A DNA stretch of 64,000 nt from Thiobacillus sp. 0-1251 (GTDB taxonomy: Bacteria; Pseudomonadota; Gammaproteobacteria; Burkholderiales; Thiobacillaceae), in assembly GCA_001899305.1 (NCBI GenBank), contig MKWL01000018.1:62001-126000 (forward strand), written 5' to 3'. Below, in pieces: positions 1 through 64,000 of this stretch. The notes under the pieces were generated by a model. It had not been told where the DNA came from. It made no database searches and saw only the letters and a program-made list of their open reading frames with translations. The translations under genes and the position numbers were made by a program. How positions within the stretch are numbered: position 1 is the first letter of the stretch; each line of letters opens with the position of its first letter.

Positions 1-786
1 GGATTTGAGGGTCGTGTCCAGACCCGTCAAATGGGTTTTGGCGCAAGTCCAGTCGGCGCATTGGCCCAAGCGGGCAATGCAGTCGAAGGCCATTGTTCTC
101 ACGGCACCCGCTGCACTGCTGCCGTGTTTGCGCCAGATGTGGCTATCGGAAAAACTGGCCATGAATCCGAGATAGGCGGTCGTGACCGCCGCTGTCTCGC
201 TGCCCCAGTGCATGCGTCCCTGATGCAGTGAAACCAGTCCGGGACCGAGGATGTCTGCATAGCAATGGGTGTACTGATAGGCGATGCGATCCCGGGCAGC
301 CGCTTCCCGCATGGCTTCCAGCAGCGTGACGACCGGCGTTTCCCGAACATCGTGGCGGGGACTTTCGCCGAGTCCGCCAGGTGCGGCCAGCCGGATGGCC
401 CGGTAGACCCATTCCGCGTCATCGCGGGTGAGTGCAGCCAGGCTGCGCTGGAGCCGGTGCGCCAGGATATCTCCCGGCATGCAGTGCTGGGCGGCATGAA
501 TGAGCGGCACAGCCAGCAGCACGATGCCGAGGTTGGTATTGCAGCCGACCGCTTCCCGGGTGGCCTCGACCGCGCGGTAGATCCGTTCGCCGATTTCAAG
601 GTCGGGATTGGCGACATGCGGCGCGGCTGCCTTGGCGCTGATCAGGAAATCTTCGGCAGTCATGCCGTGCCCAGGGGATTCCCAGCTCACGTTGCCAGGC
701 TTGAAGGCGACCACATCCATCTCGCAGGCGGCAAGAAACAGGTCGGACATCGGCTGGGCGACGGGCATTTGCAGCAGGGCGTTCAT
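1..786 (-). CDS. CitG-family (triphosphoribosyl-dephospho-CoA synthase-like) protein, 3' end cut by window edge
   Basis: The frame is open from an ATG at 786 to the window edge, about 262 codons with no stop. The start overlaps the stop of the RimK-like gene (ATGA). The N-terminal part reads FKPGNVSWESPGHGMTAEDF and is followed by GCNTNLGIVLLAVPL, the pattern of CitG/MdcB-type proteins. CitG homologues are regular members of bacterial H4MPT gene islands, where their reaction is unproven; a role in making H4MPT or methanofuran is inferred. It is the last visible gene of the leftward mptG-mtdB-mch operon. The C-terminus is not in the window, so full length cannot be judged. Confidence 0.8.
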   Translation of the reverse strand, partial: MNALLQMPVAQPMSDLFLAACEMDVVAFKPGNVSWESPGHGMTAEDFLISAKAAAPHVANPDLEIGERIYRAVEATREAVGCNTNLGIVLLAVPLIHAAQHCMPGDILAHRLQRSLAALTRDDAEWVYRAIRLAAPGGLGESPRHDVRETPVVTLLEAMREAAARDRIAYQYTHCYADILGPGLVSLHQGRMHWGSETAAVTTAYLGFMASFSDSHIWRKHGSSAAGAVRTMAFDCIARLGQCADWTCAKTHLTGLDTTLKS

Positions 787-1694
787 GCGCACTGCTCCCG
801 GGTTTCCCTGACCACGTGGCGGTCGAGAAAATCATCCACCAGCATGGCGGCGATGTTGTCCTTGACGACGCTTTGCAGACCCCGCCAGGCCGGAATGCTG
901 TTCACTTCCAATACGTAGAGGCGGCCCTCGGGATCGCGTATCAGGTCGACTCCCGCATAATCCATGTCGAGCGCACGGGCGGCGTCCTCGGCCAGTCTGG
1001 ACAACTCCGGGTCGATGGGGGCAGGCCGGCAGGCGGCGCCCTGGGCCACGTTGTTGATCCAACTGGTGCCTTGACGCGTCATGGCGGCACGGCTGCGGCC
1101 ACCGACCACGAGCACCCGGTAGTCCTCCCATGAATCCGTCACGCTGCCGATGTAGCGCTGCAGGTAATACACCCCCTGGTATGCCTCACCCGGCGGGAGA
1201 TCGGCGGGCGAAGCCAGGCGCTTGAGCCCCGCTCCCTGGGAACCGAACAGCGGCTTCAATACCAGCTCGTGCCCCAGCGCAATTTCGCGCATGATCAGCG
1301 CGCGCGCCTGAGATTCGGACTCCGTCACCCACGTGGGCGGCGTCGGAATACCTGCCCGATGCAGCAGCAGGCTGGTCATGGCCTTGTCCACGCTTTTCTC
1401 GATGGCGCGGACCGAGTTGTAGACGGGCACGCCCAGCAACGGCAACACGTGCAGAAAATCGAGACGCAGGATGACCTGTTCCAGGGTTCCGCCCGGTACG
1501 CCGCGAACGAACACGCCGTCGGGCAGTTCATGCTCGAAACCGGGTATCGCCACGCCGCCGCTCTGCCCCAGATCCACCCGGCAATCCGTCAGCGACAGAT
1601 AGTTGGCCGCGTATCCTCTGCGCGCGAACGCACGCTTGAGCTGCTTGCCGTGCCAGCCCGGATCGTCGGTAAAGATCGCGATGCGGCGTGTCAT
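783..1694 (-). CDS. RimK-like ATP-grasp ligase of the H4MPT island
   Basis: This 303-residue protein starts at the ATG overlapping the mch stop (ATGA). It has a RimK-type ATP-grasp layout: an N-terminal Rossmann-like part ([15 protein letters not shown]), the early ATP-binding region ([14 protein letters not shown]), and a C-terminal metal-binding stretch ([10 protein letters not shown] ... [10 protein letters not shown]). RimK/MptN-type enzymes add glutamate to pterin-type or F420-type cofactors, and bacterial H4MPT islands usually hold one such gene. Glutamylation of the H4MPT side chain is therefore a reasonable inference. Translational coupling with mch upstream and the CitG-like gene downstream supports a cofactor role. 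Confidence 0.82.
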
Positions 1695-2668
1695 GAGAAC
1701 GAACGCTCCAGCAGGTCTGCGTTGAGTTGTCCGGCACGGAAACTGCGGCCTGTCTTGAGGCTGGTCACGATGATCTGTGCCGGTGCGAACAGCAGCGGGT
1801 CGATCTTGTAGAAGTCGTGTCCGGCATTCTTGAAAACCTGTGCGAAAGGCTGGCCATAGTCCTTGGAAGCCTCGCTCGGCATACGCTGCGCAAGCGCCTC
1901 GGCCGCCGCTTCCTCGCCGGCGACAAACAACTGGACGCGGCCGCCGAAAAGAATCGCATCGTTGGTGCGGCCCATGGCGGTCAGGAAATCCGGTGACGGC
2001 GGACAGACCGGAGCCGTACCCATGCCGTCGACGATGTGATCGAGCGGGAAACCCAGGAAGTGCGCCTTGTGCAGGGCCACTTCGAGTACGCGGGCCACTA
2101 CCTGCACGCCGCCGGCCAGACTGGTGGTGGGCGTCAGGATCAAGGTCAGCCGGTCGGGGGAGACGTCGCACTGGCCAGCGATCTTGTCCAGCAAGGGCAG
2201 CGGCGGGATCTTGTCGGTTTCCAGGACGAGGCAGGCCGAGTCCGCGCGATCGCGATAAGCGAGTTCACCGAAGAGTTCTTCCTTGCCGGCCAGGGCACGG
2301 CCGGGACCCGATCCCAATGCGAAGAAACTGCCCTTGCCTTCGCCGTGCGACAGGCTCCATCCGGCGTACTGGCTGCCCAGACAGGCCAGCACCGGCTGTG
2401 CGGTGGAAACGGACAACTCCCAGGGCCAGGCGGCCTGGGCAGCGGCCGGAACGAGCGTGACGCGTCCGAGGCCGCCGAGGCAGATTTCGGCGATGCGCCG
2501 GCCTGCCTCGATGCCGCCCGCCACCCGGATGCCGGCATCGACGATGCGTACGCCATTGTCCTGCCGCGAAACCGCCAGGCGCAGTTCCGCGGCGTGGTCC
2601 ACCAGGTATTCGACCAAGGGGGATGCGAGCTGGTTGACGCTGGGAATGTGATTCATCGGGTGTGTCAT
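1691..2668 (-). CDS. mch: Methenyl-H4MPT cyclohydrolase
   Basis: This 325-residue protein has the usual Mch length. Recognisable family stretches are [15 protein letters not shown] in the middle, [19 protein letters not shown], and a C-terminal [15 protein letters not shown]. Mch interconverts methenyl-H4MPT and N5-formyl-H4MPT in the cytoplasm, the step between MtdB and the Fhc complex. The start ATG overlaps the stop of the ATP-grasp gene (TGATG) and its stop overlaps the RimK-like start, so the genes are translationally coupled. A second Met four codons in is an alternative start. Confidence 0.95.
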
Positions 2669-3849
2669 CAGGCAGGGAACATCTGAGTGGAGTGCGCGAC
2701 GGCATGGTCATTCCAGCCGGCTGTGGGGGAGGCGAAACGATCCAGCCACTGAAGGATCTCCTGACGCCGGCCGAGCGCCTGGTACCGGGCGGTGGCCGCA
2801 TCCGGGCCGTCCGCACGGACCGTGCAGACAGGGTCGCCGGCCTCGATCACGCTGTCGGCCCAAGGCAGATCAGCACACCAGGAAGGCCAAGCGAAATCGG
2901 CCGGGATCAACAGGCGGGTTTCGGCGTAGACCACTGCCACGGCCATGCTGCCGCCCGGCTGGGGCAGGCGGGCCGGCAGTCGGCCCTTGCAGGCTTCGAC
3001 GTGCAGATCGAACAGGCAGGGCAGCAGCGGCACATCCCATAATTCCAGTGTGGCGGGCGGACGCGGATTCAGTTCCAGCAATACCCAGCCGGAGGGGGTG
3101 ACAATGAAATCGAGGCCGTTGAGGCCGACCAGGCCGAGCCGAGCGGTGAGCGCGCGTGCCGCATGCGTGACGGCTTCGTCGACCCCGGCCGGGCCGGCAT
3201 CCATGCGTGTCGCACCGGCATAGCTCCAACGTCCGGATGCCTGGGGCGGGGTTGTCAGGGGCTGGTTGAAACCGATCGAGCAGATGTCGCGCCCATTGGC
3301 CAGAAACAGGAAGGACCATTCCTCGCCGGCAACCTGTTGCTGGAAATAGCGTCCCGCATCGCTTTCGGGCAAGGCGGATGCGAGGCGTACATGCGTGCCG
3401 CCGCATGCGCCGGCCTGTTTGGACAGCCAACCGGCGACCTCTGCAGGGCGTGACATGCGGGTTGCCGGATGGGGAATGCCGAGCGCCGCGAGCAGGTTGC
3501 TGAAGCGTTCCGGATCCGCGACGGTTTCCAGGACCTCCGGCGAATTGCCCAGTACGATCCGCCCCTCGGACAGTCCGCGCAGCAGAGCCGGCTGGGCTTC
3601 GAGTCCCGATCCATAGACCAGACCGAGACAGGCGGCAGGCGGACAGACCGAGTCGGCCGCATCCAGCATGGCGGTCGCGTCGAATTCGCCGTTGCGGTCC
3701 AGCGGCGAGCGTGTCCATTTCAAGGCCATCCCGCAGGTATCCTGGTCGGCGAAGGCATCGATCCCGACGACCGAACGCTGTGCGCGCGCTGCCGCCTTGG
3801 CCAGTATGCGCCCGGACAACGAGGTGAGCAGAAAGGCCTTAGGCGGCAT
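2668..3849 (-). CDS. ATP-grasp protein of the H4MPT island
   Basis: The protein has 393 residues when started at the ATG that overlaps the last codons of mtdB by 11 bp; the open frame continues upstream but only inside mtdB. ATP-grasp features include [11 protein letters not shown], the metal-ligand region [19 protein letters not shown] and then [10 protein letters not shown]. It is a conserved member of bacterial H4MPT islands, commonly placed next to mch, with no settled reaction. An ATP-dependent amide or peptide-bond-forming step in H4MPT or methanofuran assembly is likely by fold and position but is not shown by the sequence. Confidence 0.78.
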
Positions 3850-4741
3850 GCAACCGGGCCTCGCGCAAACAGTCGGCAAAGCCCAGATAAAGCGGGCTGT
3901 CCGTGCGCAGCATGGCCTGCAGCAGGCCTTGCTGAACCTTGTATTTGATGTTGCCGATGGCGAGCGGACCGATTCCCACGGCATGCCCGGAGGCTGCCAC
4001 AAGCGGCTTGCCATCGTCCATGACGCCGATCCCTTCGATCCCGGCCGGCGGGACTGCATTGATGTCGGCCGCCACCAGCAAGCGTGCCGCGTGCGCGAGA
4101 TGCGCGGGCCCCATCACTTGGACGCCGGCCTTCGCCGTGGCGAGCGCGACTTCGGTGTCCGCGATGAGCGCCGCCTTGGCATCGTCGGAACTGGCATCGA
4201 TGGGGCGTATCGTCACGCCGAAGCGGGCCTGGATGGCCTCGGCGGCGGACTGTGCCCGGAACAGGCCATCGTGGCCGGGAATCGTGACCTCGGCGCCCGC
4301 CTGGGCGGCGAGCACGGCAGCAATCATGCCAACCGGGCCGGTGCCGCCGAAAACGGTGACGCGGCGGCCGGCAAGCGTGCTGCCATGGGTGCTGGTCAGG
4401 GCTTTTTCCACGGCGGCAATCATGGCCGCGGCGGTAGTGAAGGCGCCGCTCGGATCGGCGAAGACCGACACTTCGAAGGGCGGCACCATTGCCTTGCGTG
4501 CGGCGTCCAGCATGCCGGCGGCGAGCATGGGATCGCGTCCGCCGATGAAGATGCCGGTGTGCTTCACGCCTTTCGGACCCCGGGAAAAGATGGCGTCCTG
4601 GGTAAAGCCTGCGATGTCTTCCAGCCCTACGCCCGAATACGGGATCACGGCGTTCCAGCCGGCATCGTAGGCCATGTTCACGTCAAACGGGCTGACCCGT
4701 GTGCCGGGCGTGGCGAAGTGCAGCAAATAGGGTTTTTCCAT
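3839..4741 (-). CDS. mtdB: NAD(P)-dependent methylene-H4MPT dehydrogenase
   Basis: This 300-residue MtdB begins MEKPYLLHFATPG and continues with VSPFDVNMAYDAGW. A Rossmann segment (VTVFGGTGPVGMIAAVLAA) supplies the dinucleotide site. MtdB oxidises methylene-H4MPT to methenyl-H4MPT in the cytoplasm, so it follows Fae and precedes Mch. A GGAG Shine-Dalgarno lies just upstream of the ATG. The gene is second in the leftward operon, 22 bp after mptG, and its end overlaps the ATP-grasp start. MtdB rather than MtdA is chosen from the Mch/Fhc context and the N-terminal sequence. Confidence 0.94.
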   Translation of the reverse strand: MEKPYLLHFATPGTRVSPFDVNMAYDAGWNAVIPYSGVGLEDIAGFTQDAIFSRGPKGVKHTGIFIGGRDPMLAAGMLDAARKAMVPPFEVSVFADPSGAFTTAAAMIAAVEKALTSTHGSTLAGRRVTVFGGTGPVGMIAAVLAAQAGAEVTIPGHDGLFRAQSAAEAIQARFGVTIRPIDASSDDAKAALIADTEVALATAKAGVQVMGPAHLAHAARLLVAADINAVPPAGIEGIGVMDDGKPLVAASGHAVGIGPLAIGNIKYKVQQGLLQAMLRTDSPLYLGFADCLREARLHAA

Positions 4742-4763
4742 TGTTTTCTCCAGCTGTTGTTAT

Positions 4764-5750
4764 TCAGGAATGCGCCTGGGCTCGGTATGCTTCGGTACGG
4801 ATTTCCGCGCCGCGATTGCGGCCGGAGCACACCATGAATTCCAGCCCTTCGGTACCGAACTCGTTGTACGCGGCACGTGCCAGGGAACGTGCCTGAATTT
4901 CCGAGTCGATCAATGCAAAACCGGTGGGTCCCCACGAGCTTTGCCCGATGCCTTCGGCGCCGTTCCGTGCCAGCCAGGCCAGTGCGCTGGCCACGTGATG
5001 GCTGGCGAACCGTCCGCCTTGGGCCGGCGCGAAATGATCGCCCACCGTCTGCTGGATGGCGTGGATGGCGGCGCCGAATCCCGGAAGATCCTGCTCGACC
5101 AGGGACGGCATGGCCTGCATCAGCGCGAGCCGGCACAGGTGCGCGGCTCGCGCCTCGGGAAATTTTGGCAGGGCGGCGAAGGCCCGCTTTTCCTGCTCGC
5201 CGTGCAAGCCCTTGTAGGTCTTGTCCATCACCAGGATCACGCGCCACTGCGCGGGAAACTCGATGCGCGAAATCACCAGGGGCGGGTCGCCTTCGTCCTT
5301 GCGTCCGCCATCCACCACGAATCCGCCCTGCGTAAACAGGCCCAGGCCGATGCCTGAACGCGCGCCCCGATTCAATTTCCTGGCCATGTCGTGGACCGGC
5401 CAATCCACGTCATACAGCCGGGCAAGCGCCGTGCCGACGGCCAGGGCGAGTTGGGTACCCGAGCCGAGGCCGGCGTGATCGGGGATGGCCTGATGGACCT
5501 GGATATAGGTGCCGTCCGTAATGCCCATGGCCGCGAGCGATTGGCGTGCGAACGATTCCACCCGCTCGGATTGCGGACCTTCTGCCGAAACCTGTTCGGC
5601 CGGATAGGCGGTCAGCGTCGTGGCCAGTTCATCCAGTGACAGACCCAGGCTGCCGAAGCGCCGCCCCAGTCCGCCATTGAGGTCGAGAAACCCCATGTGT
5701 AGCCGTGCGGAGGCTCGTACGGTAACGCTGATCGTGGCGGTATGTGGCAT
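4764..5750 (-). CDS. mptG: Beta-ribofuranosylaminobenzene 5'-phosphate synthase
   Basis: The protein has 328 residues from the ATG at 5750 (MPHTATISVTVRAS). The frame extends upstream to 5828, but that would place the start inside and beyond the predicted sigma-54 promoter at 5790-5804, so the inner ATG is preferred. It is a GHMP-kinase-fold protein with the glycine-rich loop DHAGLGSGTQLALAVG and RLHMGFLDLNGG near the N-terminus, typical of beta-RFAP synthase. The enzyme makes the first committed H4MPT intermediate from 4-hydroxybenzoate or p-aminobenzoate and PRPP. It is the first gene of the leftward mptG-mtdB-ATP-grasp-mch operon. Confidence 0.92.
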   Translation of the reverse strand: MPHTATISVTVRASARLHMGFLDLNGGLGRRFGSLGLSLDELATTLTAYPAEQVSAEGPQSERVESFARQSLAAMGITDGTYIQVHQAIPDHAGLGSGTQLALAVGTALARLYDVDWPVHDMARKLNRGARSGIGLGLFTQGGFVVDGGRKDEGDPPLVISRIEFPAQWRVILVMDKTYKGLHGEQEKRAFAALPKFPEARAAHLCRLALMQAMPSLVEQDLPGFGAAIHAIQQTVGDHFAPAQGGRFASHHVASALAWLARNGAEGIGQSSWGPTGFALIDSEIQARSLARAAYNEFGTEGLEFMVCSGRNRGAEIRTEAYRAQAHS

Positions 5751-5789
5751 GTGTATATGGAGTGGTGCAAAGCGTGTAAGCCTCTGGAA

Positions 5790-5804
5790 GCAATTGCTAT
5801 GCCA
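5790..5804 (-). promoter_or_regulatory. Predicted sigma-54 promoter for the mptG operon
   Basis: The minus strand reads TGGCATAGCAATTGC, matching TGGCAYR-N4-TTGC with correct GG-N10-GC spacing. It lies 40 bp upstream of the mptG ATG and about 70 bp from the dyad at 5860-5874. This is inferred from sequence only. Confidence 0.68.
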
Positions 5805-5859
5805 ATGGGAAAATACATAAATAATCAATCGTCTAGCTTTACATGCTCAGAGCGACGAT

Positions 5860-5874
5860 GTGACAGACTGTCAC
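5860..5874. promoter_or_regulatory. Perfect dyad, candidate activator site (UAS) between divergent mptG and fhcB operons
   Basis: GTGACAGACTGTCAC has perfect 6-bp arms around a 3-bp centre. The same ACA-N3-TGT core occurs upstream of mtoX, of fdsG and of the sigma-54 activator. It sits between two predicted sigma-54 promoters that point away from each other. Confidence 0.65.
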
Positions 5875-5977
5875 GCCGCTCGCATCGGCCGCGTGACATC
5901 TTTTATGGAGGAAGGCGGCATGCGTCGACGGGAAACTGCCTGCCTGGCCAGACACATAGGCGCAGCCGCGACATGCA

Positions 5978-5992
5978 TGGCATGGATCCTGC
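5978..5992 (+). promoter_or_regulatory. Possible sigma-54 promoter for the fhcBADC operon
   Basis: TGGCATGGATCCTGC has GG-N10-GC spacing, with CTGC in place of TTGC. It lies 118 bp from the dyad at 5860-5874, a usual activator distance. It implies transcription starting near 6004, downstream of the ATG at 5996. It is weaker than the mtoX and fds sites. Confidence 0.45.
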
Positions 5993-6034
5993 TAAATGCT
6001 TTGGCACTTCAGTCTTTTTGAGTCTTCTATCTCA

Positions 6035-7282
6035 GTGTCCAGTCCTTCGGTTTGTTGTCCTTTTTGCGGTTTGCTGTGTGACGATCTGGAAGTCGTGCGC
6101 GAGGGGGACGGCGTGCGGCTCGAACGCCCGGCGTGTCCCCGCGCATCGCGGTTGTTTTCCATCCCGGACCCTGGCCAGGCCATGATTGCCGGCTTGCCCA
6201 TCAGCCTGGATGAAGCTTGCCGGTCGGCGGCGATCATCCTGTCAGGTTCGCACCGCCCGCTGATCGGCGGACTGGGATGCGATGTCACGGGCCATCGCGC
6301 TGCCCTGTCGCTGGCGGAAAAGCTGGGGGGGGTGGTCGATCACATGCATGGCCGCGCACAGTTCCGCAATGTGCAGGCTTTCCAGGATGGCGGCTGGGTG
6401 ACGACCACCCTGTCCGAGGTGCGCAACCGTGCCGACCTGATCGTGCTGGCGGGCACGGATGCCTCGCGCTATCCGCGTTTCTTCGAACGCTGTCTTGCCC
6501 CGGCGTCCCAGTTTGGCGAGTTGACGCGCAAGGTCGTGGTTCTGGGCGATCCCGTGCCGTCCATTCCCGTCATGGACGGCGTATCCGTTTCGTCCATCCC
6601 GATCGATGCGGGCCGCCTGGGCGAATTATTTGCCGTCATGCGCGCCAGCTTGGCAGGGATGCCTACGCGTGCCGCAGACGTGGCGGGCGTGTCGATCGGG
6701 CAGATCGAGGCCCTGCTGGCCGATATGCGTGCGGCCCGCTATGGTGTGCTGGTCTGGAACGCGGCGGAACTGGATTTTCCGCAGGCCGATCTGACCATCC
6801 AGTCGGCCGTGAATCTGGTCAAGGATCTCAACCAGGCGACGCGATGGTCCGGGTTGCCTCTGGGGGGCGACGATGGTGGCACCTCGGCCGCGCAAACCTG
6901 CACCTGGCAGACCGGCTACCCCTTGCGCACCGCATACGAAATCGCCGGTCCGCGCTATGAACCGCTGCTGTTCGACAGCGACCGTCTGCTGAAAACAGGG
7001 GAGGTGGATGCGCTGGTCTGGATATCGGCGTTCGATCCCGAACGCACGCCCCCTGCCGTGGATTGTCCGACCGTGGTGCTGGGTCGGGCCGACATGCGGT
7101 TTGCCCGGGCGCCGGATGTGTTCATTCCGGTGGCCGTTCCGGGTGTACAGCATGCGGGTTTCCTGCATCGGATGGATGCGGTGGTGGCCTTGCCCTTGTC
7201 GGCGCCCGCATCGTCCAGCCTGCCGAGCGTGGCCCAGGTCCTTGCCATCATCCAGGGAGAGACGAATCATGCTGCGGCTTAA
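6035..7282 (+). CDS. fhcB: Formyltransferase/hydrolase complex subunit B (formylmethanofuran dehydrogenase B homologue)
   Basis: The protein has about 415 residues from the GTG at 6035; an ATG at 5996 would add 13 non-conserved residues and lies upstream of the predicted transcription start. The N-terminal CCPFCGLLCDDL is the FwdB/FhcB signature, and later parts (GLGCDVTGHRAAL, DVFIPVAVPGVQHAG) resemble a molybdopterin-oxidoreductase scaffold. In bacteria, Fhc converts formyl-H4MPT to formate via formyl-methanofuran, and subunit B is thought not to act as a redox enzyme. It is the first gene of fhcBADC and overlaps fhcA by 14 bp. Confidence 0.9.
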   Translation: MSSPSVCCPFCGLLCDDLEVVREGDGVRLERPACPRASRLFSIPDPGQAMIAGLPISLDEACRSAAIILSGSHRPLIGGLGCDVTGHRAALSLAEKLGGVVDHMHGRAQFRNVQAFQDGGWVTTTLSEVRNRADLIVLAGTDASRYPRFFERCLAPASQFGELTRKVVVLGDPVPSIPVMDGVSVSSIPIDAGRLGELFAVMRASLAGMPTRAADVAGVSIGQIEALLADMRAARYGVLVWNAAELDFPQADLTIQSAVNLVKDLNQATRWSGLPLGGDDGGTSAAQTCTWQTGYPLRTAYEIAGPRYEPLLFDSDRLLKTGEVDALVWISAFDPERTPPAVDCPTVVLGRADMRFARAPDVFIPVAVPGVQHAGFLHRMDAVVALPLSAPASSSLPSVAQVLAIIQGETNHAAA

Positions 7283-8933
7283 GAATGGCCGGATCTACGA
7301 CCCTGCGCACGGCGTCGATGGCGAGGTCCGCGATCTCTATATCGAGGATGGCCGCATCGTGGCCGCACCAGGGCCGGATGCGAGAATCGATCGCGACATC
7401 GATCTCGCCGGCCGCGTGGTGATGGGCGGCGCCATCGACCTGCATACGCACATCGGCGGCGGCAAACTGAACATTGCGCGGGCGCTGTTGCCGGAGGACC
7501 ACCGCCAGGATCCGCTCCCGACCAGCGGCGGCATGCATGCCGGCTGTGGTCACGCCGCGCCCTCGACCTGGACCACCGGTTACCGCTATGCCGAGATGGG
7601 CTATACCGCCTGCTTCGAGCCGGCCATGCAGCCCACCAACGCGCGTCATACCCATCTTGAGATGGGCGATACGCCCATGGTGGACAAGGGCGCCTACGCC
7701 ATGCTCGGCAGTGACGACTTTTTCCTGCGCATGCTGGCCAGCGGGGCGGACCAGCGCCTGATCAACGACTACGTGGGCTGGACGCTGGATGCGAGCCAGG
7801 CCATGGCCATCAAGGTGGTGAATCCGGGCGGCATCTCTGCCTTCAAGTTCAATGCCCGCAGCCTGGATCTGGACGAGGCCCATCCCTATTACCGCGTGAC
7901 ACCCCGACAGGTGGTGCAGGCACTCGCGCGGGCTGTGCACGACCTGGGTGTGGCGCACCCGCTGCACGTGCACGCGAGCAACCTGGGCGTTCCCGGCAAT
8001 GCCGACACCACCCTGGCAACCATGGCCGCGGCGGAGGGATTGCCCATCCATCTGACCCACATCCAGTTCCACAGTTATGGCACCGAAGGCGAGCGCAAGT
8101 TTTCCTCCGAAGCCGAGCGTATCGCCGATGCCATCAACCGCATGCGCAATGTGTCGGCCGATGTCGGACAAGTCCTGTTCGGCCAGACGGTGACCGTCTC
8201 GGGCGACAGCATGAAGCAGTACGGCAACCATCGCCATGCCAGCCCGGACAAATGGGTGGTCATGGACATCGAATGCGACGCGGGCTGCGGCGTGGTTCCG
8301 TTCAAGTACCGCGACAAGAATTTCGTCAACGCCCTGCAATGGGCGATCGGTCTGGAACTGTTCCTGCGTGTCAACGATCCCTGGCGCATCTTCCTGACCA
8401 CCGACCATCCCAACGGTGCGCCCTTCACCAGCTATCCGCACCTGATTCGCCTGCTGATGGACAAGCGCTTCCGCGATTCGAAGCTGGACGAGATCAACGC
8501 CGAGGCCGCCGCGCACAGCCAGCTGCGCAGTCTGGATCGGGAATACAGCCTCTACGAGATCGCCATCATGACGCGCGCTGCACCGGCCCGCTCCCTCGGC
8601 CTGACCGATCGCGGCCATCTGGGTGAAGGGGCGGCGGCCGATATCGTGGTCTATCGCGACGATGCCGACCGCGAGGCCATGTTTGCGCAGCCCGAGTATG
8701 TGTTCAAGGACGGCCAGCTCATCGTGCGCGACGGCAAGGTGGTGAACGTGGTCAATGGTGCACTGCACGTGGTGAAGCCCGAGTACGACAAGGGCATCGA
8801 GAAACCCCTGAAGGATTATTTCGACCGTTACATGACAGTCAGGATGGAAAACGTCCGCATAAGCGACGACGAGATCTGCACGTGCGGCGCCAGCAAACTG
8901 ATTCCCCATGTGTGCAAGGGGAGGGCGGCGTGA
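7269..8933 (+). CDS. fhcA: Formyltransferase/hydrolase complex subunit A (amidohydrolase)
   Basis: This 554-residue member of the amidohydrolase superfamily starts MLRLKNGRIYDP. AIDLHTHIGGGK carries the HxH metal ligands, HPLHVHASNLG and LTHIQFHSYG carry further histidines, and FLTTDHPNGAPF supplies the catalytic Asp region. It hydrolyses formyl-methanofuran, releasing formate from the H4MPT pathway. The start lies inside the fhcB 3' end and its stop overlaps the fhcD start (GTGA), with AAGGGGAGGG as a strong ribosome site for fhcD. Confidence 0.95.
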   Translation: MLRLKNGRIYDPAHGVDGEVRDLYIEDGRIVAAPGPDARIDRDIDLAGRVVMGGAIDLHTHIGGGKLNIARALLPEDHRQDPLPTSGGMHAGCGHAAPSTWTTGYRYAEMGYTACFEPAMQPTNARHTHLEMGDTPMVDKGAYAMLGSDDFFLRMLASGADQRLINDYVGWTLDASQAMAIKVVNPGGISAFKFNARSLDLDEAHPYYRVTPRQVVQALARAVHDLGVAHPLHVHASNLGVPGNADTTLATMAAAEGLPIHLTHIQFHSYGTEGERKFSSEAERIADAINRMRNVSADVGQVLFGQTVTVSGDSMKQYGNHRHASPDKWVVMDIECDAGCGVVPFKYRDKNFVNALQWAIGLELFLRVNDPWRIFLTTDHPNGAPFTSYPHLIRLLMDKRFRDSKLDEINAEAAAHSQLRSLDREYSLYEIAIMTRAAPARSLGLTDRGHLGEGAAADIVVYRDDADREAMFAQPEYVFKDGQLIVRDGKVVNVVNGALHVVKPEYDKGIEKPLKDYFDRYMTVRMENVRISDDEICTCGASKLIPHVCKGRAA

Positions 8934-9826
8934 TCATCAATGGCGTATACATCGACGACACCTATGCGGAAGCCTTCGGTATGAAGGCAACCCGCATTGT
9001 CATCACCGCGGACAACCTGACCTGGGCAAAGCATGCGGCCAACGCCGCCTTCGGCTTTGCCACCTCGGTCATCGCCTGCGGCTGCGAGGCGGGCATCGAA
9101 CGCGAGTTGTCTCCGGAGGAAACACCCGACGGGCGCCCTGGCGTGGCCGGCCTGCTGTTTGCGGTCTCCACCAAGGAGTTGGCCAAACAGCTGGAGCGGC
9201 GTGTCGGCCAGTGCGTGCTGACCTGTCCCACCACGGCCGTGTTCGCCGGCTGCGAAGGCGAAGAGTCGCTGCCGCTGGGCAAGAACCTGCGCTATTTCGG
9301 CGACGGCTGGCAGATGTCCAAACTCATTGCCGGACGGCGCTATTGGCGCATCCCGGTGATGGACGGCGAGTTTTTGGCCGAGGAAACGACCGGCCTGATG
9401 CGTTCGGTCGGCGGCGGCAATTTCCTGGTCCTGGCGCGTTCGCGCAGCCGGGCGCTGGCCGCCTGCGAAGCGGCAGTGGATGCCATCCTGCGCGTTCCTG
9501 GCGCCATCGCGCCCTTCCCGGGTGGGGTGGTCCGCTCGGGCTCCAAGGTGGGCTCCAAATACAAGGCGCTGCCTGCCTCCACCAACGATGCCTTCTGTCC
9601 GACCCTGCGCGGCGTGGCGAAAACCGAGCTCAGTCCGGGCGTGGACGCCGTGCTCGAGATCGTGATCGATGCCGTCACCGACGCCGACATGCGCGTGGCG
9701 ATGAAGGCCGGCATGGATGCGGTCTGCGGGATCGGTGCGGCAGGTGGCATCGTACGTTTGTCGGCGGGCAACTACGGCGGAAAGCTGGGCCAGTTCCACT
9801 ATCGGTTGCGGGAGATTCTGGCATGA
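8930..9826 (+). CDS. fhcD: Formylmethanofuran--H4MPT N-formyltransferase
   Basis: The protein has 298 residues, the normal Ftr length. The GTG at 8930 is chosen over an ATG at 8882 because it follows AAGGGGAGGG, overlaps the fhcA stop and gives the family N-terminus (IINGVYIDDTYAEAFGMK). Other conserved parts are CGCEAGIERELSPEETPDGR and GSKYKALPASTNDAFCPTL. It moves the formyl group from formyl-H4MPT to methanofuran, and is the third gene of the complex. Confidence 0.95.
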   Translation: MIINGVYIDDTYAEAFGMKATRIVITADNLTWAKHAANAAFGFATSVIACGCEAGIERELSPEETPDGRPGVAGLLFAVSTKELAKQLERRVGQCVLTCPTTAVFAGCEGEESLPLGKNLRYFGDGWQMSKLIAGRRYWRIPVMDGEFLAEETTGLMRSVGGGNFLVLARSRSRALAACEAAVDAILRVPGAIAPFPGGVVRSGSKVGSKYKALPASTNDAFCPTLRGVAKTELSPGVDAVLEIVIDAVTDADMRVAMKAGMDAVCGIGAAGGIVRLSAGNYGGKLGQFHYRLREILA

Positions 9827-10623
9827 CGACACTGAGCTTGCGCGCCGTGCCGAACGGACGTGTCGACATGACCGGCGTACTGCCGGAAACGCTCGCCGGG
9901 CGGCGTGCGGATGACATCGCGAAGCAGATCATCCATCTGGCAGGCAACCCCATGATGCTGGGCGACCTGTTCGAGGTGGACGTGGACGAAACCGACATGC
10001 TGGTGATCCGTACGGACAGCGATCGACTCGATTGCCTGGGCAAGGGCATGAGCACGGGCAGCGTGCGGATCGAAGGACCGGCAGGGCATTACGCCGCGCA
10101 GGGGATGCGCGGCGGCGAACTCGATATCCACGGCGATGCCGGAGATGGCGCCGCCAACGGCATGATGGGCGGCCTGTTGCGCATTCGGGGCAATGCCGGC
10201 GACTGGCTCGGTGCCGCATTGATTGGCGACCGTACCGGCATGGCGGGCGGCGTGGTGGCGGTCGAGGGCAATGCTGGCGATCGTCTCGGCGATCGCATGC
10301 GGCGCGGGTTGATTCTCGTACGCGGCCAGGCGGGCGACGCCTGCGGCGCGCGGCTTCTCGCCGGCACGCTCGTGGTGGCGGGTGGCTGCGGTACCCTGCC
10401 GGGATCCGGCCTGCGACGCGGAAGCCTGATCCTGGGCCGCAGTCCCGAAGCCATCCCACTGAGCTTCAATGATTCGGGTCGGGTCGACCTGAGTTACCTG
10501 GGATTGCTGCATCGGCATGCGGAAAGCTTCCTGCCCGGGCTGCTGCCGGCTTCCACGCAAGCACACCGCTACATGGGCGATCTGGCCTTCGGCGGCAAAG
10601 GGGAGATCCTGGTGCTGGCATGA
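9823..10623 (+). CDS. fhcC: Formyltransferase/hydrolase complex subunit C
   Basis: This 266-residue FwdC/FhcC homologue is built of repeated glycine-rich beta-helix turns such as GPAGHYAAQGMRGGELDIHG, GDAGDGAANGMMGG and GNAGDWLGAALIGD. The fold matches the C-terminal GltB/FwdC beta-helix. It is a structural subunit of Fhc. The ATG overlaps the fhcD stop (ATGA) and its own stop overlaps the next start (ATGA). The order B-A-D-C is the common bacterial order. Confidence 0.94.
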   Translation: MTTLSLRAVPNGRVDMTGVLPETLAGRRADDIAKQIIHLAGNPMMLGDLFEVDVDETDMLVIRTDSDRLDCLGKGMSTGSVRIEGPAGHYAAQGMRGGELDIHGDAGDGAANGMMGGLLRIRGNAGDWLGAALIGDRTGMAGGVVAVEGNAGDRLGDRMRRGLILVRGQAGDACGARLLAGTLVVAGGCGTLPGSGLRRGSLILGRSPEAIPLSFNDSGRVDLSYLGLLHRHAESFLPGLLPASTQAHRYMGDLAFGGKGEILVLA

Positions 10624-11159
10624 AAATGGTGTGTCTGCGCCACGGCGAATCCGAGTACAACCTGCGCGGCCTGTGCAATGCCGATCCGGCCGTTCCGGTG
10701 TCGCTGACGCCGAAGGGGCGGTTGCAGGCGGCGGCGGCCGCACAACGCTTGCGGGATGTGCCGATCCGGCGCGTGTATGTGTCGCGCCTGAAGCGCGCTC
10801 ACGAAACCGCGGCCATCGTCAACGCGTCCCATTGCGCCGACATCCATGTGGATGGCCGGCTCGACGATCGCAACACCGGCTACGAAGGTCAGCCGGTTGC
10901 GCAGTATCTGTCGGCCATGCGCGGTGCAGCCGATCCATTTTCATGGAAGGCGCCTGCAGGCGAGTCCTATGCAGAGATGGTCAGACGCGTGCACGGCTTC
11001 CTGGAAGAGATCGAACATGAAGACGCGTCCACGGTGCTGGTGGTGGCGCATCACGAGGTCCTGCAGGCCGTGACGGGACATTTTCGGAAGCTGAGCCTGC
11101 CCGAGATGTGGAATGTCTGGGTGGATCACTGCGAAGTACTGGAATTCGACCCGGCATGA
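10620..11159 (+). CDS. Histidine phosphatase family protein
   Basis: This 179-residue phosphoglycerate-mutase-fold protein has the RHGES motif at residues 7-11 (CLRHGESEYN), SRLKRAHETA for the second arginine, and VVAHHEVLQ with the second catalytic His. It overlaps fhcC and folP by ATGA on both sides, so it is made with the Fhc complex. The substrate is not visible; dephosphorylation of a pterin or cofactor intermediate is a guess from position. Alpha-ribazole phosphatase-like activity is another possibility. Confidence 0.82.
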   Translation: MKMVCLRHGESEYNLRGLCNADPAVPVSLTPKGRLQAAAAAQRLRDVPIRRVYVSRLKRAHETAAIVNASHCADIHVDGRLDDRNTGYEGQPVAQYLSAMRGAADPFSWKAPAGESYAEMVRRVHGFLEEIEHEDASTVLVVAHHEVLQAVTGHFRKLSLPEMWNVWVDHCEVLEFDPA

Positions 11160-11986
11160 CGGCATTCACTTGTGGACGTTTCCACTTTACGCTGGCGCGT
11201 CCCCTGGTCATGGGCATCGTCAATGCGACGCCCGATTCGTTTTCAGACGGCGGGCTTTATGCCGCCCGCGAGCGTGCTATCGAGCATGGGTTGCGACTGC
11301 GCGAAGAGGGGGCCGACATCCTCGATATCGGCGGCGAATCCACCCGGCCCGGCGCCACCCCGGTGGAAGCCGAGGAGGAATTGAGGCGGGTGCTGCCGGT
11401 GCTCGAAGGTCTGCGCGACTGCGGCGCCGCACTGTCGATCGACACCATGAAGACGCCGGTGATGGCGGCCGCCCTGCACGCAGGGGCCGACATGATCAAC
11501 GACGTCAATGCCTTGCGCGCGCCCGGTGCGCTTGAGGTCGTGGCGGCTTCGCACTGCGGTGTCTGCCTGATGCACATGCAGGGCACGCCGCAGACCATGC
11601 AACAGCAGCCGCGATACGGCGACGTCGTCGCGGAGGTGTTGGAATATCTGCACCTGCGTACGGAGGCGGCGGCGCGGGCGGGCATCGCCCGGGAACGCCT
11701 GCTGTGGGACCCCGGCTTCGGCTTCGGCAAGACGCCCGCGCACAACATCGCCCTGTTTCAGGCACTGGACCGTTTTACATTGGCGTCGCCGACCCTGGTG
11801 GGCATCTCGCGCAAATCATTGTTCGGCACGCTCACCGGCCGGCCGGCGCCGGAACGGCTGGTCGCCAGTATCACGGCGGCCACGCTGGCCGCACTGAAAG
11901 GCGCGGCGATCGTGCGCGTTCACGATGTCGCGGCCACGGTCGATGCCCTGAAGGTCCTGCATGCATTGGGTATGGAATCCCGGTAA
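11156..11986 (+). CDS. folP: Dihydropteroate synthase
   Basis: The protein has 276 residues from the ATG that overlaps the preceding stop. It carries both DHPS signatures, MGIVNATPDSFSDGG and DIGGESTRPGA, plus LSIDTMK, MINDVNALR and the late DPGFGFGK. It condenses p-aminobenzoate with dihydropterin pyrophosphate in folate synthesis. It ends the fhcBADC-phosphatase operon, so a folate gene is expressed with H4MPT genes. A separate, more divergent DHPS-like protein is at 59037-60440. Confidence 0.93.
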   Translation: MTAFTCGRFHFTLARPLVMGIVNATPDSFSDGGLYAARERAIEHGLRLREEGADILDIGGESTRPGATPVEAEEELRRVLPVLEGLRDCGAALSIDTMKTPVMAAALHAGADMINDVNALRAPGALEVVAASHCGVCLMHMQGTPQTMQQQPRYGDVVAEVLEYLHLRTEAAARAGIARERLLWDPGFGFGKTPAHNIALFQALDRFTLASPTLVGISRKSLFGTLTGRPAPERLVASITAATLAALKGAAIVRVHDVAATVDALKVLHALGMESR

Positions 11987-12014
11987 TCCTTTTCAACTTC
12001 AGGAGTTTTCTCTC

Positions 12015-12461
12015 ATGCGCTCACGTCGCCATCCCCATGCTTTTCTATTGCTGGCCGCCCTCGCTTCCCCCGTCTGGTCCTGGGCCGGCGATGTGAAGAT
12101 CGACCATGCCTGGGTGCGTGCCACGGCACCTGGCCAGAAGGTAGCGGGTGCGTTCATGGAAATCACAGCCGACCGGGACATGGAACTCGTCGCGGGAACG
12201 ACCCCCCGCGCAGATCATGTCGAACTGCATTTCATGCGCATGGACGATGGCGTGATGGAAATGCGCGAGCTTGAATCGATCAAGCTGCCGAAAGGCGAAA
12301 CGGTCAGCCTGAAACCGGGCGGATTGCATGCCATGCTCATCGGCCTCACATCGCAGGTCGTGGCGGGCGAGAAAGTGCCCATGACCCTGACGTTCAGGGA
12401 CAGCCAGGGCAAACAGGAAAACGTCGGCATCACGCTGGATACCGCCTCGCCCCGCCATTGA
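12015..12461 (+). CDS. Periplasmic copper chaperone PCu(A)C
   Basis: This 148-residue protein has an N-terminal signal peptide ending near WSWA. AGGAG lies 10 bp upstream of the ATG. The copper motif is VELHFMRMDDGVMEM followed about 35 residues later by GGLHAMLIGL, the His/Met pattern of PCu(A)C (DUF461). PCu(A)C carries Cu(I) to respiratory or other copper proteins in the periplasm, often together with SCO. It opens a block with a TonB receptor and fits the copper demand of the methanethiol oxidase and cytochrome oxidase. Confidence 0.9.
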   Translation: MRSRRHPHAFLLLAALASPVWSWAGDVKIDHAWVRATAPGQKVAGAFMEITADRDMELVAGTTPRADHVELHFMRMDDGVMEMRELESIKLPKGETVSLKPGGLHAMLIGLTSQVVAGEKVPMTLTFRDSQGKQENVGITLDTASPRH

Positions 12462-12559
12462 CCGCGGCGACGCTGCGGCAATTTGCCACATTGTCGTGAC
12501 ACGTCGCGCACCCTACACTCGTCCCGAATAGAAACCAATAAATTTCCTGAATGTTTTCA

Positions 12560-12623
12560 GGCCGGTACGGATTGCCGGGCGAATACGCGGTAGCGGTTGC
12601 CGCATATTCGCCCGCATCCGGCC
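12560..12623 (+). other. Long inverted repeat in the leader of the BNR-repeat gene
   Basis: A 64-nt segment can fold back on itself: GGCCGG pairs with CCGGCC, GGAT with ATCC, and GGGCGAATA with TATTCGCCC, with short bulges and a small apical loop. It ends just before the purine-rich ribosome site (GGGGGA at 12625-12630) of the gene starting at 12642. It may be a regulatory leader or a palindromic repeat element; no known riboswitch was recognised. Confidence 0.5.
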
Positions 12624-12641
12624 AGGGGGACGAGAGACATC

Positions 12642-13865
12642 ATGATGAGCATTATGAAAACGGCTCCCGGCCGCTGGGGCCTGGCGCGGACCACCGCCGC
12701 GCTATTGCTGTCGGGGTACGCGGGCGCGGCCTTGCCGCATACGCACATGTCGCCGGAAAATCCGGGACAGGCCGTCGCGTCCCGACCGGCAAAACCCACG
12801 CTGGCGATCGGGGCCACCGTCGACGCGCAGGGCCGGATCTGGCTCGCCCGGGTCGAAAACCGGACGCTCCTGGTTTCGCATTCGGCCGACGACGGCCAAC
12901 ATTTTTCTGCTCCGGTCACCGTCAACGCCGAGCCGGAAAACATCGGGGCGGAAGGTGAAAACCGGCCCAAGATCGCCGTCACCCGCAATGGCACGGTACA
13001 TCTCACCTGGACGCTGCTGCTGCCGCAACCCTACACCGGCGAGATTCGCTACGCGCGCTCGACCGATGGCGGCAAGACCTACTCGGCCCCCATCACGATC
13101 AACGACGACAAGCGCCTGACCAGCCACCGTTTCGATTCGCTGGTTTCAGATAGCGGCGACCGACTGGCCATCGTCTGGCTGGATGGCCGCGACCGGGATG
13201 CCGCGAAGGAGCAGGGCGTGGCATACGCTGGCACATCGGTGTATGTGGCGCGCTCCGACGATGACGGTGCCAGCTTCCATGCCAACCGCAAGTTGGCCGA
13301 GCATACCTGCGAGTGCTGCCGGACGGCGCTGGCCTGGACAGCGGATGGTCCCGTCGCCCTATGGCGCAACCTGTACGGATCCAATACGCGCGACTTCGCA
13401 TTTTCCTATCTCGATACGGGCAAGGTGCAGCGGCTGGCCGATGACGAATGGAATATCGATGCCTGCCCGCACCATGGCGGCGGGATTGCAACCGGCGACA
13501 ACGGCACGCTGCACGCGGTCTGGTATACCCACGGCAAGAACCGACAGGGGCTGTTTTACCGGCAGGTGAAAGGTGACCGGATGTCGGCGCCCATGGCGTT
13601 CGGCAATCCGCAGGCCCAGGCCGGCCACGCCACCGTGGCGGCTGACGGGCAGATCGTGCTGATCACCTGGCGCGAGTTCGACGGCCAGGCTTACGGCGCG
13701 ATGGCATTGCTGTCGAAGGATGGGGGGGCCAGCTGGAGCGCGCCGCACCGTATCGCGACGACTGCCGATGCCGCGGACTATCCGATGCCCCTCATCCATG
13801 ACGGCCGGATGCAGGTCGTGTGGAACACGCTCCGCGAAGGCGTCCGAATCCTGGAGGTCGAGTGA
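12642..13865 (+). CDS. Exported BNR/sialidase-fold repeat protein
   Basis: This 407-residue protein has a signal peptide (ALLLSGYAGAALPH region). Repeated beta-propeller Asp-box-like segments are visible: HSADDGQHFSAPV, RSTDGGKTYSAP, RSDDDGASFHA and SKDGGASWSAP. A cysteine cluster, HTCECCRTALAW, and a later CPHHGGG could bind metal. It is unlikely to be a true sialidase; in this setting (PCu(A)C before, thioredoxin-like protein and TonB receptor after) a role in metal, probably copper, capture is inferred. The ATG at 12642 is chosen for the GGGGGACGAGAG ribosome site. Confidence 0.7.
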   Translation: MMSIMKTAPGRWGLARTTAALLLSGYAGAALPHTHMSPENPGQAVASRPAKPTLAIGATVDAQGRIWLARVENRTLLVSHSADDGQHFSAPVTVNAEPENIGAEGENRPKIAVTRNGTVHLTWTLLLPQPYTGEIRYARSTDGGKTYSAPITINDDKRLTSHRFDSLVSDSGDRLAIVWLDGRDRDAAKEQGVAYAGTSVYVARSDDDGASFHANRKLAEHTCECCRTALAWTADGPVALWRNLYGSNTRDFAFSYLDTGKVQRLADDEWNIDACPHHGGGIATGDNGTLHAVWYTHGKNRQGLFYRQVKGDRMSAPMAFGNPQAQAGHATVAADGQIVLITWREFDGQAYGAMALLSKDGGASWSAPHRIATTADAADYPMPLIHDGRMQVVWNTLREGVRILEVE

Positions 13866-13867
13866 TC

Positions 13868-14362
13868 ATGCTGCGTCGTCTGTGTCTTTTTCTCGTGTGT
13901 CTGGCCGCATGGCCTGCATCGGCAACCGAGCCTGCCCGCTTCGATTCGGGCAGCCTGGCAAAGATCGAAGCGCGGTATGCGGGCAAGCCGTTCATTCTGA
14001 GCCTGTGGTCGGTCAACTGGTGCGGACACTGCATCGACGAACTGACCATGCTGGGAAAACTGTCGAAAAACGAAAAGACCCTGCCTCTGGTATTGGTCGC
14101 GGTCGACAGCCCGGAGGATAGCGACGCGATCCGGAAAACCCTGCGCAAGCTCGGGTTGAGCCATGCAGAGTCCTGGGTTTTCGACGATCCCATCCCCGAA
14201 CGCCTGCGCGCCGCCATCGACCCTACTTGGCAGGGGGAACTGCCGCGCTCGTATCTGTACGACAAGGCGCATCGGCGCCAGGCAGCAGTGGGCACGCTCG
14301 ATGAGGCCAGGCTGAAGTCCTGGCTGGAACAACAGGGACAGCGATCCGGCACCGCCAAATAG
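13868..14362 (+). CDS. Exported TlpA-like thioredoxin-fold protein
   Basis: This 164-residue protein has a signal peptide (MLRRLCLFLVCLAAWPASA). A thioredoxin-type active site, NWCGHC, lies in WSVNWCGHCIDEL. The ATG is only a few bases after the BNR gene, and a GTG at 13862 is an alternative start overlapping the previous stop. A periplasmic thiol reductant is expected, perhaps keeping the Cys cluster of its neighbour or a copper site reduced. The next gene, the TonB receptor, follows after 20 bp. Confidence 0.8.
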   Translation: MLRRLCLFLVCLAAWPASATEPARFDSGSLAKIEARYAGKPFILSLWSVNWCGHCIDELTMLGKLSKNEKTLPLVLVAVDSPEDSDAIRKTLRKLGLSHAESWVFDDPIPERLRAAIDPTWQGELPRSYLYDKAHRRQAAVGTLDEARLKSWLEQQGQRSGTAK

Positions 14363-14382
14363 AAAACCAACAAGGGAGAACC

Positions 14383-16647
14383 ATGAAACGTAAAACTTTG
14401 GTGCTGGCTCTCGCCAGTACGCTGGGTCATCCTGCCGCCTGGGCTGAAGAGCAGGCCTTGCCGGAAATGGTCGTCAGTCTGCCGCGCCCGGCCGTGGTGA
14501 CGAACAATCCTTCGCCCTCGGCCGAAGTGAGCCAGGACCAGATGCGCGAAATGAACGTCATCAACGTCGAGGATTCGCTCAAGTACACACCGAGCCTCTT
14601 CATACGCAAGCGCTATGTCGGCGACCGCAACGGCATCGTTGCCAGCCGCACGGCGGGCAGTCTCCAGAGTGCGTGGTCTCTGGTTTATGCGGACGGTCTG
14701 CTGCTGTCCAACCTGTTGGGCAATTCCTACAATTTCCCGCCGCGCTGGAACATCGTCGGCAGCGAGGAAATCGAGAACATCGAAGTGCTGTATGGTCCAT
14801 TCTCGGCGCTGCTGCCCGGCAACTCGGCTGGCGCCACCATCCTGATCAATACGCGCAGGCCGCAGCAGTTCGAAGCCCATGCACGGGTCCAGGGATGGAC
14901 CCAGGACTACAAACATTACGCCACGGACGACACTTACCGGGGCCATCAGGAACAGCTTGCGCTGGGTGCGCGGGTGAACGGCAGCCTGAGCTGGTCGTTC
15001 CTGTTCAACCATCTCGATACGCATTCGCAGCCGATCAACTTCGCCACGGCAGCCGTCCCCGCAGCCAACAACGGCGCAGGGACGCCGGTCACAGGCGGCG
15101 TGCCCTACACCAACCCGACGAACGTCCCCAGCATGATGTTCGGCGCGACCAGCCTGGACCATTCGGTGCAGGACACGATGAAAATCCGTCTGGCGTACGA
15201 CTTCACGCCCGACACGCGCGCGGCCCTCACTTATGCGTATTGGCAGAACGACAGCTTCAGCGATACCCGGACCTACCTGCGTAATGCGTCGGGGCAATCG
15301 ATATGGAGCGGCAGCGTCAATATCGACAACAAGAACTACACCGTCAGCACGAGTGCGCTCGCCCCGTCGGACAGCAACACGCAGAACCAGTTGCTGGGCC
15401 TGAGTCTGGACAGCCGCCTGTCGTCGGACTGGTCGATCGAACTGAGCGCCTCGGATTATTCCACCCCTCGCGACATCACGCGGACGCCGACCACTGCGAT
15501 TGCAGGCGGGCTCGGCCAGCCGGGCTCGGCAGGCGGGGCAGGCACGATCACGTTCGGCGACGAGAGCGGCTGGAAGACCCTGGACGCCCGGGCAATCTGG
15601 AAACCCGGCCAGGACAGGAAAAACCACACCGTCACCTTCGGCTACCATTACGACCACTACACCTACAGCAGTGCCAAATACGCTGCATCCAGCTGGACCG
15701 ACGACAGCAGCATTGGCGCATCCCCCGTCAGCACCACCATGGGCGACACCCGCACCGATGCCTTTTTTGCGCAGGATGCGTGGAAGTTCGATCCGCGCCT
15801 GACGCTCACGCTCGGCTGGCGAACCGAGCGCTGGCAGGCCTTCAACGGCTTCATCAGCGGCTATGCGCCGATTGCCAGCCGCGACGACACCTACCACTCG
15901 CCCAAGGCGTCGCTCGCCTGGCGGGCGGCAGGCGACTGGCTGATCCGGGGTTCGGTTGCCCGCGCTTACCGCATGCCGACCGTCACGGAACTGTTTCAGA
16001 CCGAGAAAAAAAGCGGAACCACCTATATCAGCGATCCCAATCTGAACCCGGAAAAAATCCTGGCGACCGACCTCACCGCGGAGCATGCACTCAGGAACGG
16101 CAACCTGCGCCTGTCGCTGTTCGACCAGCGCACCGACAATTTCCTGACCAGCCAGCTGAATCTGATCACCCTCGTCAGCCGCGTGCAGAACATCGGCCGC
16201 ACCCGCGTCACGGGCGCCGAGGCGGCGTATGAAGCGGTGGACTTCCTGGTGCCTGGACTGGATATCAATGGCAGCCTGACCTACACCGACTCGGAGATCC
16301 TGTCCGATCCGGGTAATCCCGCTCTCGTTGGCAAGAAGGTGCCACGCATCCCTGACTGGCGCGCCTCGGTCTTCGCTTCCTATCGCTTCGACGAACACTG
16401 GACCGGTTCCCTCGGCCTGCTTTACAGCGGACTTCAGTTCGGCAACCTGGATAACTCGGACACCCATCACAACGACACCGGAAGCCTGAGCAAGTACACC
16501 ACCGTCGACGTGAAACTCGGCTACCGTTTCTCGAAACTGATTCGCGCTTCGTTCGGGATCGACAACCTGACCAATGAAGATTATTTCATCGGGCCGCATC
16601 CTTTCCCGAAACGCACCTATCAGGCCGAGTTGCGTGTGGATTACTGA
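14383..16647 (+). CDS. TonB-dependent outer-membrane receptor, probably for copper
   Basis: This 754-residue protein has a signal peptide (ending AAWA) and a plug domain (residues about 45-150, LPGNSAGATILINTRRP). A 22-strand-type barrel follows, ending in the aromatic-terminated motif YQAELRVDY. It forms one unit with TonB-ExbB-ExbD downstream and with copper-type periplasmic proteins upstream. The substrate is not encoded in an obvious motif; copper or a copper complex is inferred from neighbours, iron or cobalamin being alternatives. No cobalamin riboswitch was seen upstream. The long open frame on the other strand is treated as a shadow. Confidence 0.85.
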   Translation: MKRKTLVLALASTLGHPAAWAEEQALPEMVVSLPRPAVVTNNPSPSAEVSQDQMREMNVINVEDSLKYTPSLFIRKRYVGDRNGIVASRTAGSLQSAWSLVYADGLLLSNLLGNSYNFPPRWNIVGSEEIENIEVLYGPFSALLPGNSAGATILINTRRPQQFEAHARVQGWTQDYKHYATDDTYRGHQEQLALGARVNGSLSWSFLFNHLDTHSQPINFATAAVPAANNGAGTPVTGGVPYTNPTNVPSMMFGATSLDHSVQDTMKIRLAYDFTPDTRAALTYAYWQNDSFSDTRTYLRNASGQSIWSGSVNIDNKNYTVSTSALAPSDSNTQNQLLGLSLDSRLSSDWSIELSASDYSTPRDITRTPTTAIAGGLGQPGSAGGAGTITFGDESGWKTLDARAIWKPGQDRKNHTVTFGYHYDHYTYSSAKYAASSWTDDSSIGASPVSTTMGDTRTDAFFAQDAWKFDPRLTLTLGWRTERWQAFNGFISGYAPIASRDDTYHSPKASLAWRAAGDWLIRGSVARAYRMPTVTELFQTEKKSGTTYISDPNLNPEKILATDLTAEHALRNGNLRLSLFDQRTDNFLTSQLNLITLVSRVQNIGRTRVTGAEAAYEAVDFLVPGLDINGSLTYTDSEILSDPGNPALVGKKVPRIPDWRASVFASYRFDEHWTGSLGLLYSGLQFGNLDNSDTHHNDTGSLSKYTTVDVKLGYRFSKLIRASFGIDNLTNEDYFIGPHPFPKRTYQAELRVDY

Positions 16648-16649
16648 GC

Positions 16650-17315
16650 ATGCTGCGTCCACGGCAGTACGCATTTGGCGCGCGCCTGGCAGGCCTTTCC
16701 GCCGTGCTCGCCCTTCACGGGGCGTTGCTCTACAGCCTGTGGCACTACCGTGTGCTGCCGCCGCCCGCCGAGGCGGCGACGTTGTTTGTCGACCTGTTGA
16801 CCGATCCTCCCAGGCTTGAGCCGCCGAGGCCGGACCCGCCCAAGCCCAAACCAGTCAAACGCGAACAGCCCGTTCAACCGCCGCTCCAGCAGCAGCTGGC
16901 CGCACAAACGCCGGTCGTGTTGCCGTCCGATCTGGTCGCGCCATCCTCCTCACCTGAACCTCCCAGGATCGAGGCACCGATCGAACCTGCGCCGCCCGCG
17001 CCGCCGCCAAAGCCTGTGGGCCCGGCCGTGTTGAGCGGCGAACTCGCGCTGACCTGTCCGGACCGCGCGCCGCCGTCCTATCCCGCCATTTCCCGTCGTC
17101 TCGGGGAAGAGGGCAAGGTGGTGCTGCGCGTGGAGCTCGACGAAACGGGGCGGGTTGACCGCGCCACGATCAAAACCAGTTCCGGTTACGCACGCATCGA
17201 CGAGGCCGCGCTGGCCACCGTCAGACGCTGGCGATGCAGCCCGGCCAGCCGCGATGGCGCAGCCGTGCGCGCCGTCGCCATCCAGCCGTTTAATTTTGTA
17301 CTCGAAGGACGATGA
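16650..17315 (+). CDS. tonB: TonB energy-transducing protein
   Basis: This 221-residue protein has an N-terminal membrane anchor (AGLSAVLALHGALLYSLW) and a Pro-rich periplasmic spacer at residues about 50-125 (PPRLEPPRPDPPKPKPVK). The C-terminal TonB domain reads YPAISRRLGEEGKVVLRVELD and ends AIQPFNFVLEGR. It couples the proton motive force to the receptor just upstream (2 bp away) with ExbB and ExbD just downstream. Confidence 0.92.
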   Translation: MLRPRQYAFGARLAGLSAVLALHGALLYSLWHYRVLPPPAEAATLFVDLLTDPPRLEPPRPDPPKPKPVKREQPVQPPLQQQLAAQTPVVLPSDLVAPSSSPEPPRIEAPIEPAPPAPPPKPVGPAVLSGELALTCPDRAPPSYPAISRRLGEEGKVVLRVELDETGRVDRATIKTSSGYARIDEAALATVRRWRCSPASRDGAAVRAVAIQPFNFVLEGR

Positions 17316-17316
17316 T

Positions 17317-18045
17317 ATGGATACGAACATAGGCTTTGCCCATTTCCTGGCCCAGGCCGATACGCTCGGGAAAACGGTATTGTTTCTGCTGCTGGCACTG
17401 TCGGTTGCGAGCTGGTACCTGATCGTGACCAAGACGATCGCCAACTACCTGGCGAAGCGACGCGTCGAAAGCTTTCTCGAACAATTCTGGGCAGCCGATT
17501 CGCTGCAGGAAATCCGCACCGCCTTGCACAGACAGCCGCGCGATCATGCTTTTGCCGAACTGGCGCATGATGCACTGGAAGCTGCCAGCGACAGCGAAAA
17601 GCATGGCCTGCACAAGCTGGCAGCCGCAGGTGGCCTGGGTGAATTTCTCACGCGTCTGCTCAGAAACGGCATCGACCAGGAGGCGACGCGTGTCGAGCAT
17701 GGCCTGACCATCCTGGCCTCGGCGGGATCGGCCGCCCCCTATATCGGCTTGTTCGGCACCGTATGGGGGATCTATCACGCACTCGTCAATATCGGCCTGT
17801 CGGGGCAGGGGACGCTCGACAAGGTCTCCGGCCCGGTGGGCGAGGCGCTCATCATGACGGCGATGGGGCTGGCCGTGGCGATTCCGGCCGTGCTTGCCTT
17901 CAATGCGTTCAACCGGCGGAACCGGGTGTGGCTCGCCCGGCTGGATGCGTTCGCGCATGATCTGTACGCCATCATCACCGTGGGCGAAAAGGCCAACAGT
18001 TCCGCCGGCGAACCCCGTCCCCTGCATATCGTGAAGGAGGCCTGA
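17317..18045 (+). CDS. exbB: ExbB/TolQ/MotA-family proton channel protein
   Basis: The 242-residue protein has three membrane segments: VLFLLLALSVASWYLIV near the N-terminus, then APYIGLFGTVWGIYHALV and ALIMTAMGLAVAIPAVLAF. The GLFGTVWGI and GLAVAIPA motifs are those of ExbB. It starts 1 bp after the tonB stop and is followed by exbD after 3 bp, so it is an ExbB partnered to this TonB rather than TolQ. Confidence 0.93.
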   Translation: MDTNIGFAHFLAQADTLGKTVLFLLLALSVASWYLIVTKTIANYLAKRRVESFLEQFWAADSLQEIRTALHRQPRDHAFAELAHDALEAASDSEKHGLHKLAAAGGLGEFLTRLLRNGIDQEATRVEHGLTILASAGSAAPYIGLFGTVWGIYHALVNIGLSGQGTLDKVSGPVGEALIMTAMGLAVAIPAVLAFNAFNRRNRVWLARLDAFAHDLYAIITVGEKANSSAGEPRPLHIVKEA

Positions 18046-18048
18046 GCC

Positions 18049-18468
18049 ATGGCAATGGGAAGCTTTGACCCGCGCCGGGGGCCGGGGCCGATGGCCGATA
18101 TCAACGTGGTACCGCTGGTGGACGTGATGCTGGTACTGCTGGTGATTTTCATCATCACCACGCCCTTGCTCACCAACGCAGTCAAGATCGACCTGCCCAA
18201 GGCAAGCAGCGCACCCAATGTCACCAAGCCGGATCATATCGAACTCGGCATCCGGGAAAACGGCGATCTCTACTGGAACGGCGAGCGGGTTGCGATGGAT
18301 CAGTTCGCGCCGCGTTTTGCCGAGGCCGCAAAAAAGCAGCCACAACCTGAGCTGCATATCCGCGCCGACCGGCATGCCGAATACGAACCGGTTGCGAAAG
18401 TCATGTCGCTGGCTGCGCAGGCCGGCCTCTCCCGTATCGGGTTTGTGACCGAGCCCGATCGGCTCTGA
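18049..18468 (+). CDS. exbD: ExbD/TolR-family protein
   Basis: This 139-residue protein has one N-terminal membrane segment preceded by the conserved MADINVVPLVDVMLVLLVIF, including the functional Asp in PLVDVML. The C-terminal periplasmic domain contains IRADRHAEYEPVAKVM. It completes the TonB-ExbB-ExbD complex energising the receptor at 14383-16647 and is the last gene of the block. Confidence 0.92.
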   Translation: MAMGSFDPRRGPGPMADINVVPLVDVMLVLLVIFIITTPLLTNAVKIDLPKASSAPNVTKPDHIELGIRENGDLYWNGERVAMDQFAPRFAEAAKKQPQPELHIRADRHAEYEPVAKVMSLAAQAGLSRIGFVTEPDRL

Positions 18469-18816
18469 CCATCCAAAAGACGATCGGCCCAGGGTGGAGG
18501 AGGGTATGTCTCCATCCGGGTGACGTTACGCAAGCGTTCCAACGGGCATCCGCGTAATTCTTTAGTTTTCCACTCAATCATGGGCACCCACCAATGGCAT
18601 CTTATTGCCGGTTGGTGACTTTCCAGCTGAATAAATCATGCGCACAAAACCGGAAATTTCGCACTCAGGGATTTCCCTTGTCTGGCCAAGGTTTCATACG
18701 TGAATAGTACGGTAGTACTACCAATTTACATGCTAAGGCCGTGCCCCTGTAATAGAAGTGGCGTCTTTATCCGAGTTGTGATGAAGCGCAAGTTTTCATT
18801 CTATTTAGGGGCCTTC
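18469..18816 (+). promoter_or_regulatory. Intergenic region upstream of ompW with a 12-bp palindrome
   Basis: This 348-bp stretch has no convincing gene. The only strong element is a perfect palindrome, GGTAGTACTACC, at 18711-18722, about 95 bp before the OmpW ATG; it could be an operator. No clear terminator follows exbD. Confidence 0.4.
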
Positions 18817-19416
18817 ATGAAAAAACATAACTTTCTCCCGTCTGTCCTGGGCGTTCTCCTGGCTGCCTGTGCCGTATCTGCTCATGCCGATCCGATCGGT
18901 CTGGACGTGAGCGTCGGGCTGGTGAATATCCGGCCTGATATCAAATCCCCGGTCGTGGGAGCGGATGCCACCAACGAGGTGGTGCCCATTGCGAACTTCA
19001 CGTATTACCTGAGCGAGCACTTTGCCCTGAACACGGCTGCCGGCATTACCCGCCACGAATTCAGCAATGCGGGCGGCATCCTGGGCAAGGCATCCATGGC
19101 CCCGTTCCACTTGATGGCGCAGTATCACTTCATGCCGAAGGCGGATTTCCGTCCGTATGTCGGGGTGGGGATCCACCATACCGTGTTCTTCAAGCAGAGC
19201 GGACCGGCTTTCAATGGCCTGGAGGATTTCAAGGCAGATACCGGTGCCGTCCTACAGGCGGGGTTCAGCTATACGCTGAACAAGGCTTATTTCGTCAACT
19301 TCGATGTCAAGAAGTTCTACCTTGAAACGAACGTGACCCCTCAAGGCAGCGCGAAAATCGAAACGATCACGCTCAATCCCTGGTTGATCGGACTGGCGGT
19401 GGGCAAGCAATTCTGA
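18817..19416 (+). CDS. ompW: OmpW-family outer-membrane protein
   Basis: The 199-residue protein has a signal peptide (ending VSAHA) and a small beta-barrel: DVSVGLVNIRP, FTYYLSEHFALNTAAGIT, LMAQYHFMPKADFRPYVGVG and the C-terminal LNPWLIGLAVGKQF. The length and the FRPYVGVG motif fit OmpW, an eight-stranded channel for small hydrophobic molecules. The inner ATG at 18817 is chosen because it gives the proper signal peptide. It lies upstream of the hydroxylase region and may help substrate entry, which is inference. Confidence 0.85.
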   Translation: MKKHNFLPSVLGVLLAACAVSAHADPIGLDVSVGLVNIRPDIKSPVVGADATNEVVPIANFTYYLSEHFALNTAAGITRHEFSNAGGILGKASMAPFHLMAQYHFMPKADFRPYVGVGIHHTVFFKQSGPAFNGLEDFKADTGAVLQAGFSYTLNKAYFVNFDVKKFYLETNVTPQGSAKIETITLNPWLIGLAVGKQF

Positions 19417-19489
19417 AATACAGGAGAGGCCGCGGGTATATGGGTTTGAAAGAGGGGGGGCGAACGCGAATTCTCCCGACAAACGCACC

Positions 19490-19526
19490 GCAGGAAAAAC
19501 GCCGGGATGACCGGCGTTTTTCCTGC
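19490..19526. terminator. Strong intrinsic terminator after ompW
   Basis: A perfect 16-bp inverted repeat (GCAGGAAAAACGCCGG and its complement) surrounds a GATGA loop, with a T5 run inside the right arm. It can act in both directions and separates ompW from the Nif11-like gene. Confidence 0.8.
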
Positions 19527-19631
19527 GTGCTCACTGGAGGCACCCATGCTCATGGCATCCGGCCAACCTTTGGACGTGGGAGTTCCGGAATTTTCAATAC
19601 GTGGTTTTACGTGTGTTGTGCCGTGTCGATA

Positions 19632-19665
19632 CGGGTTATCCGCCGGGCGGACATTGCGTATAAAT
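19632..19665 (+). promoter_or_regulatory. Promoter of the Nif11-like gene, similar to the alkB-like promoter
   Basis: CGGGTTATCC is followed at 27 bp (start to start) by TATAAAT (19659-19665), giving TTATCC-N17-TATAAA. The same arrangement with the same spacing occurs upstream of the AlkB-like gene at 24877-24910, and both have ACGTGT about 21-23 bp further upstream. Confidence 0.6.
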
Positions 19666-19772
19666 CACGGGTGTATCCGGCGGAATGTCTTCATGCGAGG
19701 GGGGGCCTACGGCGCTTGGATCAGGGCTGGGGCGTCATGCCCCGACACGTCGATGAATCTAAGGAGCTAAAC

Positions 19773-20051
19773 ATGTTGAAAGCGGCATTGGAGCGAGATA
19801 CCCAGAATCGCCCGTTCGAGAAAAGCATCAAACAATTCGGCGAGATTGTCATGGCCGAACCCGCATTGCTTGCCAAATTGGAAGAGACGCGCGATGCGAA
19901 CAGCTTCATTGCGACATACTGCAAGCTGGCTTCGGAGAAAGGCATTCATTTCACTCCAGACGACATGCGCATCGTCGTTCAGGAACAAAAGCAGGGCAGC
20001 AACTGGGTGATTCCCAAGGCCGTCCTGAACATCGTGCGCGAACGCTTCTGA
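19773..20051 (+). CDS. Nif11-domain-like small protein
   Basis: This 92-residue protein has an AAGGAG ribosome site 8 bp upstream. The core FGEIVMAEPALLAKLEETRD followed by GIHFTPDDMRIVVQE resembles the Nif11 domain, found near nitrogen-fixation genes and as leader-like sequences of modified peptides. There is no GG cleavage motif and no Cys-rich core, so it is probably not a peptide precursor. Function unknown. It shares a promoter design with the alkB-like hydroxylase and pairs with the 99-residue protein 11 bp downstream. Confidence 0.7.
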   Translation: MLKAALERDTQNRPFEKSIKQFGEIVMAEPALLAKLEETRDANSFIATYCKLASEKGIHFTPDDMRIVVQEQKQGSNWVIPKAVLNIVRERF

Positions 20052-20062
20052 GGAGAACAGAA

Positions 20063-20362
20063 ATGGACGATATCAAAACCCGTAGCGGCAGAGTCGTGGG
20101 TAGCTGGAATGGCGAGCGCGCACGCGACTTGATGGCCGAAATTGCCCGGATCAAGCAGATGCTGATCCAGGAAAAATCTTCGGAATCGCTGGATTCCCGG
20201 TCGATGCCTCACCGTGACCAGCTGCATCAGGACCTGCTCGAATTCAAGGCCTACCATTTATGGGGGTGCGACAGGCATGGCGAGTGCGTGGTGGGAACCA
20301 ACGCCAATCGCATCGAAAGTGTGGACAAGGTGCTTTCGTTTTCGCTGATCGACCATCACTGA
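20063..20362 (+). CDS. Hypothetical protein paired with the Nif11-like protein
   Basis: This 99-residue soluble protein follows the Nif11-like gene by 11 bp with GAGGAG upstream of its ATG. The N-terminal half is charged and helical (ARDLMAEIARIKQMLIQEK) and the C-terminal half has KAYHLWGCDRHGECVVG with two cysteines. I do not recognise the family. Regular codon use and a good ribosome site support it as a real gene cotranscribed with its neighbour. Confidence 0.7.
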   Translation: MDDIKTRSGRVVGSWNGERARDLMAEIARIKQMLIQEKSSESLDSRSMPHRDQLHQDLLEFKAYHLWGCDRHGECVVGTNANRIESVDKVLSFSLIDHH

Positions 20363-20480
20363 ATCCAGCCCTGCGTGTCCTGCGCCGACGAGGCTGGAAG
20401 GACGTCAGCGCAGGGCACATTGCCGGAGCGTGGTACACGCTGTATGTTTGCCCAGTTGGTCGTCGAATAGAGTCGCTGAT

Positions 20481-21644
20481 ATGCACCGTCAAGAAATGTC
20501 CGCCCTGCTGCTCAAGGTGCAGGAAATTGCCAAGGATGTCGTGGCGCCAAACGTGGAACGTACGGACCGTGATGCGCTTTGGCCCGAGCCGGGGATCCGT
20601 GCGCTGCAGCGCGAAGGACTGGGAGGCGCGGTCATCCCAACCGCTTATGGCGGGCTGGGGCATGGGCTCATGGCGTTGGTAAGGGTGTGCGAGACGCTGG
20701 GGCAGGAATGCGCCTCCACCGCGATCTGTTACGGCATGCATTGCGTCGGCGCTTCTGTCATTGCGGCGAATGCCACGCCGGACCAACAGGCGCGATTCCT
20801 GACGCCGATCTGCGAGGGACGTCACATCACGACGCTGTCCTTGAGCGAAGCCGGCACCGGTGCCCATTTCTATCTGCCGCAAACGACTCTGGAGGCGGTG
20901 TCTTCGGATGAATTCAGCCTGACGGGCAGCAAGACTTTCGTCACCAATGGTGGCCATGCCGATTCCTACGTGGTGTCGGCGGTCGCCGCCTCGCCCGAAG
21001 CCCCCATCGGACAATTTTCCTGCGTGGTCGTCCCGGCCGACTCACAGGGAGTCCGCTGGGGAGCCGAGTGGGACGGCCTGGGCATGCGCGGCAATTCCTC
21101 GCGCACCATGGAATTGCAGGGCGTGCGCGTGCCGCGCAGCAATCTGCTGGGCAAGGAAGGCGACCAGATCTGGTACATCTTCAACGTGGTCACGCCCTAT
21201 TTTCTGATGGCCATGGCCGGCACCTTCCTGGGTGTTGCCACCACGGCACTGGACGAGGCCCGGAAACATCTGATCCGGCGCTACCACACCCATACGGGCT
21301 CGAACCTGGCACAGGCCTCGGTATTGCAGCATCGTCTGGGCACCCTGTGGGCGACGCTGGAGCGCACGCGCCAATTGACTTACCACGCCGCCGCCAGCTT
21401 CGATGCAGGCGAGCCGGATGCGCTCACCGCAGTCATGGCGGCCAAGGTCGAAGTGGCCGATTGCGCGGTCACCGTGGTCAACGAAGCCATGACCCTGAGC
21501 GGCGGGATCGGATATCGAAACGGCTCACGCCTGCACCGTCTGCTGCGCGACGCGCGGGCCGCCCATCTGATGTCGCCCACGACCGATATCCTGCGCGTCT
21601 GGATCGGCCGCGCCTTGCTTGGCCAGCCTTTGCTGTCGGACTAG
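20481..21644 (+). CDS. Acyl-CoA-dehydrogenase-family flavoprotein lacking the usual catalytic Glu
   Basis: This 387-residue protein starts at the ATG at 20481 (MHRQEMSALL); a second Met five codons on is possible. The acyl-CoA dehydrogenase fold is clear: IPTAYGGLGHG, TLSLSEAGTGAHF, GSKTFVTNGGHAD and GGIGYRNGSRLHRLLRDARA. Where typical enzymes have EGT (catalytic Glu) it has AHLMSPTTDILRVW, so the standard C-terminal base is missing. It could be a related oxidase or oxygenase, or use another base. The histidine kinase follows after 4 bp, so it is probably cotranscribed with the two-component system. Confidence 0.83.
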   Translation: MHRQEMSALLLKVQEIAKDVVAPNVERTDRDALWPEPGIRALQREGLGGAVIPTAYGGLGHGLMALVRVCETLGQECASTAICYGMHCVGASVIAANATPDQQARFLTPICEGRHITTLSLSEAGTGAHFYLPQTTLEAVSSDEFSLTGSKTFVTNGGHADSYVVSAVAASPEAPIGQFSCVVVPADSQGVRWGAEWDGLGMRGNSSRTMELQGVRVPRSNLLGKEGDQIWYIFNVVTPYFLMAMAGTFLGVATTALDEARKHLIRRYHTHTGSNLAQASVLQHRLGTLWATLERTRQLTYHAAASFDAGEPDALTAVMAAKVEVADCAVTVVNEAMTLSGGIGYRNGSRLHRLLRDARAAHLMSPTTDILRVWIGRALLGQPLLSD

Positions 21645-21648
21645 CGAC

Positions 21649-24120
21649 ATGGCCACTGCCCATTCGGAGCTTGGTGGGGTTCTGCATCTGGTCGGCGTGG
21701 CGCCCGCGATCAACACCTTGTTGCGAAGCGCACTGGAACCCGAGGTGACGGTCGAAGCATTGGGCAGCCAGGAGCGGCTGTATCACCGTTTCCAGGAAGG
21801 GCACCAGCCTGCCGATACCGTGCTGCTGGGCATGGACATCGAGGAACCGGTGCGCATCGCCCAGCGCATCCATACGTATGACCACCATGTTCCCATCCTG
21901 ATCCTGACCGCGCCCTCGCGCTGCGACCAGTTGAAACGCACGCTGATGTTCAGCCCCTTCCTGGGCAACGAAGTGGTGCCGTGGTCCACCGCCGAGGTGG
22001 ACGAACTGCCGTCCGCCATCCGTGATGCGGTGAATCGGCGGCGGCAGCGCATGCGTTATCTGAACACGATCTCGCGTGCGCAGATCCGGCTGGAAAAACT
22101 GCCTCTGCTCCAGCCGGAGGCGACCTACTATCTGGATCAACTGCTCGATCATGCGCCCATCGGCGTGCTGACGGTCGACCTGAACTGCGCCATCCTGACC
22201 ATCAACCGTCAGGCCCAGACCATTCTGGGTGTGAGCGAGCGGAGCGCACTGGGACGGCCGCTGGAGGAACAGTTTCCGTTGCGTGAGCAGGGGCGCATGG
22301 CCGCCTTGCTGCAGCAGGGGCTGAAAGGCATGGAACGACATAAGCCGGAGATTTTCGAGGTCGACGTCCCGGGCGGGCCCGTCCGCTTTCTGGAAGTCAC
22401 GCCGGCACCGCTGGCCTATCGCACCGGGCAGCGCGGCGCCATGTTGATCCTGCAGGACGTGACTGACCGTGTGGCGGCGGAATGCGAGCGGCAACGGGCG
22501 GAAGACGACTTGCGCTATCACGCCACGGTACTGCGTTCGTTCCATGAAATCAGTTCCGACCGGGAACTCAGCCTGGAAGAGAAACTGCACCGGCTCCTGA
22601 AACTGGGGTGCGAACAATTCAGTCTGCCGAACGCAATCCTGTCGCGCATCGACGGCCAGTGTTTCCAGATCCTGGATTCCGTCAGCGATCATCCGGCGTA
22701 CGTGGTGGGAACGAGCAAGGATCTCGACCAGACTTATTGCAGCGCAACCGTCTTCACCAATGAGCCAGTGGCCTTCGAGCATGCCAGCATCACCGAATGG
22801 CGTACGCATCCGAGCTATCTCAAGCATCATATGGAAGCGTATATCGGCGTACGCATCGTGGTCGACGGCGGCCTGTACGGAACCCTCTGTTTTACCGGTC
22901 CCATGCCACGCCCCTCGTCATTCAGTGCGGCCGACCTGGAAGTCCTCAAGCTGATGTCGCAATGGGTGGGTAACGAATTGCAGCGCGAACGCGCCGAGGC
23001 CCACATGCGCAAGCTGTCGGGCGCGCTGGAGCAGGCTGCTGATTCAGTGATGATCACGGATCGCGACAGGCGCATCGAATACGTCAACCCGGCTTTCGAG
23101 CGCCTGACCGGCTATGCCAAGGCGGACGTGATTGGCCACAAGACCTATTTCTTGCGTTCGGGCGTACACGATGAAATGTTTTACCAGGATCTCTGGCAGG
23201 TGGTCGAGAATGGTGGCGTCTATCGCGGTGTCCTGGTCAATCGCAAGAAGGATGGCAGTATTTTCCATGAGCAGAAGACGATCTCGCCACTCAAGGACGT
23301 GCAAGGCCGGATCACGCATTTCATCTCGACCGGCCACGACATTTCCGATCGGGTGAAAGCCGAGGAACTCGACCGCCAACACAAGGCGGAACTGGCGCAC
23401 GTCGGCCGCCTGAGCGTCCTGGGGGAAATGACCTCCGGCCTGGCGCATGAACTGAACCAGCCCCTGTGTGCCATCACCACCTATGCACAGACTTGCCTGC
23501 GCATCATTCAATCCGGCAACTGCAAGCCGGACGATGTGCGCTACGGACTTGAGCAGGTGGTGAAGCAGGCCGAACTCGGTGGTGCGATCTTTCGCCGTCT
23601 GCGCAACTTCGCGCGCAAGGGTGACTTGCGCCAGCAGCGCATTGACCTGCGTGAGGTGATCCTGGAGGCCGCCAGTTTCGTGCGTGCCGATGTACAACAG
23701 AATCAGGTGCAACTGCACCTGGATATTCCGCGCCAGTTGCCTGCCGTCATGGCAGACCCGATCCAGATCGAGCAGGTTCTACTCAACCTCGTCCGCAACA
23801 GTATGGACGCCTTATCCGACACGGACGAAGGGCGGCGGCAGATTACTATCAAGGCAGTCCGCCACGAGCGCCATTCGGTCAAGGTATGCATCAGCGACAA
23901 CGGATGCGGCTGTCCGCAGGAGGTGGCAGATCGGCTGTTCGAACCTTTCTTCACCACCAAGGCAACCGGGCTCGGCATTGGCCTGGGCATCAGCCAGAGC
24001 ATCATCGATGCGCACGGCGGTCATCTCTGGCTGGAGGAAGGTGCCGTACAGGGGGCCACGTTCTGTTTCGTTCTGCCCGGTTCTGGAGAGTCCCGACATG
24101 AAAAGCACCCAATCCGGTAA
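21649..24120 (+). CDS. Soluble multi-domain sensor histidine kinase (PAS-GAF-PAS)
   Basis: The 823-residue protein has an N-terminal receiver-like region (residues about 5-130), a PAS domain (about 155-275), a GAF domain (about 300-455) and a second PAS (about 460-580). HisKA follows with GEMTSGLAHELNQPL (His600), then HATPase with LVRNSMDAL and GLGIGLGISQSIIDAHGG. No membrane segment is seen, so it senses inside the cell. The HELNQPL box is of the FixL/NodV/TodS class. The FixJ-type regulator overlaps its 3' end by 23 bp and is the obvious partner. Confidence 0.9.
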   Translation: MATAHSELGGVLHLVGVAPAINTLLRSALEPEVTVEALGSQERLYHRFQEGHQPADTVLLGMDIEEPVRIAQRIHTYDHHVPILILTAPSRCDQLKRTLMFSPFLGNEVVPWSTAEVDELPSAIRDAVNRRRQRMRYLNTISRAQIRLEKLPLLQPEATYYLDQLLDHAPIGVLTVDLNCAILTINRQAQTILGVSERSALGRPLEEQFPLREQGRMAALLQQGLKGMERHKPEIFEVDVPGGPVRFLEVTPAPLAYRTGQRGAMLILQDVTDRVAAECERQRAEDDLRYHATVLRSFHEISSDRELSLEEKLHRLLKLGCEQFSLPNAILSRIDGQCFQILDSVSDHPAYVVGTSKDLDQTYCSATVFTNEPVAFEHASITEWRTHPSYLKHHMEAYIGVRIVVDGGLYGTLCFTGPMPRPSSFSAADLEVLKLMSQWVGNELQRERAEAHMRKLSGALEQAADSVMITDRDRRIEYVNPAFERLTGYAKADVIGHKTYFLRSGVHDEMFYQDLWQVVENGGVYRGVLVNRKKDGSIFHEQKTISPLKDVQGRITHFISTGHDISDRVKAEELDRQHKAELAHVGRLSVLGEMTSGLAHELNQPLCAITTYAQTCLRIIQSGNCKPDDVRYGLEQVVKQAELGGAIFRRLRNFARKGDLRQQRIDLREVILEAASFVRADVQQNQVQLHLDIPRQLPAVMADPIQIEQVLLNLVRNSMDALSDTDEGRRQITIKAVRHERHSVKVCISDNGCGCPQEVADRLFEPFFTTKATGLGIGLGISQSIIDAHGGHLWLEEGAVQGATFCFVLPGSGESRHEKHPIR

Positions 24121-24733
24121 GGCGACCGTTTTTATCGTCGATGACAATCCCGCGGTACGCGATGCGGTCCGTTGGCTCGTCGAGCAGGTCGGTCTCAATG
24201 CAAAAACCTTCGCTTCGGCGCGCGATTTTCTGGCCGCCTTCCAGCCCGGCATGCGCGGTTGCCTGGTGCTGGACATCCGCATGCCCGGCATGAGCGGCAT
24301 CGAACTCCAGGAAAAGCTGTCCCGCGAGCAGGTGCATCTACCGGTCATCATCGTGACCGGCCATGGCGACGTGCCGGTCACGGTGCGCGCCATGAAGACC
24401 GGCGCCTTCGAGTTCCTGCAGAAGCCCTTCAATGACCAGGTTCTGATCGATGCCATCCAGGCCGCGCTGGGCAAATACAGCGCAGTCTGGGAACAGGAGG
24501 ATAAACGCAGCCAGGCCAACCGGAGTCTGGCGACGCTGACGCGGCGCGAGCGCGAGATCCTCGAACTGTTGCGTCGCGGCAAGCCCAACAAAGTGATTGC
24601 CGCCGAGCTGGATTTGTCCGTGCGCACGGTGGAAGGACATCGTGCCAATATCACGGAGAAGATGGGCGTCAAATCCCTCGGCCAGCTGATCGAGCTGCTG
24701 CTCAAGTCGGACCCGGACAACGTGTCCAGTTGA
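24098..24733 (+). CDS. FixJ/NarL-type response regulator
   Basis: The 211-residue protein has a receiver domain with phospho-acceptor Asp59 in VLDIRMPGMSG, VTGHGDVPVTVRAMKTG and KPF. The C-terminal LuxR-type HTH reads LTRREREILELLRRG ... VRTVEGHRANI. It overlaps the kinase gene upstream. Because the alkB-like operon begins 288 bp downstream, control of that operon is likely but not proven. A hairpin, GGGGCA/TGCCCC at 24742-24758, follows the stop without a T-run. Confidence 0.92.
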   Translation: MKSTQSGKATVFIVDDNPAVRDAVRWLVEQVGLNAKTFASARDFLAAFQPGMRGCLVLDIRMPGMSGIELQEKLSREQVHLPVIIVTGHGDVPVTVRAMKTGAFEFLQKPFNDQVLIDAIQAALGKYSAVWEQEDKRSQANRSLATLTRREREILELLRRGKPNKVIAAELDLSVRTVEGHRANITEKMGVKSLGQLIELLLKSDPDNVSS

Positions 24734-24876
24734 ATTCTCCTGGGGCATGTCCTGCCCCGAACGGAACGCCACGTGCCGACTGCAATGTCCTGGCACGGCT
24801 CGTCATTCAAATCCCTCCCGCGCATTGCCAGATGCGCCAAGACCCGCGTATTTCCACGTGTTCCACCGTATTTTTT

Positions 24877-24910
24877 CGGGTTACCCCGGGCACATCCTGT
24901 CGGTATAAAT
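24877..24910 (+). promoter_or_regulatory. Promoter of the alkB-like operon
   Basis: CGGGTTACCC precedes TATAAAT (24904-24910) by 27 bp start to start, giving TTACCC-N17-TATAAA. It matches the arrangement upstream of the Nif11-like gene at 19632-19665. CGGGTTAYCC overlapping the -35 may be an activator site. The rest of the 288-bp gap holds no gene. Confidence 0.6.
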
Positions 24911-25020
24911 CGCCTCAGATGGTGAGTTTGCGATTCGGCCTTCCCCTCCCTCGCAGGTCGCTTTGCAGACTCATCGTCACCTTACGTCCACAAAACGAGG
25001 CATATAAAAGGAGCCACATC

Positions 25021-26301
25021 ATGCGCAGTCTCATATTCGGTCATCTTGTCTACATGTATACGCCGCTCGGCATTCTGGCCACCATCGCCGGGATATTGCT
25101 GGGCGGTCCCTGGGTGTGGGTCGGGATCGGCATCTTCGCCTTCAATATCACCATGGACACCCTCACGTTCGGCATTCACAGCAAGGGTGCGGCCGTCAAC
25201 AAGAAAGGGCAGCCCGTCGGTTCGCCCACCATCCTCAACCTGATGATGTACGCCCAGCTGCTCAGCTTCATCGCGCTTCAACTCGCGGTGGTCTGGCGCA
25301 TTTACCAGTATGTGGCCGGCGTTCCCATCGAAACCATGATGTGGAACGGCTATGCCTACCAGAACGGAATAACCGGCCTCGAACTGGTGGCAGTCGTGGT
25401 GGGGGCCGGCATGCATCAGGGACTGGGCATCATGTTTGGCCATGAGCTCTCCCACACCAAGGGGATCGGCTTCCTGATCTCCCGGATGATGATGAGCCTG
25501 TCCGGCGCCGCCGCATTCTGCTACGCCCACGTCTACAACCATCACCTCGAATTGGGACGCGCTTGGCTGGGCCCCGAAGGCAACAAGATGATGGAAGACA
25601 CGGACCCGGCAACCGCACCGCGCGGACGCAGCCTCTACAAGCACTGGGTGATCTCGACGATCGGACAGTCCTATTTCGGGTACCGGACCGAGCAGCGCCG
25701 CCTGAAGCGTATGGGCAAATCCTTCTTCTCCTTCTCCAATCGCTGGATCCGCGGCTATCTGCTGAGTATCCCGACCGTAGCGCTGTTTGCCGGGGTTGGC
25801 TACATGGCAGGGGGACAGGACGGCGCGCTGCTGAGTTTGGGCTGCATGCTGTTGATCTGGGCGATTTCCACCTTTGAACTGGAAGCGCTCAACTACATGG
25901 AGCACTACGGCCTGATTCGCGTGAAGGATCAGCCGATCGAATATCGCCACTCCTGGGACAACGACAACGCCTTCACCAGCTGGGCCTTTATCGAGATCGG
26001 GCGCCAGGCCGATCACCATGACCGCGGCGAAACCCATTTCTGGGAACTCACCAGCGTGGGCCAACCCTCGTCGCCCGCGGGCGCACCCAATGCGCGCATC
26101 GGTTACTACACCGAATTCGTGCTGGCACTGATCCCGCCGCTGTGGCACGCCGTCTACAAGAAGAAATTGGCGATCTGGGACCGCGACTTCGCGTCGCCCG
26201 AAGAACGCAAGATTGCCAAGGAGATCAACCGCAAGGTTGGCTACGAGGTCAATCCTGAATCCATCAGCGGCCAGCGGCTGGAAGTCAGCTACGCCCTGTA
26301 A
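25021..26301 (+). CDS. AlkB/XylM-type integral-membrane di-iron hydroxylase with altered third His box
   Basis: This 426-residue membrane protein starts at an ATG with an AAAGGAG site. It has several hydrophobic segments and AlkB-type histidine boxes: HELSH at 141-145, HVYNHH at 170-175 and NYMEHYG at 291-297. The third box reads RQADHH (329-333), so the first His of HxxHH is Gln. Family members hydroxylate alkanes, xylenes or related compounds using electrons from a rubredoxin or a XylA-type reductase. Here a truncated globin and a XylA-like reductase follow. The substrate is unknown; a small methylated or sulfur compound is possible. Confidence 0.88.
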   Translation: MRSLIFGHLVYMYTPLGILATIAGILLGGPWVWVGIGIFAFNITMDTLTFGIHSKGAAVNKKGQPVGSPTILNLMMYAQLLSFIALQLAVVWRIYQYVAGVPIETMMWNGYAYQNGITGLELVAVVVGAGMHQGLGIMFGHELSHTKGIGFLISRMMMSLSGAAAFCYAHVYNHHLELGRAWLGPEGNKMMEDTDPATAPRGRSLYKHWVISTIGQSYFGYRTEQRRLKRMGKSFFSFSNRWIRGYLLSIPTVALFAGVGYMAGGQDGALLSLGCMLLIWAISTFELEALNYMEHYGLIRVKDQPIEYRHSWDNDNAFTSWAFIEIGRQADHHDRGETHFWELTSVGQPSSPAGAPNARIGYYTEFVLALIPPLWHAVYKKKLAIWDRDFASPEERKIAKEINRKVGYEVNPESISGQRLEVSYAL

Positions 26302-26309
26302 TCCCGAGT

Positions 26310-26331
26310 GCCGGCCGCATCGGTGGCCGGC
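26310..26331 (+). other. Intercistronic hairpin after the alkB-like gene
   Basis: GCCGGCC and GGCCGGC are separated by 8 nt, between the hydroxylase stop and the globin gene. There is no T-run, so it probably stabilises or tunes mRNA rather than ending transcription. Confidence 0.55.
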
Positions 26332-26377
26332 GTTGTAGCACGACATTGCGGCTGTCTGCCGCTTAGAGGAGATCGAC

Positions 26378-26743
26378 ATGAACACCGAAGCCACACTTTA
26401 CGAACGTCTTGGCAAGCGGCCTGGCATCGAAGCCATCGCCACTGACATTTTCAACAACCACGTCAAGAACCCGAAGGTCAAAACGCGCTATGCAAACAGC
26501 GACCCGGCCAACGTGATCCGCCTGGTGACCGAGATGTGCTGCGCCGGGTTTGGCGGACCGGAGACCTATACCGGCAAGGACATGATCACGGCACACACGG
26601 GCATGAACATCAACGAAGAAGAATTCATTGCGGTGTGCGACGACGTGCTGGCCGCGCTCGACAAGAACAACGTGGGCAAGCGCGAAAAGGATGAAGTCCT
26701 CTGCATTCTGTATTCCTTGAAGAACGAGGTCGTCCACCTGTAA
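26378..26743 (+). CDS. Group 1 truncated haemoglobin
   Basis: This 121-residue protein starts MNTEATLYERLGKRPGIEAI, the usual TrHb1 beginning. The proximal haem His is His73 in MITAHTGMNI, and GGPETYTGKDM matches the E-F region. TAGAGGAG lies just upstream of the ATG. Truncated globins bind O2 or NO. Placed between a membrane hydroxylase and its reductase, delivery of O2, NO protection or a redox role are possible. The position inside the operon argues for a part in the hydroxylase system. Confidence 0.93.
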   Translation: MNTEATLYERLGKRPGIEAIATDIFNNHVKNPKVKTRYANSDPANVIRLVTEMCCAGFGGPETYTGKDMITAHTGMNINEEEFIAVCDDVLAALDKNNVGKREKDEVLCILYSLKNEVVHL

Positions 26744-26749
26744 TTGCAT

Positions 26750-26771
26750 GGGGTGCCGCCTGCGGCACCCC
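26750..26771 (+). other. Intercistronic hairpin after the globin gene
   Basis: GGGGTGCCGC and its exact complement are separated by CT, between the globin and reductase genes. There is no T-run. With the hairpin at 26310-26331, each junction of the operon is marked by a stem-loop. Confidence 0.6.
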
Positions 26772-26796
26772 TACGCTTCGCACAAGGAGTTGCATC

Positions 26797-27864
26797 GTGT
26801 TTGGATTTTTTGCCCGCAAGGGCCCGCATCGGGCTCGTATCACCACCAGCGGCGACACCATCGAAGTCGGTGCCGGCGACAATCTGCTCAAGGCAGCGTT
26901 GAACCAGGGCCTGGCCTGGCCACATAATTGCCGGGTCGGTAGCTGCGGGCAGTGCCGATGCCGTTTGGTAAGCGGCAAGATCAAGCCGCTCAATGATTTC
27001 AGCTACGTCCTTACCGGCGAAGAGATGGATGCCGGCATGATCCTGGCCTGCCAGACCAGCCTACGTAGCGACGTCGAGATCGAGGTCGCACTGGACAAGC
27101 CGGCGACCGCATTGTCGCAGCCGAAGAGCGTGGGCGGCGTGATTGTCCAGGCGCGACCGCTGACCCATGACATCCTGGAGGTGCGTATCCGTCTCGACGA
27201 GGCGATGCCTGCCTACCTGGCGGGACAATACGCCGAATTGTCGGTCCCCGGCCTGATCGAGAAACCGCGTTCCTATTCCTTTGCCAGCGCCCCCGAGAAC
27301 GAACCGTTCGGCCATGTCAGCTTTTTCATACGGCATGTGCCTGACGGCGAAATGACCGGCTGGCTGCATGCCGCCAATCAGGAAGGGCAACGGGTCAACG
27401 TCGCGGGCCCCTATGGCTCCTTCTGGCTGCGAGACTCCGCGGCACCCATGCTGTGCATTGCTGGCGGCAGCGGCATGGCACCGATCAAGGCTTTGCTGGA
27501 GCAGGTGTCGAGCCAGGGCTTTCAGCGACAGGTCACCTATGTGTTCGGCGCACGCACGCGCGACGATTTGTATTGCCTGGACGAGATGAAGCAGATCAAG
27601 GCACGTGGCAACGGCCACTTCAACTTCATTCCTGTGCTGTCACGCGAGCCGGGCGATAGCGACTGGAGCGGTCTACGCGGGCACTGCACCGATATTTTGT
27701 CACCCGATGCATTTGACTTGCCGAACAGTCATGCCTATCTGTGTGGACCGCCCGCCATGATCGATAGCGCGATTGAGTGCCTGAGTCGTGCCGGAGTGAA
27801 GTCTGAGCATATTTTTTACGACAAGTTTATCGACGCGTCGCATATGCAGGGCGGTCGGATCTAG
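26797..27864 (+). CDS. XylA-like 2Fe-2S/FAD/NAD(P)H electron-transfer reductase
   Basis: The 355-residue protein carries a plant-type ferredoxin domain at residues 15-100 (Cys45, Cys50, Cys53 and Cys85; CRVGSCGQCRC). The FAD-binding motif is RSYSFASAP, the nucleotide-binding loop GGSGMAPIKALLEQ, and the C-terminal motif AYLCGPPAMID. This domain order is that of XylA and other oxygenase reductases. ACAAGGAG precedes the start. It is the natural electron donor for the membrane hydroxylase two genes upstream. Confidence 0.93.
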   Translation: MFGFFARKGPHRARITTSGDTIEVGAGDNLLKAALNQGLAWPHNCRVGSCGQCRCRLVSGKIKPLNDFSYVLTGEEMDAGMILACQTSLRSDVEIEVALDKPATALSQPKSVGGVIVQARPLTHDILEVRIRLDEAMPAYLAGQYAELSVPGLIEKPRSYSFASAPENEPFGHVSFFIRHVPDGEMTGWLHAANQEGQRVNVAGPYGSFWLRDSAAPMLCIAGGSGMAPIKALLEQVSSQGFQRQVTYVFGARTRDDLYCLDEMKQIKARGNGHFNFIPVLSREPGDSDWSGLRGHCTDILSPDAFDLPNSHAYLCGPPAMIDSAIECLSRAGVKSEHIFYDKFIDASHMQGGRI

Positions 27865-27912
27865 CGCATCATGCGCCACTACAGGGGTTACAAAGTGTCA
27901 TGTTTCTGTGCC

Positions 27913-27938
27913 CGACAGATGACATACGTCACCTGTCG
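27913..27938. promoter_or_regulatory. 26-bp imperfect palindrome upstream of the second sensor kinase
   Basis: Arms CGACAG-A-TGAC and GTCA-C-CTGTCG flank a 4-bp centre. A second smaller dyad, GACAGGCTTGTC, is at 27971-27982. Both lie upstream of the sigma-54-like element at 28000-28014. It is a candidate regulator site, only loosely similar to the GTGACA-N3-TGTC sites elsewhere. Confidence 0.45.
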
Positions 27939-27999
27939 TAATCTGCGTGGGGTACCAGATCCCCTATAGTGACAGGCTTGTCGGCGATAGGAATCTGGA

Positions 28000-28014
28000 T
28001 GGTTCGGAACTTGC
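28000..28014 (+). promoter_or_regulatory. Weak sigma-54-like element before the second kinase gene
   Basis: TGGTTCGGAACTTGC keeps GG-N10-GC and TTGC but lacks the CACG of the consensus. It resembles the element before the activator gene at 55976-55990. CCTATAGT at 27963-27970 could instead be a -10 hexamer of a sigma-70 promoter. Confidence 0.35.
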
Positions 28015-28083
28015 TTGTGTAACCCAAGCGCAGGGTAGATCGCGCTACCTATACAAGCCTGCCCGTTCCGATCGGAGCAAATC

Positions 28084-29361
28084 ATGCAATATTTCGCCCA
28101 TCCGCCTACCTGGGCATTATTGATTGCCATTCTGGCCCTGATGGGTGGACTGGTGCTCTACGTGATGCGCCTCAATCTGAGTTTGCGCTATTCCAAGCGG
28201 GTGCTGGAGGTGGAAATCGGAGAGCGGCGGCGGGCCGAAGAGAAATTGGCCGAGAATGAAAATCGCTTGCGCCAGATCATTGCCTCCGAGCCCGAATGTG
28301 TGAAGCTCCAAACCTTGGACGGCATCCTGCTGGAAATGAATCCGGCCGGATTGTGTTTGGTGGAGGCCGGCCAGCCCAATGAGATCATCGGGACCTCCGT
28401 CTACAACATCATCGCACCAGAGTTTCGCGACGGTTACCGTGCACTTTCGACACGGGTGTTCGCAGGCGAGTCGGGCGTCATGGAATTTCAGATCATCAGC
28501 CTGAAGGGTCGCCGACGCTGGATGGAAACCCATGCCGTGCCTTTGCGCGACGGACGCAACAAGGTCATTGCCTTGCTCGGTATTACGCGTGACATCACCG
28601 CACACAAACATGCCGAGGAGGAAATTCGCCTGCATTACCGCGAACTGGCTCATGCCTCCCGGGTGAATACCATGGGGGAAATGGCCTCCAGCCTCGCGCA
28701 CGAGCTAAACCAGCCTCTTGCAGCCATTGCCAATTATTCCCATGGCTGCCTGCGCCGCATTCGCTCGGGCGCCGGCACGGTGGACGACCTCACTCGTGCC
28801 ATCGAGCAGGTCTGCAATCAGGCCGATCGCGCCGCCGACATCATCAGAAGCTTACGGCGCTTCGTGAACAAAGAGGATAGCCCGCATCAGCCACAGGATC
28901 TTCAGGGCATCGTACGCGAAGCCATGTTGATTGCCGGACCTGAGGCGAATATGCATCAGGTCGATATCAGACTGAAGCTAATGCCAGACATGCCGAAGGT
29001 GCTGGGACACGCCATCCAGGTCGAACAAGTGATCCTGAATCTCATACGCAATGCGGTGGAAGCCATGAGCAATATGCCTCCCATGTTACGCCGCCTCGAA
29101 CTGCGCACATTTCTTGAGGATGACATGGCTGTCGTGGAGGTACGTGATTCCGGTCTTGGCTTGCCGCGCGAAACGCTGGCGCGCATCTTTGATCCATTCT
29201 TTACAACCAAGTCGACCGGGATGGGAATGGGCCTGCCGATCTGCCGGTCGATTGTTGAAGCGCATGGCGGGACGCTGTCAGCCTATCCCAACGAAGAGGG
29301 TTGCGGGCTGACCGTCCGCTTTACTTTGCATCCAGCTATGGAGGAGGCACGTCATGAATGA
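28084..29361 (+). CDS. Membrane-anchored PAS sensor histidine kinase
   Basis: The 425-residue protein has one N-terminal membrane helix (LLIAILALMGGLVLYVM), a short coiled region, a PAS domain (about 60-185) and HisKA with GEMASSLAHELNQPL (His206). The HATPase domain has NLIRNAVEAM and GLPICRSIVEAHGG. It is of the FixL/NodV class, like the kinase at 21649, and its 3' end overlaps its regulator by 8 bp. It lies just downstream of the hydroxylase operon, so the hydroxylase is bracketed by two such systems. Confidence 0.9.
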   Translation: MQYFAHPPTWALLIAILALMGGLVLYVMRLNLSLRYSKRVLEVEIGERRRAEEKLAENENRLRQIIASEPECVKLQTLDGILLEMNPAGLCLVEAGQPNEIIGTSVYNIIAPEFRDGYRALSTRVFAGESGVMEFQIISLKGRRRWMETHAVPLRDGRNKVIALLGITRDITAHKHAEEEIRLHYRELAHASRVNTMGEMASSLAHELNQPLAAIANYSHGCLRRIRSGAGTVDDLTRAIEQVCNQADRAADIIRSLRRFVNKEDSPHQPQDLQGIVREAMLIAGPEANMHQVDIRLKLMPDMPKVLGHAIQVEQVILNLIRNAVEAMSNMPPMLRRLELRTFLEDDMAVVEVRDSGLGLPRETLARIFDPFFTTKSTGMGMGLPICRSIVEAHGGTLSAYPNEEGCGLTVRFTLHPAMEEARHE

Positions 29362-29989
29362 TCGACAAACTGTGTTTGTGGTGGACGATGACCAGGCAGC
29401 ACGCGAGTCTCTGCGCTGGCTGCTTGAGTCAGTTGGCTATCATGTGGACTGCTTCACCTCAGCGCTTGAGTTTCTGGAAAGTTACGATGGCAGCGTACCG
29501 GGATGTCTGGTTCTGGATGTCCGCATGCCGGGTATGAGTGGACTGGAACTGCAGAATCATCTGCTCGAACGCGGATGGTGTCTGCCGGCGATCATTGTGA
29601 CGGGACATGGCGATGTACCGATGGCGGTACGCGCGATGAAGGCGGGTGCTGTCGATTTCCTGCAGAAACCTTATAACGACCAGACCTTGCTGGATCGGAT
29701 CCAACAGGCGCTCGATCTTTGCAGCCAGCGTCGTCAGAGCCATAGCGAGTTGGCCTTGATCCGCGCGAATTACGAGCATTTGACCCAGCGTGAGCGGGAG
29801 GTGTCAGCACTGGTGGTGGCAGGGAAAGCGAACAAGGTCATCGCTATTGAACTGGGGCTGAGCCCCAAGACCATCGAGGTCCATCGCGCCAACGTCATGT
29901 ACAAGATGCAGGCTCACTCACTCTCAGAACTGGTGCAGATGTGGATGCGCTTGCACGTTGAGACGCGACTCCCCAGCCAGGTTGCATAG
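29354..29989 (+). CDS. FixJ/NarL-type response regulator
   Basis: The 211-residue regulator has phospho-acceptor Asp55 in CLVLDVRMPGMSG, VTGHGDVPMAVRAMKAG and a C-terminal LuxR-type HTH (LTQREREVSALVVAGKANK ... KTIEVHRANVMYK). It is clearly related to the regulator at 24098, probably through duplication of a kinase-regulator pair followed by divergence. Target promoters are not proven; the alkB-like operon and the following OsmC-LPD genes are candidates. Confidence 0.91.
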   Translation: MNDRQTVFVVDDDQAARESLRWLLESVGYHVDCFTSALEFLESYDGSVPGCLVLDVRMPGMSGLELQNHLLERGWCLPAIIVTGHGDVPMAVRAMKAGAVDFLQKPYNDQTLLDRIQQALDLCSQRRQSHSELALIRANYEHLTQREREVSALVVAGKANKVIAIELGLSPKTIEVHRANVMYKMQAHSLSELVQMWMRLHVETRLPSQVA

Positions 29990-30175
29990 GCTGGTGTTTT
30001 TGTATGGCAAAGGGACTTCGGACACTCCCTGTGATGCTGGGGAGATCTAGGGAAAGCCCTATGAAAGGTACCTGATCGTCCGACTTATAAACGGTTTTCT
30101 TTTGGCTTCTAATGAACTGGAGGCGTACCCAGTGCGTTTCGTCCCCAGACCTCATACAACCCTAGGAGTAGAGCC

Positions 30176-30718
30176 ATGTCGCAAGAGACCGTCAAAGCCG
30201 CCCTGATGCAGGCCATCGCAGGTATCCAAGGCAACCCCGGTGCCGCCAAGGTGGTGTTCCGTGCCGATACCCAACTGGAAGAGGATGTGCGTTGCAGCGC
30301 CAAAGTGCGTGACTTCGCTCCGATCATCGTCGATGAACCGCCCGATCTGGGCGGGGCCGATGCGGCGGCCAATCCGGTCGAACTGCTACTGGTCGCACTG
30401 GGTGCCTGCCAGGAAATCATGTACAGCGCCTATGCAGCGGTCATGGGCATCCAGCTCAACAGCGTCAAGGTGAACCTGCGCGGCTATCTCGATCTACGCG
30501 GTTTGTTCGGCATGGATGCCGCCATTCCCCCGGGCTATCAGAAAGTCATTTTCGAGACTGCGGTGGACAGCCCGGCCGATACGGAAACCTTGAAGAAACT
30601 GGTTGAAACGGTGGAAAAACACTGCCCGGTTCTGGATACCCTGGTACGTGCCATCGAGGTCAGCGGCCAGGTCACCCTCAATGGACAACTGATGGAGGCC
30701 GGCGCTGTGCCAGCCTGA
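30176..30718 (+). CDS. OsmC-like protein
   Basis: The 180-residue OsmC/Ohr-fold protein includes NPVELLLVALGACQEIMY with the first conserved Cys and KHCPVLDTLVRAIEV with the second. OsmC-type proteins use two cysteines to reduce organic peroxides or handle thiol and sulfur species. GGAGTAGAG precedes the ATG. It starts a group with lipoamide dehydrogenase, lipoate-binding protein and rhodanese, which points to sulfane-sulfur chemistry rather than general stress. A TATAAAC -10-like element lies at 30086-30092. Confidence 0.85.
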   Translation: MSQETVKAALMQAIAGIQGNPGAAKVVFRADTQLEEDVRCSAKVRDFAPIIVDEPPDLGGADAAANPVELLLVALGACQEIMYSAYAAVMGIQLNSVKVNLRGYLDLRGLFGMDAAIPPGYQKVIFETAVDSPADTETLKKLVETVEKHCPVLDTLVRAIEVSGQVTLNGQLMEAGAVPA

Positions 30719-30776
30719 TTTGGAGAAGCCATCTACCTGGTTATGCATGATCGGGTGATGGCAGAGGAGTCGTAGC

Positions 30777-32192
30777 ATGACCAAACATATCGCGATTGTC
30801 GGCGGCGGCCCTGCAGGTTATGTGGCGGCATCCCATGCCGCCGCAGAAGGCGCGCAAGTGACACTGATCGATCCGCATCCGCTGGGAGGAACATGCCTGC
30901 ATCGCGGCTGCATCCCGACCAAAACCCTGGTGGAAGTCTGCAACCTGCTCGAGAAGATGCGCCGCGCCGAGTCCTATGGCTTGCATCTGTCCGGTACGGT
31001 GGAGCCGGACTGGCCCGCAATGCGTGCCAAGGCAGGCAAGGTGATCGACCTGCTCAATACCGGCATCAACAGCCTGATGGCGGACCGCCGCGTGGTTCAC
31101 GTACAAGGGCGCGGACGCATCCTGGACGGACATCGCGTGGAGGTGGCGGGCCATGGCGTGATCGAGGCGGATGCCGTACTGATTTGTACAGGGTCGAGCC
31201 CGATACTGCCCGAAAATTTCATGGCTGACCGTGCCCGCGTGGTGACCAGCGACGATTTGTTGCATTGGGATACGCTACCCAGATTTCTGCTGATCGTCGG
31301 GGATGGTGTCGTGGCGTGCGAGTATGCGTTCATCATGAATGCGCTTGGCGTACAGGTCACGCTCGTCGCCATGGGCGAGCGCCCCTTGCCCTTCATCGAC
31401 AGTGATATCGCTGCCGTCGTCCAGCGTGAAATGCGCCGGCGCGGAATCGAATTCATCAACAAATGCGCAGTGGAAAGCCTGATGGCCATTCCGGATGGCG
31501 TGGTCGCCCTTGCAAACGACAAGGTTGTAGCCAGTGCCGAGCGCGTGCTGGTCGCGATCGGCCGGCGTCCCAACACCCATGGCATGGGTCTGGAGGAAGC
31601 GGGCGTCAAACTCGGCCCTCGAGGCGAAGTCGTGACGAATGGCTTCATGCAGACCGGCCTGGATGGCCTGTATGCGGTAGGCGACGTCAACGGCAGGCTG
31701 GCCCTGGCGCATGCCGCATCAGCTCAGGCGCGGCTGGCGGTGGATCACGCCCTCGGTGTGGAATGTGCGCCATTGGACGAATCGGTCATTCCCTGGGCCG
31801 TGTTCACCATGCCTGAGATCGGATGCGTCGGCATGACCGAACAGCACGCCATCGAGAAAGGCCATGCCGTCAGCGCAGGTCGATTCGATCTGCGTGGTCT
31901 CGGCAAGGCGCAAGCCATGAGCGAATTGACCGGGATGGCCAAGGTAGTGACCGACCGCGTCAGCGGCCGCCTGCTCGGGGTTCATATCATCGGTGCCCAC
32001 GCATCGGACATGGTTCACGAAGCCGCGGTGCTACTACGCCAGGGCGCCACCGTCCATGCCATCACACAAACCGTCCACGCCCATCCCACGCTCTCCGAAG
32101 CCATACACGAGGCAGCAGAGGATGCGCTGGGACAGGCTGTACATAAACCCATGAAACGAAAAAATACGCATCATGCCGACGCTTTACCCTGA
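30777..32192 (+). CDS. Dihydrolipoyl dehydrogenase-like flavoprotein
   Basis: The 471-residue protein has an N-terminal FAD site (IAIVGGGPAGYVAAS) and the redox disulfide Cys40/Cys45 in GGTCLHRGCIPTK. The NAD domain (LLIVGDGVVACEYAFIMNAL) has GDG instead of the usual GGGxxG start. The active-site tail is HAHPTLSEAIHEA. No 2-oxoacid dehydrogenase E1 or E2 is nearby. Its 3' end overlaps the lipoate-binding protein gene by 20 bp, so that protein is the likely substrate, as in LbpA/LpdA sulfur-oxidation systems. Confidence 0.88.
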   Translation: MTKHIAIVGGGPAGYVAASHAAAEGAQVTLIDPHPLGGTCLHRGCIPTKTLVEVCNLLEKMRRAESYGLHLSGTVEPDWPAMRAKAGKVIDLLNTGINSLMADRRVVHVQGRGRILDGHRVEVAGHGVIEADAVLICTGSSPILPENFMADRARVVTSDDLLHWDTLPRFLLIVGDGVVACEYAFIMNALGVQVTLVAMGERPLPFIDSDIAAVVQREMRRRGIEFINKCAVESLMAIPDGVVALANDKVVASAERVLVAIGRRPNTHGMGLEEAGVKLGPRGEVVTNGFMQTGLDGLYAVGDVNGRLALAHAASAQARLAVDHALGVECAPLDESVIPWAVFTMPEIGCVGMTEQHAIEKGHAVSAGRFDLRGLGKAQAMSELTGMAKVVTDRVSGRLLGVHIIGAHASDMVHEAAVLLRQGATVHAITQTVHAHPTLSEAIHEAAEDALGQAVHKPMKRKNTHHADALP

Positions 32193-32568
32193 AGACCGTC
32201 TCTACCATCGCGACGCGCTCTGGCTGCAACTGCTGGAGGGCGACGAAGCCCTGCTTGGAATCAATCACCATGCCCAGGACAGCCTGGGCGAAGTCGTGTT
32301 TCTCGATTTGCCGCGCGTAGGCGCGACGATCCGGTGCGACACTCCCCTGGGTACCGTCGAATCTCGCAAGGCCGTGTCGGACATGATCGCCCCGGTAGAT
32401 GGCACGGTTCTGGAAATCAACTCCCGGCTGCGCAATGAGCCCACCCTGGTCAACAGCGACCCCTATGGCGAGGGATGGACACTGCGCATCCGCCTGACCT
32501 CGCCAGGCGATATCGGGCATCTGCACGACGCCGCGGCCTATCTCTCGCACATGGGTTTGAGCGACTGA
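32173..32568 (+). CDS. GcvH-like lipoate-binding protein (LbpA-type)
   Basis: The 131-residue single lipoyl domain has the lipoyl-lysine at Lys66 in GTVESRKAVSDM, followed by IAPVDGTVLEIN and GWTLRI. It resembles GcvH, but no other glycine-cleavage gene is present. Lipoate-binding proteins (LbpA) of sulfur oxidisers work with the Hdr-like complex; no hdr genes are in the window. The context with LPD, rhodanese and OsmC favours a sulfur role. Without hdr genes this stays an inference. Confidence 0.8.
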   Translation: MPTLYPEDRLYHRDALWLQLLEGDEALLGINHHAQDSLGEVVFLDLPRVGATIRCDTPLGTVESRKAVSDMIAPVDGTVLEINSRLRNEPTLVNSDPYGEGWTLRIRLTSPGDIGHLHDAAAYLSHMGLSD

Positions 32569-32598
32569 ATATCTCACACCCGAACCAAGGAATATGAA

Positions 32599-32994
32599 AT
32601 GAATTTTACGACCCAGGATCTGATTGCTCACGCCAAGAGCCACATAGTCGAGTGGAATGCAACCACGGCAGCACGTGAACTGGCTGCCCGCCGCGACATC
32701 GTGCTTCTGGACGTACGCGAACCGGCCGAATTCAGCGAGGGATGCATCGGCAATGCCTGCAATGTCCCGCGCGGCGTGCTCGAATTCAAGGTCGACCCCA
32801 GCTATCCGGCCTGCGAAAAGGCCCTGTTGGACCGCAACCTGGAAATCCTCGTGTACTGCAAGACTGGCGGACGCAGTGCCCTGGCCGCACATACACTCAA
32901 GCAGCTGGGGTATGGCAAGGTGATTTCGCTTGCCGGCGGCATCGAATCATGGAAGGAAAGTGGCTTCAGTGCCGCTGCGCCACAGATCTCCTGA
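32599..32994 (+). CDS. Single-domain rhodanese
   Basis: The 131-residue protein has rhodanese motifs VLLDVREPAEFSEGCIGNA and the active-site loop VYCKTGGRSA with catalytic Cys87. AAGGA precedes the start. No signal peptide is evident, so it acts in the cytoplasm as a sulfur transferase, probably with the LbpA-like protein and LPD just upstream. It ends the 30-33 kb operon. Confidence 0.92.
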   Translation: MNFTTQDLIAHAKSHIVEWNATTAARELAARRDIVLLDVREPAEFSEGCIGNACNVPRGVLEFKVDPSYPACEKALLDRNLEILVYCKTGGRSALAAHTLKQLGYGKVISLAGGIESWKESGFSAAAPQIS

Positions 32995-33097
32995 TGGCTT
33001 CCCTTCCGTGCCGCGAGGGGAAATGTCACGCTTGAAACATGAGAAATTTCTTTTCAATGATCCAGGCGGACAGCGGGCAGGTCGGTCAAGGATTTGC

Positions 33098-33802
33098 TCA
33101 GCAAGTGGGAACTAGCCCACTGTACTGGCTGATCGGTATGCAGACGGTTTTTTCGCCGACCGCTTGGCGATAGCCCCCTGGCCCGAAGCGGGCAATGAGG
33201 TCGGCCTTATAGGTTGTGAAAAAACGTTTGATGTAGGCCATGCCCATGATTCCGTCGGCGGACAGTTCGTCGGTGCCCGGGTCATAGACCAGACGGACTG
33301 GCATCAGGGGCATGGGAGCCGGCCCAATCACGACCTTGGCGCCATCGGCGGGATCGTACACACTGCCATGCGCGCAGCACACGATCCTGCCGGGGCCGCC
33401 GGCCAACTCGCTACCGCTGGCCGCATAGCGCAGATAGGAGACCTTGGGCTGGGGATAGCTCATCTGGTGGGTGCAGATGGCCACGAAGGCCACGAACTGT
33501 CCCTTGGGGCCGACTCCCCCCTGCCAACGATAATCGCCCTCTTCATTTTTCAGGGCGATATTCGGCTTGGTGGGCCGATCTCCCAGATTGATCAGGAAGC
33601 AGGGCACGCCAGCGAGCGGGTAGGAAAACACCAGTGCCTCGCTGGTGGGAATAGTCGTCCCTTTGAACGGGGCGCCGGATCGATCAGTCAGTTTTGCGGC
33701 GGGAAATGCTTCGAAGTCGGAGGCAACAGCCATCCGGCCCCAGTTGGCCGAAGCCAGCGCCGCGCTACCCGTGCACACTTTCACGAATCTACGTCTGTCC
33801 AT
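33098..33802 (-). CDS. Tat-exported Rieske 2Fe-2S protein
   Basis: The 234-residue protein has a twin-arginine start (MDRRRFVKVCTGSAALASA). The Rieske ligands are CTHQ in AICTHQMSYPQ and CCAHGS in VCCAHGSVYDP. It is not part of a cytochrome bc1 operon: the gene upstream is a flavocytochrome-c-type sulfide dehydrogenase flavoprotein, 83 bp away with a terminator-like hairpin between. It may accept electrons from that flavoprotein. Resemblance to other exported Rieske proteins, such as the arsenite oxidase small subunit, is only at motif level. Confidence 0.87.
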   Translation of the reverse strand: MDRRRFVKVCTGSAALASANWGRMAVASDFEAFPAAKLTDRSGAPFKGTTIPTSEALVFSYPLAGVPCFLINLGDRPTKPNIALKNEEGDYRWQGGVGPKGQFVAFVAICTHQMSYPQPKVSYLRYAASGSELAGGPGRIVCCAHGSVYDPADGAKVVIGPAPMPLMPVRLVYDPGTDELSADGIMGMAYIKRFFTTYKADLIARFGPGGYRQAVGEKTVCIPISQYSGLVPTC

Positions 33803-33826
33803 CTTGTTTTGTTCTCCCGCAGGAAA

Positions 33827-33846
33827 AACCGCCCCGAAGGGCGGTT
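33827..33846 (-). terminator. Terminator or attenuator between the flavoprotein and Rieske genes
   Basis: AACCGCCC/GGGCGGTT with a 4-nt loop is followed on the minus strand by a short T-run. It probably lowers expression of the Rieske gene relative to the flavoprotein. Confidence 0.65.
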
Positions 33847-33884
33847 GGGTGGTATCGGTTATCGATGAGTCCCGGTATTCCGGA

Positions 33885-35240
33885 TCAGGCGTTAAACATG
33901 TCGCGATAGATGCCGCGCGCCCATTCCAGCGTTGCCTCGCCTTTGGCGGCATCGCGGTTCTCGAAGGTCTTGGTGTCCTTGGAGAAGCCTGTGATGATGT
34001 CCTTCTCGGTGCTGTAGTCGTAGCCGGCATCGACGCTGATGGCTTCCATCGGATGGGCATTCACCATCGAGTAGCAGATGGTGCGCGGACTGACCCAGGA
34101 GATTTCCTTGCCTTGGGCGCGCGCCGCCAGTACCTTGGCGATGAAATGGCCTTCGGTGTTGGAGGTGTTGGCGCTCTTGGAATAGGGGTGCGGACGTGAG
34201 TCGCCGGTCACGTAGACATGGGGGTCGCCGATGATGTTGTAGAAGCGGGTATCGATATGGGCTTCCTTCTGATTGCTCTTGCTCGATGGCGCCATCAAGC
34301 CGAGATGTTCGATCAGCGTGGAACCGCGTACGTTGGCATAGATGGCCGCGTCGTCGAACTTGTATTCATCGAATTCGGTCTTGATGATTTTCCTGTCCAC
34401 ATCGACGCCCGTCACTGCCTTGGATGGCAGCCATTCGATGTAATCCCGGTACAACTCATTGAAGGCCGCATGGAAGCCATCCTTCTTGATGGTGATTTCC
34501 GGGTTGGCATCCAGCACCAGAACCTTGCCCTTGATCTTGTTCTTTTTGAAGGTGGAGGCGAGCAGACAGGCGCGTTCGTAGGGGCCGGGCAGGCAGCGGT
34601 AATTGCCGGACGGCACGGTTTGCACGAAGACGCCGCCTTCGAATTCCTTGACCTTGCGATGAATGGTGACGTGTTCGGTTGGTGAGATGAAACCGCCCGG
34701 ATAGATCTGACGCAGCGCGGTCATCGCGTCCACGTCCGTTACGCCGATCTTGTCGTAGTCGTACGAGATACCGGGTGCCAGGACTAGGAAATCGTACTGG
34801 ATGTCGCCCTCGTTGGTGGACAGGGTACGGCTGGTCCGATCCAGGCCGGTCACCGTCGCGTTGAAGTAGATATAGTTGTTGTTGACGGCCGCGTCCAGGA
34901 AGCTGTGGTCGGCCAGGAACTCCAGGTTGATGAGGCCGGCGTACCACAAGTTGCTGGAAAAACAGGACGAATACATGTCGCGCTTTTCCACCAGGACCAC
35001 GTCAAATTTCGGATATTCCTTCTTGGCGTATTTGGCGATGGTCAGGCCGGAGGTTCCCCCGCCCACAACGACCAGGCGCGGGCCCTTGGCTTTCGGGAGT
35101 GCCGCCATGGTGTGGGTAGCAACTGCAGGTGCGGCGTTGGCCATGGTCGATCGCGCTGCGCCGGCAAGACCTGCTGCACCCGCAGCGAATAGGGCGCCGC
35201 CTGTTTTCATGAAATGACGTCTACTGTTATTCTCTTCCAT
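33885..35240 (-). CDS. Tat-exported flavocytochrome c sulfide dehydrogenase-type flavoprotein (FccB/SoxF-like)
   Basis: The 451-residue protein has a Tat signal (SRRHFMKTGGALFAAG) and an FAD site (LVVVGGGTSGLTIAKYAKK). The redox Cys region NYRCLPGPYERACL is typical of FCSD, and a second Cys lies in TICYSMVNAHPM near the C-terminus. These are the two cysteines that trap sulfide. GGAGGAAAC precedes the ATG at 35240. The usual c-type cytochrome partner (FccA/SoxE) is missing; the next gene is a Rieske protein. H2S from methanethiol oxidase, encoded in the operon upstream, is the likely substrate. Confidence 0.88.
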   Translation of the reverse strand: MEENNSRRHFMKTGGALFAAGAAGLAGAARSTMANAAPAVATHTMAALPKAKGPRLVVVGGGTSGLTIAKYAKKEYPKFDVVLVEKRDMYSSCFSSNLWYAGLINLEFLADHSFLDAAVNNNYIYFNATVTGLDRTSRTLSTNEGDIQYDFLVLAPGISYDYDKIGVTDVDAMTALRQIYPGGFISPTEHVTIHRKVKEFEGGVFVQTVPSGNYRCLPGPYERACLLASTFKKNKIKGKVLVLDANPEITIKKDGFHAAFNELYRDYIEWLPSKAVTGVDVDRKIIKTEFDEYKFDDAAIYANVRGSTLIEHLGLMAPSSKSNQKEAHIDTRFYNIIGDPHVYVTGDSRPHPYSKSANTSNTEGHFIAKVLAARAQGKEISWVSPRTICYSMVNAHPMEAISVDAGYDYSTEKDIITGFSKDTKTFENRDAAKGEATLEWARGIYRDMFNA

Positions 35241-35326
35241 TCTTGTTTCCTCCCAAATGACGACAAGTAAATGCTTGGCGCCAGGGCACCGGAACCAAGC
35301 TACGCAAGCAGCTAGAGCCAAAAAAT

Positions 35327-35346
35327 GCGGGCCCGGAAGGGCCCGC
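35327..35346 (-). terminator. Terminator at the end of the mtoX-to-ferredoxin operon
   Basis: GCGGGCCC/GGGCCCGC with a 4-nt loop is followed on the minus strand by ATTTTTT. It separates the ferredoxin gene from the sulfide dehydrogenase gene. Confidence 0.8.
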
Positions 35347-35404
35347 CAAAATCAACGGGCAGGAGGAGTTAGGAGAGGCCGCCCGTCAAAACAAAACCGA
35401 TCGT

Positions 35405-35581
35405 TCATTCCATTTGCAGGGCTTTCGCGGGACACGCCGCAACGACCTGGCGCACCTGTTCTTCGGTGGCGTTCTCGGGTTGGATCACGAACTTGCCGTC
35501 TTCCACTTTGAATACCTGCGGCAGCGTCTTGACGCAATTTCCACTATGGCAGCAGGCTTTTTCATTCCAGACAACTTTCAT
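35405..35581 (-). CDS. Small 4Fe-4S mono-cluster ferredoxin-like protein
   Basis: A 58-residue protein: MKVVWNEKACCHSGNCVKTL, later VVAACPAKALQME. The cysteines (KACCHSGNC and AACPAKAL) match the divergent 4Fe-4S mono-cluster domain (Fer4_19). An AAGGAAAGG ribosome site precedes the ATG at 35581. It is the last gene of the mtoX operon and is followed by a terminator. It may carry electrons for the NDH-2 or another redox step of the operon; the partner is unknown. Confidence 0.8.
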   Translation of the reverse strand: MKVVWNEKACCHSGNCVKTLPQVFKVEDGKFVIQPENATEEQVRQVVAACPAKALQME

Positions 35582-35722
35582 CGTGTCTTCCTTTCCTTGA
35601 TTAACCAGTCGAAAATCTTCATGGACAGTCTTTGCAGACCACGCCGTTATTCTGCGCGTTGGCAGAAAAATTACTATCCGGAGAACTACCTACTCCCGGC
35701 AGGAAATTACCCGCAAATGGCT

Positions 35723-36262
35723 TCAGGCTTCGGGGTCGTACATGTCATGGCGAATGCTGTTTCGGTTGGCGATCAATTCGTCGATGCCGGGTTGGTCGTT
35801 GAGCGCGCGCTTGATGGCGAGCTTGGTCGCTTCGTAGTTGGTGCGATAGAGATCCTTGTGGTCGAGATTGGGATCGGTCGCGCAACGGGGGTCGATCCAC
35901 ACCAGGCTGACGATGCACAGATCGTTGACTTGATCGCGCGGCAGGATGCCTTCGATCACACAGTCCAGAACGGCATCGGCTGTGGCCGCCTGGACCGTGC
36001 CGCCGAACAGGTCGACGTAGGCCATGCTTTTCATGGTGACTTTGGGCACCATCAAGGTGGCGGGGCGCACCTGCTGGTTGCAGGCCCGGATGGCGAACAT
36101 GCGGGTGTGGCCTGCGGTCTGTCCCATCATGTTGGCGAAGGCGTGCCCGACGGGTCCGTCGACGGTGCCGATCAGGATTTCCGGCATGGCGTCGGTGAAC
36201 TGGCCTTCCCGGGCGAGGACGGTGGCTTCGCCTGTTTTGAAAATGATCGTGTTGTGGTCCAT
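35723..36262 (-). CDS. Formaldehyde-activating-enzyme family protein without the catalytic His
   Basis: The 179-residue member of the Fae family is recognisable from EILIGTVDGPVGHAFANMM, RPATLMVPKVTMKS and NYEATKLAIKRALNDQPG. In Fae from methylotrophs the catalytic His lies seven residues before the IG of the first motif (AHIDLIIG); here that position is Met26 (DAMPEILIG). Fae condenses formaldehyde with H4MPT. This paralogue may bind H4MPT or formaldehyde without catalysis or use another residue. Its place in the mtoX operon suits a formaldehyde-handling role. A canonical fae is not in the window. Confidence 0.87.
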   Translation of the reverse strand: MDHNTIIFKTGEATVLAREGQFTDAMPEILIGTVDGPVGHAFANMMGQTAGHTRMFAIRACNQQVRPATLMVPKVTMKSMAYVDLFGGTVQAATADAVLDCVIEGILPRDQVNDLCIVSLVWIDPRCATDPNLDHKDLYRTNYEATKLAIKRALNDQPGIDELIANRNSIRHDMYDPEA

Positions 36263-36279
36263 GTTTTTCCTTTCGATGT

Positions 36280-37602
36280 TCAGTGCAGTTTGATGGTGGG
36301 TTTGTTGGGGGAGTTGATGATGTTGGCGAGGGTGCCGAGTACGGTTTTGAAGAGACCGTTGAGCGCCACCTGATGCATCTTGTGCAGGGACCAGTAGACC
36401 AGGCGTGCCAGCGCGCCTTCGATCATGAGGCTGCCCCCTGTGAGGCCACCCATCAGGTTGCCGACGGTGCTGTAGCGGCCGAGCGCAACGAGCGAACCGT
36501 AGTCCCGATAGACGTATTCAGGCAAGGGCCGGCCGGCGAGGTGCCGTCGGAGCGACTTGACCAGCATCGAGGCTTGCTGGTGCGCGGCTTGCGCGCGCGG
36601 CGGCACATTCTGCGTCTTGCCTGGCATGGGGCAGGCGGCACAGTCGCCGAACGCGAAGATATTGTCGTCGCGGCTGCATTGCAGGGTAGGGCGCACAACC
36701 AACTGGTTGATGCGATTGGTCTCCAGGCCGTCCAGATTGGCCAGGAAATCGGGCGCCTTGATGCCGGCGGACCAGACCATCATGCTGGACGGGATAAACT
36801 TGCCGCTGGCTGTGGAAAACCCTTTCGGGTGGACTTCCACGACCCGTTCGTTGAGATGCACGTCCACGCCGAGTTCGTCCAGCCGCCTGGCGACTGCGGC
36901 GGACAGGCGAGGCGGCAGGCCGGACAGGATGCGATCGGCAGCTTCGACGATGACCAGCTTGACGTGGGTGTCCGGGTCGATTTTTTCCAGGCCGTAGGCC
37001 GAGAGCTCGCGTGTGGTGCCGTGCAGCTCTGCGGCCAGTTCGACCCCGGTGGCGCCGGCGCCGACGATGCCGACCGTCAGCTGTCCGACGGCTACCGGCT
37101 CATGTTGGGTATGCGTGCGCAGGCAGGCATTGATCAGACGATCATGGAATTCGCGCGCCTCGTCCGGCGTGTCCAGCATCAGGCAATGCTCGCCCACACC
37201 CGGTACGGCAAAATCGTTGGCCTGGCTGCCGATGGCGATGACCAGGGTGTCGTAGGGGAAGCTGCGCCTTGGCACGATCTCAATGCCAGCATCATCCAGC
37301 GTAGGGGCGACATGGACCAGCTGCCGGGTGCGATCGAGCCCATCCATGCGCCCGAGCCTGTAGCGGAAATGATGCCAGTGGGCCTGGGCGAGATACTCGA
37401 GCTGGTCCGCGTGGGAATTCAGGCTCCCGGCAGCCACTTCGTAAAGAAGGGGTTTCCAGATATGGGTACGGGCACAGTCGATCAGGGTGACTTCGGCCCG
37501 GCCACGCCGACCCAGGCGATCGCCCAGGCGTGTGGCCAACTCAAGCCCCCCCGCACCGCCGCCTACTACAACGATGCGATGGGGCCTCTGCGGGTCGAGC
37601 AA
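36280..37602 (-). CDS. Type II NADH dehydrogenase-like flavoprotein
   Basis: The 440-residue protein has two dinucleotide sites: RIVVVGGGAGGLELATRLG (FAD) and VGIVGAGATGVELAAEL (NADH). Other NDH-2 motifs are IFAFGDCAACP and PPRAQAAHQQA. The C-terminal amphipathic part probably attaches it to the membrane. The start is a TTG at 37602 with GAGGAGA 7 bp upstream; no better ATG exists. It follows the MauG-like gene by 50 bp and may pass electrons from NADH to quinone during methanethiol and C1 oxidation. Confidence 0.88.
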   Translation of the reverse strand: MLDPQRPHRIVVVGGGAGGLELATRLGDRLGRRGRAEVTLIDCARTHIWKPLLYEVAAGSLNSHADQLEYLAQAHWHHFRYRLGRMDGLDRTRQLVHVAPTLDDAGIEIVPRRSFPYDTLVIAIGSQANDFAVPGVGEHCLMLDTPDEAREFHDRLINACLRTHTQHEPVAVGQLTVGIVGAGATGVELAAELHGTTRELSAYGLEKIDPDTHVKLVIVEAADRILSGLPPRLSAAVARRLDELGVDVHLNERVVEVHPKGFSTASGKFIPSSMMVWSAGIKAPDFLANLDGLETNRINQLVVRPTLQCSRDDNIFAFGDCAACPMPGKTQNVPPRAQAAHQQASMLVKSLRRHLAGRPLPEYVYRDYGSLVALGRYSTVGNLMGGLTGGSLMIEGALARLVYWSLHKMHQVALNGLFKTVLGTLANIINSPNKPTIKLH

Positions 37603-37652
37603 ATGCTTCTCCTCTAGGTTCTCAGGGGTGATGATGCGGAATGACGTCCAAC

Positions 37653-38858
37653 TCAGGGTCGCCTGGCGTTGACCTGACTCATGAATGTATCGCTGGGGTC
37701 ATGGTCCGGGATCGGCAGGTTTTCCGGAGCGAGACGCGCATCGCGTACCAGCGCTGCAACGTTGTCGCCGGTCAGGCTTTTCAGGAATGCGACGAGCGCC
37801 GACTTTTCGTCCGGCGTCAGATTCAGGCGCACGATCAGAGGAGATTTCTCCGGGTTGTCGATCCCGCCCTTGTCGTAGAAATCGACGACTTCCTCCAGTG
37901 TGCGCAATGACCCGTCATGCATATAGGGGGAGGTCAGTTCCACGTTACGCAGGATAGGGGTCTTGTAGGCCCAACTGTCTTTCGGGTTGAACGTGACTTC
38001 GTAGCGCCCTACGTCAGGCATAGGCGGTTCGAACGACTTGAGATGCTGGGCATTCACGTCGACAAATACATTGGGCGCGAGTTGTACGCGATAGGTCGTG
38101 CGCTCGGGGAACATGGTGCGCTCCCAGCCCAGCCCAGTGTTATGGAACTTGTGATCGGTGAACAGCGCGCTTTTCTCGCCTATCGAGTGACAGGCGACGC
38201 AGCGCCCCTTGCCCATGAACACCTGGAAGCCGCGCTGTTCCGTTGCGTTCAGAGCATTCTTCTCGCCGCCGTAGTACCAGCGGTCGAAACGGGAGTTGCC
38301 GGAAACCAGCGTGCGCTCGTAGCTGGCGATGGCCTGGCCGATGCGCTCCGCCGTGACGGGACCATTGAAGGCCGCTTCGAACATGCCCTTGTATTCGGGC
38401 AGTTGGCGCACCTTCTCGACGACATAGCCGATGGCCGGCATGTCCATTTCATTCTTGGTCAGCAGGGGCCCCCAGATCTGGTCTTCCAGATGCGGTTCGC
38501 GTCCTTCAAGGAACAGGCTGCGCTGGTAGCCGACGTTGAACATGGTGGGGGAATTGCGTCGATGGCTGCGGCCCTCCATGCCGATGGCTGCGCCCAGTTC
38601 GTGGGAGGTGAAACCTTGCTCGGGGACATGGCACATGCCGCAGGACATAGTGTTGTTGTGGGAGAGGCGTCGGTCCATGAACAGGCGACGTCCGAGATCG
38701 ATCTTTTCTTGAGTCAGGGGATTGGATGCTGGAATAACGAGGGGCGGCAGACCAAGCGGGATGGGCAGATTGACGGGGGTGTCGGCACGTACGACGGGTG
38801 ATAGCGAGGACAGCACGCTGGCCATCGAGAGCCAGCGCAGGGCACGAATTACTTTCAT
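37653..38858 (-). CDS. MauG/cytochrome c peroxidase-family dihaem protein
   Basis: The 401-residue exported protein (signal ending VVRA) has two haem c motifs, CGMCH and CVACH, plus MHDGSLRTLEEVVDFYDKGG of the CcpA/MauG family. In published mtoX loci a mauG-like gene accompanies methanethiol oxidase and SCO, and is thought to mature the enzyme or deal with the H2O2 it makes. Its start overlaps the sco stop (ATGA), so the two are translated together. Confidence 0.92.
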   Translation of the reverse strand: MKVIRALRWLSMASVLSSLSPVVRADTPVNLPIPLGLPPLVIPASNPLTQEKIDLGRRLFMDRRLSHNNTMSCGMCHVPEQGFTSHELGAAIGMEGRSHRRNSPTMFNVGYQRSLFLEGREPHLEDQIWGPLLTKNEMDMPAIGYVVEKVRQLPEYKGMFEAAFNGPVTAERIGQAIASYERTLVSGNSRFDRWYYGGEKNALNATEQRGFQVFMGKGRCVACHSIGEKSALFTDHKFHNTGLGWERTMFPERTTYRVQLAPNVFVDVNAQHLKSFEPPMPDVGRYEVTFNPKDSWAYKTPILRNVELTSPYMHDGSLRTLEEVVDFYDKGGIDNPEKSPLIVRLNLTPDEKSALVAFLKSLTGDNVAALVRDARLAPENLPIPDHDPSDTFMSQVNARRP

Positions 38859-39616
38859 GGCAGTTTGATACCTTCTTCCATTAACAAAGTGAGGATGTCG
38901 TTGTAGATGACATCGGGTGACAGATAAGCCGTGGTGTAGATCTCCCGGATGACATGATTGCGGTCGATCAGGAAAACTTTCAACACATGGCTCAAGGTAC
39001 TGAGCGGTTTCTTGGTGACAGGATCGACATCGATATAGACGTCCTGGCCGTATGCATCGAGTATCGGGATGAGATCACGGAGCGATGCCGTGGTGAGAAA
39101 GTCCCACGGCACGCCACGATCGGCGTTTCCGCTGTCTCCCGCATAAAGCTTGAGGACTTCCGGCGTATCGCGTTTCGGATCGAAAGACAGGCTGACGAGA
39201 CGGATGCTCCCCTTGAATTCCGGATGCCTTTCCAATCGGTTTTGCAGGTTATGGAATACCAGATACGCGAAAGGACAACCACTCGGATCGGCGCAGCTTG
39301 AGTAGATGAAGGACAACAGCGTGATCTTACCCCCGGTGAAATCGGAAAGTGAGCGCGCCTTGCCGTCGATATCCAGTACCTTGCCATCGGGTGCGGTTTT
39401 GATGTCATAAAGCTTGTAGCTGCCAGGCGGGCTGGGCTTGAAATCCATGACCACGCCAGCTTGTTCGGTGATTTGCTGGGACGGATTGGTGTCGGCAGCG
39501 TTGGCGTTGGCGGTACAGGCACCCGCCAGGGCGAACGTCAGGAGCATGGAAAAAAAACCGCCCCCCCGCAAGGGGGGGCGGAGAGCCCCAACAATGTAAG
39601 CGCTCTGTCTGGACAT
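38855..39616 (-). CDS. SCO1/SenC-family copper protein with unusual metal motif
   Basis: About 253 residues if started at the ATG at 39616, 4 bp after mtoX. A Met at 39547 gives a cleaner signal peptide (MLLTFALAGACTANANA) and is preferred if the hairpin at 39558-39581 is a true terminator. The thioredoxin fold is seen from LLSFIYSSCADPSGCPF to LSHVLKVFLIDRN. The copper cysteines are separated by five residues (CADPSGC) instead of three (CPxxC), a clear departure from the norm. It probably loads copper into MtoX. Confidence 0.85.
   Translation of the reverse strand: MSRQSAYIVGALRPPLRGGGFFSMLLTFALAGACTANANAADTNPSQQITEQAGVVMDFKPSPPGSYKLYDIKTAPDGKVLDIDGKARSLSDFTGGKITLLSFIYSSCADPSGCPFAYLVFHNLQNRLERHPEFKGSIRLVSLSFDPKRDTPEVLKLYAGDSGNADRGVPWDFLTTASLRDLIPILDAYGQDVYIDVDPVTKKPLSTLSHVLKVFLIDRNHVIREIYTTAYLSPDVIYNDILTLLMEEGIKLP
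39558..39581 (-). terminator. Strong intrinsic terminator between mtoX and sco
   Basis: A 10-bp all-GC stem (CCGCCCCCCC with its complement, GCAA loop on the plus strand) is followed on the minus strand by eight T residues. It lies just after mtoX and overlaps the first codons of the longest sco reading frame, implying much more mtoX than sco-mauG mRNA. Confidence 0.8.
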
Positions 39617-39620
39617 CAAA

Positions 39621-41009
39621 TCATTTACCCTTCGGCTCGGTCAGTGCGAGCTTGAGGCTGTCCAGGTCCTGCGATTCGGCAGCGGCCAGCGGCTTCAACT
39701 TGCTCAGGTTGAGCGCCTGGAACTTCATGTGGTGGGCGCGACCGAGCTTTTCCTTGTAGAAGTCGATGGTGAAGACGTGCGAAAGCTTCTTGCCGTTCCA
39801 TTTGTACATCTTCAGGAACTGCTCGTCGTCCTTGCCTTTCTTGTCCCAGTTGCCCAGCAGGGAGGTGGTGTAATACACCCGCTTGCCGTCGAAGGACTGC
39901 GACACCATGTTGACCTGGGAGCCGATTTTTTCCTTGAAGACTTCCTTCGGATGCATCGGATCGTGGAAATCCCAGTAACGGGTCATGCCGTCCATGAAGG
40001 TGTTGACCCACAGGCCCTTGCCGTCGGCCGTGATGGAAATATCCACCGGCAACGGGATATCGGCGGGGTTGCCGATGGTGGCGACGTCATGTGACTGCCA
40101 TTCACCATTTTTATCCTGCTTGATGACATAGAGTTGCGAGGTCAGGGCGGTGGCGGTCACGGCCCAGTTGTCGCCTTTCTTCAAGGACCAACGAATCTCC
40201 AGCGGTGCGCCGGGCACATCGAAGACCTTCATGGGCTCCATGGTTTTCAGATTCCACATCGCCATGGTATTGCCGAAGTGCTTCATGGCGTCAGGGTCCT
40301 TGACCATTTTCCCCAAGTCCATCATGTAGTTGTTCCAGCCTGTGAAGCTGGACGTCAGCAGGACATTCTTCTGGGGGTTGATGCCGATGTCATAGCCATA
40401 GCCGTCCCCCTGCACACCGCCGACCTTGGTGGTGGGCATATCATGCTTCGAAATGAATTTCCCGTCATTGCTGTAGACCGCGATGCCGGTCACGCCGCCA
40501 TGGTCTTTCGCGTTGGACAGGGCCTGGATCATCATGCGGCCGGGCAGCGCATAGAACGTATGGGGACCCACATAGCCGGTCTTCTCGACCAGGTCGGTGA
40601 TGGTCCTGACCAGTTTCGGCTTGCTCGGGTCGGTACCGATGTCGAACACAAACATCTTGTTGCTATCCAGTGCGCCTGCCCACATGTAACGGCGATCGTC
40701 GCTGAAACCCATGTGATGCGCTTCGCCGCGTCCGCCAACGGAGAGCGAATTGATGACCTTGCCGAAGGTTTTGGAACCGGGACGCACGTCCACGGTCACG
40801 AGTTTGTCTGAACCGTCGCCGATGCCTTCGACGCCCAGTGTCCAGACATAGACCAGGTCTTCCTGTCCCTTGATGAGGGGGGTGAAAGGCGAACAGGCAG
40901 TTTCGTCCGCATGCGAGAGGGTCGGCAGGGCGACGACGCCCAACGCCACGGTGGCAGAAACGGCGGCCGCCAGGGCCTTCAGTGAAAAGCGGTTATTACA
41001 TTTGGGCAT
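39621..41009 (-). CDS. mtoX: Methanethiol oxidase (SBP56 family)
   Basis: The 462-residue protein has a signal peptide (LGVVALPTLSHA), so it is periplasmic. It shows the SBP56 seven-blade features: GEAHHMGFSDDRRYMWAGAL, YVGPHTFYALPGRMM, FTGWNNYMMDLGKM, LPVDISITADGKGLWVN and the final GRAHHMKFQALNL. SBP56 with sco and mauG neighbours is the published signature of copper-dependent methanethiol oxidase, which turns CH3SH into formaldehyde, H2S and H2O2. The ATG at 41009 follows GGAGACCGAT. A consensus-like sigma-54 promoter lies about 105 bp upstream. Confidence 0.94.
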   Translation of the reverse strand: MPKCNNRFSLKALAAAVSATVALGVVALPTLSHADETACSPFTPLIKGQEDLVYVWTLGVEGIGDGSDKLVTVDVRPGSKTFGKVINSLSVGGRGEAHHMGFSDDRRYMWAGALDSNKMFVFDIGTDPSKPKLVRTITDLVEKTGYVGPHTFYALPGRMMIQALSNAKDHGGVTGIAVYSNDGKFISKHDMPTTKVGGVQGDGYGYDIGINPQKNVLLTSSFTGWNNYMMDLGKMVKDPDAMKHFGNTMAMWNLKTMEPMKVFDVPGAPLEIRWSLKKGDNWAVTATALTSQLYVIKQDKNGEWQSHDVATIGNPADIPLPVDISITADGKGLWVNTFMDGMTRYWDFHDPMHPKEVFKEKIGSQVNMVSQSFDGKRVYYTTSLLGNWDKKGKDDEQFLKMYKWNGKKLSHVFTIDFYKEKLGRAHHMKFQALNLSKLKPLAAAESQDLDSLKLALTEPKGK

Positions 41010-41112
41010 ATCGGTCTCCTTATCTTTGAACGGACAAACGTACAAGCGCAACGCTCCTGATAAATCCAATAATTCGTTGGGAGGCTAGAGCGAAGTTCGC
41101 GTCTTACGTAAA

Positions 41113-41127
41113 GCAACCCCCGTGCCA
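41113..41127 (-). promoter_or_regulatory. Predicted sigma-54 promoter of the mtoX operon
   Basis: The minus strand reads TGGCACGGGGGTTGC, a full match to TGGCACG-N4-TTGC. It lies about 105 bp upstream of the mtoX ATG and 156 bp from the dyad at 41270-41285. Confidence 0.82.
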
Positions 41128-41145
41128 TGAATTCTTTTATATATA

Positions 41146-41158
41146 AATCAAAAAGTTC
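41146..41158 (+). promoter_or_regulatory. IHF-like site between the mtoX activator site and promoter
   Basis: AATCAAAAAGTTC matches the IHF consensus WATCAANNNNTTR at all but the last position and lies in an AT-rich stretch (41130-41215). DNA bending between activator and promoter is usual for sigma-54 genes. Confidence 0.5.
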
Positions 41159-41269
41159 CGTGCATTTATAAGGGTTTTCCCTTAGTTCTTTTACGTATAA
41201 ATAATTGTCTTTCCGTGTGTGGTTAGGGGTTTACCCTCAGTCGAGGTGTTACGGAGCGACTCGGGACAA

Positions 41270-41304
41270 TGTGACAATTTGTCTCACCTCCAGATCACTA
41301 TAGT
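41270..41304. promoter_or_regulatory. Activator-site block upstream of mtoX, shared with the fds promoter
   Basis: TGTGACAATTTGT (41270-41282) and the following CTCCAGATCACT (41288-41299) recur almost unchanged at 47558-47587 before fdsG. The first part is a dyad with the ACA-N3-TGT core. CACTATAGTG (41296-41305) is itself a palindrome. A partial inverted copy, GAGACAAATTG, is at 41435-41445. Confidence 0.68.
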
Positions 41305-41403
41305 GGTCAACGCATAGCCGGCAACAGATCAATCCCTGCAAATGCCAATGATTTAGTCGCAGGCAGGATGCGATGCCTTCAAGATTCCTGACGCGTTCGA
41401 GCG

Positions 41404-41420
41404 CGAGAATTCAATTCTCG
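41404..41420. promoter_or_regulatory. 17-bp palindrome downstream of the cysB-like gene
   Basis: CGAGAATT-C-AATTCTCG has perfect 8-bp arms. It lies in the 480-bp gap between mtoX and the LysR gene; no T-run follows on either side. It may be a regulator site or a weak terminator. The rest of this gap, apart from the mtoX control elements, holds no gene. Confidence 0.4.
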
Positions 41421-41488
41421 ATTTCTGCCGATTGGAGACAAATTGCTTGTCCGGATAGGCTCATCAAGCCGAAATCCATCGCGTGATA

Positions 41489-42463
41489 TCAATAATTCCG
41501 GATGGCCAAAGTGGCGAACAGCTCGTCCCGCTCGACTGGCGTGCTGACTTTCACGGCTCGATCGACAACTTCACGCGACAGGTGACTGGAAAACGTCCTG
41601 ATGAAATCGTAATGACAGGTGCGCAGGAACAGACCTTTGCGGAAACCGATGCGGGTAATACTGGGTTCGAACAGATGGCTGGCATCCAGAAAACTGAGAT
41701 CGTTATCAAGGCTTTCGTCTTGTGCCATCTCCGCCAGAATACCCACCCCCAGCCCCAGTCGGATGTAGGTCTTGATCACATCTGCATCGGTGGCGGTCAG
41801 CGCTACACGAGGTGCGAGTCCGCGTCGTTGGAAGGCATCGTTGATGTGGGAGCGATCGGTGAAACCGAACACATAAGTCAGAATGGGATATTCCGCCACG
41901 GCCTCCAGCGTTAATGGTTCAACGCTCTCCAGAGCATGTCCTCTGGGTATCACCACGGCGCGATTCCAGCGATAGCAAGGCAGCATGATCAGTTCATCGA
42001 AGAGATGCAGGGATTCCGTGGCAATGGCAAAGTCGATTCCGCCGCTGGCTGCCATTTCCGCGATCTGGGCCGGGCTGCCCTGATGGAGATGTAGGCTCAG
42101 TTCAGGATAGGTACGCCTGAAGGTCCGGATGACAGGGGGCAGCACGTAGCGGGCCTGTGTATGCGTCGTGGCAATAGACAGTTCACCGCCCCCCGGGTCA
42201 CTGAACTCGAGTGAGACGCGACGGATCGCTTCTATGTTGGCAAGCGTGCATTCAGCCAACTCCATGACTGCCCGTCCGGCTGCGGTGCATCCAGTCAGTT
42301 GGCGTCCTGCACGTTCGAATAGCGGCACGCCCAATTCTTCCTCAAGCAAACGGAGTTGTTTGCTCAGACTGGGTTGCGACTTGAACAGCCGTTCAGCAGC
42401 GCTGGTGACATTGAACCCGCTGCGGGCCAGGGCTAGAAGATAGCGTAGCTGCTGTAACTGCAT
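41489..42463 (-). CDS. CysB-like LysR-family regulator
   Basis: The 324-residue protein is exactly CysB length. The N-terminal winged helix starts MQLQQLRYLLALARSGFNVT and has AAERLFKSQPSLSKQLRLLEEELG. The effector domain carries TTHTQARYVLPPVI and GSPAQIAEMAASGGIDFAIATE, as in CysB/Cbl. CysB-type regulators control sulfate or sulfonate assimilation in response to acetylserine or sulfide. It is divergent from the DsrC-like gene and cysI, which it probably controls. Confidence 0.87.
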   Translation of the reverse strand: MQLQQLRYLLALARSGFNVTSAAERLFKSQPSLSKQLRLLEEELGVPLFERAGRQLTGCTAAGRAVMELAECTLANIEAIRRVSLEFSDPGGGELSIATTHTQARYVLPPVIRTFRRTYPELSLHLHQGSPAQIAEMAASGGIDFAIATESLHLFDELIMLPCYRWNRAVVIPRGHALESVEPLTLEAVAEYPILTYVFGFTDRSHINDAFQRRGLAPRVALTATDADVIKTYIRLGLGVGILAEMAQDESLDNDLSFLDASHLFEPSITRIGFRKGLFLRTCHYDFIRTFSSHLSREVVDRAVKVSTPVERDELFATLAIRNY

Positions 42464-42619
42464 GGGGCACTCCTCCGGGTAACGGTGACAAGATAGCGCA
42501 ATTGGCGCCAATCTTCGGTAGCCATAGCTTTCAGCCATGAGACCATGACCAAGCGTGATTTCACAGTGCCGGCGCGGTCCGTTACCTTGCAAACTCGATT
42601 CACTGACAAGGAATGTGCC

Positions 42620-42961
42620 ATGAATATTGCCCTGATCGCACAGCCCGCTGCGGGCGATATTTCCGACTGGTTCGACGCTGATGGCTTCTTTGCCGAACCC
42701 CATCTCTGGGAACCTCAAGTGGCGGTACGCATTGCGTTGGAGGAGGGCATTCCTGTTCTTACCCCCAAGCACTGGGAGGTGATTGATCACGTGCGCAGCC
42801 ACTATTTCGCACTGGGAAGCTTGCCGGTGATGCGCCTGGTCTGCCGTGCTACCGGGCTGGATCGTCACAAGGCCCACAAACTATTCAGCAGTTGCAAGAT
42901 ATTGTGGCGTGTCGCCGGTTTGCCCAATCCTGGAGGCGAGGCCTCTGCCTACATGAACTGA
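42620..42961 (+). CDS. DsrC/TusE-family protein lacking the C-terminal active cysteine
   Basis: The 113-residue protein is recognisable from LTPKHWEVIDHVRSHYFALG and AGLPNPGG. DsrC ends with a conserved Cys after GLPKPTG and TusE also keeps one; here the tail is GLPNPGGEASAYMN with no Cys. DsrC paralogues without these cysteines have been proposed to be regulatory (RspA-type). It lies between the divergent cysB-like gene and cysI. The ATG at 42620 is chosen to give the family length. Confidence 0.82.
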   Translation: MNIALIAQPAAGDISDWFDADGFFAEPHLWEPQVAVRIALEEGIPVLTPKHWEVIDHVRSHYFALGSLPVMRLVCRATGLDRHKAHKLFSSCKILWRVAGLPNPGGEASAYMN

Positions 42962-43184
42962 CGCACCTTCCCTAAGGGCCGCTATACGTCTTCCAGGGGC
43001 CGCGCAGACACGCTTCGACCACATGAAGGCGTTGAGCTGAGCCCCTCGGTAGCCCTACGAACGGCGCGAGTGCTGATGCATATTTACTCAGCCTCACCCA
43101 CGGTCGGCAATCCGTTAACCGGTTGCTGAGTCTGACCGCCGGCCCCCCCGATAAAGAATATCCCGACTCAATCAGAGGTACTCG

Positions 43185-44885
43185 ATGTACCAATATGACG
43201 AATACGACCAGTGCACGGTTGATGAGCGTGTCACACAGTTCACCCATCAGACTGCCCGTTATCTCGCCGGGGAGTTGAGTGAAGACGAGTACCGCCCGCT
43301 ACGCCTGCAGAACGGCCTGTATATCCAGCGCCACGCGCCGATGCTGCGTATTGCCGTTCCTTACGGCAACTTGCGCTCGTCCCAGTTGCGCATGCTCGGC
43401 CATATCGCGCGTACCTACGATCACGGCTATGCTCACTTCAGCACGCGCCAGAATGTGCAGTTCAACTGGCCGAAACTGGAGGATGTGCCGGAAATTCTGG
43501 GTCTACTCGCCACGGTGCAGATGCACGCCATCCAGACCTCAGGCAACTGCATCCGCAATGTCACCGCCGATCCCTTTGCCGGGGTCGCTGCCGATGAACA
43601 TATCGACCCACGGCCGTGGTGCGAAATCGTGCGCCAGTGGAGTACCTCCCACCCCGAGTTCTCCTTTCTGCCACGCAAGTTCAAGTTCGCCGTCAATGGC
43701 GCCGTGGAGGATCGTGCCATCATCCGGGCCCACGACATTGGCCTCGATCTTACCCGTGACGCCGATGGCAATATAGGTTTCCGCGTGCTGGTTGGGGGAG
43801 GCCTCGGCCGCACGCCGATCCTCGGCGAGGAAGTGTGCCCTTTCGTGCCCTGGCAGCAGATGCTCAATTATTGCGAGGCCATCCTGCGGATCTACAACTT
43901 GCATGGCCGTCGCGACAACGCCTACAAGGCGCGCATCAAGATTCTGGTGAAATCGCTCGGTGTCGCGGAGTTCACGCGTCAGGTGGAGGCCGAATTCGCG
44001 TATACCCGAGAGGGCATCTCTACATTGACACAGGCAGAAATCGACCGCGTCACGAGGCGCTTCAACGACCCGGTGTTGCCCGAGCTACCAGCCGAGGATG
44101 CCGGCTACGCTGCGCAACTGGCAGGCAACAAGGCTTTTGCCAACTGGGTAAGACACAACATACGCGCGCACAAGGTACGGGGTTACGCCAGTGTGGTCCT
44201 GTCGCTGAAGAAGACCGGCGTCACGCCGGGCGATATCACTGCCGACCAGTTCGACGCGGTGGCCGACCTGGCCGATCAATACGCCTTCGGCGAGGTCCGC
44301 AGTACGCACGAACAGAACCTGGTGCTCCCCAGTGTGCGCCTGGCAGACCTGTTCACTGTATGGCAGGAGGCACGCAACCTCGGCCTGGCAACCGCCAATA
44401 TCGGCCTGCTGACCGACATGATCGTTTGCCCTGGCGCAGATTTCTGCGTGTTGGCCAATGCCAAATCGATCCCGATCGCCAGCGCCATCCAAAACCGGTT
44501 CGACAATCTAGACTACCTGCACGACATCGGCGAACTCGAACTCAACATCTCCGGTTGCATGAATGCCTGCGGCCATCACCACGTCGGCCATATCGGCGTG
44601 CTCGGCGTCGACAAGAACGGCGAGGAGTGGTACCAGGTGACGATAGGGGGAAACCAGGGCAATAAGGCCGTGCTCGGCAAGGTCATCGGCCCGTCCTTTG
44701 CGGCTACAGAGGTACCGGACGTGATCAGTTCGCTGATCAACAACTACATCGACTACCGTCATGAAGATGAGCGCTTCATCGACACCGTGCGCCGGGTCGG
44801 CATCGAGTCGTTCAAGACACGCGTGTATGTCGAGCGTGGCGCGCGCCTCGAGGAAAGGAAGCCTCCCAATGCCTCAAGTCATTAA
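43185..44885 (+). CDS. cysI: Sulfite/nitrite reductase haemoprotein (CysI-type)
   Basis: The 566-residue sirohaem reductase has two ferrodoxin-like half repeats. Conserved stretches are HFSTRQNVQFNWPKLEDVP, TSGNCIRNVTADPFAG, FLPRKFKFAVNG and the 4Fe-4S/sirohaem cysteines in CPGADFCVLA and SGCMNACGHHHVGHIG. This is the single-gene CysI type of betaproteobacteria, normally followed by a DUF934 gene, as here. It reduces sulfite to sulfide for biosynthesis in the cytoplasm. No FNR-type CysJ is adjacent. Confidence 0.92.
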   Translation: MYQYDEYDQCTVDERVTQFTHQTARYLAGELSEDEYRPLRLQNGLYIQRHAPMLRIAVPYGNLRSSQLRMLGHIARTYDHGYAHFSTRQNVQFNWPKLEDVPEILGLLATVQMHAIQTSGNCIRNVTADPFAGVAADEHIDPRPWCEIVRQWSTSHPEFSFLPRKFKFAVNGAVEDRAIIRAHDIGLDLTRDADGNIGFRVLVGGGLGRTPILGEEVCPFVPWQQMLNYCEAILRIYNLHGRRDNAYKARIKILVKSLGVAEFTRQVEAEFAYTREGISTLTQAEIDRVTRRFNDPVLPELPAEDAGYAAQLAGNKAFANWVRHNIRAHKVRGYASVVLSLKKTGVTPGDITADQFDAVADLADQYAFGEVRSTHEQNLVLPSVRLADLFTVWQEARNLGLATANIGLLTDMIVCPGADFCVLANAKSIPIASAIQNRFDNLDYLHDIGELELNISGCMNACGHHHVGHIGVLGVDKNGEEWYQVTIGGNQGNKAVLGKVIGPSFAATEVPDVISSLINNYIDYRHEDERFIDTVRRVGIESFKTRVYVERGARLEERKPPNASSH

Positions 44886-45105
44886 GAACGGTCGCATTCA
44901 AGACGACGAATGGAAAGTGCTGCGTTTGGCCGAAAACGATGAGGCTGCCACGGTGTGGGTACCGGCTGGTCGCGTAATCGTACCACTGGTGGTGTGGCAG
45001 GTTCAGCGTCTGCTACTGGCGGGCCGAGCCGAGGCAGGTAACCTTGCGGTCAAGGCGCTCCCTTTGGTCGCTGGGACGCCGCTAAAGCGGCGCCCCTTAC
45101 CTTAA
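44869..45105 (+). pseudogene. Truncated DUF934 gene fused to an attC-like site
   Basis: The frame encodes 78 residues starting MPQVIKNGRIQDDEW and overlaps cysI by 17 bp. DUF934 proteins that follow cysI are normally about 150-170 residues. Here homology-like sequence stops near GRAEAGNLAV and the rest is encoded by an attC-like repeat (45036-45114). The missing 3' part is not visible downstream. The function of DUF934 in sulfite reduction is accessory, so it may be lost or supplied elsewhere. Confidence 0.75.
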
Positions 45106-45114
45106 ACGTTAGCC
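45036..45114 (+). repeat. attC-like recombination site 1 (degenerate left end)
   Basis: The right half, CTTACCTTAAACGTTAGCC, ends in the GTTAGCC simple site, with a central stem around GCCGCTAAAGCGGC. The left end is AGGTAAC, only a partial match to RYYYAAC. Confidence 0.6.
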
Positions 45115-45117
45115 ACT

Positions 45118-45696
45118 ATGAATATCGATTTCGCCACATCGGAGCATGCTGAACAAATCGCTGCGTTACACGCGGCAAGTTGGGCTGCAACATACAGCGA
45201 TGTCCTGAGCCCGTATTATCTGGAGCGCGTAGTCCCGACGGAGCGCCTGGCAATCTGGCAGGAACGTTTTGAAAATCCGAAAGTAAATCAATTTGCTTTG
45301 GTCGCCCTAGAGGCTGGGGCAGTGGTTGCGTTTGCCTGTGCATTCGTTGGGGAGCATTCAGATTGGGGCTCATATCTTGATAACTTACACGTCAAGCCAT
45401 CTCATCAGGGTCGCGGCGTTGGCAGTAGTTTGCTTTTGCAGGTGGCCGCCATCTGTGAGCAAAGATGCTCGGGCCAAGGCTTGTACCTTTTAGTGAACCA
45501 GTCCAACTTACGCGCACAGAAGTTTTATTTGGCGCTTGGCGCTCAAAATTCTCAAGCAGCGGTTTGGAATGCGCCCGATGGCACCAGTGTCCCAACTTTT
45601 CGGTTCAGTTTGGCATCCGCAGCCGCTCTTGCGGAAAACGCGGCTAACTCTGCATTCGAGAGGGACGCGCCAAAAGCGGCGCGCCCCTCAATTTGA
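45118..45696 (+). CDS. GNAT N-acetyltransferase in a gene cassette
   Basis: The 192-residue protein has the acetyl-CoA loop LHVKPSHQGRGVGSSLL and NLRAQKFYLALGA of GNAT enzymes. It starts 3 bp after attC-like site 1, and its last ~18 residues are encoded by attC-like site 2, a usual sign of a cassette gene. Base composition is lower in GC than the neighbours. The substrate is unknown; GNATs are among the commonest cassette-borne genes. Confidence 0.88.
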   Translation: MNIDFATSEHAEQIAALHAASWAATYSDVLSPYYLERVVPTERLAIWQERFENPKVNQFALVALEAGAVVAFACAFVGEHSDWGSYLDNLHVKPSHQGRGVGSSLLLQVAAICEQRCSGQGLYLLVNQSNLRAQKFYLALGAQNSQAAVWNAPDGTSVPTFRFSLASAAALAENAANSAFERDAPKAARPSI

Positions 45697-45705
45697 ACGT
45701 TAGAG
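45642..45705 (+). repeat. attC site 2
   Basis: From GGCTAAC to GTTAGAG, with paired arms GAGGGACGCGCC and GGCGCGCCCCTC around AAAAGC, and AATTTGAACGTTAG at the right end. This has the R''-L''-L'-R' layout of attC. Confidence 0.82.
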
Positions 45706-45715
45706 CGCTAAACCC

Positions 45716-46069
45716 GTGAGACCATTTCTTGCAATCACGCTTGCCTCCGCCTTGGCTCTCAGTGGGTGTGGTGGCGCTTGCGGAAATGAAGTCTCCCAAA
45801 CCATTTCTTCACCGTCCGGGCAACTAAAAGCCGTTGTCTTCTCTCGCAACTGCGGCGCCACAACGGGAGTAAACACCCAGGTCTCAATCTTGCGCGCCGA
45901 AGAAGCTCTTCCTAATGAGGGCGCCAATACATTTATTGCCAATGGTGCCATGCCTATCGTCGTACAGTGGCAAAACGACAAAACTATTCAAATCTTCGGG
46001 TTGGGTGCATCCACCCCAATCAAACAAAATCTCACTGTTTCGGGGGTAGGGGTGGTCTATGCAAACTAA
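45716..46069 (+). CDS. Hypothetical lipoprotein in a gene cassette
   Basis: The 117-residue protein is started by GTG. Its signal has a lipobox (ALALSGCGG), and the remaining sequence is a small beta-rich domain (KAVVFSRNCGATTGVNTQ). No family is recognised. It sits exactly between attC sites 2 and 3, so it is a cassette gene. Lower GC than the chromosome fits acquisition. Confidence 0.75.
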   Translation: MRPFLAITLASALALSGCGGACGNEVSQTISSPSGQLKAVVFSRNCGATTGVNTQVSILRAEEALPNEGANTFIANGAMPIVVQWQNDKTIQIFGLGASTPIKQNLTVSGVGVVYAN

Positions 46070-46074
46070 TCGCG

Positions 46075-46169
46075 CTCTAACACCTCGGTCGAGAGGGAAC
46101 CAAACAGCTGCGCTGTTTGGTTCCCTCCGCGCTTCGCGCTCCGGCGGCCCCTCACCTCAAACGTTAGGG
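46075..46169 (+). repeat. attC site 3
   Basis: From CTCTAAC to GTTAGGG. It contains a near-perfect stem GAGGGAACCAAACAG and its complement with a short loop, and the right end CACCTCAAACGTTAG matches the other sites. Confidence 0.85.
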
Positions 46170-46251
46170 AATAGCGAATGTCCGTAAAGAGCGTATCCGT
46201 CAAATCCCTGCCTGGTCTGCTCTTGCTTGCCTTTGTAGGTGGCGCATAATC

Positions 46252-46500
46252 GTGATTGAAAGCGCAGCGCATGGCGGAAAACCTTTCGGGATTGTCGAAG
46301 ATGTCGTTGTTTCGAGTGATTGGCAAGGGAAGGGGATCGGAAAAAAAATGATGTTGTTTGCCATGCAACACTGCCAGAAACGAGGATGTTACAAGCTAGC
46401 GCTGTCGAGCCATTTGCAGCGCGGTGAGGCACATACATTCTACGAGTCGCTCGGTTTCGAAAAACATGGTTTCAGTTTTCAAATAGCCTGGGCCGCTTGA
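46252..46500 (+). pseudogene. 5'-truncated GNAT acetyltransferase (cassette remnant)
   Basis: The 82 residues hold only the C-terminal half of a GNAT: HGGKPFGIVEDVVVSSDWQGKGIGKKMM and AHTFYESLGFEKHG. The N-terminal 60-70 residues are absent. Upstream, an ATG at 46178 opens a 23-residue frame (MSVKSVSVKSLPG...) ending at 46249. A stem GATTG.TGAAG/CTTCA.CAATC at about 46507-46537 may be a decayed attC. Confidence 0.65.
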
Positions 46501-46601
46501 TTAAATGATTGCTGAAGTCAAAGGCTTCATCAATCGGTTACACGGTTACATGGGGATTTCCGCGATCAATGTTTTATTCTTGATGTGATATTGCCGCATC
46601 C

Positions 46602-47354
46602 ATGACAATTCCCTGGCTGATTGCGATTTCTCTTGTCGTTGGCATGCTCATCGGTGCGGTAGGCATAGGCGGGATCCTACTCATTCCTGCACTCAATATT
46701 CTCGGGGGATTGACAATCCAGGAGGCCATGGCGACAGCATTGGCCACTTTTATTTTTACGGGCGTTATTGGAACCTTTTCATTTCAACGTCGTGGAAGTA
46801 TCGACTGGGGCATTACTGTACCGTTGTGCATTGGAGCGGCAATCTTTGGATTTTTCGGCGCCTGGGCAAATGCAAAAATCAATGCGCACGGGCTCGCGTT
46901 GATCCTGTCTTCGATTATTGTTTTCGCGGGTGTTTACACTTTCTATACGAAAAACAAAACGAAAGCGGTCGTATTCAAAAATCGCCCGGGATTACAGCAG
47001 GTATTGTTGGTTGGCGTGGGCGCCGTCGTGGGTTTTGGCTCAGGCCTTACCGGAGTCGGAGGGCCTGCTTTGTCTGTTCCCATGATGATTTTGCTGGGAT
47101 TTCCTCCCCTGAGCACAATTGGCGCAAGCCAGGTGATTCAGATTCTGGCCGCCATCTCGGGGACAGCCGGGAATCTGCAATACGGGTCGTTTGATTACAA
47201 ACTCCTGGTTATTTGTACCCTTTTTGAAATCATAGGTGTCGTACTCGGTGTACGGATCGTGCATGCAATGAATGCGCAGGTTTTGCGAAGTTGCGTAGGC
47301 GTATTGTGCATTCTTGTGGGTGCGGGGCTCATGATGCGGGCGTTGGAGTTTTGA
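46602..47354 (+). CDS. TauE/SafE-family sulfite or organosulfonate exporter
   Basis: The 250-residue membrane protein has about eight hydrophobic segments. Family motifs are GAVGIGGILLIPAL near the N-terminus and GFGSGLTGVGGPALSVPMM in the middle, the paired repeats of TauE/SafE. It exports sulfite, sulfoacetate or related anions. It lies between the cassette region and the fds operon, and a role in removing sulfite from sulfur oxidation is plausible. Confidence 0.87.
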   Translation: MTIPWLIAISLVVGMLIGAVGIGGILLIPALNILGGLTIQEAMATALATFIFTGVIGTFSFQRRGSIDWGITVPLCIGAAIFGFFGAWANAKINAHGLALILSSIIVFAGVYTFYTKNKTKAVVFKNRPGLQQVLLVGVGAVVGFGSGLTGVGGPALSVPMMILLGFPPLSTIGASQVIQILAAISGTAGNLQYGSFDYKLLVICTLFEIIGVVLGVRIVHAMNAQVLRSCVGVLCILVGAGLMMRALEF

Positions 47355-47557
47355 TGGCCTGTCGGAGTTGATATGCAGGGAACCCTGCCTACAGGGCGCG
47401 TGGTGTCCTGGAGTTGTTCACCCCAGTGGAAATATGGGTCATGCCTGACCCAGGTACTCAAGATTCGAGCTGAAGCCGCAGCCGCCCGAAGGCTGAATTC
47501 ATAAACTGGTTCGAACCTACTACAAAATGCCCGATGGTTCACTGTGAATCGTGACGG

Positions 47558-47587
47558 TGTGACAATTTGTGTCGACTCCAGACCACT
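47558..47587. promoter_or_regulatory. Activator-site block upstream of fdsG, shared with mtoX
   Basis: TGTGACAATTTGT (47558-47570), then GTCGACTCCAGACCACT. Thirteen bases are identical to the mtoX block at 41270 and CTCCAGAYCACT follows at the same distance. It lies about 160 bp from the sigma-54 promoter. Confidence 0.7.
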
Positions 47588-47717
47588 TTTCTGTTTGATC
47601 AGACATGACATTCTGTCCCGGCGCTGGGTATTGCTGGGCTGGGTTCGCGTGCTTTGCGATTGATTAGGCGGTTGTTTATGAATGATTTTGCAATCGCCCC
47701 AGTTTGAAAAAATCGAT

Positions 47718-47733
47718 TGGCACGCGAATTGCA
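47718..47733 (+). promoter_or_regulatory. Predicted sigma-54 promoter of the fds operon
   Basis: TGGCACGCGAATTGCA is a full consensus match (TGGCACG-N4-TTGCA), 53 bp before the fdsG ATG. Confidence 0.85.
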
Positions 47734-47785
47734 GAGAGCTTTCAAACACCTGCTTCAATGGTTTTCTTGATTGCTCAGAGGATTT

Positions 47786-48211
47786 ATGTCCAATACAAAT
47801 CAAGCCGACTTGTTGCCCGCATTGCACCGGCTACAGGAAAAATTCGGCTATATCCCCGACCATGCCATTGCCGACTTGGCAAAAGCCCACAACATGGCAC
47901 AGGCCGAAGTGGTCGGCGTCATCGGCTTCTATCATGATTTTCGTCGTACGCCGCCCGGCCGTCAGCGCCTTCGGATATGTCGTGCAGAGTCGTGCCAGGC
48001 CATGGGAGCGGATGCGCTGGCCATGCACGCCAGCACGCAGCTCGGCGTCGAGTTTGGCGCCACTACAGCCGATGGCGAGGTGACGCTGGAAGCAGCGTAT
48101 TGCCTCGGCAACTGTGCCTGTTCGCCGGCGGTGATGCTGGACGACGATTTGCACGGTCGTGTCAGCGTCGAACGCCTTGACGCCATACTTGCAGAAGGAC
48201 GGGGGGTATGA
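47786..48211 (+). CDS. fdsG: NAD-dependent formate dehydrogenase gamma subunit
   Basis: The 141-residue NuoE-like subunit has a thioredoxin-fold 2Fe-2S site with CRAESCQAMG and CLGNCACSPAVM. The ATG at 47786 follows CAGAGGA. It passes electrons between FdsA and the FMN of FdsB in the soluble formate dehydrogenase, the last step of C1 oxidation (formate to CO2 with NADH). Its stop overlaps the fdsB start (ATGA). Confidence 0.93.
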   Translation: MSNTNQADLLPALHRLQEKFGYIPDHAIADLAKAHNMAQAEVVGVIGFYHDFRRTPPGRQRLRICRAESCQAMGADALAMHASTQLGVEFGATTADGEVTLEAAYCLGNCACSPAVMLDDDLHGRVSVERLDAILAEGRGV

Positions 48212-49770
48212 CGCAACGGATTTTTGTGCCCCGCGATGCCAGTGCCGTATCGGTGGGCGCGGAGCGTGTGTGCCGAACGATCGAGAACGAGGCCCGGAAC
48301 CGCGGACTGGAAGTGGAAATCGTGCGCAACGGCTCGCGTGGATTGTATTGGCTGGAACCGCTGATCGAGGTCGAGATCGACGGACAACGCATCGCCTATG
48401 GGCCGGTTGCTCCAGAGGACGTGCCTGGCCTGTTCGAGGCTGGATGGCTGCGGGGCGGCGCGCATGCCTTGTTCCACGGTCCCAGTGAGGAGATTCCCTA
48501 TCTGAAGCGCCAAACCCGGCTCACCTTTGCCCGCATGGGTGTCACCGATCCTCTTTCGCTGGAGGATTACCGCGCGCATGGCGGACTCAAGGGATTGGAG
48601 CGTGCGCTCGACATGAAGGCCGAAGACATCGTGGATGCCGTCGATACGGGTGGCCTGCGTGGCCGCGGCGGCGCAGGTTTTCCCACGGGAATCAAGTGGC
48701 GTACCGTGATGAATGCGGATGGCGGACAGAAATACATCGTCTGCAATGCCGACGAGGGGGACTCCGGTACCTTCTCGGACCGCATGCTGATGGAGGGCGA
48801 TCCCTTTTGCCTGATCGAAGGCATGATCATTGCCGGCCTGGCAGTTGGGGCGGACACCGGTTACATCTACCTGCGTTCGGAATACCCGGATGCCTGGGAC
48901 GTGCTGGAGGATGCCATCGTCACGGCCACGCGTGAAGGCATACTGGGCGCCAATGTGCTCGGTTCCGGACGACGCTTCGAACTGAATCTTTTCAAGGGTG
49001 CCGGGGCCTACGTGTGTGGCGAGGAAACCTCGTTGCTGGAGAGCATCGAGGGCAAGCGCGGTCTGGTCCGCGCCAAGCCGCCGCTGCCTGCGTTGGAGGG
49101 ACTGTTCGGCCGGCCCACGGTGGTCAACAACGTCATCACGCTGGCCAGCGTACCCTGGATCCTGGCGCATGGCGGCGAGGCCTACAAAGCACACGGCAGC
49201 GGTCGTTCGCGCGGCACGCTGCCGTTCCAGCTCGCAGGCAACCTGAAGCGACCCGGCCTGGTCGAGGTCGCCTTCGGCATGACCCTGCGCGAACTGCTTT
49301 ACGATTTCGGCGGCGGCTCTGCCAGCGGACGGCCGATCCGCGCCGTGCAGGTGGGCGGACCACTTGGCGCCTATCTGCCCGAGTCGCGCTTCGACCTGCC
49401 CCTCGATTACGAGGCGTTTGCGGCAGTCGGCGCCACGGTGGGCCATGGCGGGATCGTTGCCTTCGACGACAGCGTCGACATGGCGAAAATGGCCCGCTAT
49501 GCCATGGAATTCTGCGCCATCGAGTCCTGCGGAAAATGCACACCGTGCCGCATCGGTTCGGTTCGCGGCGTGGAGTTGCTGGACAGCATGCTGGCCGCGC
49601 GTCCGCAACGCTCCAACGACGACACCCTGTTGCGCGATCTCTGCCAGACTATGCTGGAAGGGTCGCTTTGCGCCATGGGCGGGATGACGCCGTATCCGGT
49701 TCTGTCCGCGCTTGATCACTATCCTGAAGATTTCGGCCTGTCGCCGAAGCAAGAGGAGGCCTCCACATGA
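48208..49770 (+). CDS. fdsB: NAD-dependent formate dehydrogenase beta subunit
   Basis: The 520-residue NuoF-like subunit carries the NADH/FMN site GLRGRGGAGFPTGIKW and YIVCNADEGDSGTFSDR, and the 4Fe-4S motif ESCGKCTPCRIGSVRG near the C-terminus. An N-terminal NuoE-like extension (about 120 residues) is typical of FdsB. It reduces NAD+. It overlaps fdsG and fdsA by ATGA on both sides. Confidence 0.95.
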   Translation: MTQRIFVPRDASAVSVGAERVCRTIENEARNRGLEVEIVRNGSRGLYWLEPLIEVEIDGQRIAYGPVAPEDVPGLFEAGWLRGGAHALFHGPSEEIPYLKRQTRLTFARMGVTDPLSLEDYRAHGGLKGLERALDMKAEDIVDAVDTGGLRGRGGAGFPTGIKWRTVMNADGGQKYIVCNADEGDSGTFSDRMLMEGDPFCLIEGMIIAGLAVGADTGYIYLRSEYPDAWDVLEDAIVTATREGILGANVLGSGRRFELNLFKGAGAYVCGEETSLLESIEGKRGLVRAKPPLPALEGLFGRPTVVNNVITLASVPWILAHGGEAYKAHGSGRSRGTLPFQLAGNLKRPGLVEVAFGMTLRELLYDFGGGSASGRPIRAVQVGGPLGAYLPESRFDLPLDYEAFAAVGATVGHGGIVAFDDSVDMAKMARYAMEFCAIESCGKCTPCRIGSVRGVELLDSMLAARPQRSNDDTLLRDLCQTMLEGSLCAMGGMTPYPVLSALDHYPEDFGLSPKQEEAST

Positions 49771-52616
49771 GCCTGCATTGCCATCACGACCGGGGTACCC
49801 CGGCACGCACATCCACCCAACACGTCACGCTGTCCATCGACGGCGTTCCCGTTACCGTTCCGGCCGGAACCTCGGTGATGCATGCCGCAGCCGAAGCGGG
49901 AATCGATATTCCCAAGCTGTGTGCGACCGAACAGCTGGAATCATTCGGCTCCTGCCGACTCTGTGTGGTCCAGGTGAAGAACCGGCGTGGTTACCCCGCC
50001 TCATGCACCACGCTGGTGGAGGAGGGCATGGAGGTCACCACCGAGAACGATGCCCTGTTCCGTCTGCGTCGCGGCGTCATGGAGTTGTATATCTCCGATC
50101 ACCCGCTCGACTGCCTGACCTGTTCCGCCAACGGCAACTGTGAACTGCAGGACCAGGCCGGTCGCGTCGGCCTTCGCGAGGTCCGTTACGCCGACGGTCA
50201 AAACCATCTGCAGGAAGCGACGGATACCTCGAATCCCTATTTCGCCTACGATCCGTCGAAGTGCATCGTCTGCTCGCGCTGCGTGCGGGCCTGTTCCGAC
50301 ATCCAGGGCACCTACGCCTTGACCACCACCGAGCGCGGATTCGACAGTCGCATCGCGGCAGCGGGCGGTGAAGATTTCATGTCGTCCGAATGCGTGTCCT
50401 GCGGCGCCTGTGTCGCGGCCTGCCCCACAGCGGCGCTGATGGAAAAATCCGTCATCGAGATGGGGCAGCCTCAGCGCAGCGTCACAACCACCTGCGCCTA
50501 TTGCGGCGTGGGGTGCTCGCTCAATGCCGAGTTGCAAGGCGAGAAGGTGATCCGCATGGTGCCCGACCTCAATGGTGGCGCCAACCATGGCCATGCCTGC
50601 GTCAAGGGCCGCTTCGCGTGGGGCTATGCCACGCACGCCGACCGTATTACCACGCCGATGATCCGCAGTTCGATCCGTGATCCCTGGCGCGAAGTGAGTT
50701 GGGAGGAGGCCATCGCCCACACGGCGAGCGAGCTGCGGCGCCTGCAGGAAAAATACGGGGCTGAATCGATCGGCTCGATCACCTCCTCGCGCTGCTCCAA
50801 CGAGGAGACCTATCTGGTCCAGAAGCTGACCCGTGCGGCCTTTGGCGTCAACAATGTCGACACCTGCGCTCGTGTGTGCCATTCGCCAACCGGGTATGGT
50901 CTCAAGCAGACACTGGGCGAATCGGCGGGGACCCAGGACTTCGATTCCGTGATGCAGGCGGACGTGATCATGGTGATCGGTGCCAACCCGACCGACGGCC
51001 ACCCGGTATTCGGTTCGCGCATGAAGCAGCGCCTGCGTCAGGGAGCCAAGCTGATCGTCGCCGACCCGCGCGCCATCGACCTGGTCGACACGCCGCACGT
51101 GCGCGCCACCCATCACCTGAAGCTGCTGCCCGGCACCAATGTCGCGCTGATCAATGCCCTGGCGCATGTCGTCGTGACCGAGGGGCTGGTCGACGAGGAT
51201 TTCATCGTGGATCGCTGCGAGGCGGAGGCCTTCAACAAATGGCGCACCTTCATTGCCGATCCGCGTCATTCGCCGGAAGCGACCGCATCCGTCACCGGCG
51301 TGCCGGCGGACGAGGTACGCGCGGCTGCGCGACTGTATGCGACGGGCGGCAATGCGGCCATCTACTACGGTTTGGGCGTGACCGAGCATAGCCAGGGATC
51401 CACCATGGTCATGGGGATCGCCAACCTGGCCATGGCCACCGGCAACATCGGGCGCCCCGGCGTCGGCGTCAATCCGCTACGCGGCCAGAACAACGTGCAG
51501 GGCTCGTGCGACATGGGATCCTTCCCGCATGAACTGCCCGGGTATCGCCACGTTTCGGACGTCGCTACCCGCGAGCTGTTCGAGTCGGTCTGGGGCGTTC
51601 CGCTTTCGGACGAACCCGGACTGCGTATCCCGAACATGTTCGACGCGGCCATCGCCGGCAGCTTCAAGGGGCTCTACGTACAGGGCGAGGACATCGCCCA
51701 GTCCGACCCGAACACCGGACATGTCACCCATGCACTGGAGTCCCTGGAGTGTCTGGTGGTGCAGGATCTTTTCCTCAACGAAACTGCGAAATTCGCGCAC
51801 GTCTTTCTGCCGGGCGCCAGCTTCCTTGAAAAGGATGGCACCTTCACCAACGCAGAACGGCGTATTTCGCGCATCCGCAAGGTGATGCGTCCGCTCGCCG
51901 TCTATGCGGACTGGGAAGTGACCCAGATGCTGTCGAACGCACTCGGTTACCCGATGCATTACAGCCACCCGTCCGAGATCATGGACGAAATCGCGCGCCT
52001 GACCCCCACCTTCCACGACGTGTCCTATGCCAAGCTGGACCGGCTGGGAAGTGTCCAGTGGCCCTGCAACGCGGCGCATCCGGACGGCACGCCGACCATG
52101 CATGTGACGGAATTCGTGCGGGGCAAGGGGCGTTTCATGCTGACCGAGTACGTTGCCACGGACGAGCGCGTCAACCGTCGCTTCCCGTTGCTGCTCACCA
52201 CCGGCCGCATCCTGTCGCAATACAACGTTGGCGCTCAGACCCGGCGTACCGCGAATAACGCGTGGCATCCGGAAGACATCCTTGAGCTGCACCCGGTGGA
52301 TGCCGAGGACCGCGGCATCCGCGACGGCGACTGGGTCGGCGTGCAGAGCCGCGCCGGCGAAACCGTGCTGCGCGCGCGAATCAGCGAGCGGATGCAGCCC
52401 GGCGTCGTCTACACCACGTTCCACTGGCCCGGATCCGGCGCCAACGTGGTCACCACGGAGAACTCCGACTGGGCCACCAACTGTCCGGAGTACAAGGTGA
52501 CCGCCGTGCAGCTGTCGCGCGTGGAACAGCCTTCGACCTGGCAGAAACAGTTTGCGCAATTCAGCGAGGAACAGATGAAGCTGCTGAAGCAGGAGCCAGC
52601 CGGTGCGTCTGTGTGA
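49767..52616 (+). CDS. fdsA: NAD-dependent formate dehydrogenase alpha (molybdenum) subunit
   Basis: The 949-residue catalytic subunit starts with a 2Fe-2S domain (CATEQLESFGSCRLC) and a His/Cys cluster (DHPLDCLTCSANGNCELQ). Two 4Fe-4S clusters follow (CIVCSRCVRAC and CVSCGACVAAC), then the molybdopterin domain with CAYCGVGCSLN. The Mo ligand is the Cys in TCARVCHSPTGYG. It oxidises formate to CO2 in the cytoplasm. The start overlaps fdsB and its end overlaps fdhD by 14 bp. Confidence 0.95.
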   Translation: MSLHCHHDRGTPARTSTQHVTLSIDGVPVTVPAGTSVMHAAAEAGIDIPKLCATEQLESFGSCRLCVVQVKNRRGYPASCTTLVEEGMEVTTENDALFRLRRGVMELYISDHPLDCLTCSANGNCELQDQAGRVGLREVRYADGQNHLQEATDTSNPYFAYDPSKCIVCSRCVRACSDIQGTYALTTTERGFDSRIAAAGGEDFMSSECVSCGACVAACPTAALMEKSVIEMGQPQRSVTTTCAYCGVGCSLNAELQGEKVIRMVPDLNGGANHGHACVKGRFAWGYATHADRITTPMIRSSIRDPWREVSWEEAIAHTASELRRLQEKYGAESIGSITSSRCSNEETYLVQKLTRAAFGVNNVDTCARVCHSPTGYGLKQTLGESAGTQDFDSVMQADVIMVIGANPTDGHPVFGSRMKQRLRQGAKLIVADPRAIDLVDTPHVRATHHLKLLPGTNVALINALAHVVVTEGLVDEDFIVDRCEAEAFNKWRTFIADPRHSPEATASVTGVPADEVRAAARLYATGGNAAIYYGLGVTEHSQGSTMVMGIANLAMATGNIGRPGVGVNPLRGQNNVQGSCDMGSFPHELPGYRHVSDVATRELFESVWGVPLSDEPGLRIPNMFDAAIAGSFKGLYVQGEDIAQSDPNTGHVTHALESLECLVVQDLFLNETAKFAHVFLPGASFLEKDGTFTNAERRISRIRKVMRPLAVYADWEVTQMLSNALGYPMHYSHPSEIMDEIARLTPTFHDVSYAKLDRLGSVQWPCNAAHPDGTPTMHVTEFVRGKGRFMLTEYVATDERVNRRFPLLLTTGRILSQYNVGAQTRRTANNAWHPEDILELHPVDAEDRGIRDGDWVGVQSRAGETVLRARISERMQPGVVYTTFHWPGSGANVVTTENSDWATNCPEYKVTAVQLSRVEQPSTWQKQFAQFSEEQMKLLKQEPAGASV

Positions 52617-53424
52617 TCTGCCCGACCCCTCCATGACGTTGCCGTCCCCCCTGGTGGAAACCGCCGCGCGCGGACCGGGTGGCATACGAATGGACTCGGT
52701 GCCGGAAGAAGTACCGGTCGCCTTGTCCTACAACGGCATCTCGCATGTCGTGATGCTGGCCAGTCCGACCGATCTTGAGGACTTTGCCCTCGGGTTCAGC
52801 CTGAGCGAAGGCATCCTGGCGGACCCCAGCGAGCTGTATGACCTGGATCTGGAGATCGAAACCCGCGGCGTAGTCGTGCAGATGCGTATTGCCGAAGCGC
52901 GGTTCGTCGAACTCAAGAACCGTCGCCGCGCGCTGGCCGGTCGTACGGGTTGCGGCTTGTGCGGCGTGGAAAGCCTGGATCAGGTGGCCCGCCCCCTGGC
53001 GCCATTGCCGGCCGGCCCCGCCATCGCAGCCGCGGCACTGCATCGGGCGCTGGCCCAGTTGCAGCAGAAACAGCCATTACATGCCAGCACCGGCGGTGTG
53101 CACGCGGCCGCCTGGGCCGACGCTGCAGGCGATCTGCTGATGGTGCGCGAGGATGTGGGTCGCCACAATGCGCTGGACAAGCTGATCGGCGCACTGGCGA
53201 AAGACCGGCGCGATCCTGCCGCCGGCTTCGCACTGGTCACCAGCCGTGCCAGCTTCGAGATGGTGCAGAAGGCGGCCAGCGTGGGCATCCCCATTCTGGC
53301 GGCGGTCTCCGCGCCGACAGGCTACGCGATCCGGCTGGCCCAGGAAGTGGGGCTGGCCCTGGCAGGCTTCGTGCGCCAGGGCCGTTACACCGTTTACTCA
53401 ACCCCCGAACGAATCGAAACCTGA
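52603..53424 (+). CDS. fdhD: Formate dehydrogenase accessory sulfurtransferase FdhD/FdsC
   Basis: The 273-residue protein starts with GTG inside the fdsA 3' end. FdhD motifs are EEVPVALSYNGISHVVM, DLEDFALGFSLSEGI and the cysteines in GRTGCGLCGVESL. VREDVGRHNALDKLIG follows. It supplies sulfur to, or inserts, the Mo cofactor of FdsA; in fds operons the gene is called fdsC. Confidence 0.93.
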   Translation: MRLCDLPDPSMTLPSPLVETAARGPGGIRMDSVPEEVPVALSYNGISHVVMLASPTDLEDFALGFSLSEGILADPSELYDLDLEIETRGVVVQMRIAEARFVELKNRRRALAGRTGCGLCGVESLDQVARPLAPLPAGPAIAAAALHRALAQLQQKQPLHASTGGVHAAAWADAAGDLLMVREDVGRHNALDKLIGALAKDRRDPAAGFALVTSRASFEMVQKAASVGIPILAAVSAPTGYAIRLAQEVGLALAGFVRQGRYTVYSTPERIET

Positions 53425-53431
53425 GCAGCAC

Positions 53432-53668
53432 ATGAATATTGAACACCTGATCCACATGGCCAATCAGATCGGCGCCTATTTCGAGGCCGAGCCCGATCGG
53501 GCGGTCGCAAGCGCGGGCGTTGCCGATCATCTGGCCCGTTTCTGGGAGAAGCGCATGCGCCAGAGTCTTTACGCCTACCTGGATTCGGCGCAGGACAGCA
53601 CCTTGGCGCCATTGGTCAGCGATGCCCTGACCCGGCATCGCGAGCGGATCCTGGGAAAACCCCAATGA
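53432..53668 (+). CDS. fdsD: Formate dehydrogenase delta subunit
   Basis: The 78-residue FdsD has HLIHMANQIGAYFEAEPDR and LARFWEKRMRQSLYAYLD. It is small and lacks metal motifs, and is needed for full Fds activity in other bacteria. It follows fdhD by 7 bp and its stop overlaps folK (ATGA). Confidence 0.9.
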   Translation: MNIEHLIHMANQIGAYFEAEPDRAVASAGVADHLARFWEKRMRQSLYAYLDSAQDSTLAPLVSDALTRHRERILGKPQ

Positions 53669-54222
53669 GTCGGGCCTTCGTCGCCCTGGGCGGGAATGTC
53701 GGTGGACCTGCAGCCCGCCTGCTTGCCGTCATGGGCGAATTCGATTCTCTGCCGCATACCCGCCTGTTGCGTGCGTCGTCGCTCTATCGGACTGCGCCTG
53801 TAGGCTATGCCGACCAGCCCGACTTCATCAATGCGGTCGTCCTGCTGGAAACCGGACTGTCGCCGGATGCGCTGATGGGCGAATTGCTGGCGATGGAGAC
53901 GCGTCATGGCCGAGTGCGACACGTGCGCAACGGGCCGCGCACGCTGGATCTCGATTTGCTCCTATACGACGGCCTGGTCCTGGACGGCGATCCGGCCCTG
54001 ATTGTGCCGCATCCTCGTCTGCACCTACGGTCTTTTGTCTTGACACCGCTGGTGGAAATCGAGCCCGAGTGCGTGTTACCCGGCCATGGCCAGGCGGCTT
54101 CACTCCTCGAAAGAATGACGGACCGGGATGAGGTCCGCCGCATCGATTTCCCCGGTCTGGATGACGGTCTGCAGGTTCTGCGCAGACTCGGCCAGGGATT
54201 GATGCCCCACGCCTACGCCTGA
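53665..54222 (+). CDS. folK: 2-amino-4-hydroxy-6-hydroxymethyldihydropteridine pyrophosphokinase
   Basis: The 185-residue HPPK has ALGGNVGGPAARL at the N-terminus and the signature GPRTLDLDLLLYDG, then LIVPHPRLHLRSFVLTPL. It makes the dihydropterin pyrophosphate used by FolP. The ATG overlaps the fdsD stop, so folate synthesis is tied to formate oxidation in one operon. It is convergent with folE2. Confidence 0.94.
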   Translation: MSRAFVALGGNVGGPAARLLAVMGEFDSLPHTRLLRASSLYRTAPVGYADQPDFINAVVLLETGLSPDALMGELLAMETRHGRVRHVRNGPRTLDLDLLLYDGLVLDGDPALIVPHPRLHLRSFVLTPLVEIEPECVLPGHGQAASLLERMTDRDEVRRIDFPGLDDGLQVLRRLGQGLMPHAYA

Positions 54223-54266
54223 CCTATCCGACTGTTGGCCACGCCAGTCCCAATGCGGGCTGATTT

Positions 54267-55139
54267 TTATGCGGAAAGCGGTGCTGTGCGCTCGATCAGC
54301 GCATAGGCGGAATGGTTGTGGATCGATTCGAAATTCTCCGATTCGACCACGTAGGATTCGATACGCGCATCCTCGTTTAGCGCGGCGGCCACATCGCGCA
54401 CCAGATCCTCCACGAATTTTGGGTTCTCGTAGGCCTTCTCGGTGACGTATTTCTCATCCGGCCGCTTCAAGAGACCATAGAGCTGGCTGGAAGCATTCAC
54501 CTCGGCGATGTGGATCAGGTCTTCGATCCAGATGAAATCATTCGTCTTGACGGTGATCGTGATGTGCGAGCGCTGGTTGTGGGCGCCGTATTTCGAAATG
54601 CCCTTGGAACAGGGACACAGGCTGGTGCACGGCACCAGGATCCTGACGGTTTGGTGATATGCGCCGTCCCGGATTTCTCCGATGAACGTGACTTCGTAAT
54701 CGAGCAGGCTCTTCACGCCCGAGACCGGTGCCTGCTTGTTGATGAAGTAGGGGAAGCTCATCTCGATGTACCCGGAGCGGGCTTCCAGACGCTCGACCAT
54801 CTGGCGAAGCATGCTTTCGAACGATTCCACCGTGATCTCGCGTTCCTGACTGTTCAGGATCTCGATGAAGCGGGACATATGCGTGCCCTTGAAATGGTGG
54901 GGCAGATGCACGTACATGCCGAAGGTGGCGATGGTGTGCTGGGTACCGCTGCTTTTATCCCGCACCTTGACCGGATGGCGAATGGCCTTGATGCCGACTT
55001 TGTCGATGGCGATCCGGCGGACATCCGGCGTGTTCTGGACATCGGGGATGGCCGTATCGACCGACCGGGCAGACTTTCGGTCCGGCAGGGTTGAAGGGCA
55101 GGGCAGATCGGTTTCGCAAACGCTGTCGCAGGAGGTCAT
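54267..55139 (-). CDS. folE2: GTP cyclohydrolase, type IB
   Basis: The 290-residue FolE2 has [20 protein letters not shown], the metal-binding Cys in [20 protein letters not shown], and the C-terminal [16 protein letters not shown]. It opens GTP to dihydroneopterin triphosphate, the precursor for both folate and H4MPT pterins. It lies 22 bp downstream of the sco gene, so the two form a leftward operon under a predicted sigma-54 promoter at 55751-55765. Confidence 0.94.
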
Positions 55140-55161
55140 GGGCTTCCTTGGTCTGGTTCGA

Positions 55162-55710
55162 TCAAGGCAGCAAGGCCGTGACGAGTTTCAATACATCCTG
55201 GGTGGGTGTGCCGTAGGGAATGATTCTCACGAGCTTGCCCTGGGTGTCGATGAGGAAGACGTTCACGGTGTGATCGACGGTATAGCTGGAGCCTGTCGGC
55301 ACATAGCGGAAGTGTGCGCCATACTGGCCTGCCACCTTGTGCAACTCCTGCTCGCTGCCGGTCAGCGCCAGAATGCGCTTGTCAAAAAAGCCCACATAGG
55401 GCTCCAGGACATCGGCGGTGTCCCGTTTCGGGTCGACACTTATAAAAATCGGTTGAACCAGGGGACGCTTGTCGGCAGGCAGCATGGCCAGCAATTGCTT
55501 GAACTGCAGCAGTTCTGTCGGGCACATGTCCGGGCAATAAGTGAAGCCAAAATAAAGCAGCACGGCCTTGCCCTTGAACGAGGAAAGCGAGACCTCCTGG
55601 TTTTGCGGAGTACGCAGCGTGAAATCCCCGCCCAAGGTATGGGACCCACCCCATGCGATGGACGTGCAGAACAGGATGAGGGACACGATGCAATAGCGCA
55701 CAGATTTCAT
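55162..55710 (-). CDS. SCO1/SenC-family copper chaperone
   Basis: The 182-residue exported protein starts with a signal peptide ([13 protein letters not shown]). The canonical copper motif is [11 protein letters not shown], and [10 protein letters not shown] gives the metal His. Unlike the SCO in the mtoX operon, the cysteines are correctly spaced (CPDMC). It probably assembles a copper site of cytochrome oxidase or assists MtoX. It is the first gene of the sco-folE2 operon. Confidence 0.92.
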
Positions 55711-55750
55711 ATTTCTTCATTGCCAATCAATACCAGTGGCAAATGCTGCT

Positions 55751-55765
55751 GCATGAACCGTGCCA
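55751..55765 (-). promoter_or_regulatory. Predicted sigma-54 promoter of sco-folE2
   Basis: The minus strand reads TGGCACGGTTCATGC: a full -24 element and ATGC for TTGC. It lies 41 bp upstream of the sco ATG and 103 bp from the dyad at 55854-55868. Confidence 0.65.
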
Positions 55766-55853
55766 TGTGGTCAGATGTCTCCTGGATCAGGTGACAGATG
55801 ATCAGTACACTCGGAATGACATGTGATAAAGATCTTGTGAACGTTCCAGTTTC

Positions 55854-55868
55854 GGTACAACCTGTACC
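55854..55868. promoter_or_regulatory. Dyad between divergent sco-folE2 and activator genes
   Basis: GGTACAACCTGTACC has perfect 6-bp arms and the ACA-N3-TGT core of the sites at 5860, 41270 and 47558. It is placed between two sigma-54-like promoters, as at the mptG/fhcB junction. Confidence 0.6.
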
Positions 55869-55975
55869 ATGTATTTCACGCGATCTATATTTCGATGGGC
55901 GACGTTTTCATTTTGTCCCTGTTTTTTTGGGGATGGACAGCGAAATACGGTGCACGTTGGGCACCTTTATAGTGT

Positions 55976-55990
55976 TGGTTCAGATATTGC
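55976..55990 (+). promoter_or_regulatory. Sigma-54-like promoter of the activator operon
   Basis: TGGTTCAGATATTGC keeps GG-N10-GC and TTGC but not the CACG part. It is 27 bp before the activator ATG and 122 bp from the dyad, and suggests autoregulation. Confidence 0.45.
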
Positions 55991-56017
55991 TTCCATAGTC
56001 TCGGTAAGGATTTAGCG

Positions 56018-57988
56018 ATGGAAAGGCACGAAATCTTGGAACACGCCCGTATTGTGAATGCTGTCGTCGAGTCGCGCGGCGCCATGGATACGACGGAAGT
56101 CGGGCCGGCGATTGCCCAGTCATGGAATCGATGCGTGCGAGACTTTGGCCTGGATCCGGTTCGCGATGAGCCGGTGGTCATTCTTGACAGCCGTGAACTC
56201 AAGGATAGACAGGAGCCCCTGGAGTCCTTGCGTGCGATCGCGCAAGGCGAGATGGCGACGCTATACCAGCAGTTGTCGGGATCCGGTTTTTCGGTGTTGC
56301 TGACCGACCGGGAAGGCGTGGTGCTGGATTATCTGGGCGATCCTTCGTTTTCCGAGGCCGCGAGGCAGTGCGGGATGATCGAAGGCGCGCTGTGGAGCGA
56401 GCAGTACCAGGGCACCAACGGCATGGGCACCTGTGCCATCGAGAAACGTCCCCTGCTGGTCCATCACCATGAGCATTTCCTGTCGCGCAACGTCGGGCTG
56501 ACCTGTTCGGCCGCTCCGATCTTCGACCATGAAGGTCGGCTGATGGCAGTCCTGGATGCCTCCAGTTTTTCCCACCTGGCACAACAGCACACCCTGGTCC
56601 TGGTGAACATGTCGGCGCAGATGATCGAGAACCGCGCCTTCCTGTGCAATTTCCGCGACCATTACGCATTGCGCTTCCACAGCCGGCCCGAATTCATCGG
56701 GACACTTTGGGAAGGCGCGCTGGCCTTGAATGAGGAAGGCCATATCCTGGCCGCCAACCGGAGCGCCTTGTTCCAGCTTGGCTACAAGAAGCATGCTGAC
56801 TTGGCGGGACTGCAACTGCGTGATCTCTTCAATACGGGCATGGATGCCCTGCTCGGACGGAACAATCAGGGATGGCTCAACCCGGTCGCTCTCTATGAAG
56901 CCAAGCGGGGCAATCGTTTCTTCGGCCTTGTCCAGCCGCCCGAGGCCCGCGGTTCCGTTCTGTCAGGCCGGGCGTCGCGACAGAGTGTTCCCGAAAGCCC
57001 GCCTGTGGGCGAAGACAAGATTATCCGTCTGAGTGAACTCCAGTTCGGCGACCAGACCATGGAACATAACGTTCACTGCGCCAAACGCGTGCTGGGCCGG
57101 GATATCCCGATCCTGCTGCTGGGCGAGACCGGGACAGGCAAGGAAGTGTTTGCCCAGGGGGTCCACCAGGAACAGGCTGGCGGCAAGCGTCCCTTCGTGG
57201 CAGTGAACTGCGCATCCATTCCGGAAACCCTGATCGAGAGCGAACTTTTCGGTTACAAGTCGGGGGCATTCACCGGCGCCAATCGTGAGGGTCGTCGCGG
57301 GAAAATTCTCCAGGCGAACGGCGGTACGCTGTTTCTGGATGAAATCGGCGACATGCCCGTGATGCTACAGGCCCGTTTACTGCGGGTACTGGAAGAACGC
57401 GAAGTGATTCCGCTGGGTGGCGAAACGCCCGTCAAAGTCGACATCAAGCTGATCAGTGCCACCCACCGCGACCTCAAGGAACTGGTGGCGGAAGGGCGCT
57501 TTCGGGAAGATCTGTACTACCGCCTGCAGGGCATTACGCTGAACCTCCCGCCTTTGCGCGAACGAGGAGACAAGCGCGAGCTCATCAACCATATCCTGGG
57601 TCTGGAATGCGGGGAAAGGGAACGGGTAGGATTGAGCAAAGGTGCCTTACGGCAGCTTGAATCGTATGCCTGGCCTGGCAACATCCGCCAGTTGCGCAAT
57701 GTCCTGAGAACAGCTCTGGCTCTGTGCGATGGCCCTGAAATCACGATTTACGATCTGCCTGAAGAAATCTGCGCCCAAGCACCCCGGTCGGAAACCGATG
57801 ACAGCGCTGGCAGCAGCAAGGAGACCCCGTTGTCGGCGCTGGAGACGGCGGAACGGGAAACGATTTTGCTGAACCTGGAGAAGAGCCGCTGGAACGTCAC
57901 GCTCGCGGCTCGGAATCTGAAAATCAGCCGCAACACGCTGTATCGCAAGATGAACAATCTGAACATCCGCATCAACAAGGAGGAATGA
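56018..57988 (+). CDS. Sigma-54-dependent transcriptional activator (AcoR-like, GAF-PAS-AAA-Fis)
   Basis: The 656-residue protein has an N-terminal GAF domain (about 70-215; GMIEGALWSEQYQGTNGMGT is AcoR-like), a PAS-like region (about 225-320) and an AAA+ domain. That domain has Walker A GETGTGKE (369-376), GAFTGA (416-421) and GGTLFLDEIGD. The C-terminal Fis-type HTH reads SRWNVTLAARNLKISRNTLYRKM. GAFTGA shows it contacts sigma-54. It heads the operon with five H4MPT/methanofuran genes. The GAF domain probably senses a small ligand; formaldehyde- or methylsulfur-related signals are guesses. Confidence 0.93.
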   Translation: MERHEILEHARIVNAVVESRGAMDTTEVGPAIAQSWNRCVRDFGLDPVRDEPVVILDSRELKDRQEPLESLRAIAQGEMATLYQQLSGSGFSVLLTDREGVVLDYLGDPSFSEAARQCGMIEGALWSEQYQGTNGMGTCAIEKRPLLVHHHEHFLSRNVGLTCSAAPIFDHEGRLMAVLDASSFSHLAQQHTLVLVNMSAQMIENRAFLCNFRDHYALRFHSRPEFIGTLWEGALALNEEGHILAANRSALFQLGYKKHADLAGLQLRDLFNTGMDALLGRNNQGWLNPVALYEAKRGNRFFGLVQPPEARGSVLSGRASRQSVPESPPVGEDKIIRLSELQFGDQTMEHNVHCAKRVLGRDIPILLLGETGTGKEVFAQGVHQEQAGGKRPFVAVNCASIPETLIESELFGYKSGAFTGANREGRRGKILQANGGTLFLDEIGDMPVMLQARLLRVLEEREVIPLGGETPVKVDIKLISATHRDLKELVAEGRFREDLYYRLQGITLNLPPLRERGDKRELINHILGLECGERERVGLSKGALRQLESYAWPGNIRQLRNVLRTALALCDGPEITIYDLPEEICAQAPRSETDDSAGSSKETPLSALETAERETILLNLEKSRWNVTLAARNLKISRNTLYRKMNNLNIRINKEE

Positions 57989-57992
57989 TTTG

Positions 57993-58487
57993 ATGCCATC
58001 CCCGTTTGTCACCTGGGTTGAGCCTGCCGATCTGGGTTTCAATTCCGCTCACTTCATCACCTATGGCAATGTCTGCGAAAACCTGCATGGCCATAACTTT
58101 CACACGCGCGTGACGGCGCATGGCGAAGATACGGGCGAAGGCTATGTTCTGGATTTTGTCGCACTGACCCGCCTGGCGCGGGAAATCTGCCAGGAGTTGT
58201 CCGATCGCGTGATCCTGCCTGCCACCAGCCCTGTCGTCCGACTGACTGAGGAAGATGGCCTGGTCAAGGTGGAAAGTTTCGGCAAGCGTTTCTGGATCGA
58301 GAAGGAAAGCTGCGCCATTCTGCAGATACCCAATGCCACAGCGGAGTTGCTCGCCCGGCATATCGGCAAACGTCTGACCGAAGCGCTTCATCGGGAAAAC
58401 CTGGCGGGAGGCGTCCATTTGCTGGAAGTCGGGGTGGAGGAGGCCGATCGCCAGTGGGGGTTCTCCCGACACGTCTTTCCGAAATGA
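57993..58487 (+). CDS. 6-pyruvoyl-tetrahydropterin synthase/QueD-family protein
   Basis: The 164-residue protein has zinc ligands in FNSAHFITYGN and ENLHGHNFHTRV, plus FVALTRLAREI. It starts at the ATG at 57993 just after the activator stop. PTPS homologues occur in H4MPT islands and probably process a dihydropterin intermediate. It overlaps no queuosine gene, so a QueD role is less likely. It is cotranscribed with the following flavoprotein and DHPS-like genes. Confidence 0.85.
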   Translation: MPSPFVTWVEPADLGFNSAHFITYGNVCENLHGHNFHTRVTAHGEDTGEGYVLDFVALTRLAREICQELSDRVILPATSPVVRLTEEDGLVKVESFGKRFWIEKESCAILQIPNATAELLARHIGKRLTEALHRENLAGGVHLLEVGVEEADRQWGFSRHVFPK

Positions 58488-58503
58488 GCCCCGAGGCAAG
58501 GCC

Positions 58504-59061
58504 GTGCTAGTGCAAGAAACGCCCCGCATCGCCTGGGGACTGACGGGTTCGGGACATTACCTTCGCGAAAGTCTGGAAATTATCGAGACGCTTCCGGATG
58601 TCGACCTTTTCGTCACGCGGGCTGCAGCCGAGGTGCTCGGAATGTATGGCATTCCGCTCAAGAGCCTGCGCGAGAGAATGCGCGTCTTTCAGGACCACAC
58701 GGCCAGCAGCGTGCCAGTAGGTTTTCTGTATAGCGGTCACTACCATACCCTGATCATCGGCCCGGCCACTTCCAACACCGTGGCCAAATGCGTGGCCGGG
58801 ATCTCCGACACGCTGGTCACCAATCTTTATGCCCAGGCAGGTAAATGCCGCATTCCCAGTATTGTGTTTGCTTGCGATTGCGAGCCAACGGTGATCACCG
58901 AAGCGCCAGGCCAGACAGTCACGCTGTATCCCCGGCCCATCGACCTTGAAAACACCGAAAGGCTGAAGCGTTTCCCCTATACCGAGGTGGCGGAAAGCAT
59001 CGAGGCATTGAAGTCTGCCATTGACCAAAGAATGACATGTCTGAGCACATCCTCTTCCTGA
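58504..59061 (+). CDS. Dihydromethanopterin reductase-type flavoprotein (DmrB/DmrX-like)
   Basis: The 185-residue flavoprotein of the PF02441 type has IAWGLTGSGHYLRESLEII at the N-terminus, IIGPATSNTVAKCVAGISDT and AQAGKCRIPSIVFACDCEP. It starts with GTG (58504 or 58510). Archaeal DmrB and the betaproteobacterial DmrX reduce dihydromethanopterin to H4MPT, the last step of synthesis. The 3' end overlaps the DHPS-like gene by 25 bp. Confidence 0.85.
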   Translation: MLVQETPRIAWGLTGSGHYLRESLEIIETLPDVDLFVTRAAAEVLGMYGIPLKSLRERMRVFQDHTASSVPVGFLYSGHYHTLIIGPATSNTVAKCVAGISDTLVTNLYAQAGKCRIPSIVFACDCEPTVITEAPGQTVTLYPRPIDLENTERLKRFPYTEVAESIEALKSAIDQRMTCLSTSSS

Positions 59062-60440
59062 CGGGTCGCCTGGCCGAACTGCAGTTGAGGCGTGTGCTCA
59101 CGGATATGGGCGACGCGGGTTTTACCTGGGACATACAGGTGCCGGGTGTGCAGGTTGCGGCCTTGTTGACGGGCGACATGATCCGTCGCCGCTTGACGGA
59201 TACCCAGGGGGCGGACCGCATTCTGCTGCCCGGCCGTTGCCGCGGCGACCTGGCGGCCTTGTCCGAGCATTTCGGCATCCCGGTCGAACGGGGGCCCGAC
59301 GAACTCATGGATTTGCCGGCGTTTTTCGGTCGGCAACGCCGTGCCCCCGATCTGTCGCGCCATGATGTCCTCCTGTTCGCCGAACTGGTCGATGCACCGC
59401 GTATGCGTATCGAGGCCATATTGGCTCAGGCTGCCCGCTATGTTGGCGATGGCGCCGACGTGATCGATATCGGCGGCTTGCCGCAGACACCGTTTCCACA
59501 TCTGGAAGAAACGGTGCAGGCGCTGAAGGCGGCCGGTTACCGGGTCAGCGTCGACTCTCTCGATCCGGACGAATTGTTGCGCGGCGGCCGGGCGGGCGCG
59601 GATTATCTGCTGTCGCTCACCACGGACACCCTGTATCTGGCAGACGAAGTGGCATCTACGCCCATCCTGATTCCTGCGCAACATGGGGACCTGGACAACC
59701 TGATCGAAGCCATGCAACGGATGGAGGCGAACAATCGCCCGTATTTCGCCGATCCCATTCTGGATCCGCTGCCGTTCGGATTCGCGGCGTCGCTGGCACG
59801 CTACCATGAACTGCGCCGGCGAATGCCGGAGGCCGACATCCTGATGGGCACCGGTAACCTCTCCGAGCTTACGGATGCCGACACCGCCGGTATCCATGCC
59901 CTGTTGCTGGGAGTCATGGCGGAACTGAATATCCGGGCGCTGCTGACCACCGAAGTCAGCCCGCATTGCCGCAGCGCGGTACGCGAGATCGATGCCGCAC
60001 GCCGCATGATGTTCGCCGCGCGTGAAGGGCAGAGCCTGCCGCGCGATTTGTCCGATGCGCTGCTCGGCCTGCATCACCGCAGGCCGTTTCCGTACGACCG
60101 GGAAGAAGTCGCCGCGATGGCGAGCGCCGTGAAGGACCCCAGCTTCCGTATCCAGATCAGCGAGGAGGGCCTGCACATCTACAACCGCGACGGCATGCAC
60201 AGTGCGACCGATCCGTTTGCGCTGTGGCCGCATCTCAAGCTGGAGCAGGATGGCGGCCACGCGTTTTACCTGGGTGTCGAACTGGCCCGGGCGCAGATCG
60301 CTTGGCAACTCGGTAAGCGTTACAGTCAGGACGAAGAATTGACCTGGGGCTGCATGGGGCTGCGCCGAGAGGAAGAAGACCTCACGGTTCAATGCGGACC
60401 CGGCAGCACGCGCACATCCCCCCATACGGAGTCATCATGA
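59037..60440 (+). CDS. Dihydropteroate synthase-like protein of H4MPT biosynthesis
   Basis: The 467-residue protein has an N-terminal domain (LFLTGRLAELQLRRVLTDMG) followed by a TIM-barrel DHPS-like core with GADVIDIGG and RVSVDSLDPDELL. The C-terminal extension has LHIYNRDGMHSATDPFALW. It is the archaeal-type DHPS-related protein found in H4MPT islands, thought to join the pterin to beta-RFA-P. This is separate from FolP at 11156. It overlaps the next gene by ATGA. Confidence 0.87.
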   Translation: MSEHILFLTGRLAELQLRRVLTDMGDAGFTWDIQVPGVQVAALLTGDMIRRRLTDTQGADRILLPGRCRGDLAALSEHFGIPVERGPDELMDLPAFFGRQRRAPDLSRHDVLLFAELVDAPRMRIEAILAQAARYVGDGADVIDIGGLPQTPFPHLEETVQALKAAGYRVSVDSLDPDELLRGGRAGADYLLSLTTDTLYLADEVASTPILIPAQHGDLDNLIEAMQRMEANNRPYFADPILDPLPFGFAASLARYHELRRRMPEADILMGTGNLSELTDADTAGIHALLLGVMAELNIRALLTTEVSPHCRSAVREIDAARRMMFAAREGQSLPRDLSDALLGLHHRRPFPYDREEVAAMASAVKDPSFRIQISEEGLHIYNRDGMHSATDPFALWPHLKLEQDGGHAFYLGVELARAQIAWQLGKRYSQDEELTWGCMGLRREEEDLTVQCGPGSTRTSPHTESS

Positions 60441-61009
60441 GCATGATCCTGGAGGCCATCCTGACCACCGCCACGCCGGACGGCGGGACGCACATCGCCC
60501 CTTTGGGTTTCCGGCGCGAAAACGGATTCATCGTCCTGTCGCCCTTTCACCCCTCGCGTACGCTCGACAACCTGCGTGCCACCGGGATGGCTGCGATCAG
60601 CCATCCCGCTGATGTGCGCATATTCGCCGGCTGCCTCACGGGGCGGCGCGACTGGCCGCTCGTTCCGTGTAGCCAGGTCGCTTGCGGCCGGCTCGCGGAC
60701 GCGCTCAGTCACAGCGAGTTGATCGTGGAACGGATCGAGGAAGACGCGGTCCGACCTCGTTTCATCTGTCGTGAACTGATCCACGCCAACCATGAAGCCT
60801 TTCCCGGTCACAACCGTGCCCAGGCGGCCGTCATCGAGGCCTGCATCCTGGTCAGCCGGCTCGGTATGTTGCCAGTCGACAAGGTAAAGCAGGAAATGGA
60901 CTATCTCGCCATCGCAATCGGCAAGACGGCGGGGCCACGTGAATGGGAGGCCTGGAATTGGCTGAAGGAAAAAATCGACGCGCATCGCCAGCAGGAGCAG
61001 GCGGCATGA
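60437..61009 (+). CDS. DUF447-family protein of the H4MPT/methanofuran island
   Basis: The 190-residue protein has an FMN-binding split-barrel look: ILEAILTTATPDGGTHIAPLG, RRENGFIVLSPFHPSRTLDN and FPGHNRAQAAVIEACILVSR. DUF447 genes recur beside mfnB and the DHPS-like gene in bacteria and archaea using H4MPT. The reaction is unknown. It is coupled on both sides through ATGA overlaps. Confidence 0.85.
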   Translation: MSMILEAILTTATPDGGTHIAPLGFRRENGFIVLSPFHPSRTLDNLRATGMAAISHPADVRIFAGCLTGRRDWPLVPCSQVACGRLADALSHSELIVERIEEDAVRPRFICRELIHANHEAFPGHNRAQAAVIEACILVSRLGMLPVDKVKQEMDYLAIAIGKTAGPREWEAWNWLKEKIDAHRQQEQAA

Positions 61010-61719
61010 CGGGCTGGCTCGCCAGCGTGACGGATGCCGATGAAGCGCTGCTGGTGCTTGCCGCGGGCGCCGACATCGTCGATGCCAAGAATCCCCGTGC
61101 CGGCGCACTGGGCGCCTTGCCCCTGGATACCGTACGTGCCATCGTCAACGCCGTGGGTGGGCAGGCGCCAGTCAGCGCGACAGTGGGGGATTTCCCCAAC
61201 ATGGAGCCGCATGCCGTCGCCCGGGCCGTCGACATGATGGGCGCTACCGGCGTCGACTTCGTGAAGATCGGGCTGTTTCCGGCCCCGGCATTGCAAGATT
61301 GTCTCGCGGCACTGGCGCCCCTGTGCAGCCAGCACCGTCTGGTTGCCGTCTTGTTTGCCGACCGCAATCCGGATATCGGGCTTGCCGATCGGCTTGCCGA
61401 ATATGGATTTGCGGGCATCATGCTGGACACGCTGGACAAGACTGCGGGCGGCCTGCTTCAGCATCAGCCTGTCGCGCGTCTCGCCCGCTTTGTCGACCAT
61501 GCCAGACAGCGGGGTCTGATCAGTGGCCTTGCCGGATCCTTGCGGGCAACGGACATTCCCATCCTCGCGCCACTTGGTGCGGATTACCTGGGGTTTCGTG
61601 GTGCCTTGTGTCGCAGTCATGCCCGTACCCAGTCGCTGGATACGGAGGCCATGCTTGCCGTCTCCGATGCCATTGTGAATATGCGAGGGGTGTCCGAGCA
61701 AACAATGGCCTGCGTATGA
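61006..61719 (+). CDS. mfnB: (5-formylfuran-3-yl)methyl phosphate synthase
   Basis: The 237-residue TIM-barrel protein (DUF556) starts MTGWLASVTDADEALLVL at the ATG that overlaps the DUF447 stop. Catalytic lysines are in GADIVDAKNPRAGALGAL and GVDFVKIGLF, and GAPLGADYLGFRGALC-like sequence closes the barrel. MfnB makes the furan precursor of methanofuran from two glyceraldehyde-3-phosphates. Its presence supports synthesis of methanofuran or an analogue for the Fhc complex. Confidence 0.9.
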   Translation: MTGWLASVTDADEALLVLAAGADIVDAKNPRAGALGALPLDTVRAIVNAVGGQAPVSATVGDFPNMEPHAVARAVDMMGATGVDFVKIGLFPAPALQDCLAALAPLCSQHRLVAVLFADRNPDIGLADRLAEYGFAGIMLDTLDKTAGGLLQHQPVARLARFVDHARQRGLISGLAGSLRATDIPILAPLGADYLGFRGALCRSHARTQSLDTEAMLAVSDAIVNMRGVSEQTMACV

Positions 61720-61784
61720 GCTCGCGCAAGCCCTCGGATTTTCTGGCCATTTCCATGAGTGGCTACGATTGGCGGGACAGGTAA
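61716..61784 (+). CDS. 22-residue open frame coupled to mfnB
   Basis: An ATG overlapping the mfnB stop (ATGA) opens a frame of 22 codons: MSSRKPSDFLAISMSGYDWR plus two residues. The coupling pattern is like that of the real genes upstream. It could be a tiny protein, or the start of a larger gene lost in a rearrangement next to dsrA. Nothing recognisable. Confidence 0.3.
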   Translation: MSSRKPSDFLAISMSGYDWRDR

Positions 61785-61845
61785 GGGGAGGGCTGGCAGG
61801 CCGACACCGCCAAGCCAAGGCCCTCAAACCCGTTCAAAACGACAG

Positions 61846-63150
61846 TCATGCCGTTTTGCCGGCCTTGTACTCCAGCCATTTCTCGACCTGCTCGTCCCAG
61901 TCGTCTGAACGGAAGAAGGGATTGGCGCGTGGCTGGGTGATCATGTTGGGATCGACCGGCAACTCCAGGCCTTCGAGGAAGTTGGTCAGCCCGATGCGCT
62001 CGATCATCTCGCCCGTGCGCTCGTGCTCCAGCGCATTTTCCGCAAAGAAGTCGATGACATTACGGCCCAGTTCGTTCAATTTCTCGAAGTCTTCATCCGT
62101 CTCCAGTTTCATGAACGGGATCACGACCGTGCCCATGGTCGCGCCGATCTTCAGCACGCCCTTGCCACCGATGAGTATCGTAACGCCCTTGTCCTTTCCT
62201 GGCAGGAGACCGCCAGGCATGACGTTCAGGCAATGCATGCAGCGCACGCAGTTCTTGTTGTCGATACACAGGGTTTTGCCGTCGCCCAGGTTGGCGGCAG
62301 ACACATGTTCGCTGGCCTTGAACTTGTCGGAAGACACCAGGGTGATGGCCTTGGTCGGGCACTTGGTGACAACGTCGTTGATGAGATCCTCCATGCCGTG
62401 GACCTTGTAGTAAGCCTGAACCAGGTCTTCATCGACCCGGATGTTGTCGCGCCAGGTCCCGATGGTTGCCAGGTCGGAGCGCATGATGGCATTGACGCAG
62501 TCGTTCGGGCACCCCGAAAACTTGAACTTGAATTTGTACGGCAGCGAAGGACGATGCATGTCGTCTATGTTGTTGTTGATGACGGTGCGCAGCGCCTTGG
62601 CCTCGTCGTAGCAGGACATTTCGCAACGCGCCGCACCGACGCAGGACATCGAGGTCCGCAGCGAGGGCCCCGCGCCTCCGAGGTCGAAACCCATCTCGTT
62701 CAGGGCGTCGAAGGCTTTCTGGACGTTCTCGGTGCGGATGCCCTGGAACATGATGTCGCCAGACTGGCCATGGAAGGCGATCAAACCCGACCCGCCCGTT
62801 TCCTGCCAGACGTCGCACATCTTGCGCAGGAGGTCTGAGGTGTAGTGCATGCCGGCTGGTGGCTGGATACGCAGCGTGTGGAACTCGGCTGCCTCGGGGA
62901 ATACAGGCTTGCCGTGCTCATCCTTCAGCTCGGTGAAACGTGGAATCACGCCCCCACCGTAGCCGAATACGCCAACGGTCCCACCTTTCCAGTAGCCGGT
63001 CTTGGTCTTGTACGACGTTTCCAATTGGCACAGCAGGTCATGCATCATGTCGCTCTCTTTTGCCAGGCGCTTGAGGCCGGTGACAAAACTTGGCCATGGG
63101 CCTTTCTCGAGCTCGTCAAGATTAGGGGTGGCGAACTGGGGCTTGCTCAT
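61846..63150 (-). CDS. dsrA: Reverse-type dissimilatory sulfite reductase alpha subunit
   Basis: The 434-residue DsrA starts at the ATG at 63150 preceded by GGAGACCGAC. It shows ATPNLDELEKGPWPSFVTG, GGTVGVFGYGGGVIPRF, and cluster/sirohaem cysteines in SMSCVGAARCEMSC and SGCPNDCVNA. The ferredoxin insert is CVRCMHCLNVMPGG. These agree with the sulfur-oxidiser type. Normally dsrB follows at once; here the next gene downstream is convergent mfnB, 60 bp away, and there is no dsrB within the window. Confidence 0.93.
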   Translation of the reverse strand: MSKPQFATPNLDELEKGPWPSFVTGLKRLAKESDMMHDLLCQLETSYKTKTGYWKGGTVGVFGYGGGVIPRFTELKDEHGKPVFPEAAEFHTLRIQPPAGMHYTSDLLRKMCDVWQETGGSGLIAFHGQSGDIMFQGIRTENVQKAFDALNEMGFDLGGAGPSLRTSMSCVGAARCEMSCYDEAKALRTVINNNIDDMHRPSLPYKFKFKFSGCPNDCVNAIMRSDLATIGTWRDNIRVDEDLVQAYYKVHGMEDLINDVVTKCPTKAITLVSSDKFKASEHVSAANLGDGKTLCIDNKNCVRCMHCLNVMPGGLLPGKDKGVTILIGGKGVLKIGATMGTVVIPFMKLETDEDFEKLNELGRNVIDFFAENALEHERTGEMIERIGLTNFLEGLELPVDPNMITQPRANPFFRSDDWDEQVEKWLEYKAGKTA

Positions 63151-63784
63151 GTCGGTCTCCTTCGTGGGTCGTAAATTGCCGGGGGTCAAATGCTTACGTA
63201 TTCCGCTATGTAGAGAGCCAATTCCTGGTTGGCAGAAGGGAATATCTGGAGGAAGTGCCTGTTGCAGGGATGGCGCAGCCACGGCCTCGTCAAGCAAAGA
63301 TAGTTTTTTTCGAATATTTAACAAACGATATTTTTTCTTATTATCTATCGGGTATTCCGATTGATTGCGCCGAACGAGTCCGCTTCGGGCGGGTGGGCTG
63401 ATATGCCGACCGGATGAACAGTTGGACTGGCGAATGGTTCAATCAAAGGCTTGATCCCATGGGGTGGGTCGTTTCGAGTGAACCCTCGAACGGGCCGGAA
63501 GACAGGGCGGAATTGGGCACCGGTGGTGTGACTACCAACCTGTGCCAACAATGACCGCGGTTTTACGCGGGGCTCGTGATTCTTGACTACCAGCAATCCA
63601 AACAGACCTGCCCGTCATTGTGGCCACAACCAGTCAATGACTAGCATCGAACACAACATCCTGAACCGATACTACTAAAGTGCACGTCAGTCTTTTTCTG
63701 ATTTAGACCTGTCGCCGACGCGGTGTGGTGAACCTGATATATTGAAGACGATGAAGCCCAATACCCACATTCGCAGAAAATTCA
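63151..63784. other. Gene-free stretch upstream of dsrA
   Basis: About 630 bp with no convincing reading frame. It includes an AT-rich patch (63300-63350) likely to hold the dsrA promoter; no sigma-54 or dyad element of the kind found elsewhere was seen. Confidence 0.5.
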
Positions 63785-64000
63785 ATGGCCGACTTTCTAG
63801 AGTTCGAGGCACAAAAACTAAGAGCCTTTCTTGACGTGATTCGCCCTTGGAGCTCGGCTTATGCAGATGCCACTTTTGGGTTTGTTGGCATCCGTAATGG
63901 CGAACGCATCAGCATCTTGCATGGACACCTAATTCTCGGCGGCGGTGAGTTTCCCACCAAGAATGTTGAAGCCGGCTGCATCGTCGGTGGTATTTATCGC
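63785..64000 (+). CDS. Unidentified protein, 3' end beyond the window
   Basis: From the ATG at 63785 an open frame of 72 codons runs to the edge: MADFLEFEAQKLRAFLDVIR, then SAYADATFGFVGIRNGERI. GC content is lower than in the main operons. Not recognised; TATATT at about 63737-63742 could be a -10 element. Confidence 0.5.
   Translation, partial: MADFLEFEAQKLRAFLDVIRPWSSAYADATFGFVGIRNGERISILHGHLILGGGEFPTKNVEAGCIVGGIYR

Follow-up and report, generated by a model that had tools for sequence, protein, structure and literature searches.

Genes and predicted regulatory sites of the locus

The window, by which we mean the whole stretch of 64,000 nucleotides analysed, comes from Thiobacillus, with T. 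thioparus DSM 505 as the nearest cultured relative found. A gene at 56018..57988 (+) encodes a protein of 656 residues that Pfam, its translation, alignment and a tree place among sigma-54 activators. It comprises a GAF domain (residues 71-205), an AAA+ domain (345-508; Sigma54_activat, PF00158, E 1.1e-65) with the Walker A and B motifs GETGTGKE and GTLFLDEIGDM, and a C-terminal Fis-type HTH (608-646; HTH_8, E 1.5e-10). The GAFTGA motif lies at residue 416, as expected from a preliminary description of this DNA, which had noted an activator with intact GAFTGA encoded within one of the operons that it listed. Together with rpoN, which is encoded in the same genome, and with the -24/-12 promoters and dyads described below, the AAA+ domain and Fis HTH give by sequence the features of a sigma-54 enhancer-binding activator. 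The protein scored below the cut-off of every NCBIfam model listed (25 of 28), including the named equivalogs PrdR (325.9 against 795) and DhaR (294.8 against 551), and no relative was found in the viral contigs searched. Cys39 and Cys139 are invariant in its clade (49/49 alignment rows, plus L067; counts leave out the short sequences L098, L121 and L123). L116 was omitted from the alignment, A1, because its matched range contains a stop.

The activator is the first gene of an H4MPT/methanofuran gene run, the rest of which (57990..61719, +) has an identical order in relatives and was assigned by Pfam to PTPS (57990-58487), Flavoprotein (58504-59061), DUF6513 (59037-60440), DUF447 (60392-61009) and an mfnB-like 4HFCP synthase (60943-61719). 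On the other strand lie sco (SCO1/SenC, 55162-55710, -) and folE2 (GTP cyclohydrolase, 54267-55139, -), both recognized by Pfam and NCBIfam. The formate dehydrogenase run fdsG, fdsB, fdsA, fdhD, fdsD, folK occupies 47771..54222 (+); the Pfam search covered fdsG, fdhD, fdsD and folK, and the names fdsB and fdsA are given from position alone. The mtoX gene (39621-41069, -) reached 744.9 bits against the MtoX methanethiol oxidase equivalog NF052453, above the cut-off of 650. It heads a run at 35723..41069 (-) that continues, by family search, with a SCO1/SenC gene (38855-39619), a MauG-like gene (37653-38858) and a Pyr_redox_2 flavoprotein gene (36280-37602), and ends with fae2, a second formaldehyde-activating enzyme gene (35723-36262). 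At the left, family searches identified mptG, ATP-grasp, mch and RimK-like genes at 783..5828 (-), a run that extends beyond the window to fae1 and more H4MPT/methanofuran-like genes (L223). Facing away from it is the fhc run (5996..10623, +), with fhcB, fhcA and subunit C read from NCBIfam and open reading frames. FhcB scored 283.7 bits, under the equivalog cut-off of 327.8, and formylmethanofuran dehydrogenase subunit C corresponds to the 3' part of the ORF at 8908-10623. A separate ORF at 8882-9826 has roughly the length of fhcD and is a candidate by length alone.

The preliminary description had listed six sequences of the -24/-12 type and four dyads, all of which are present at the positions given; the dyads resemble GTGACA-N3-TGTCAC. 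By sequence and conservation, the predicted sigma-54 promoters are TGGCATAGCAATTGCT before the mptG run (5789..5804, -), TGGCATGGATCCTGCT before fhcB (5978..5993, +), TGGCACGGGGGTTGCT before mtoX (41112..41127, -), TGGCACGCGAATTGCA before fds (47718..47733, +), TGGCACGGTTCATGCA before sco-folE2 (55750..55765, -) and TGGTTCAGATATTGCT before the activator run (55976..55991, +). On the same evidence the upstream dyads are GTGACAGACTGTCAC (5860..5874), common to mptG and fhc, GTGACAATTTGTCTC (41271..41285) for mtoX, GTGACAATTTGTGTC (47559..47573) for fds and GGTACAACCTGTACC (55854..55868), common to the activator and sco-folE2; the sharing of two dyads by divergent operon pairs thus stands. A second, weaker fds dyad, ATGACATTCTGTCCC (47605..47619), emerged from a matrix scan and from the alignment, where each of the six rows carries an aligned dyad and that of G005 lacks one base. 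The spacing of 70-160 bp given in the earlier account nearly holds, the distances from dyad centre to -24 element being 63, 111, 151, 152, 96 and 115 bp in the order of promoters above. One correction is needed: the core ACA-N3-TGT was too narrow, and most sites fit GNGACA-N3-TGTCNC. The sco/activator dyad, GGTACA-N3-TGTACC in the T. thioparus group, gave the lowest matrix score (11.5), and its deviating GGTACA counts against a common regulon.

Specificity of the dyad/promoter pairing

Neither element is rare by itself. Sigma-54-like sequences are common, with 28 scoring at least 20.5 within the window, and GKKACA-N3-TGTNNC gave 18 strand matches in the genome against 19 in a backwards control. 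Both observations suit an explanation by coincidence, with the pairs arising at random in promoter DNA and sharing no function. As the dyad pattern alone is as frequent as in the control, the case rests on the pairing and its conservation. A matrix built independently from 14 sites, all from other genomes and none from the window, recovered all four window dyads and gave nine dyad/promoter pairs, compared with a mean of 0.04 and a maximum of 1 in 200 dinucleotide shuffles. Six of these are the pairs described above, one uses the second fds dyad (47612) and two derive from a weaker candidate at 27894. This candidate, GTTACAAAGTGTCAT paired with TGGTTCGGAACTTGCT (28000) upstream of a PAS histidine kinase gene, was rejected because in G005 the flanking coding DNA aligns and the intergenic stretch between does not.

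Across the whole genome TGGCAYR-N4-TTGC occurred at 28 places (5 in the backwards control), and 3/28 of these strict sites had a dyad scoring at least 5 at 40-260 bp, all three in the window. The genome-wide dyad search proposed in the preliminary description returned 12 GNGACA-N3-TGTSNC places, and the three of them with GTGACA were the mtoX, fds and mptG/fhc dyads; a fourth GTGACA place, found with a looser pattern (GTGACATTCTGTTGC, contig C6), had no sigma-54 pair. Outside the window one pair appeared among the loci examined (L048; dyad 17.1, promoter 20.8); it falls inside the coding sequence of an FtsH-like protease, as read from the translation, and was set aside. GTGACA-type places elsewhere in G013 (three) and G005 (two), which were partly examined, are counted against specificity.

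Conservation of the sites with the activator

The preliminary description had proposed that the pairs be conserved together with the activator. In genomes with a close activator (at least 60% identity), pairs were present before mtoX in 5/5, fdsG in 7/7 and fhcB/mptG in 4/4 loci, counts that take in the near-identical strains represented by the window, L078, L079/G005 and L087. Where no close activator was found there were none before mtoX (0/3), fds (0/9 loci) or fhcB/mptG (0/4, G001 apart); these genomes are mostly distant, with only G015 (mtoX) sharing the genus, so part of the contrast may reflect distance. The exception, G001, has the fhcB/mptG sites and no detected close activator; its genome is 87% complete and also lacks DUF6513, the operon neighbour of the activator. 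The fhcB and activator promoters, earlier called weaker, were found in every activator-bearing relative examined. Site columns are conserved in otherwise diverged intergenic DNA.

The retention of sites in G001, and the fact that the dyads are predicted from sequence, would fit their being bound by some other protein, whether a repressor or a separate enhancer-binding protein, with the neighbouring activator acting elsewhere. Against this, the dyad and promoter precede the activator gene itself in 10/10 close homologues (L078-L087), whose promoters all keep GAT(A/G)TTGCT at -33 to -43, and the window's genome has a single match to the activator at E<=1e-80. The activator dyad lies at -226 in L084 instead of about -140. 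In G029 and L084 mtoX and fds are divergent, with two dyads between them. L081 and L082 belong to G029, whose mtoX lies elsewhere on the contig; a stop in this mtoX probably precedes the true start.

Distant homologues and a branch without GAFTGA

In the tree, a branch supported at 100/98 separates the activator family from the other sequences. Of 41 loci encoding homologues of 39-60% identity, 38 were flanked by H4MPT genes or by genes for glutathione-formaldehyde or PQQ-alcohol dehydrogenases. This linkage was scored within the fetched flanks, with mtdB outside the query set, and was not blind because the query sequences were drawn from the window's genome for H4MPT and from loci in the set for adhIII, PQQ, exaC and dgcA. 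Most sister loci adjoin exaC, an acetaldehyde dehydrogenase gene; L067, the second clade member of G013, had no C1 gene in its flanks.

A Thiobacillus matrix applied to the 41 loci (701 kb) gave 12 pairs, compared with a mean of 0.85 and a maximum of 5 for 60 column-permuted matrices and 0 for the reversed matrix. Its targets include mptG (L108, L122) and fhcB (L108, L128), and in L115 a site lies 22 bp before the fhcB match; 9/17 distant loci with at least two H4MPT genes had no pair by this matrix. Given these pairs, the shuffles of the window and the conserved columns, chance matching is scarcely credible.

Fifteen homologues lack GAFTGA, and no Thiobacillus dyad with a sigma-54 pair was found for them. 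Their HTH is altered in 14/14 that were readable, and a different palindrome, TGTTCC-N5-GGAACA, could be aligned in nine intergenic regions of this branch (exact in 3/9, with 1-3 changes in the others). The absence of the pairs alongside a different HTH and palindrome argues for the activator as the protein bound at the dyads, and, together with the sites before the activator genes and the single match in the window's genome, makes another regulator there quite improbable.

Proposed mechanism

The sigma-54 regulon put forward in the preliminary description is supported: the pairing is specific in the genome and conserved with the activator. We consider it highly likely that one predicted GAF-AAA-Fis activator, acting at four dyads and six promoters, governs a single sigma-54 regulon for methanethiol and C1 dissimilation; operon extents, binding and activation we infer from sequence. 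The four dyads would be upstream activator sites for this protein, which, once bound, would contact sigma-54 RNA polymerase at each of the six -24/-12 promoters, using ATP hydrolysis to open the promoter. Its targets would be methanethiol oxidase, accompanied by SCO1 and MauG-like helper genes and by a fae of its own; formylmethanofuran dehydrogenase/hydrolase; mch, fae and H4MPT/methanofuran synthesis; formate dehydrogenase; and FolE2/Sco. The activator gene would also be under its own control, giving positive feedback, and one signal would thus induce the route from methanethiol through toxic formaldehyde and formate to carbon dioxide. A joint C1 regulon is supported in this form, and its scope needs widening, as the activator heads H4MPT/methanofuran genes and its family is linked to formaldehyde metabolism generally.

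The trigger is probably formaldehyde. Formaldehyde or a C1 adduct may be sensed in the N-terminal region, perhaps via the clade-specific Cys39 and Cys139. This assignment draws on gene neighbourhood and cysteine conservation; the exaC genes beside most sister loci count against it, and the ligand may instead be methanethiol, methanol or a different aldehyde. A real regulon with methanethiol, some other reduced sulfur compound or copper as its inducing signal would agree with the presence of mtoX and two SCO1-family genes among the targets, and with the induction of mtoX transcription by methanethiol in Ruegeria pomeroyi (PMC5739008). Distant homologues, however, lie near H4MPT, adhIII, PQQ dehydrogenase or dgcA-like genes, with no mtoX match in any of the 41 fetched stretches (0/41), and we regard a sulfur or copper signal as rather unlikely. 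Within a formaldehyde/H4MPT regulon, mtoX and fds look like additions, recruited in Thiobacillus.

A plausible but still somewhat doubtful joint reading is that the activator belongs to a new formaldehyde-sensing GAF-AAA-Fis family of Beta- and Gammaproteobacteria, with sensing via the invariant Cys39 and Cys139. Ancestrally it would have exerted sigma-54 control over H4MPT-linked formaldehyde oxidation, with mtoX and the NAD-formate dehydrogenase gained in Thiobacillus. A branch found mostly beside glutathione-dependent formaldehyde dehydrogenase would have lost GAFTGA, and hence sigma-54 dependence, changing HTH and operator together.

Relation to known systems and significance

AcoR shares the GAF-AAA-Fis domain order. 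As described in part of PMC6615313, AcoR-type activators resemble the window activator: they carry GAFTGA and act with -24/-12 promoters that have predicted activating motifs upstream. The regulons treated there concern acetoin, alcohol, butyrate and agmatine genes, whereas the one predicted for the window comprises C1 and methanethiol genes. SoxR of Bacillus thuringiensis is a sigma-54 activator of the sarcosine oxidase regulon, a pathway yielding formaldehyde and peroxide, and there too a single inverted repeat is shared between two transcription units (PMC4941409); its locus is a sarcosine oxidase locus in Bacillus, and the likeness drawn here is one of described function. In R. pomeroyi the regulator upstream of mtoX in the methanethiol-induced operon is of the IclR type and not sigma-54-dependent, with no link to H4MPT or fds noted in the part of the source available (PMC5739008). 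Formaldehyde control of the E. coli detoxification operon is exerted by FrmR, an RcnR/CsoR-family repressor whose mechanism, from the portion available, is unrelated to that of the window activator (PMC6540204). Our literature search found no description of such a sigma-54 C1/methanethiol regulon and, in keeping with the preliminary description, no regulator joining methanethiol oxidase to H4MPT and Fds genes, nor any regulator for the H4MPT pathway of Betaproteobacteria.

Formaldehyde, sulfide and peroxide from methanethiol oxidation need removal as they are formed. Within the sulfur cycle, the oxidation of methanethiol counts as a significant step (PMC5739008). If the proposed regulon is real, a single sigma-54 switch would account for how sulfur oxidisers like Thiobacillus clear the products of methanethiol. 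For several groups of Betaproteobacteria the activator would also be a predicted regulator of H4MPT metabolism, and it would be a candidate formaldehyde sensor that may be usable as a biosensor.

Paired dyads and sigma-54 promoters

Direct reading of the sequence bore out the six −24/−12 promoters and the four dyads (GTGACA-N3-TGTCAC-like sites before mtoX, fds, mptG/fhc and sco/activator) of the preliminary description. Because promoter elements overlap the open frames of mptG and fhcB, the true starts of both would have to lie downstream of each frame's first start codon; an ATG near 5750 (mptG) and a GTG near 6035 (fhcB) would be suitable. Strand and spacing suggest that three gene runs are single transcripts. 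The gene for the GAF-AAA-Fis sigma-54 activator (56018-57988, plus strand) is followed by those for PTPS, a flavoprotein, DUF6513, DUF447 and 4HFCP synthase. The mtoX run goes on with genes for a Pyr_redox_2 protein and another Fae. The mptG run extends past the edge of the window, reaching fae1 and further genes whose MfnE- and MfnF-like matches fall below the cut-off.

Two other gene sets lie in the window. A possible copper-uptake set at 11961-18468, which follows a DHPS-like gene located downstream of fhc, comprises a PCu(A)C copper chaperone, a BNR-repeat protein, a TonB receptor, TonB, ExbB and ExbD. At 20430-29989 we noted an acyl-CoA-dehydrogenase-like protein with weak similarity to SfnB/DszC, two pairs of PAS histidine kinase and LuxR response regulator, and a fatty-acid-desaturase-family protein with a BenC/MmoC-like reductase. 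This is a candidate oxygenase system, for which dimethylsulfide would be a guess at the substrate.

In the window's genome (G000; 3.66 Mb, 24 contigs), where the window covers 62001-126000 of contig C18, the strict sigma-54 pattern occurred 28 times, against 5 for the reversed control pattern. A dyad scoring at least 5 lay at 40-260 bp from 3 of the 28 sites, all three within the window. GKKACANNNTGTNNC gave 18 strand hits at 14 places, 4 of them in the window, versus 19 hits in the backwards control, and is therefore not enriched by itself in this genome. GNGACANNNTGTSNC gave 22 strand hits at 12 places versus 10 strand hits in the control; 3 of these places carry GTGACA, and they are the dyads of mtoX, fds and mptG/fhc. 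A fourth GTGACA place, found with the looser of these two patterns on contig C6 (L052), had no sigma-54 pair. In the same-genus genome G029, GTGACA stands on one side at 4 of 9 places, all preceding mtoX/fds, fhc/mptG or sco/activator; in G013 and G005 it occurs before their targets and at 3 and 2 places elsewhere, respectively.

Sigma-54 sites were scored with weights set by hand instead of a trained model. Among 31 dyad-pattern sites from several genomes, taken on the plus strand of each locus, 6 had a sigma-54 site scoring at least 20 at 40-260 bp. Three of these are in the window, L182 and L210 are their counterparts, and the sixth is L194, with a promoter score of 20.8. A matrix built from 14 sites of other genomes scored 22.9, 22.2, 17.9 and 11.5 at the window's four dyads and found 9 pairs in the window, against a mean of 0.04 and a maximum of 1 in 200 shuffles.

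Conservation among Thiobacillus relatives

The window's relatives are Thiobacillus. The activator is 98% identical in two MAG contigs (L078 and L079) and 96% identical in cultured T. thioparus DSM 505 (L087), and at least 60% identical in 3 of 35 same-genus genomes (G005, G013 and G029). Within the genus, these three also carry mtoX (as does G015), fhcB (as does G001) and Fds.

A dyad with a sigma-54 site precedes mtoX in G000, the same three genomes and L084, and was not found there in G015, G051 or G057. Before fdsG it occurs in seven genomes or records that carry the activator, and at none of nine loci of eight others (149 bp being available at one). Before fhcB and mptG it is present in G000, the same three and G001, and was not found in G041, G051, G058 or G036. 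The prediction that pairs would be conserved only alongside the activator was borne out for mtoX and fdsG, and for fhcB/mptG except in G001, which has the sites and no close activator. With a completeness of 87% and no DUF6513, whose gene adjoins that of the activator, the G001 assembly may simply not include the activator locus. Several pair-negative genomes encode more distant activator homologues (38-47% identity). In alignments of relatives the intergenic DNA has diverged and the dyad and promoter elements stand out; in G029 and L084 two dyads lie between mtoX and fds, which point away from each other.

The activator family and its gene neighbourhood

We sampled 51 loci with homologues at 39-98% identity (L078-L128) and flanks of up to 10 kb. 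At least one gene from the H4MPT set was present at 31, by a single match at L089, L092, L094 and L096 (weak in the last). Glutathione-dependent formaldehyde dehydrogenase (adhIII; the query is above the cut-off for S-(hydroxymethyl)glutathione dehydrogenase) was found at 13 further loci and a PQQ alcohol dehydrogenase at 4 more. None of these was near L098, L121 (acetaldehyde dehydrogenase, exaC, only) or L125, all of which lie at contig ends. Without the ten close loci, linkage to formaldehyde genes was 38 of 41. No H4MPT gene or adhIII occurred at 18 comparison loci (L068-L077, L129-L136), where 2 had a PQQ match at 39-41% and 7 had exaC. Counting against the linkage, a second clade member in G013 (L067 4438-6501, contig C24; 59-61% identity) has no C1 gene nearby.

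In the tree, 50 rows fall on one side of a branch with support 100/98, and the other side holds the exaC-type rows together with a single long outgroup row; the sister group is weak (88/53), with a warning of long branches. Cys39 and Cys139 are present in all 49 rows counted and in L067, which has Gly in place of the others' Cys163; in eight sister rows Cys39 occurs twice and Cys139 never. Sister-group activators L069, L070 and L073-L076 lie near exaC-like genes, which are 73-75% identical to that of Thiorhodococcus, and are perhaps an acetaldehyde-responsive group.

GAFTGA is retained in 34 of 49 rows. The 15 lacking it (L093, L095, L097, L099, L100, L103-L105, L107, L109-L111, L116, L120 and L125) comprise 12 of the 13 adhIII-linked homologues, the PQQ-linked L097 and L103, and L125; they are predicted not to depend on sigma-54. 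Where their helix-turn-helix could be read, in 14 of the 15, it has HGNIS and GRNT, whereas 33 of the 34 GAFTGA rows have W-N and SRNT or TRNT, the remaining one being unreadable. A palindrome close to TGTTCC-N5-GGAACA recurs in nine aligned intergenic regions of the GAFTGA-less branch, 3 of which match it exactly.

Sites at distant loci

Applied to the 41 distant loci (701 kb), the Thiobacillus matrix found 12 pairs, against a mean of 0.85 and a maximum of 5 for 60 permuted matrices and 0 for the reversed matrix. Five lie within 50 bp of a projected start, of the activator (L098), mptG (L108, L122) or fhcB (L108, L128). Others precede fhcB (L115) and exaC (L090, L091), two lie between PQQ dehydrogenase and activator homologue in L119, and the last two are in L117 and L127. 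Eight of the 17 distant loci with at least two H4MPT genes have a pair; none was found in the fetched stretches of the other 9, where the targets may lie outside.

Discussion

Among the matches listed, in literature coverage that excludes most subscription journals, no description of this regulon appeared. PMC5739008 gives formaldehyde, sulfide and peroxide as MtoX products; according to a later paper (PMC10936201), some MtoX-type enzymes reportedly give off sulfane sulfur instead. Comparative evidence gives good support to a predicted sigma-54 regulon that serves the dissimilation of methanethiol and formaldehyde. Gene neighbourhood and residue conservation make formaldehyde the likeliest reading of its signal.
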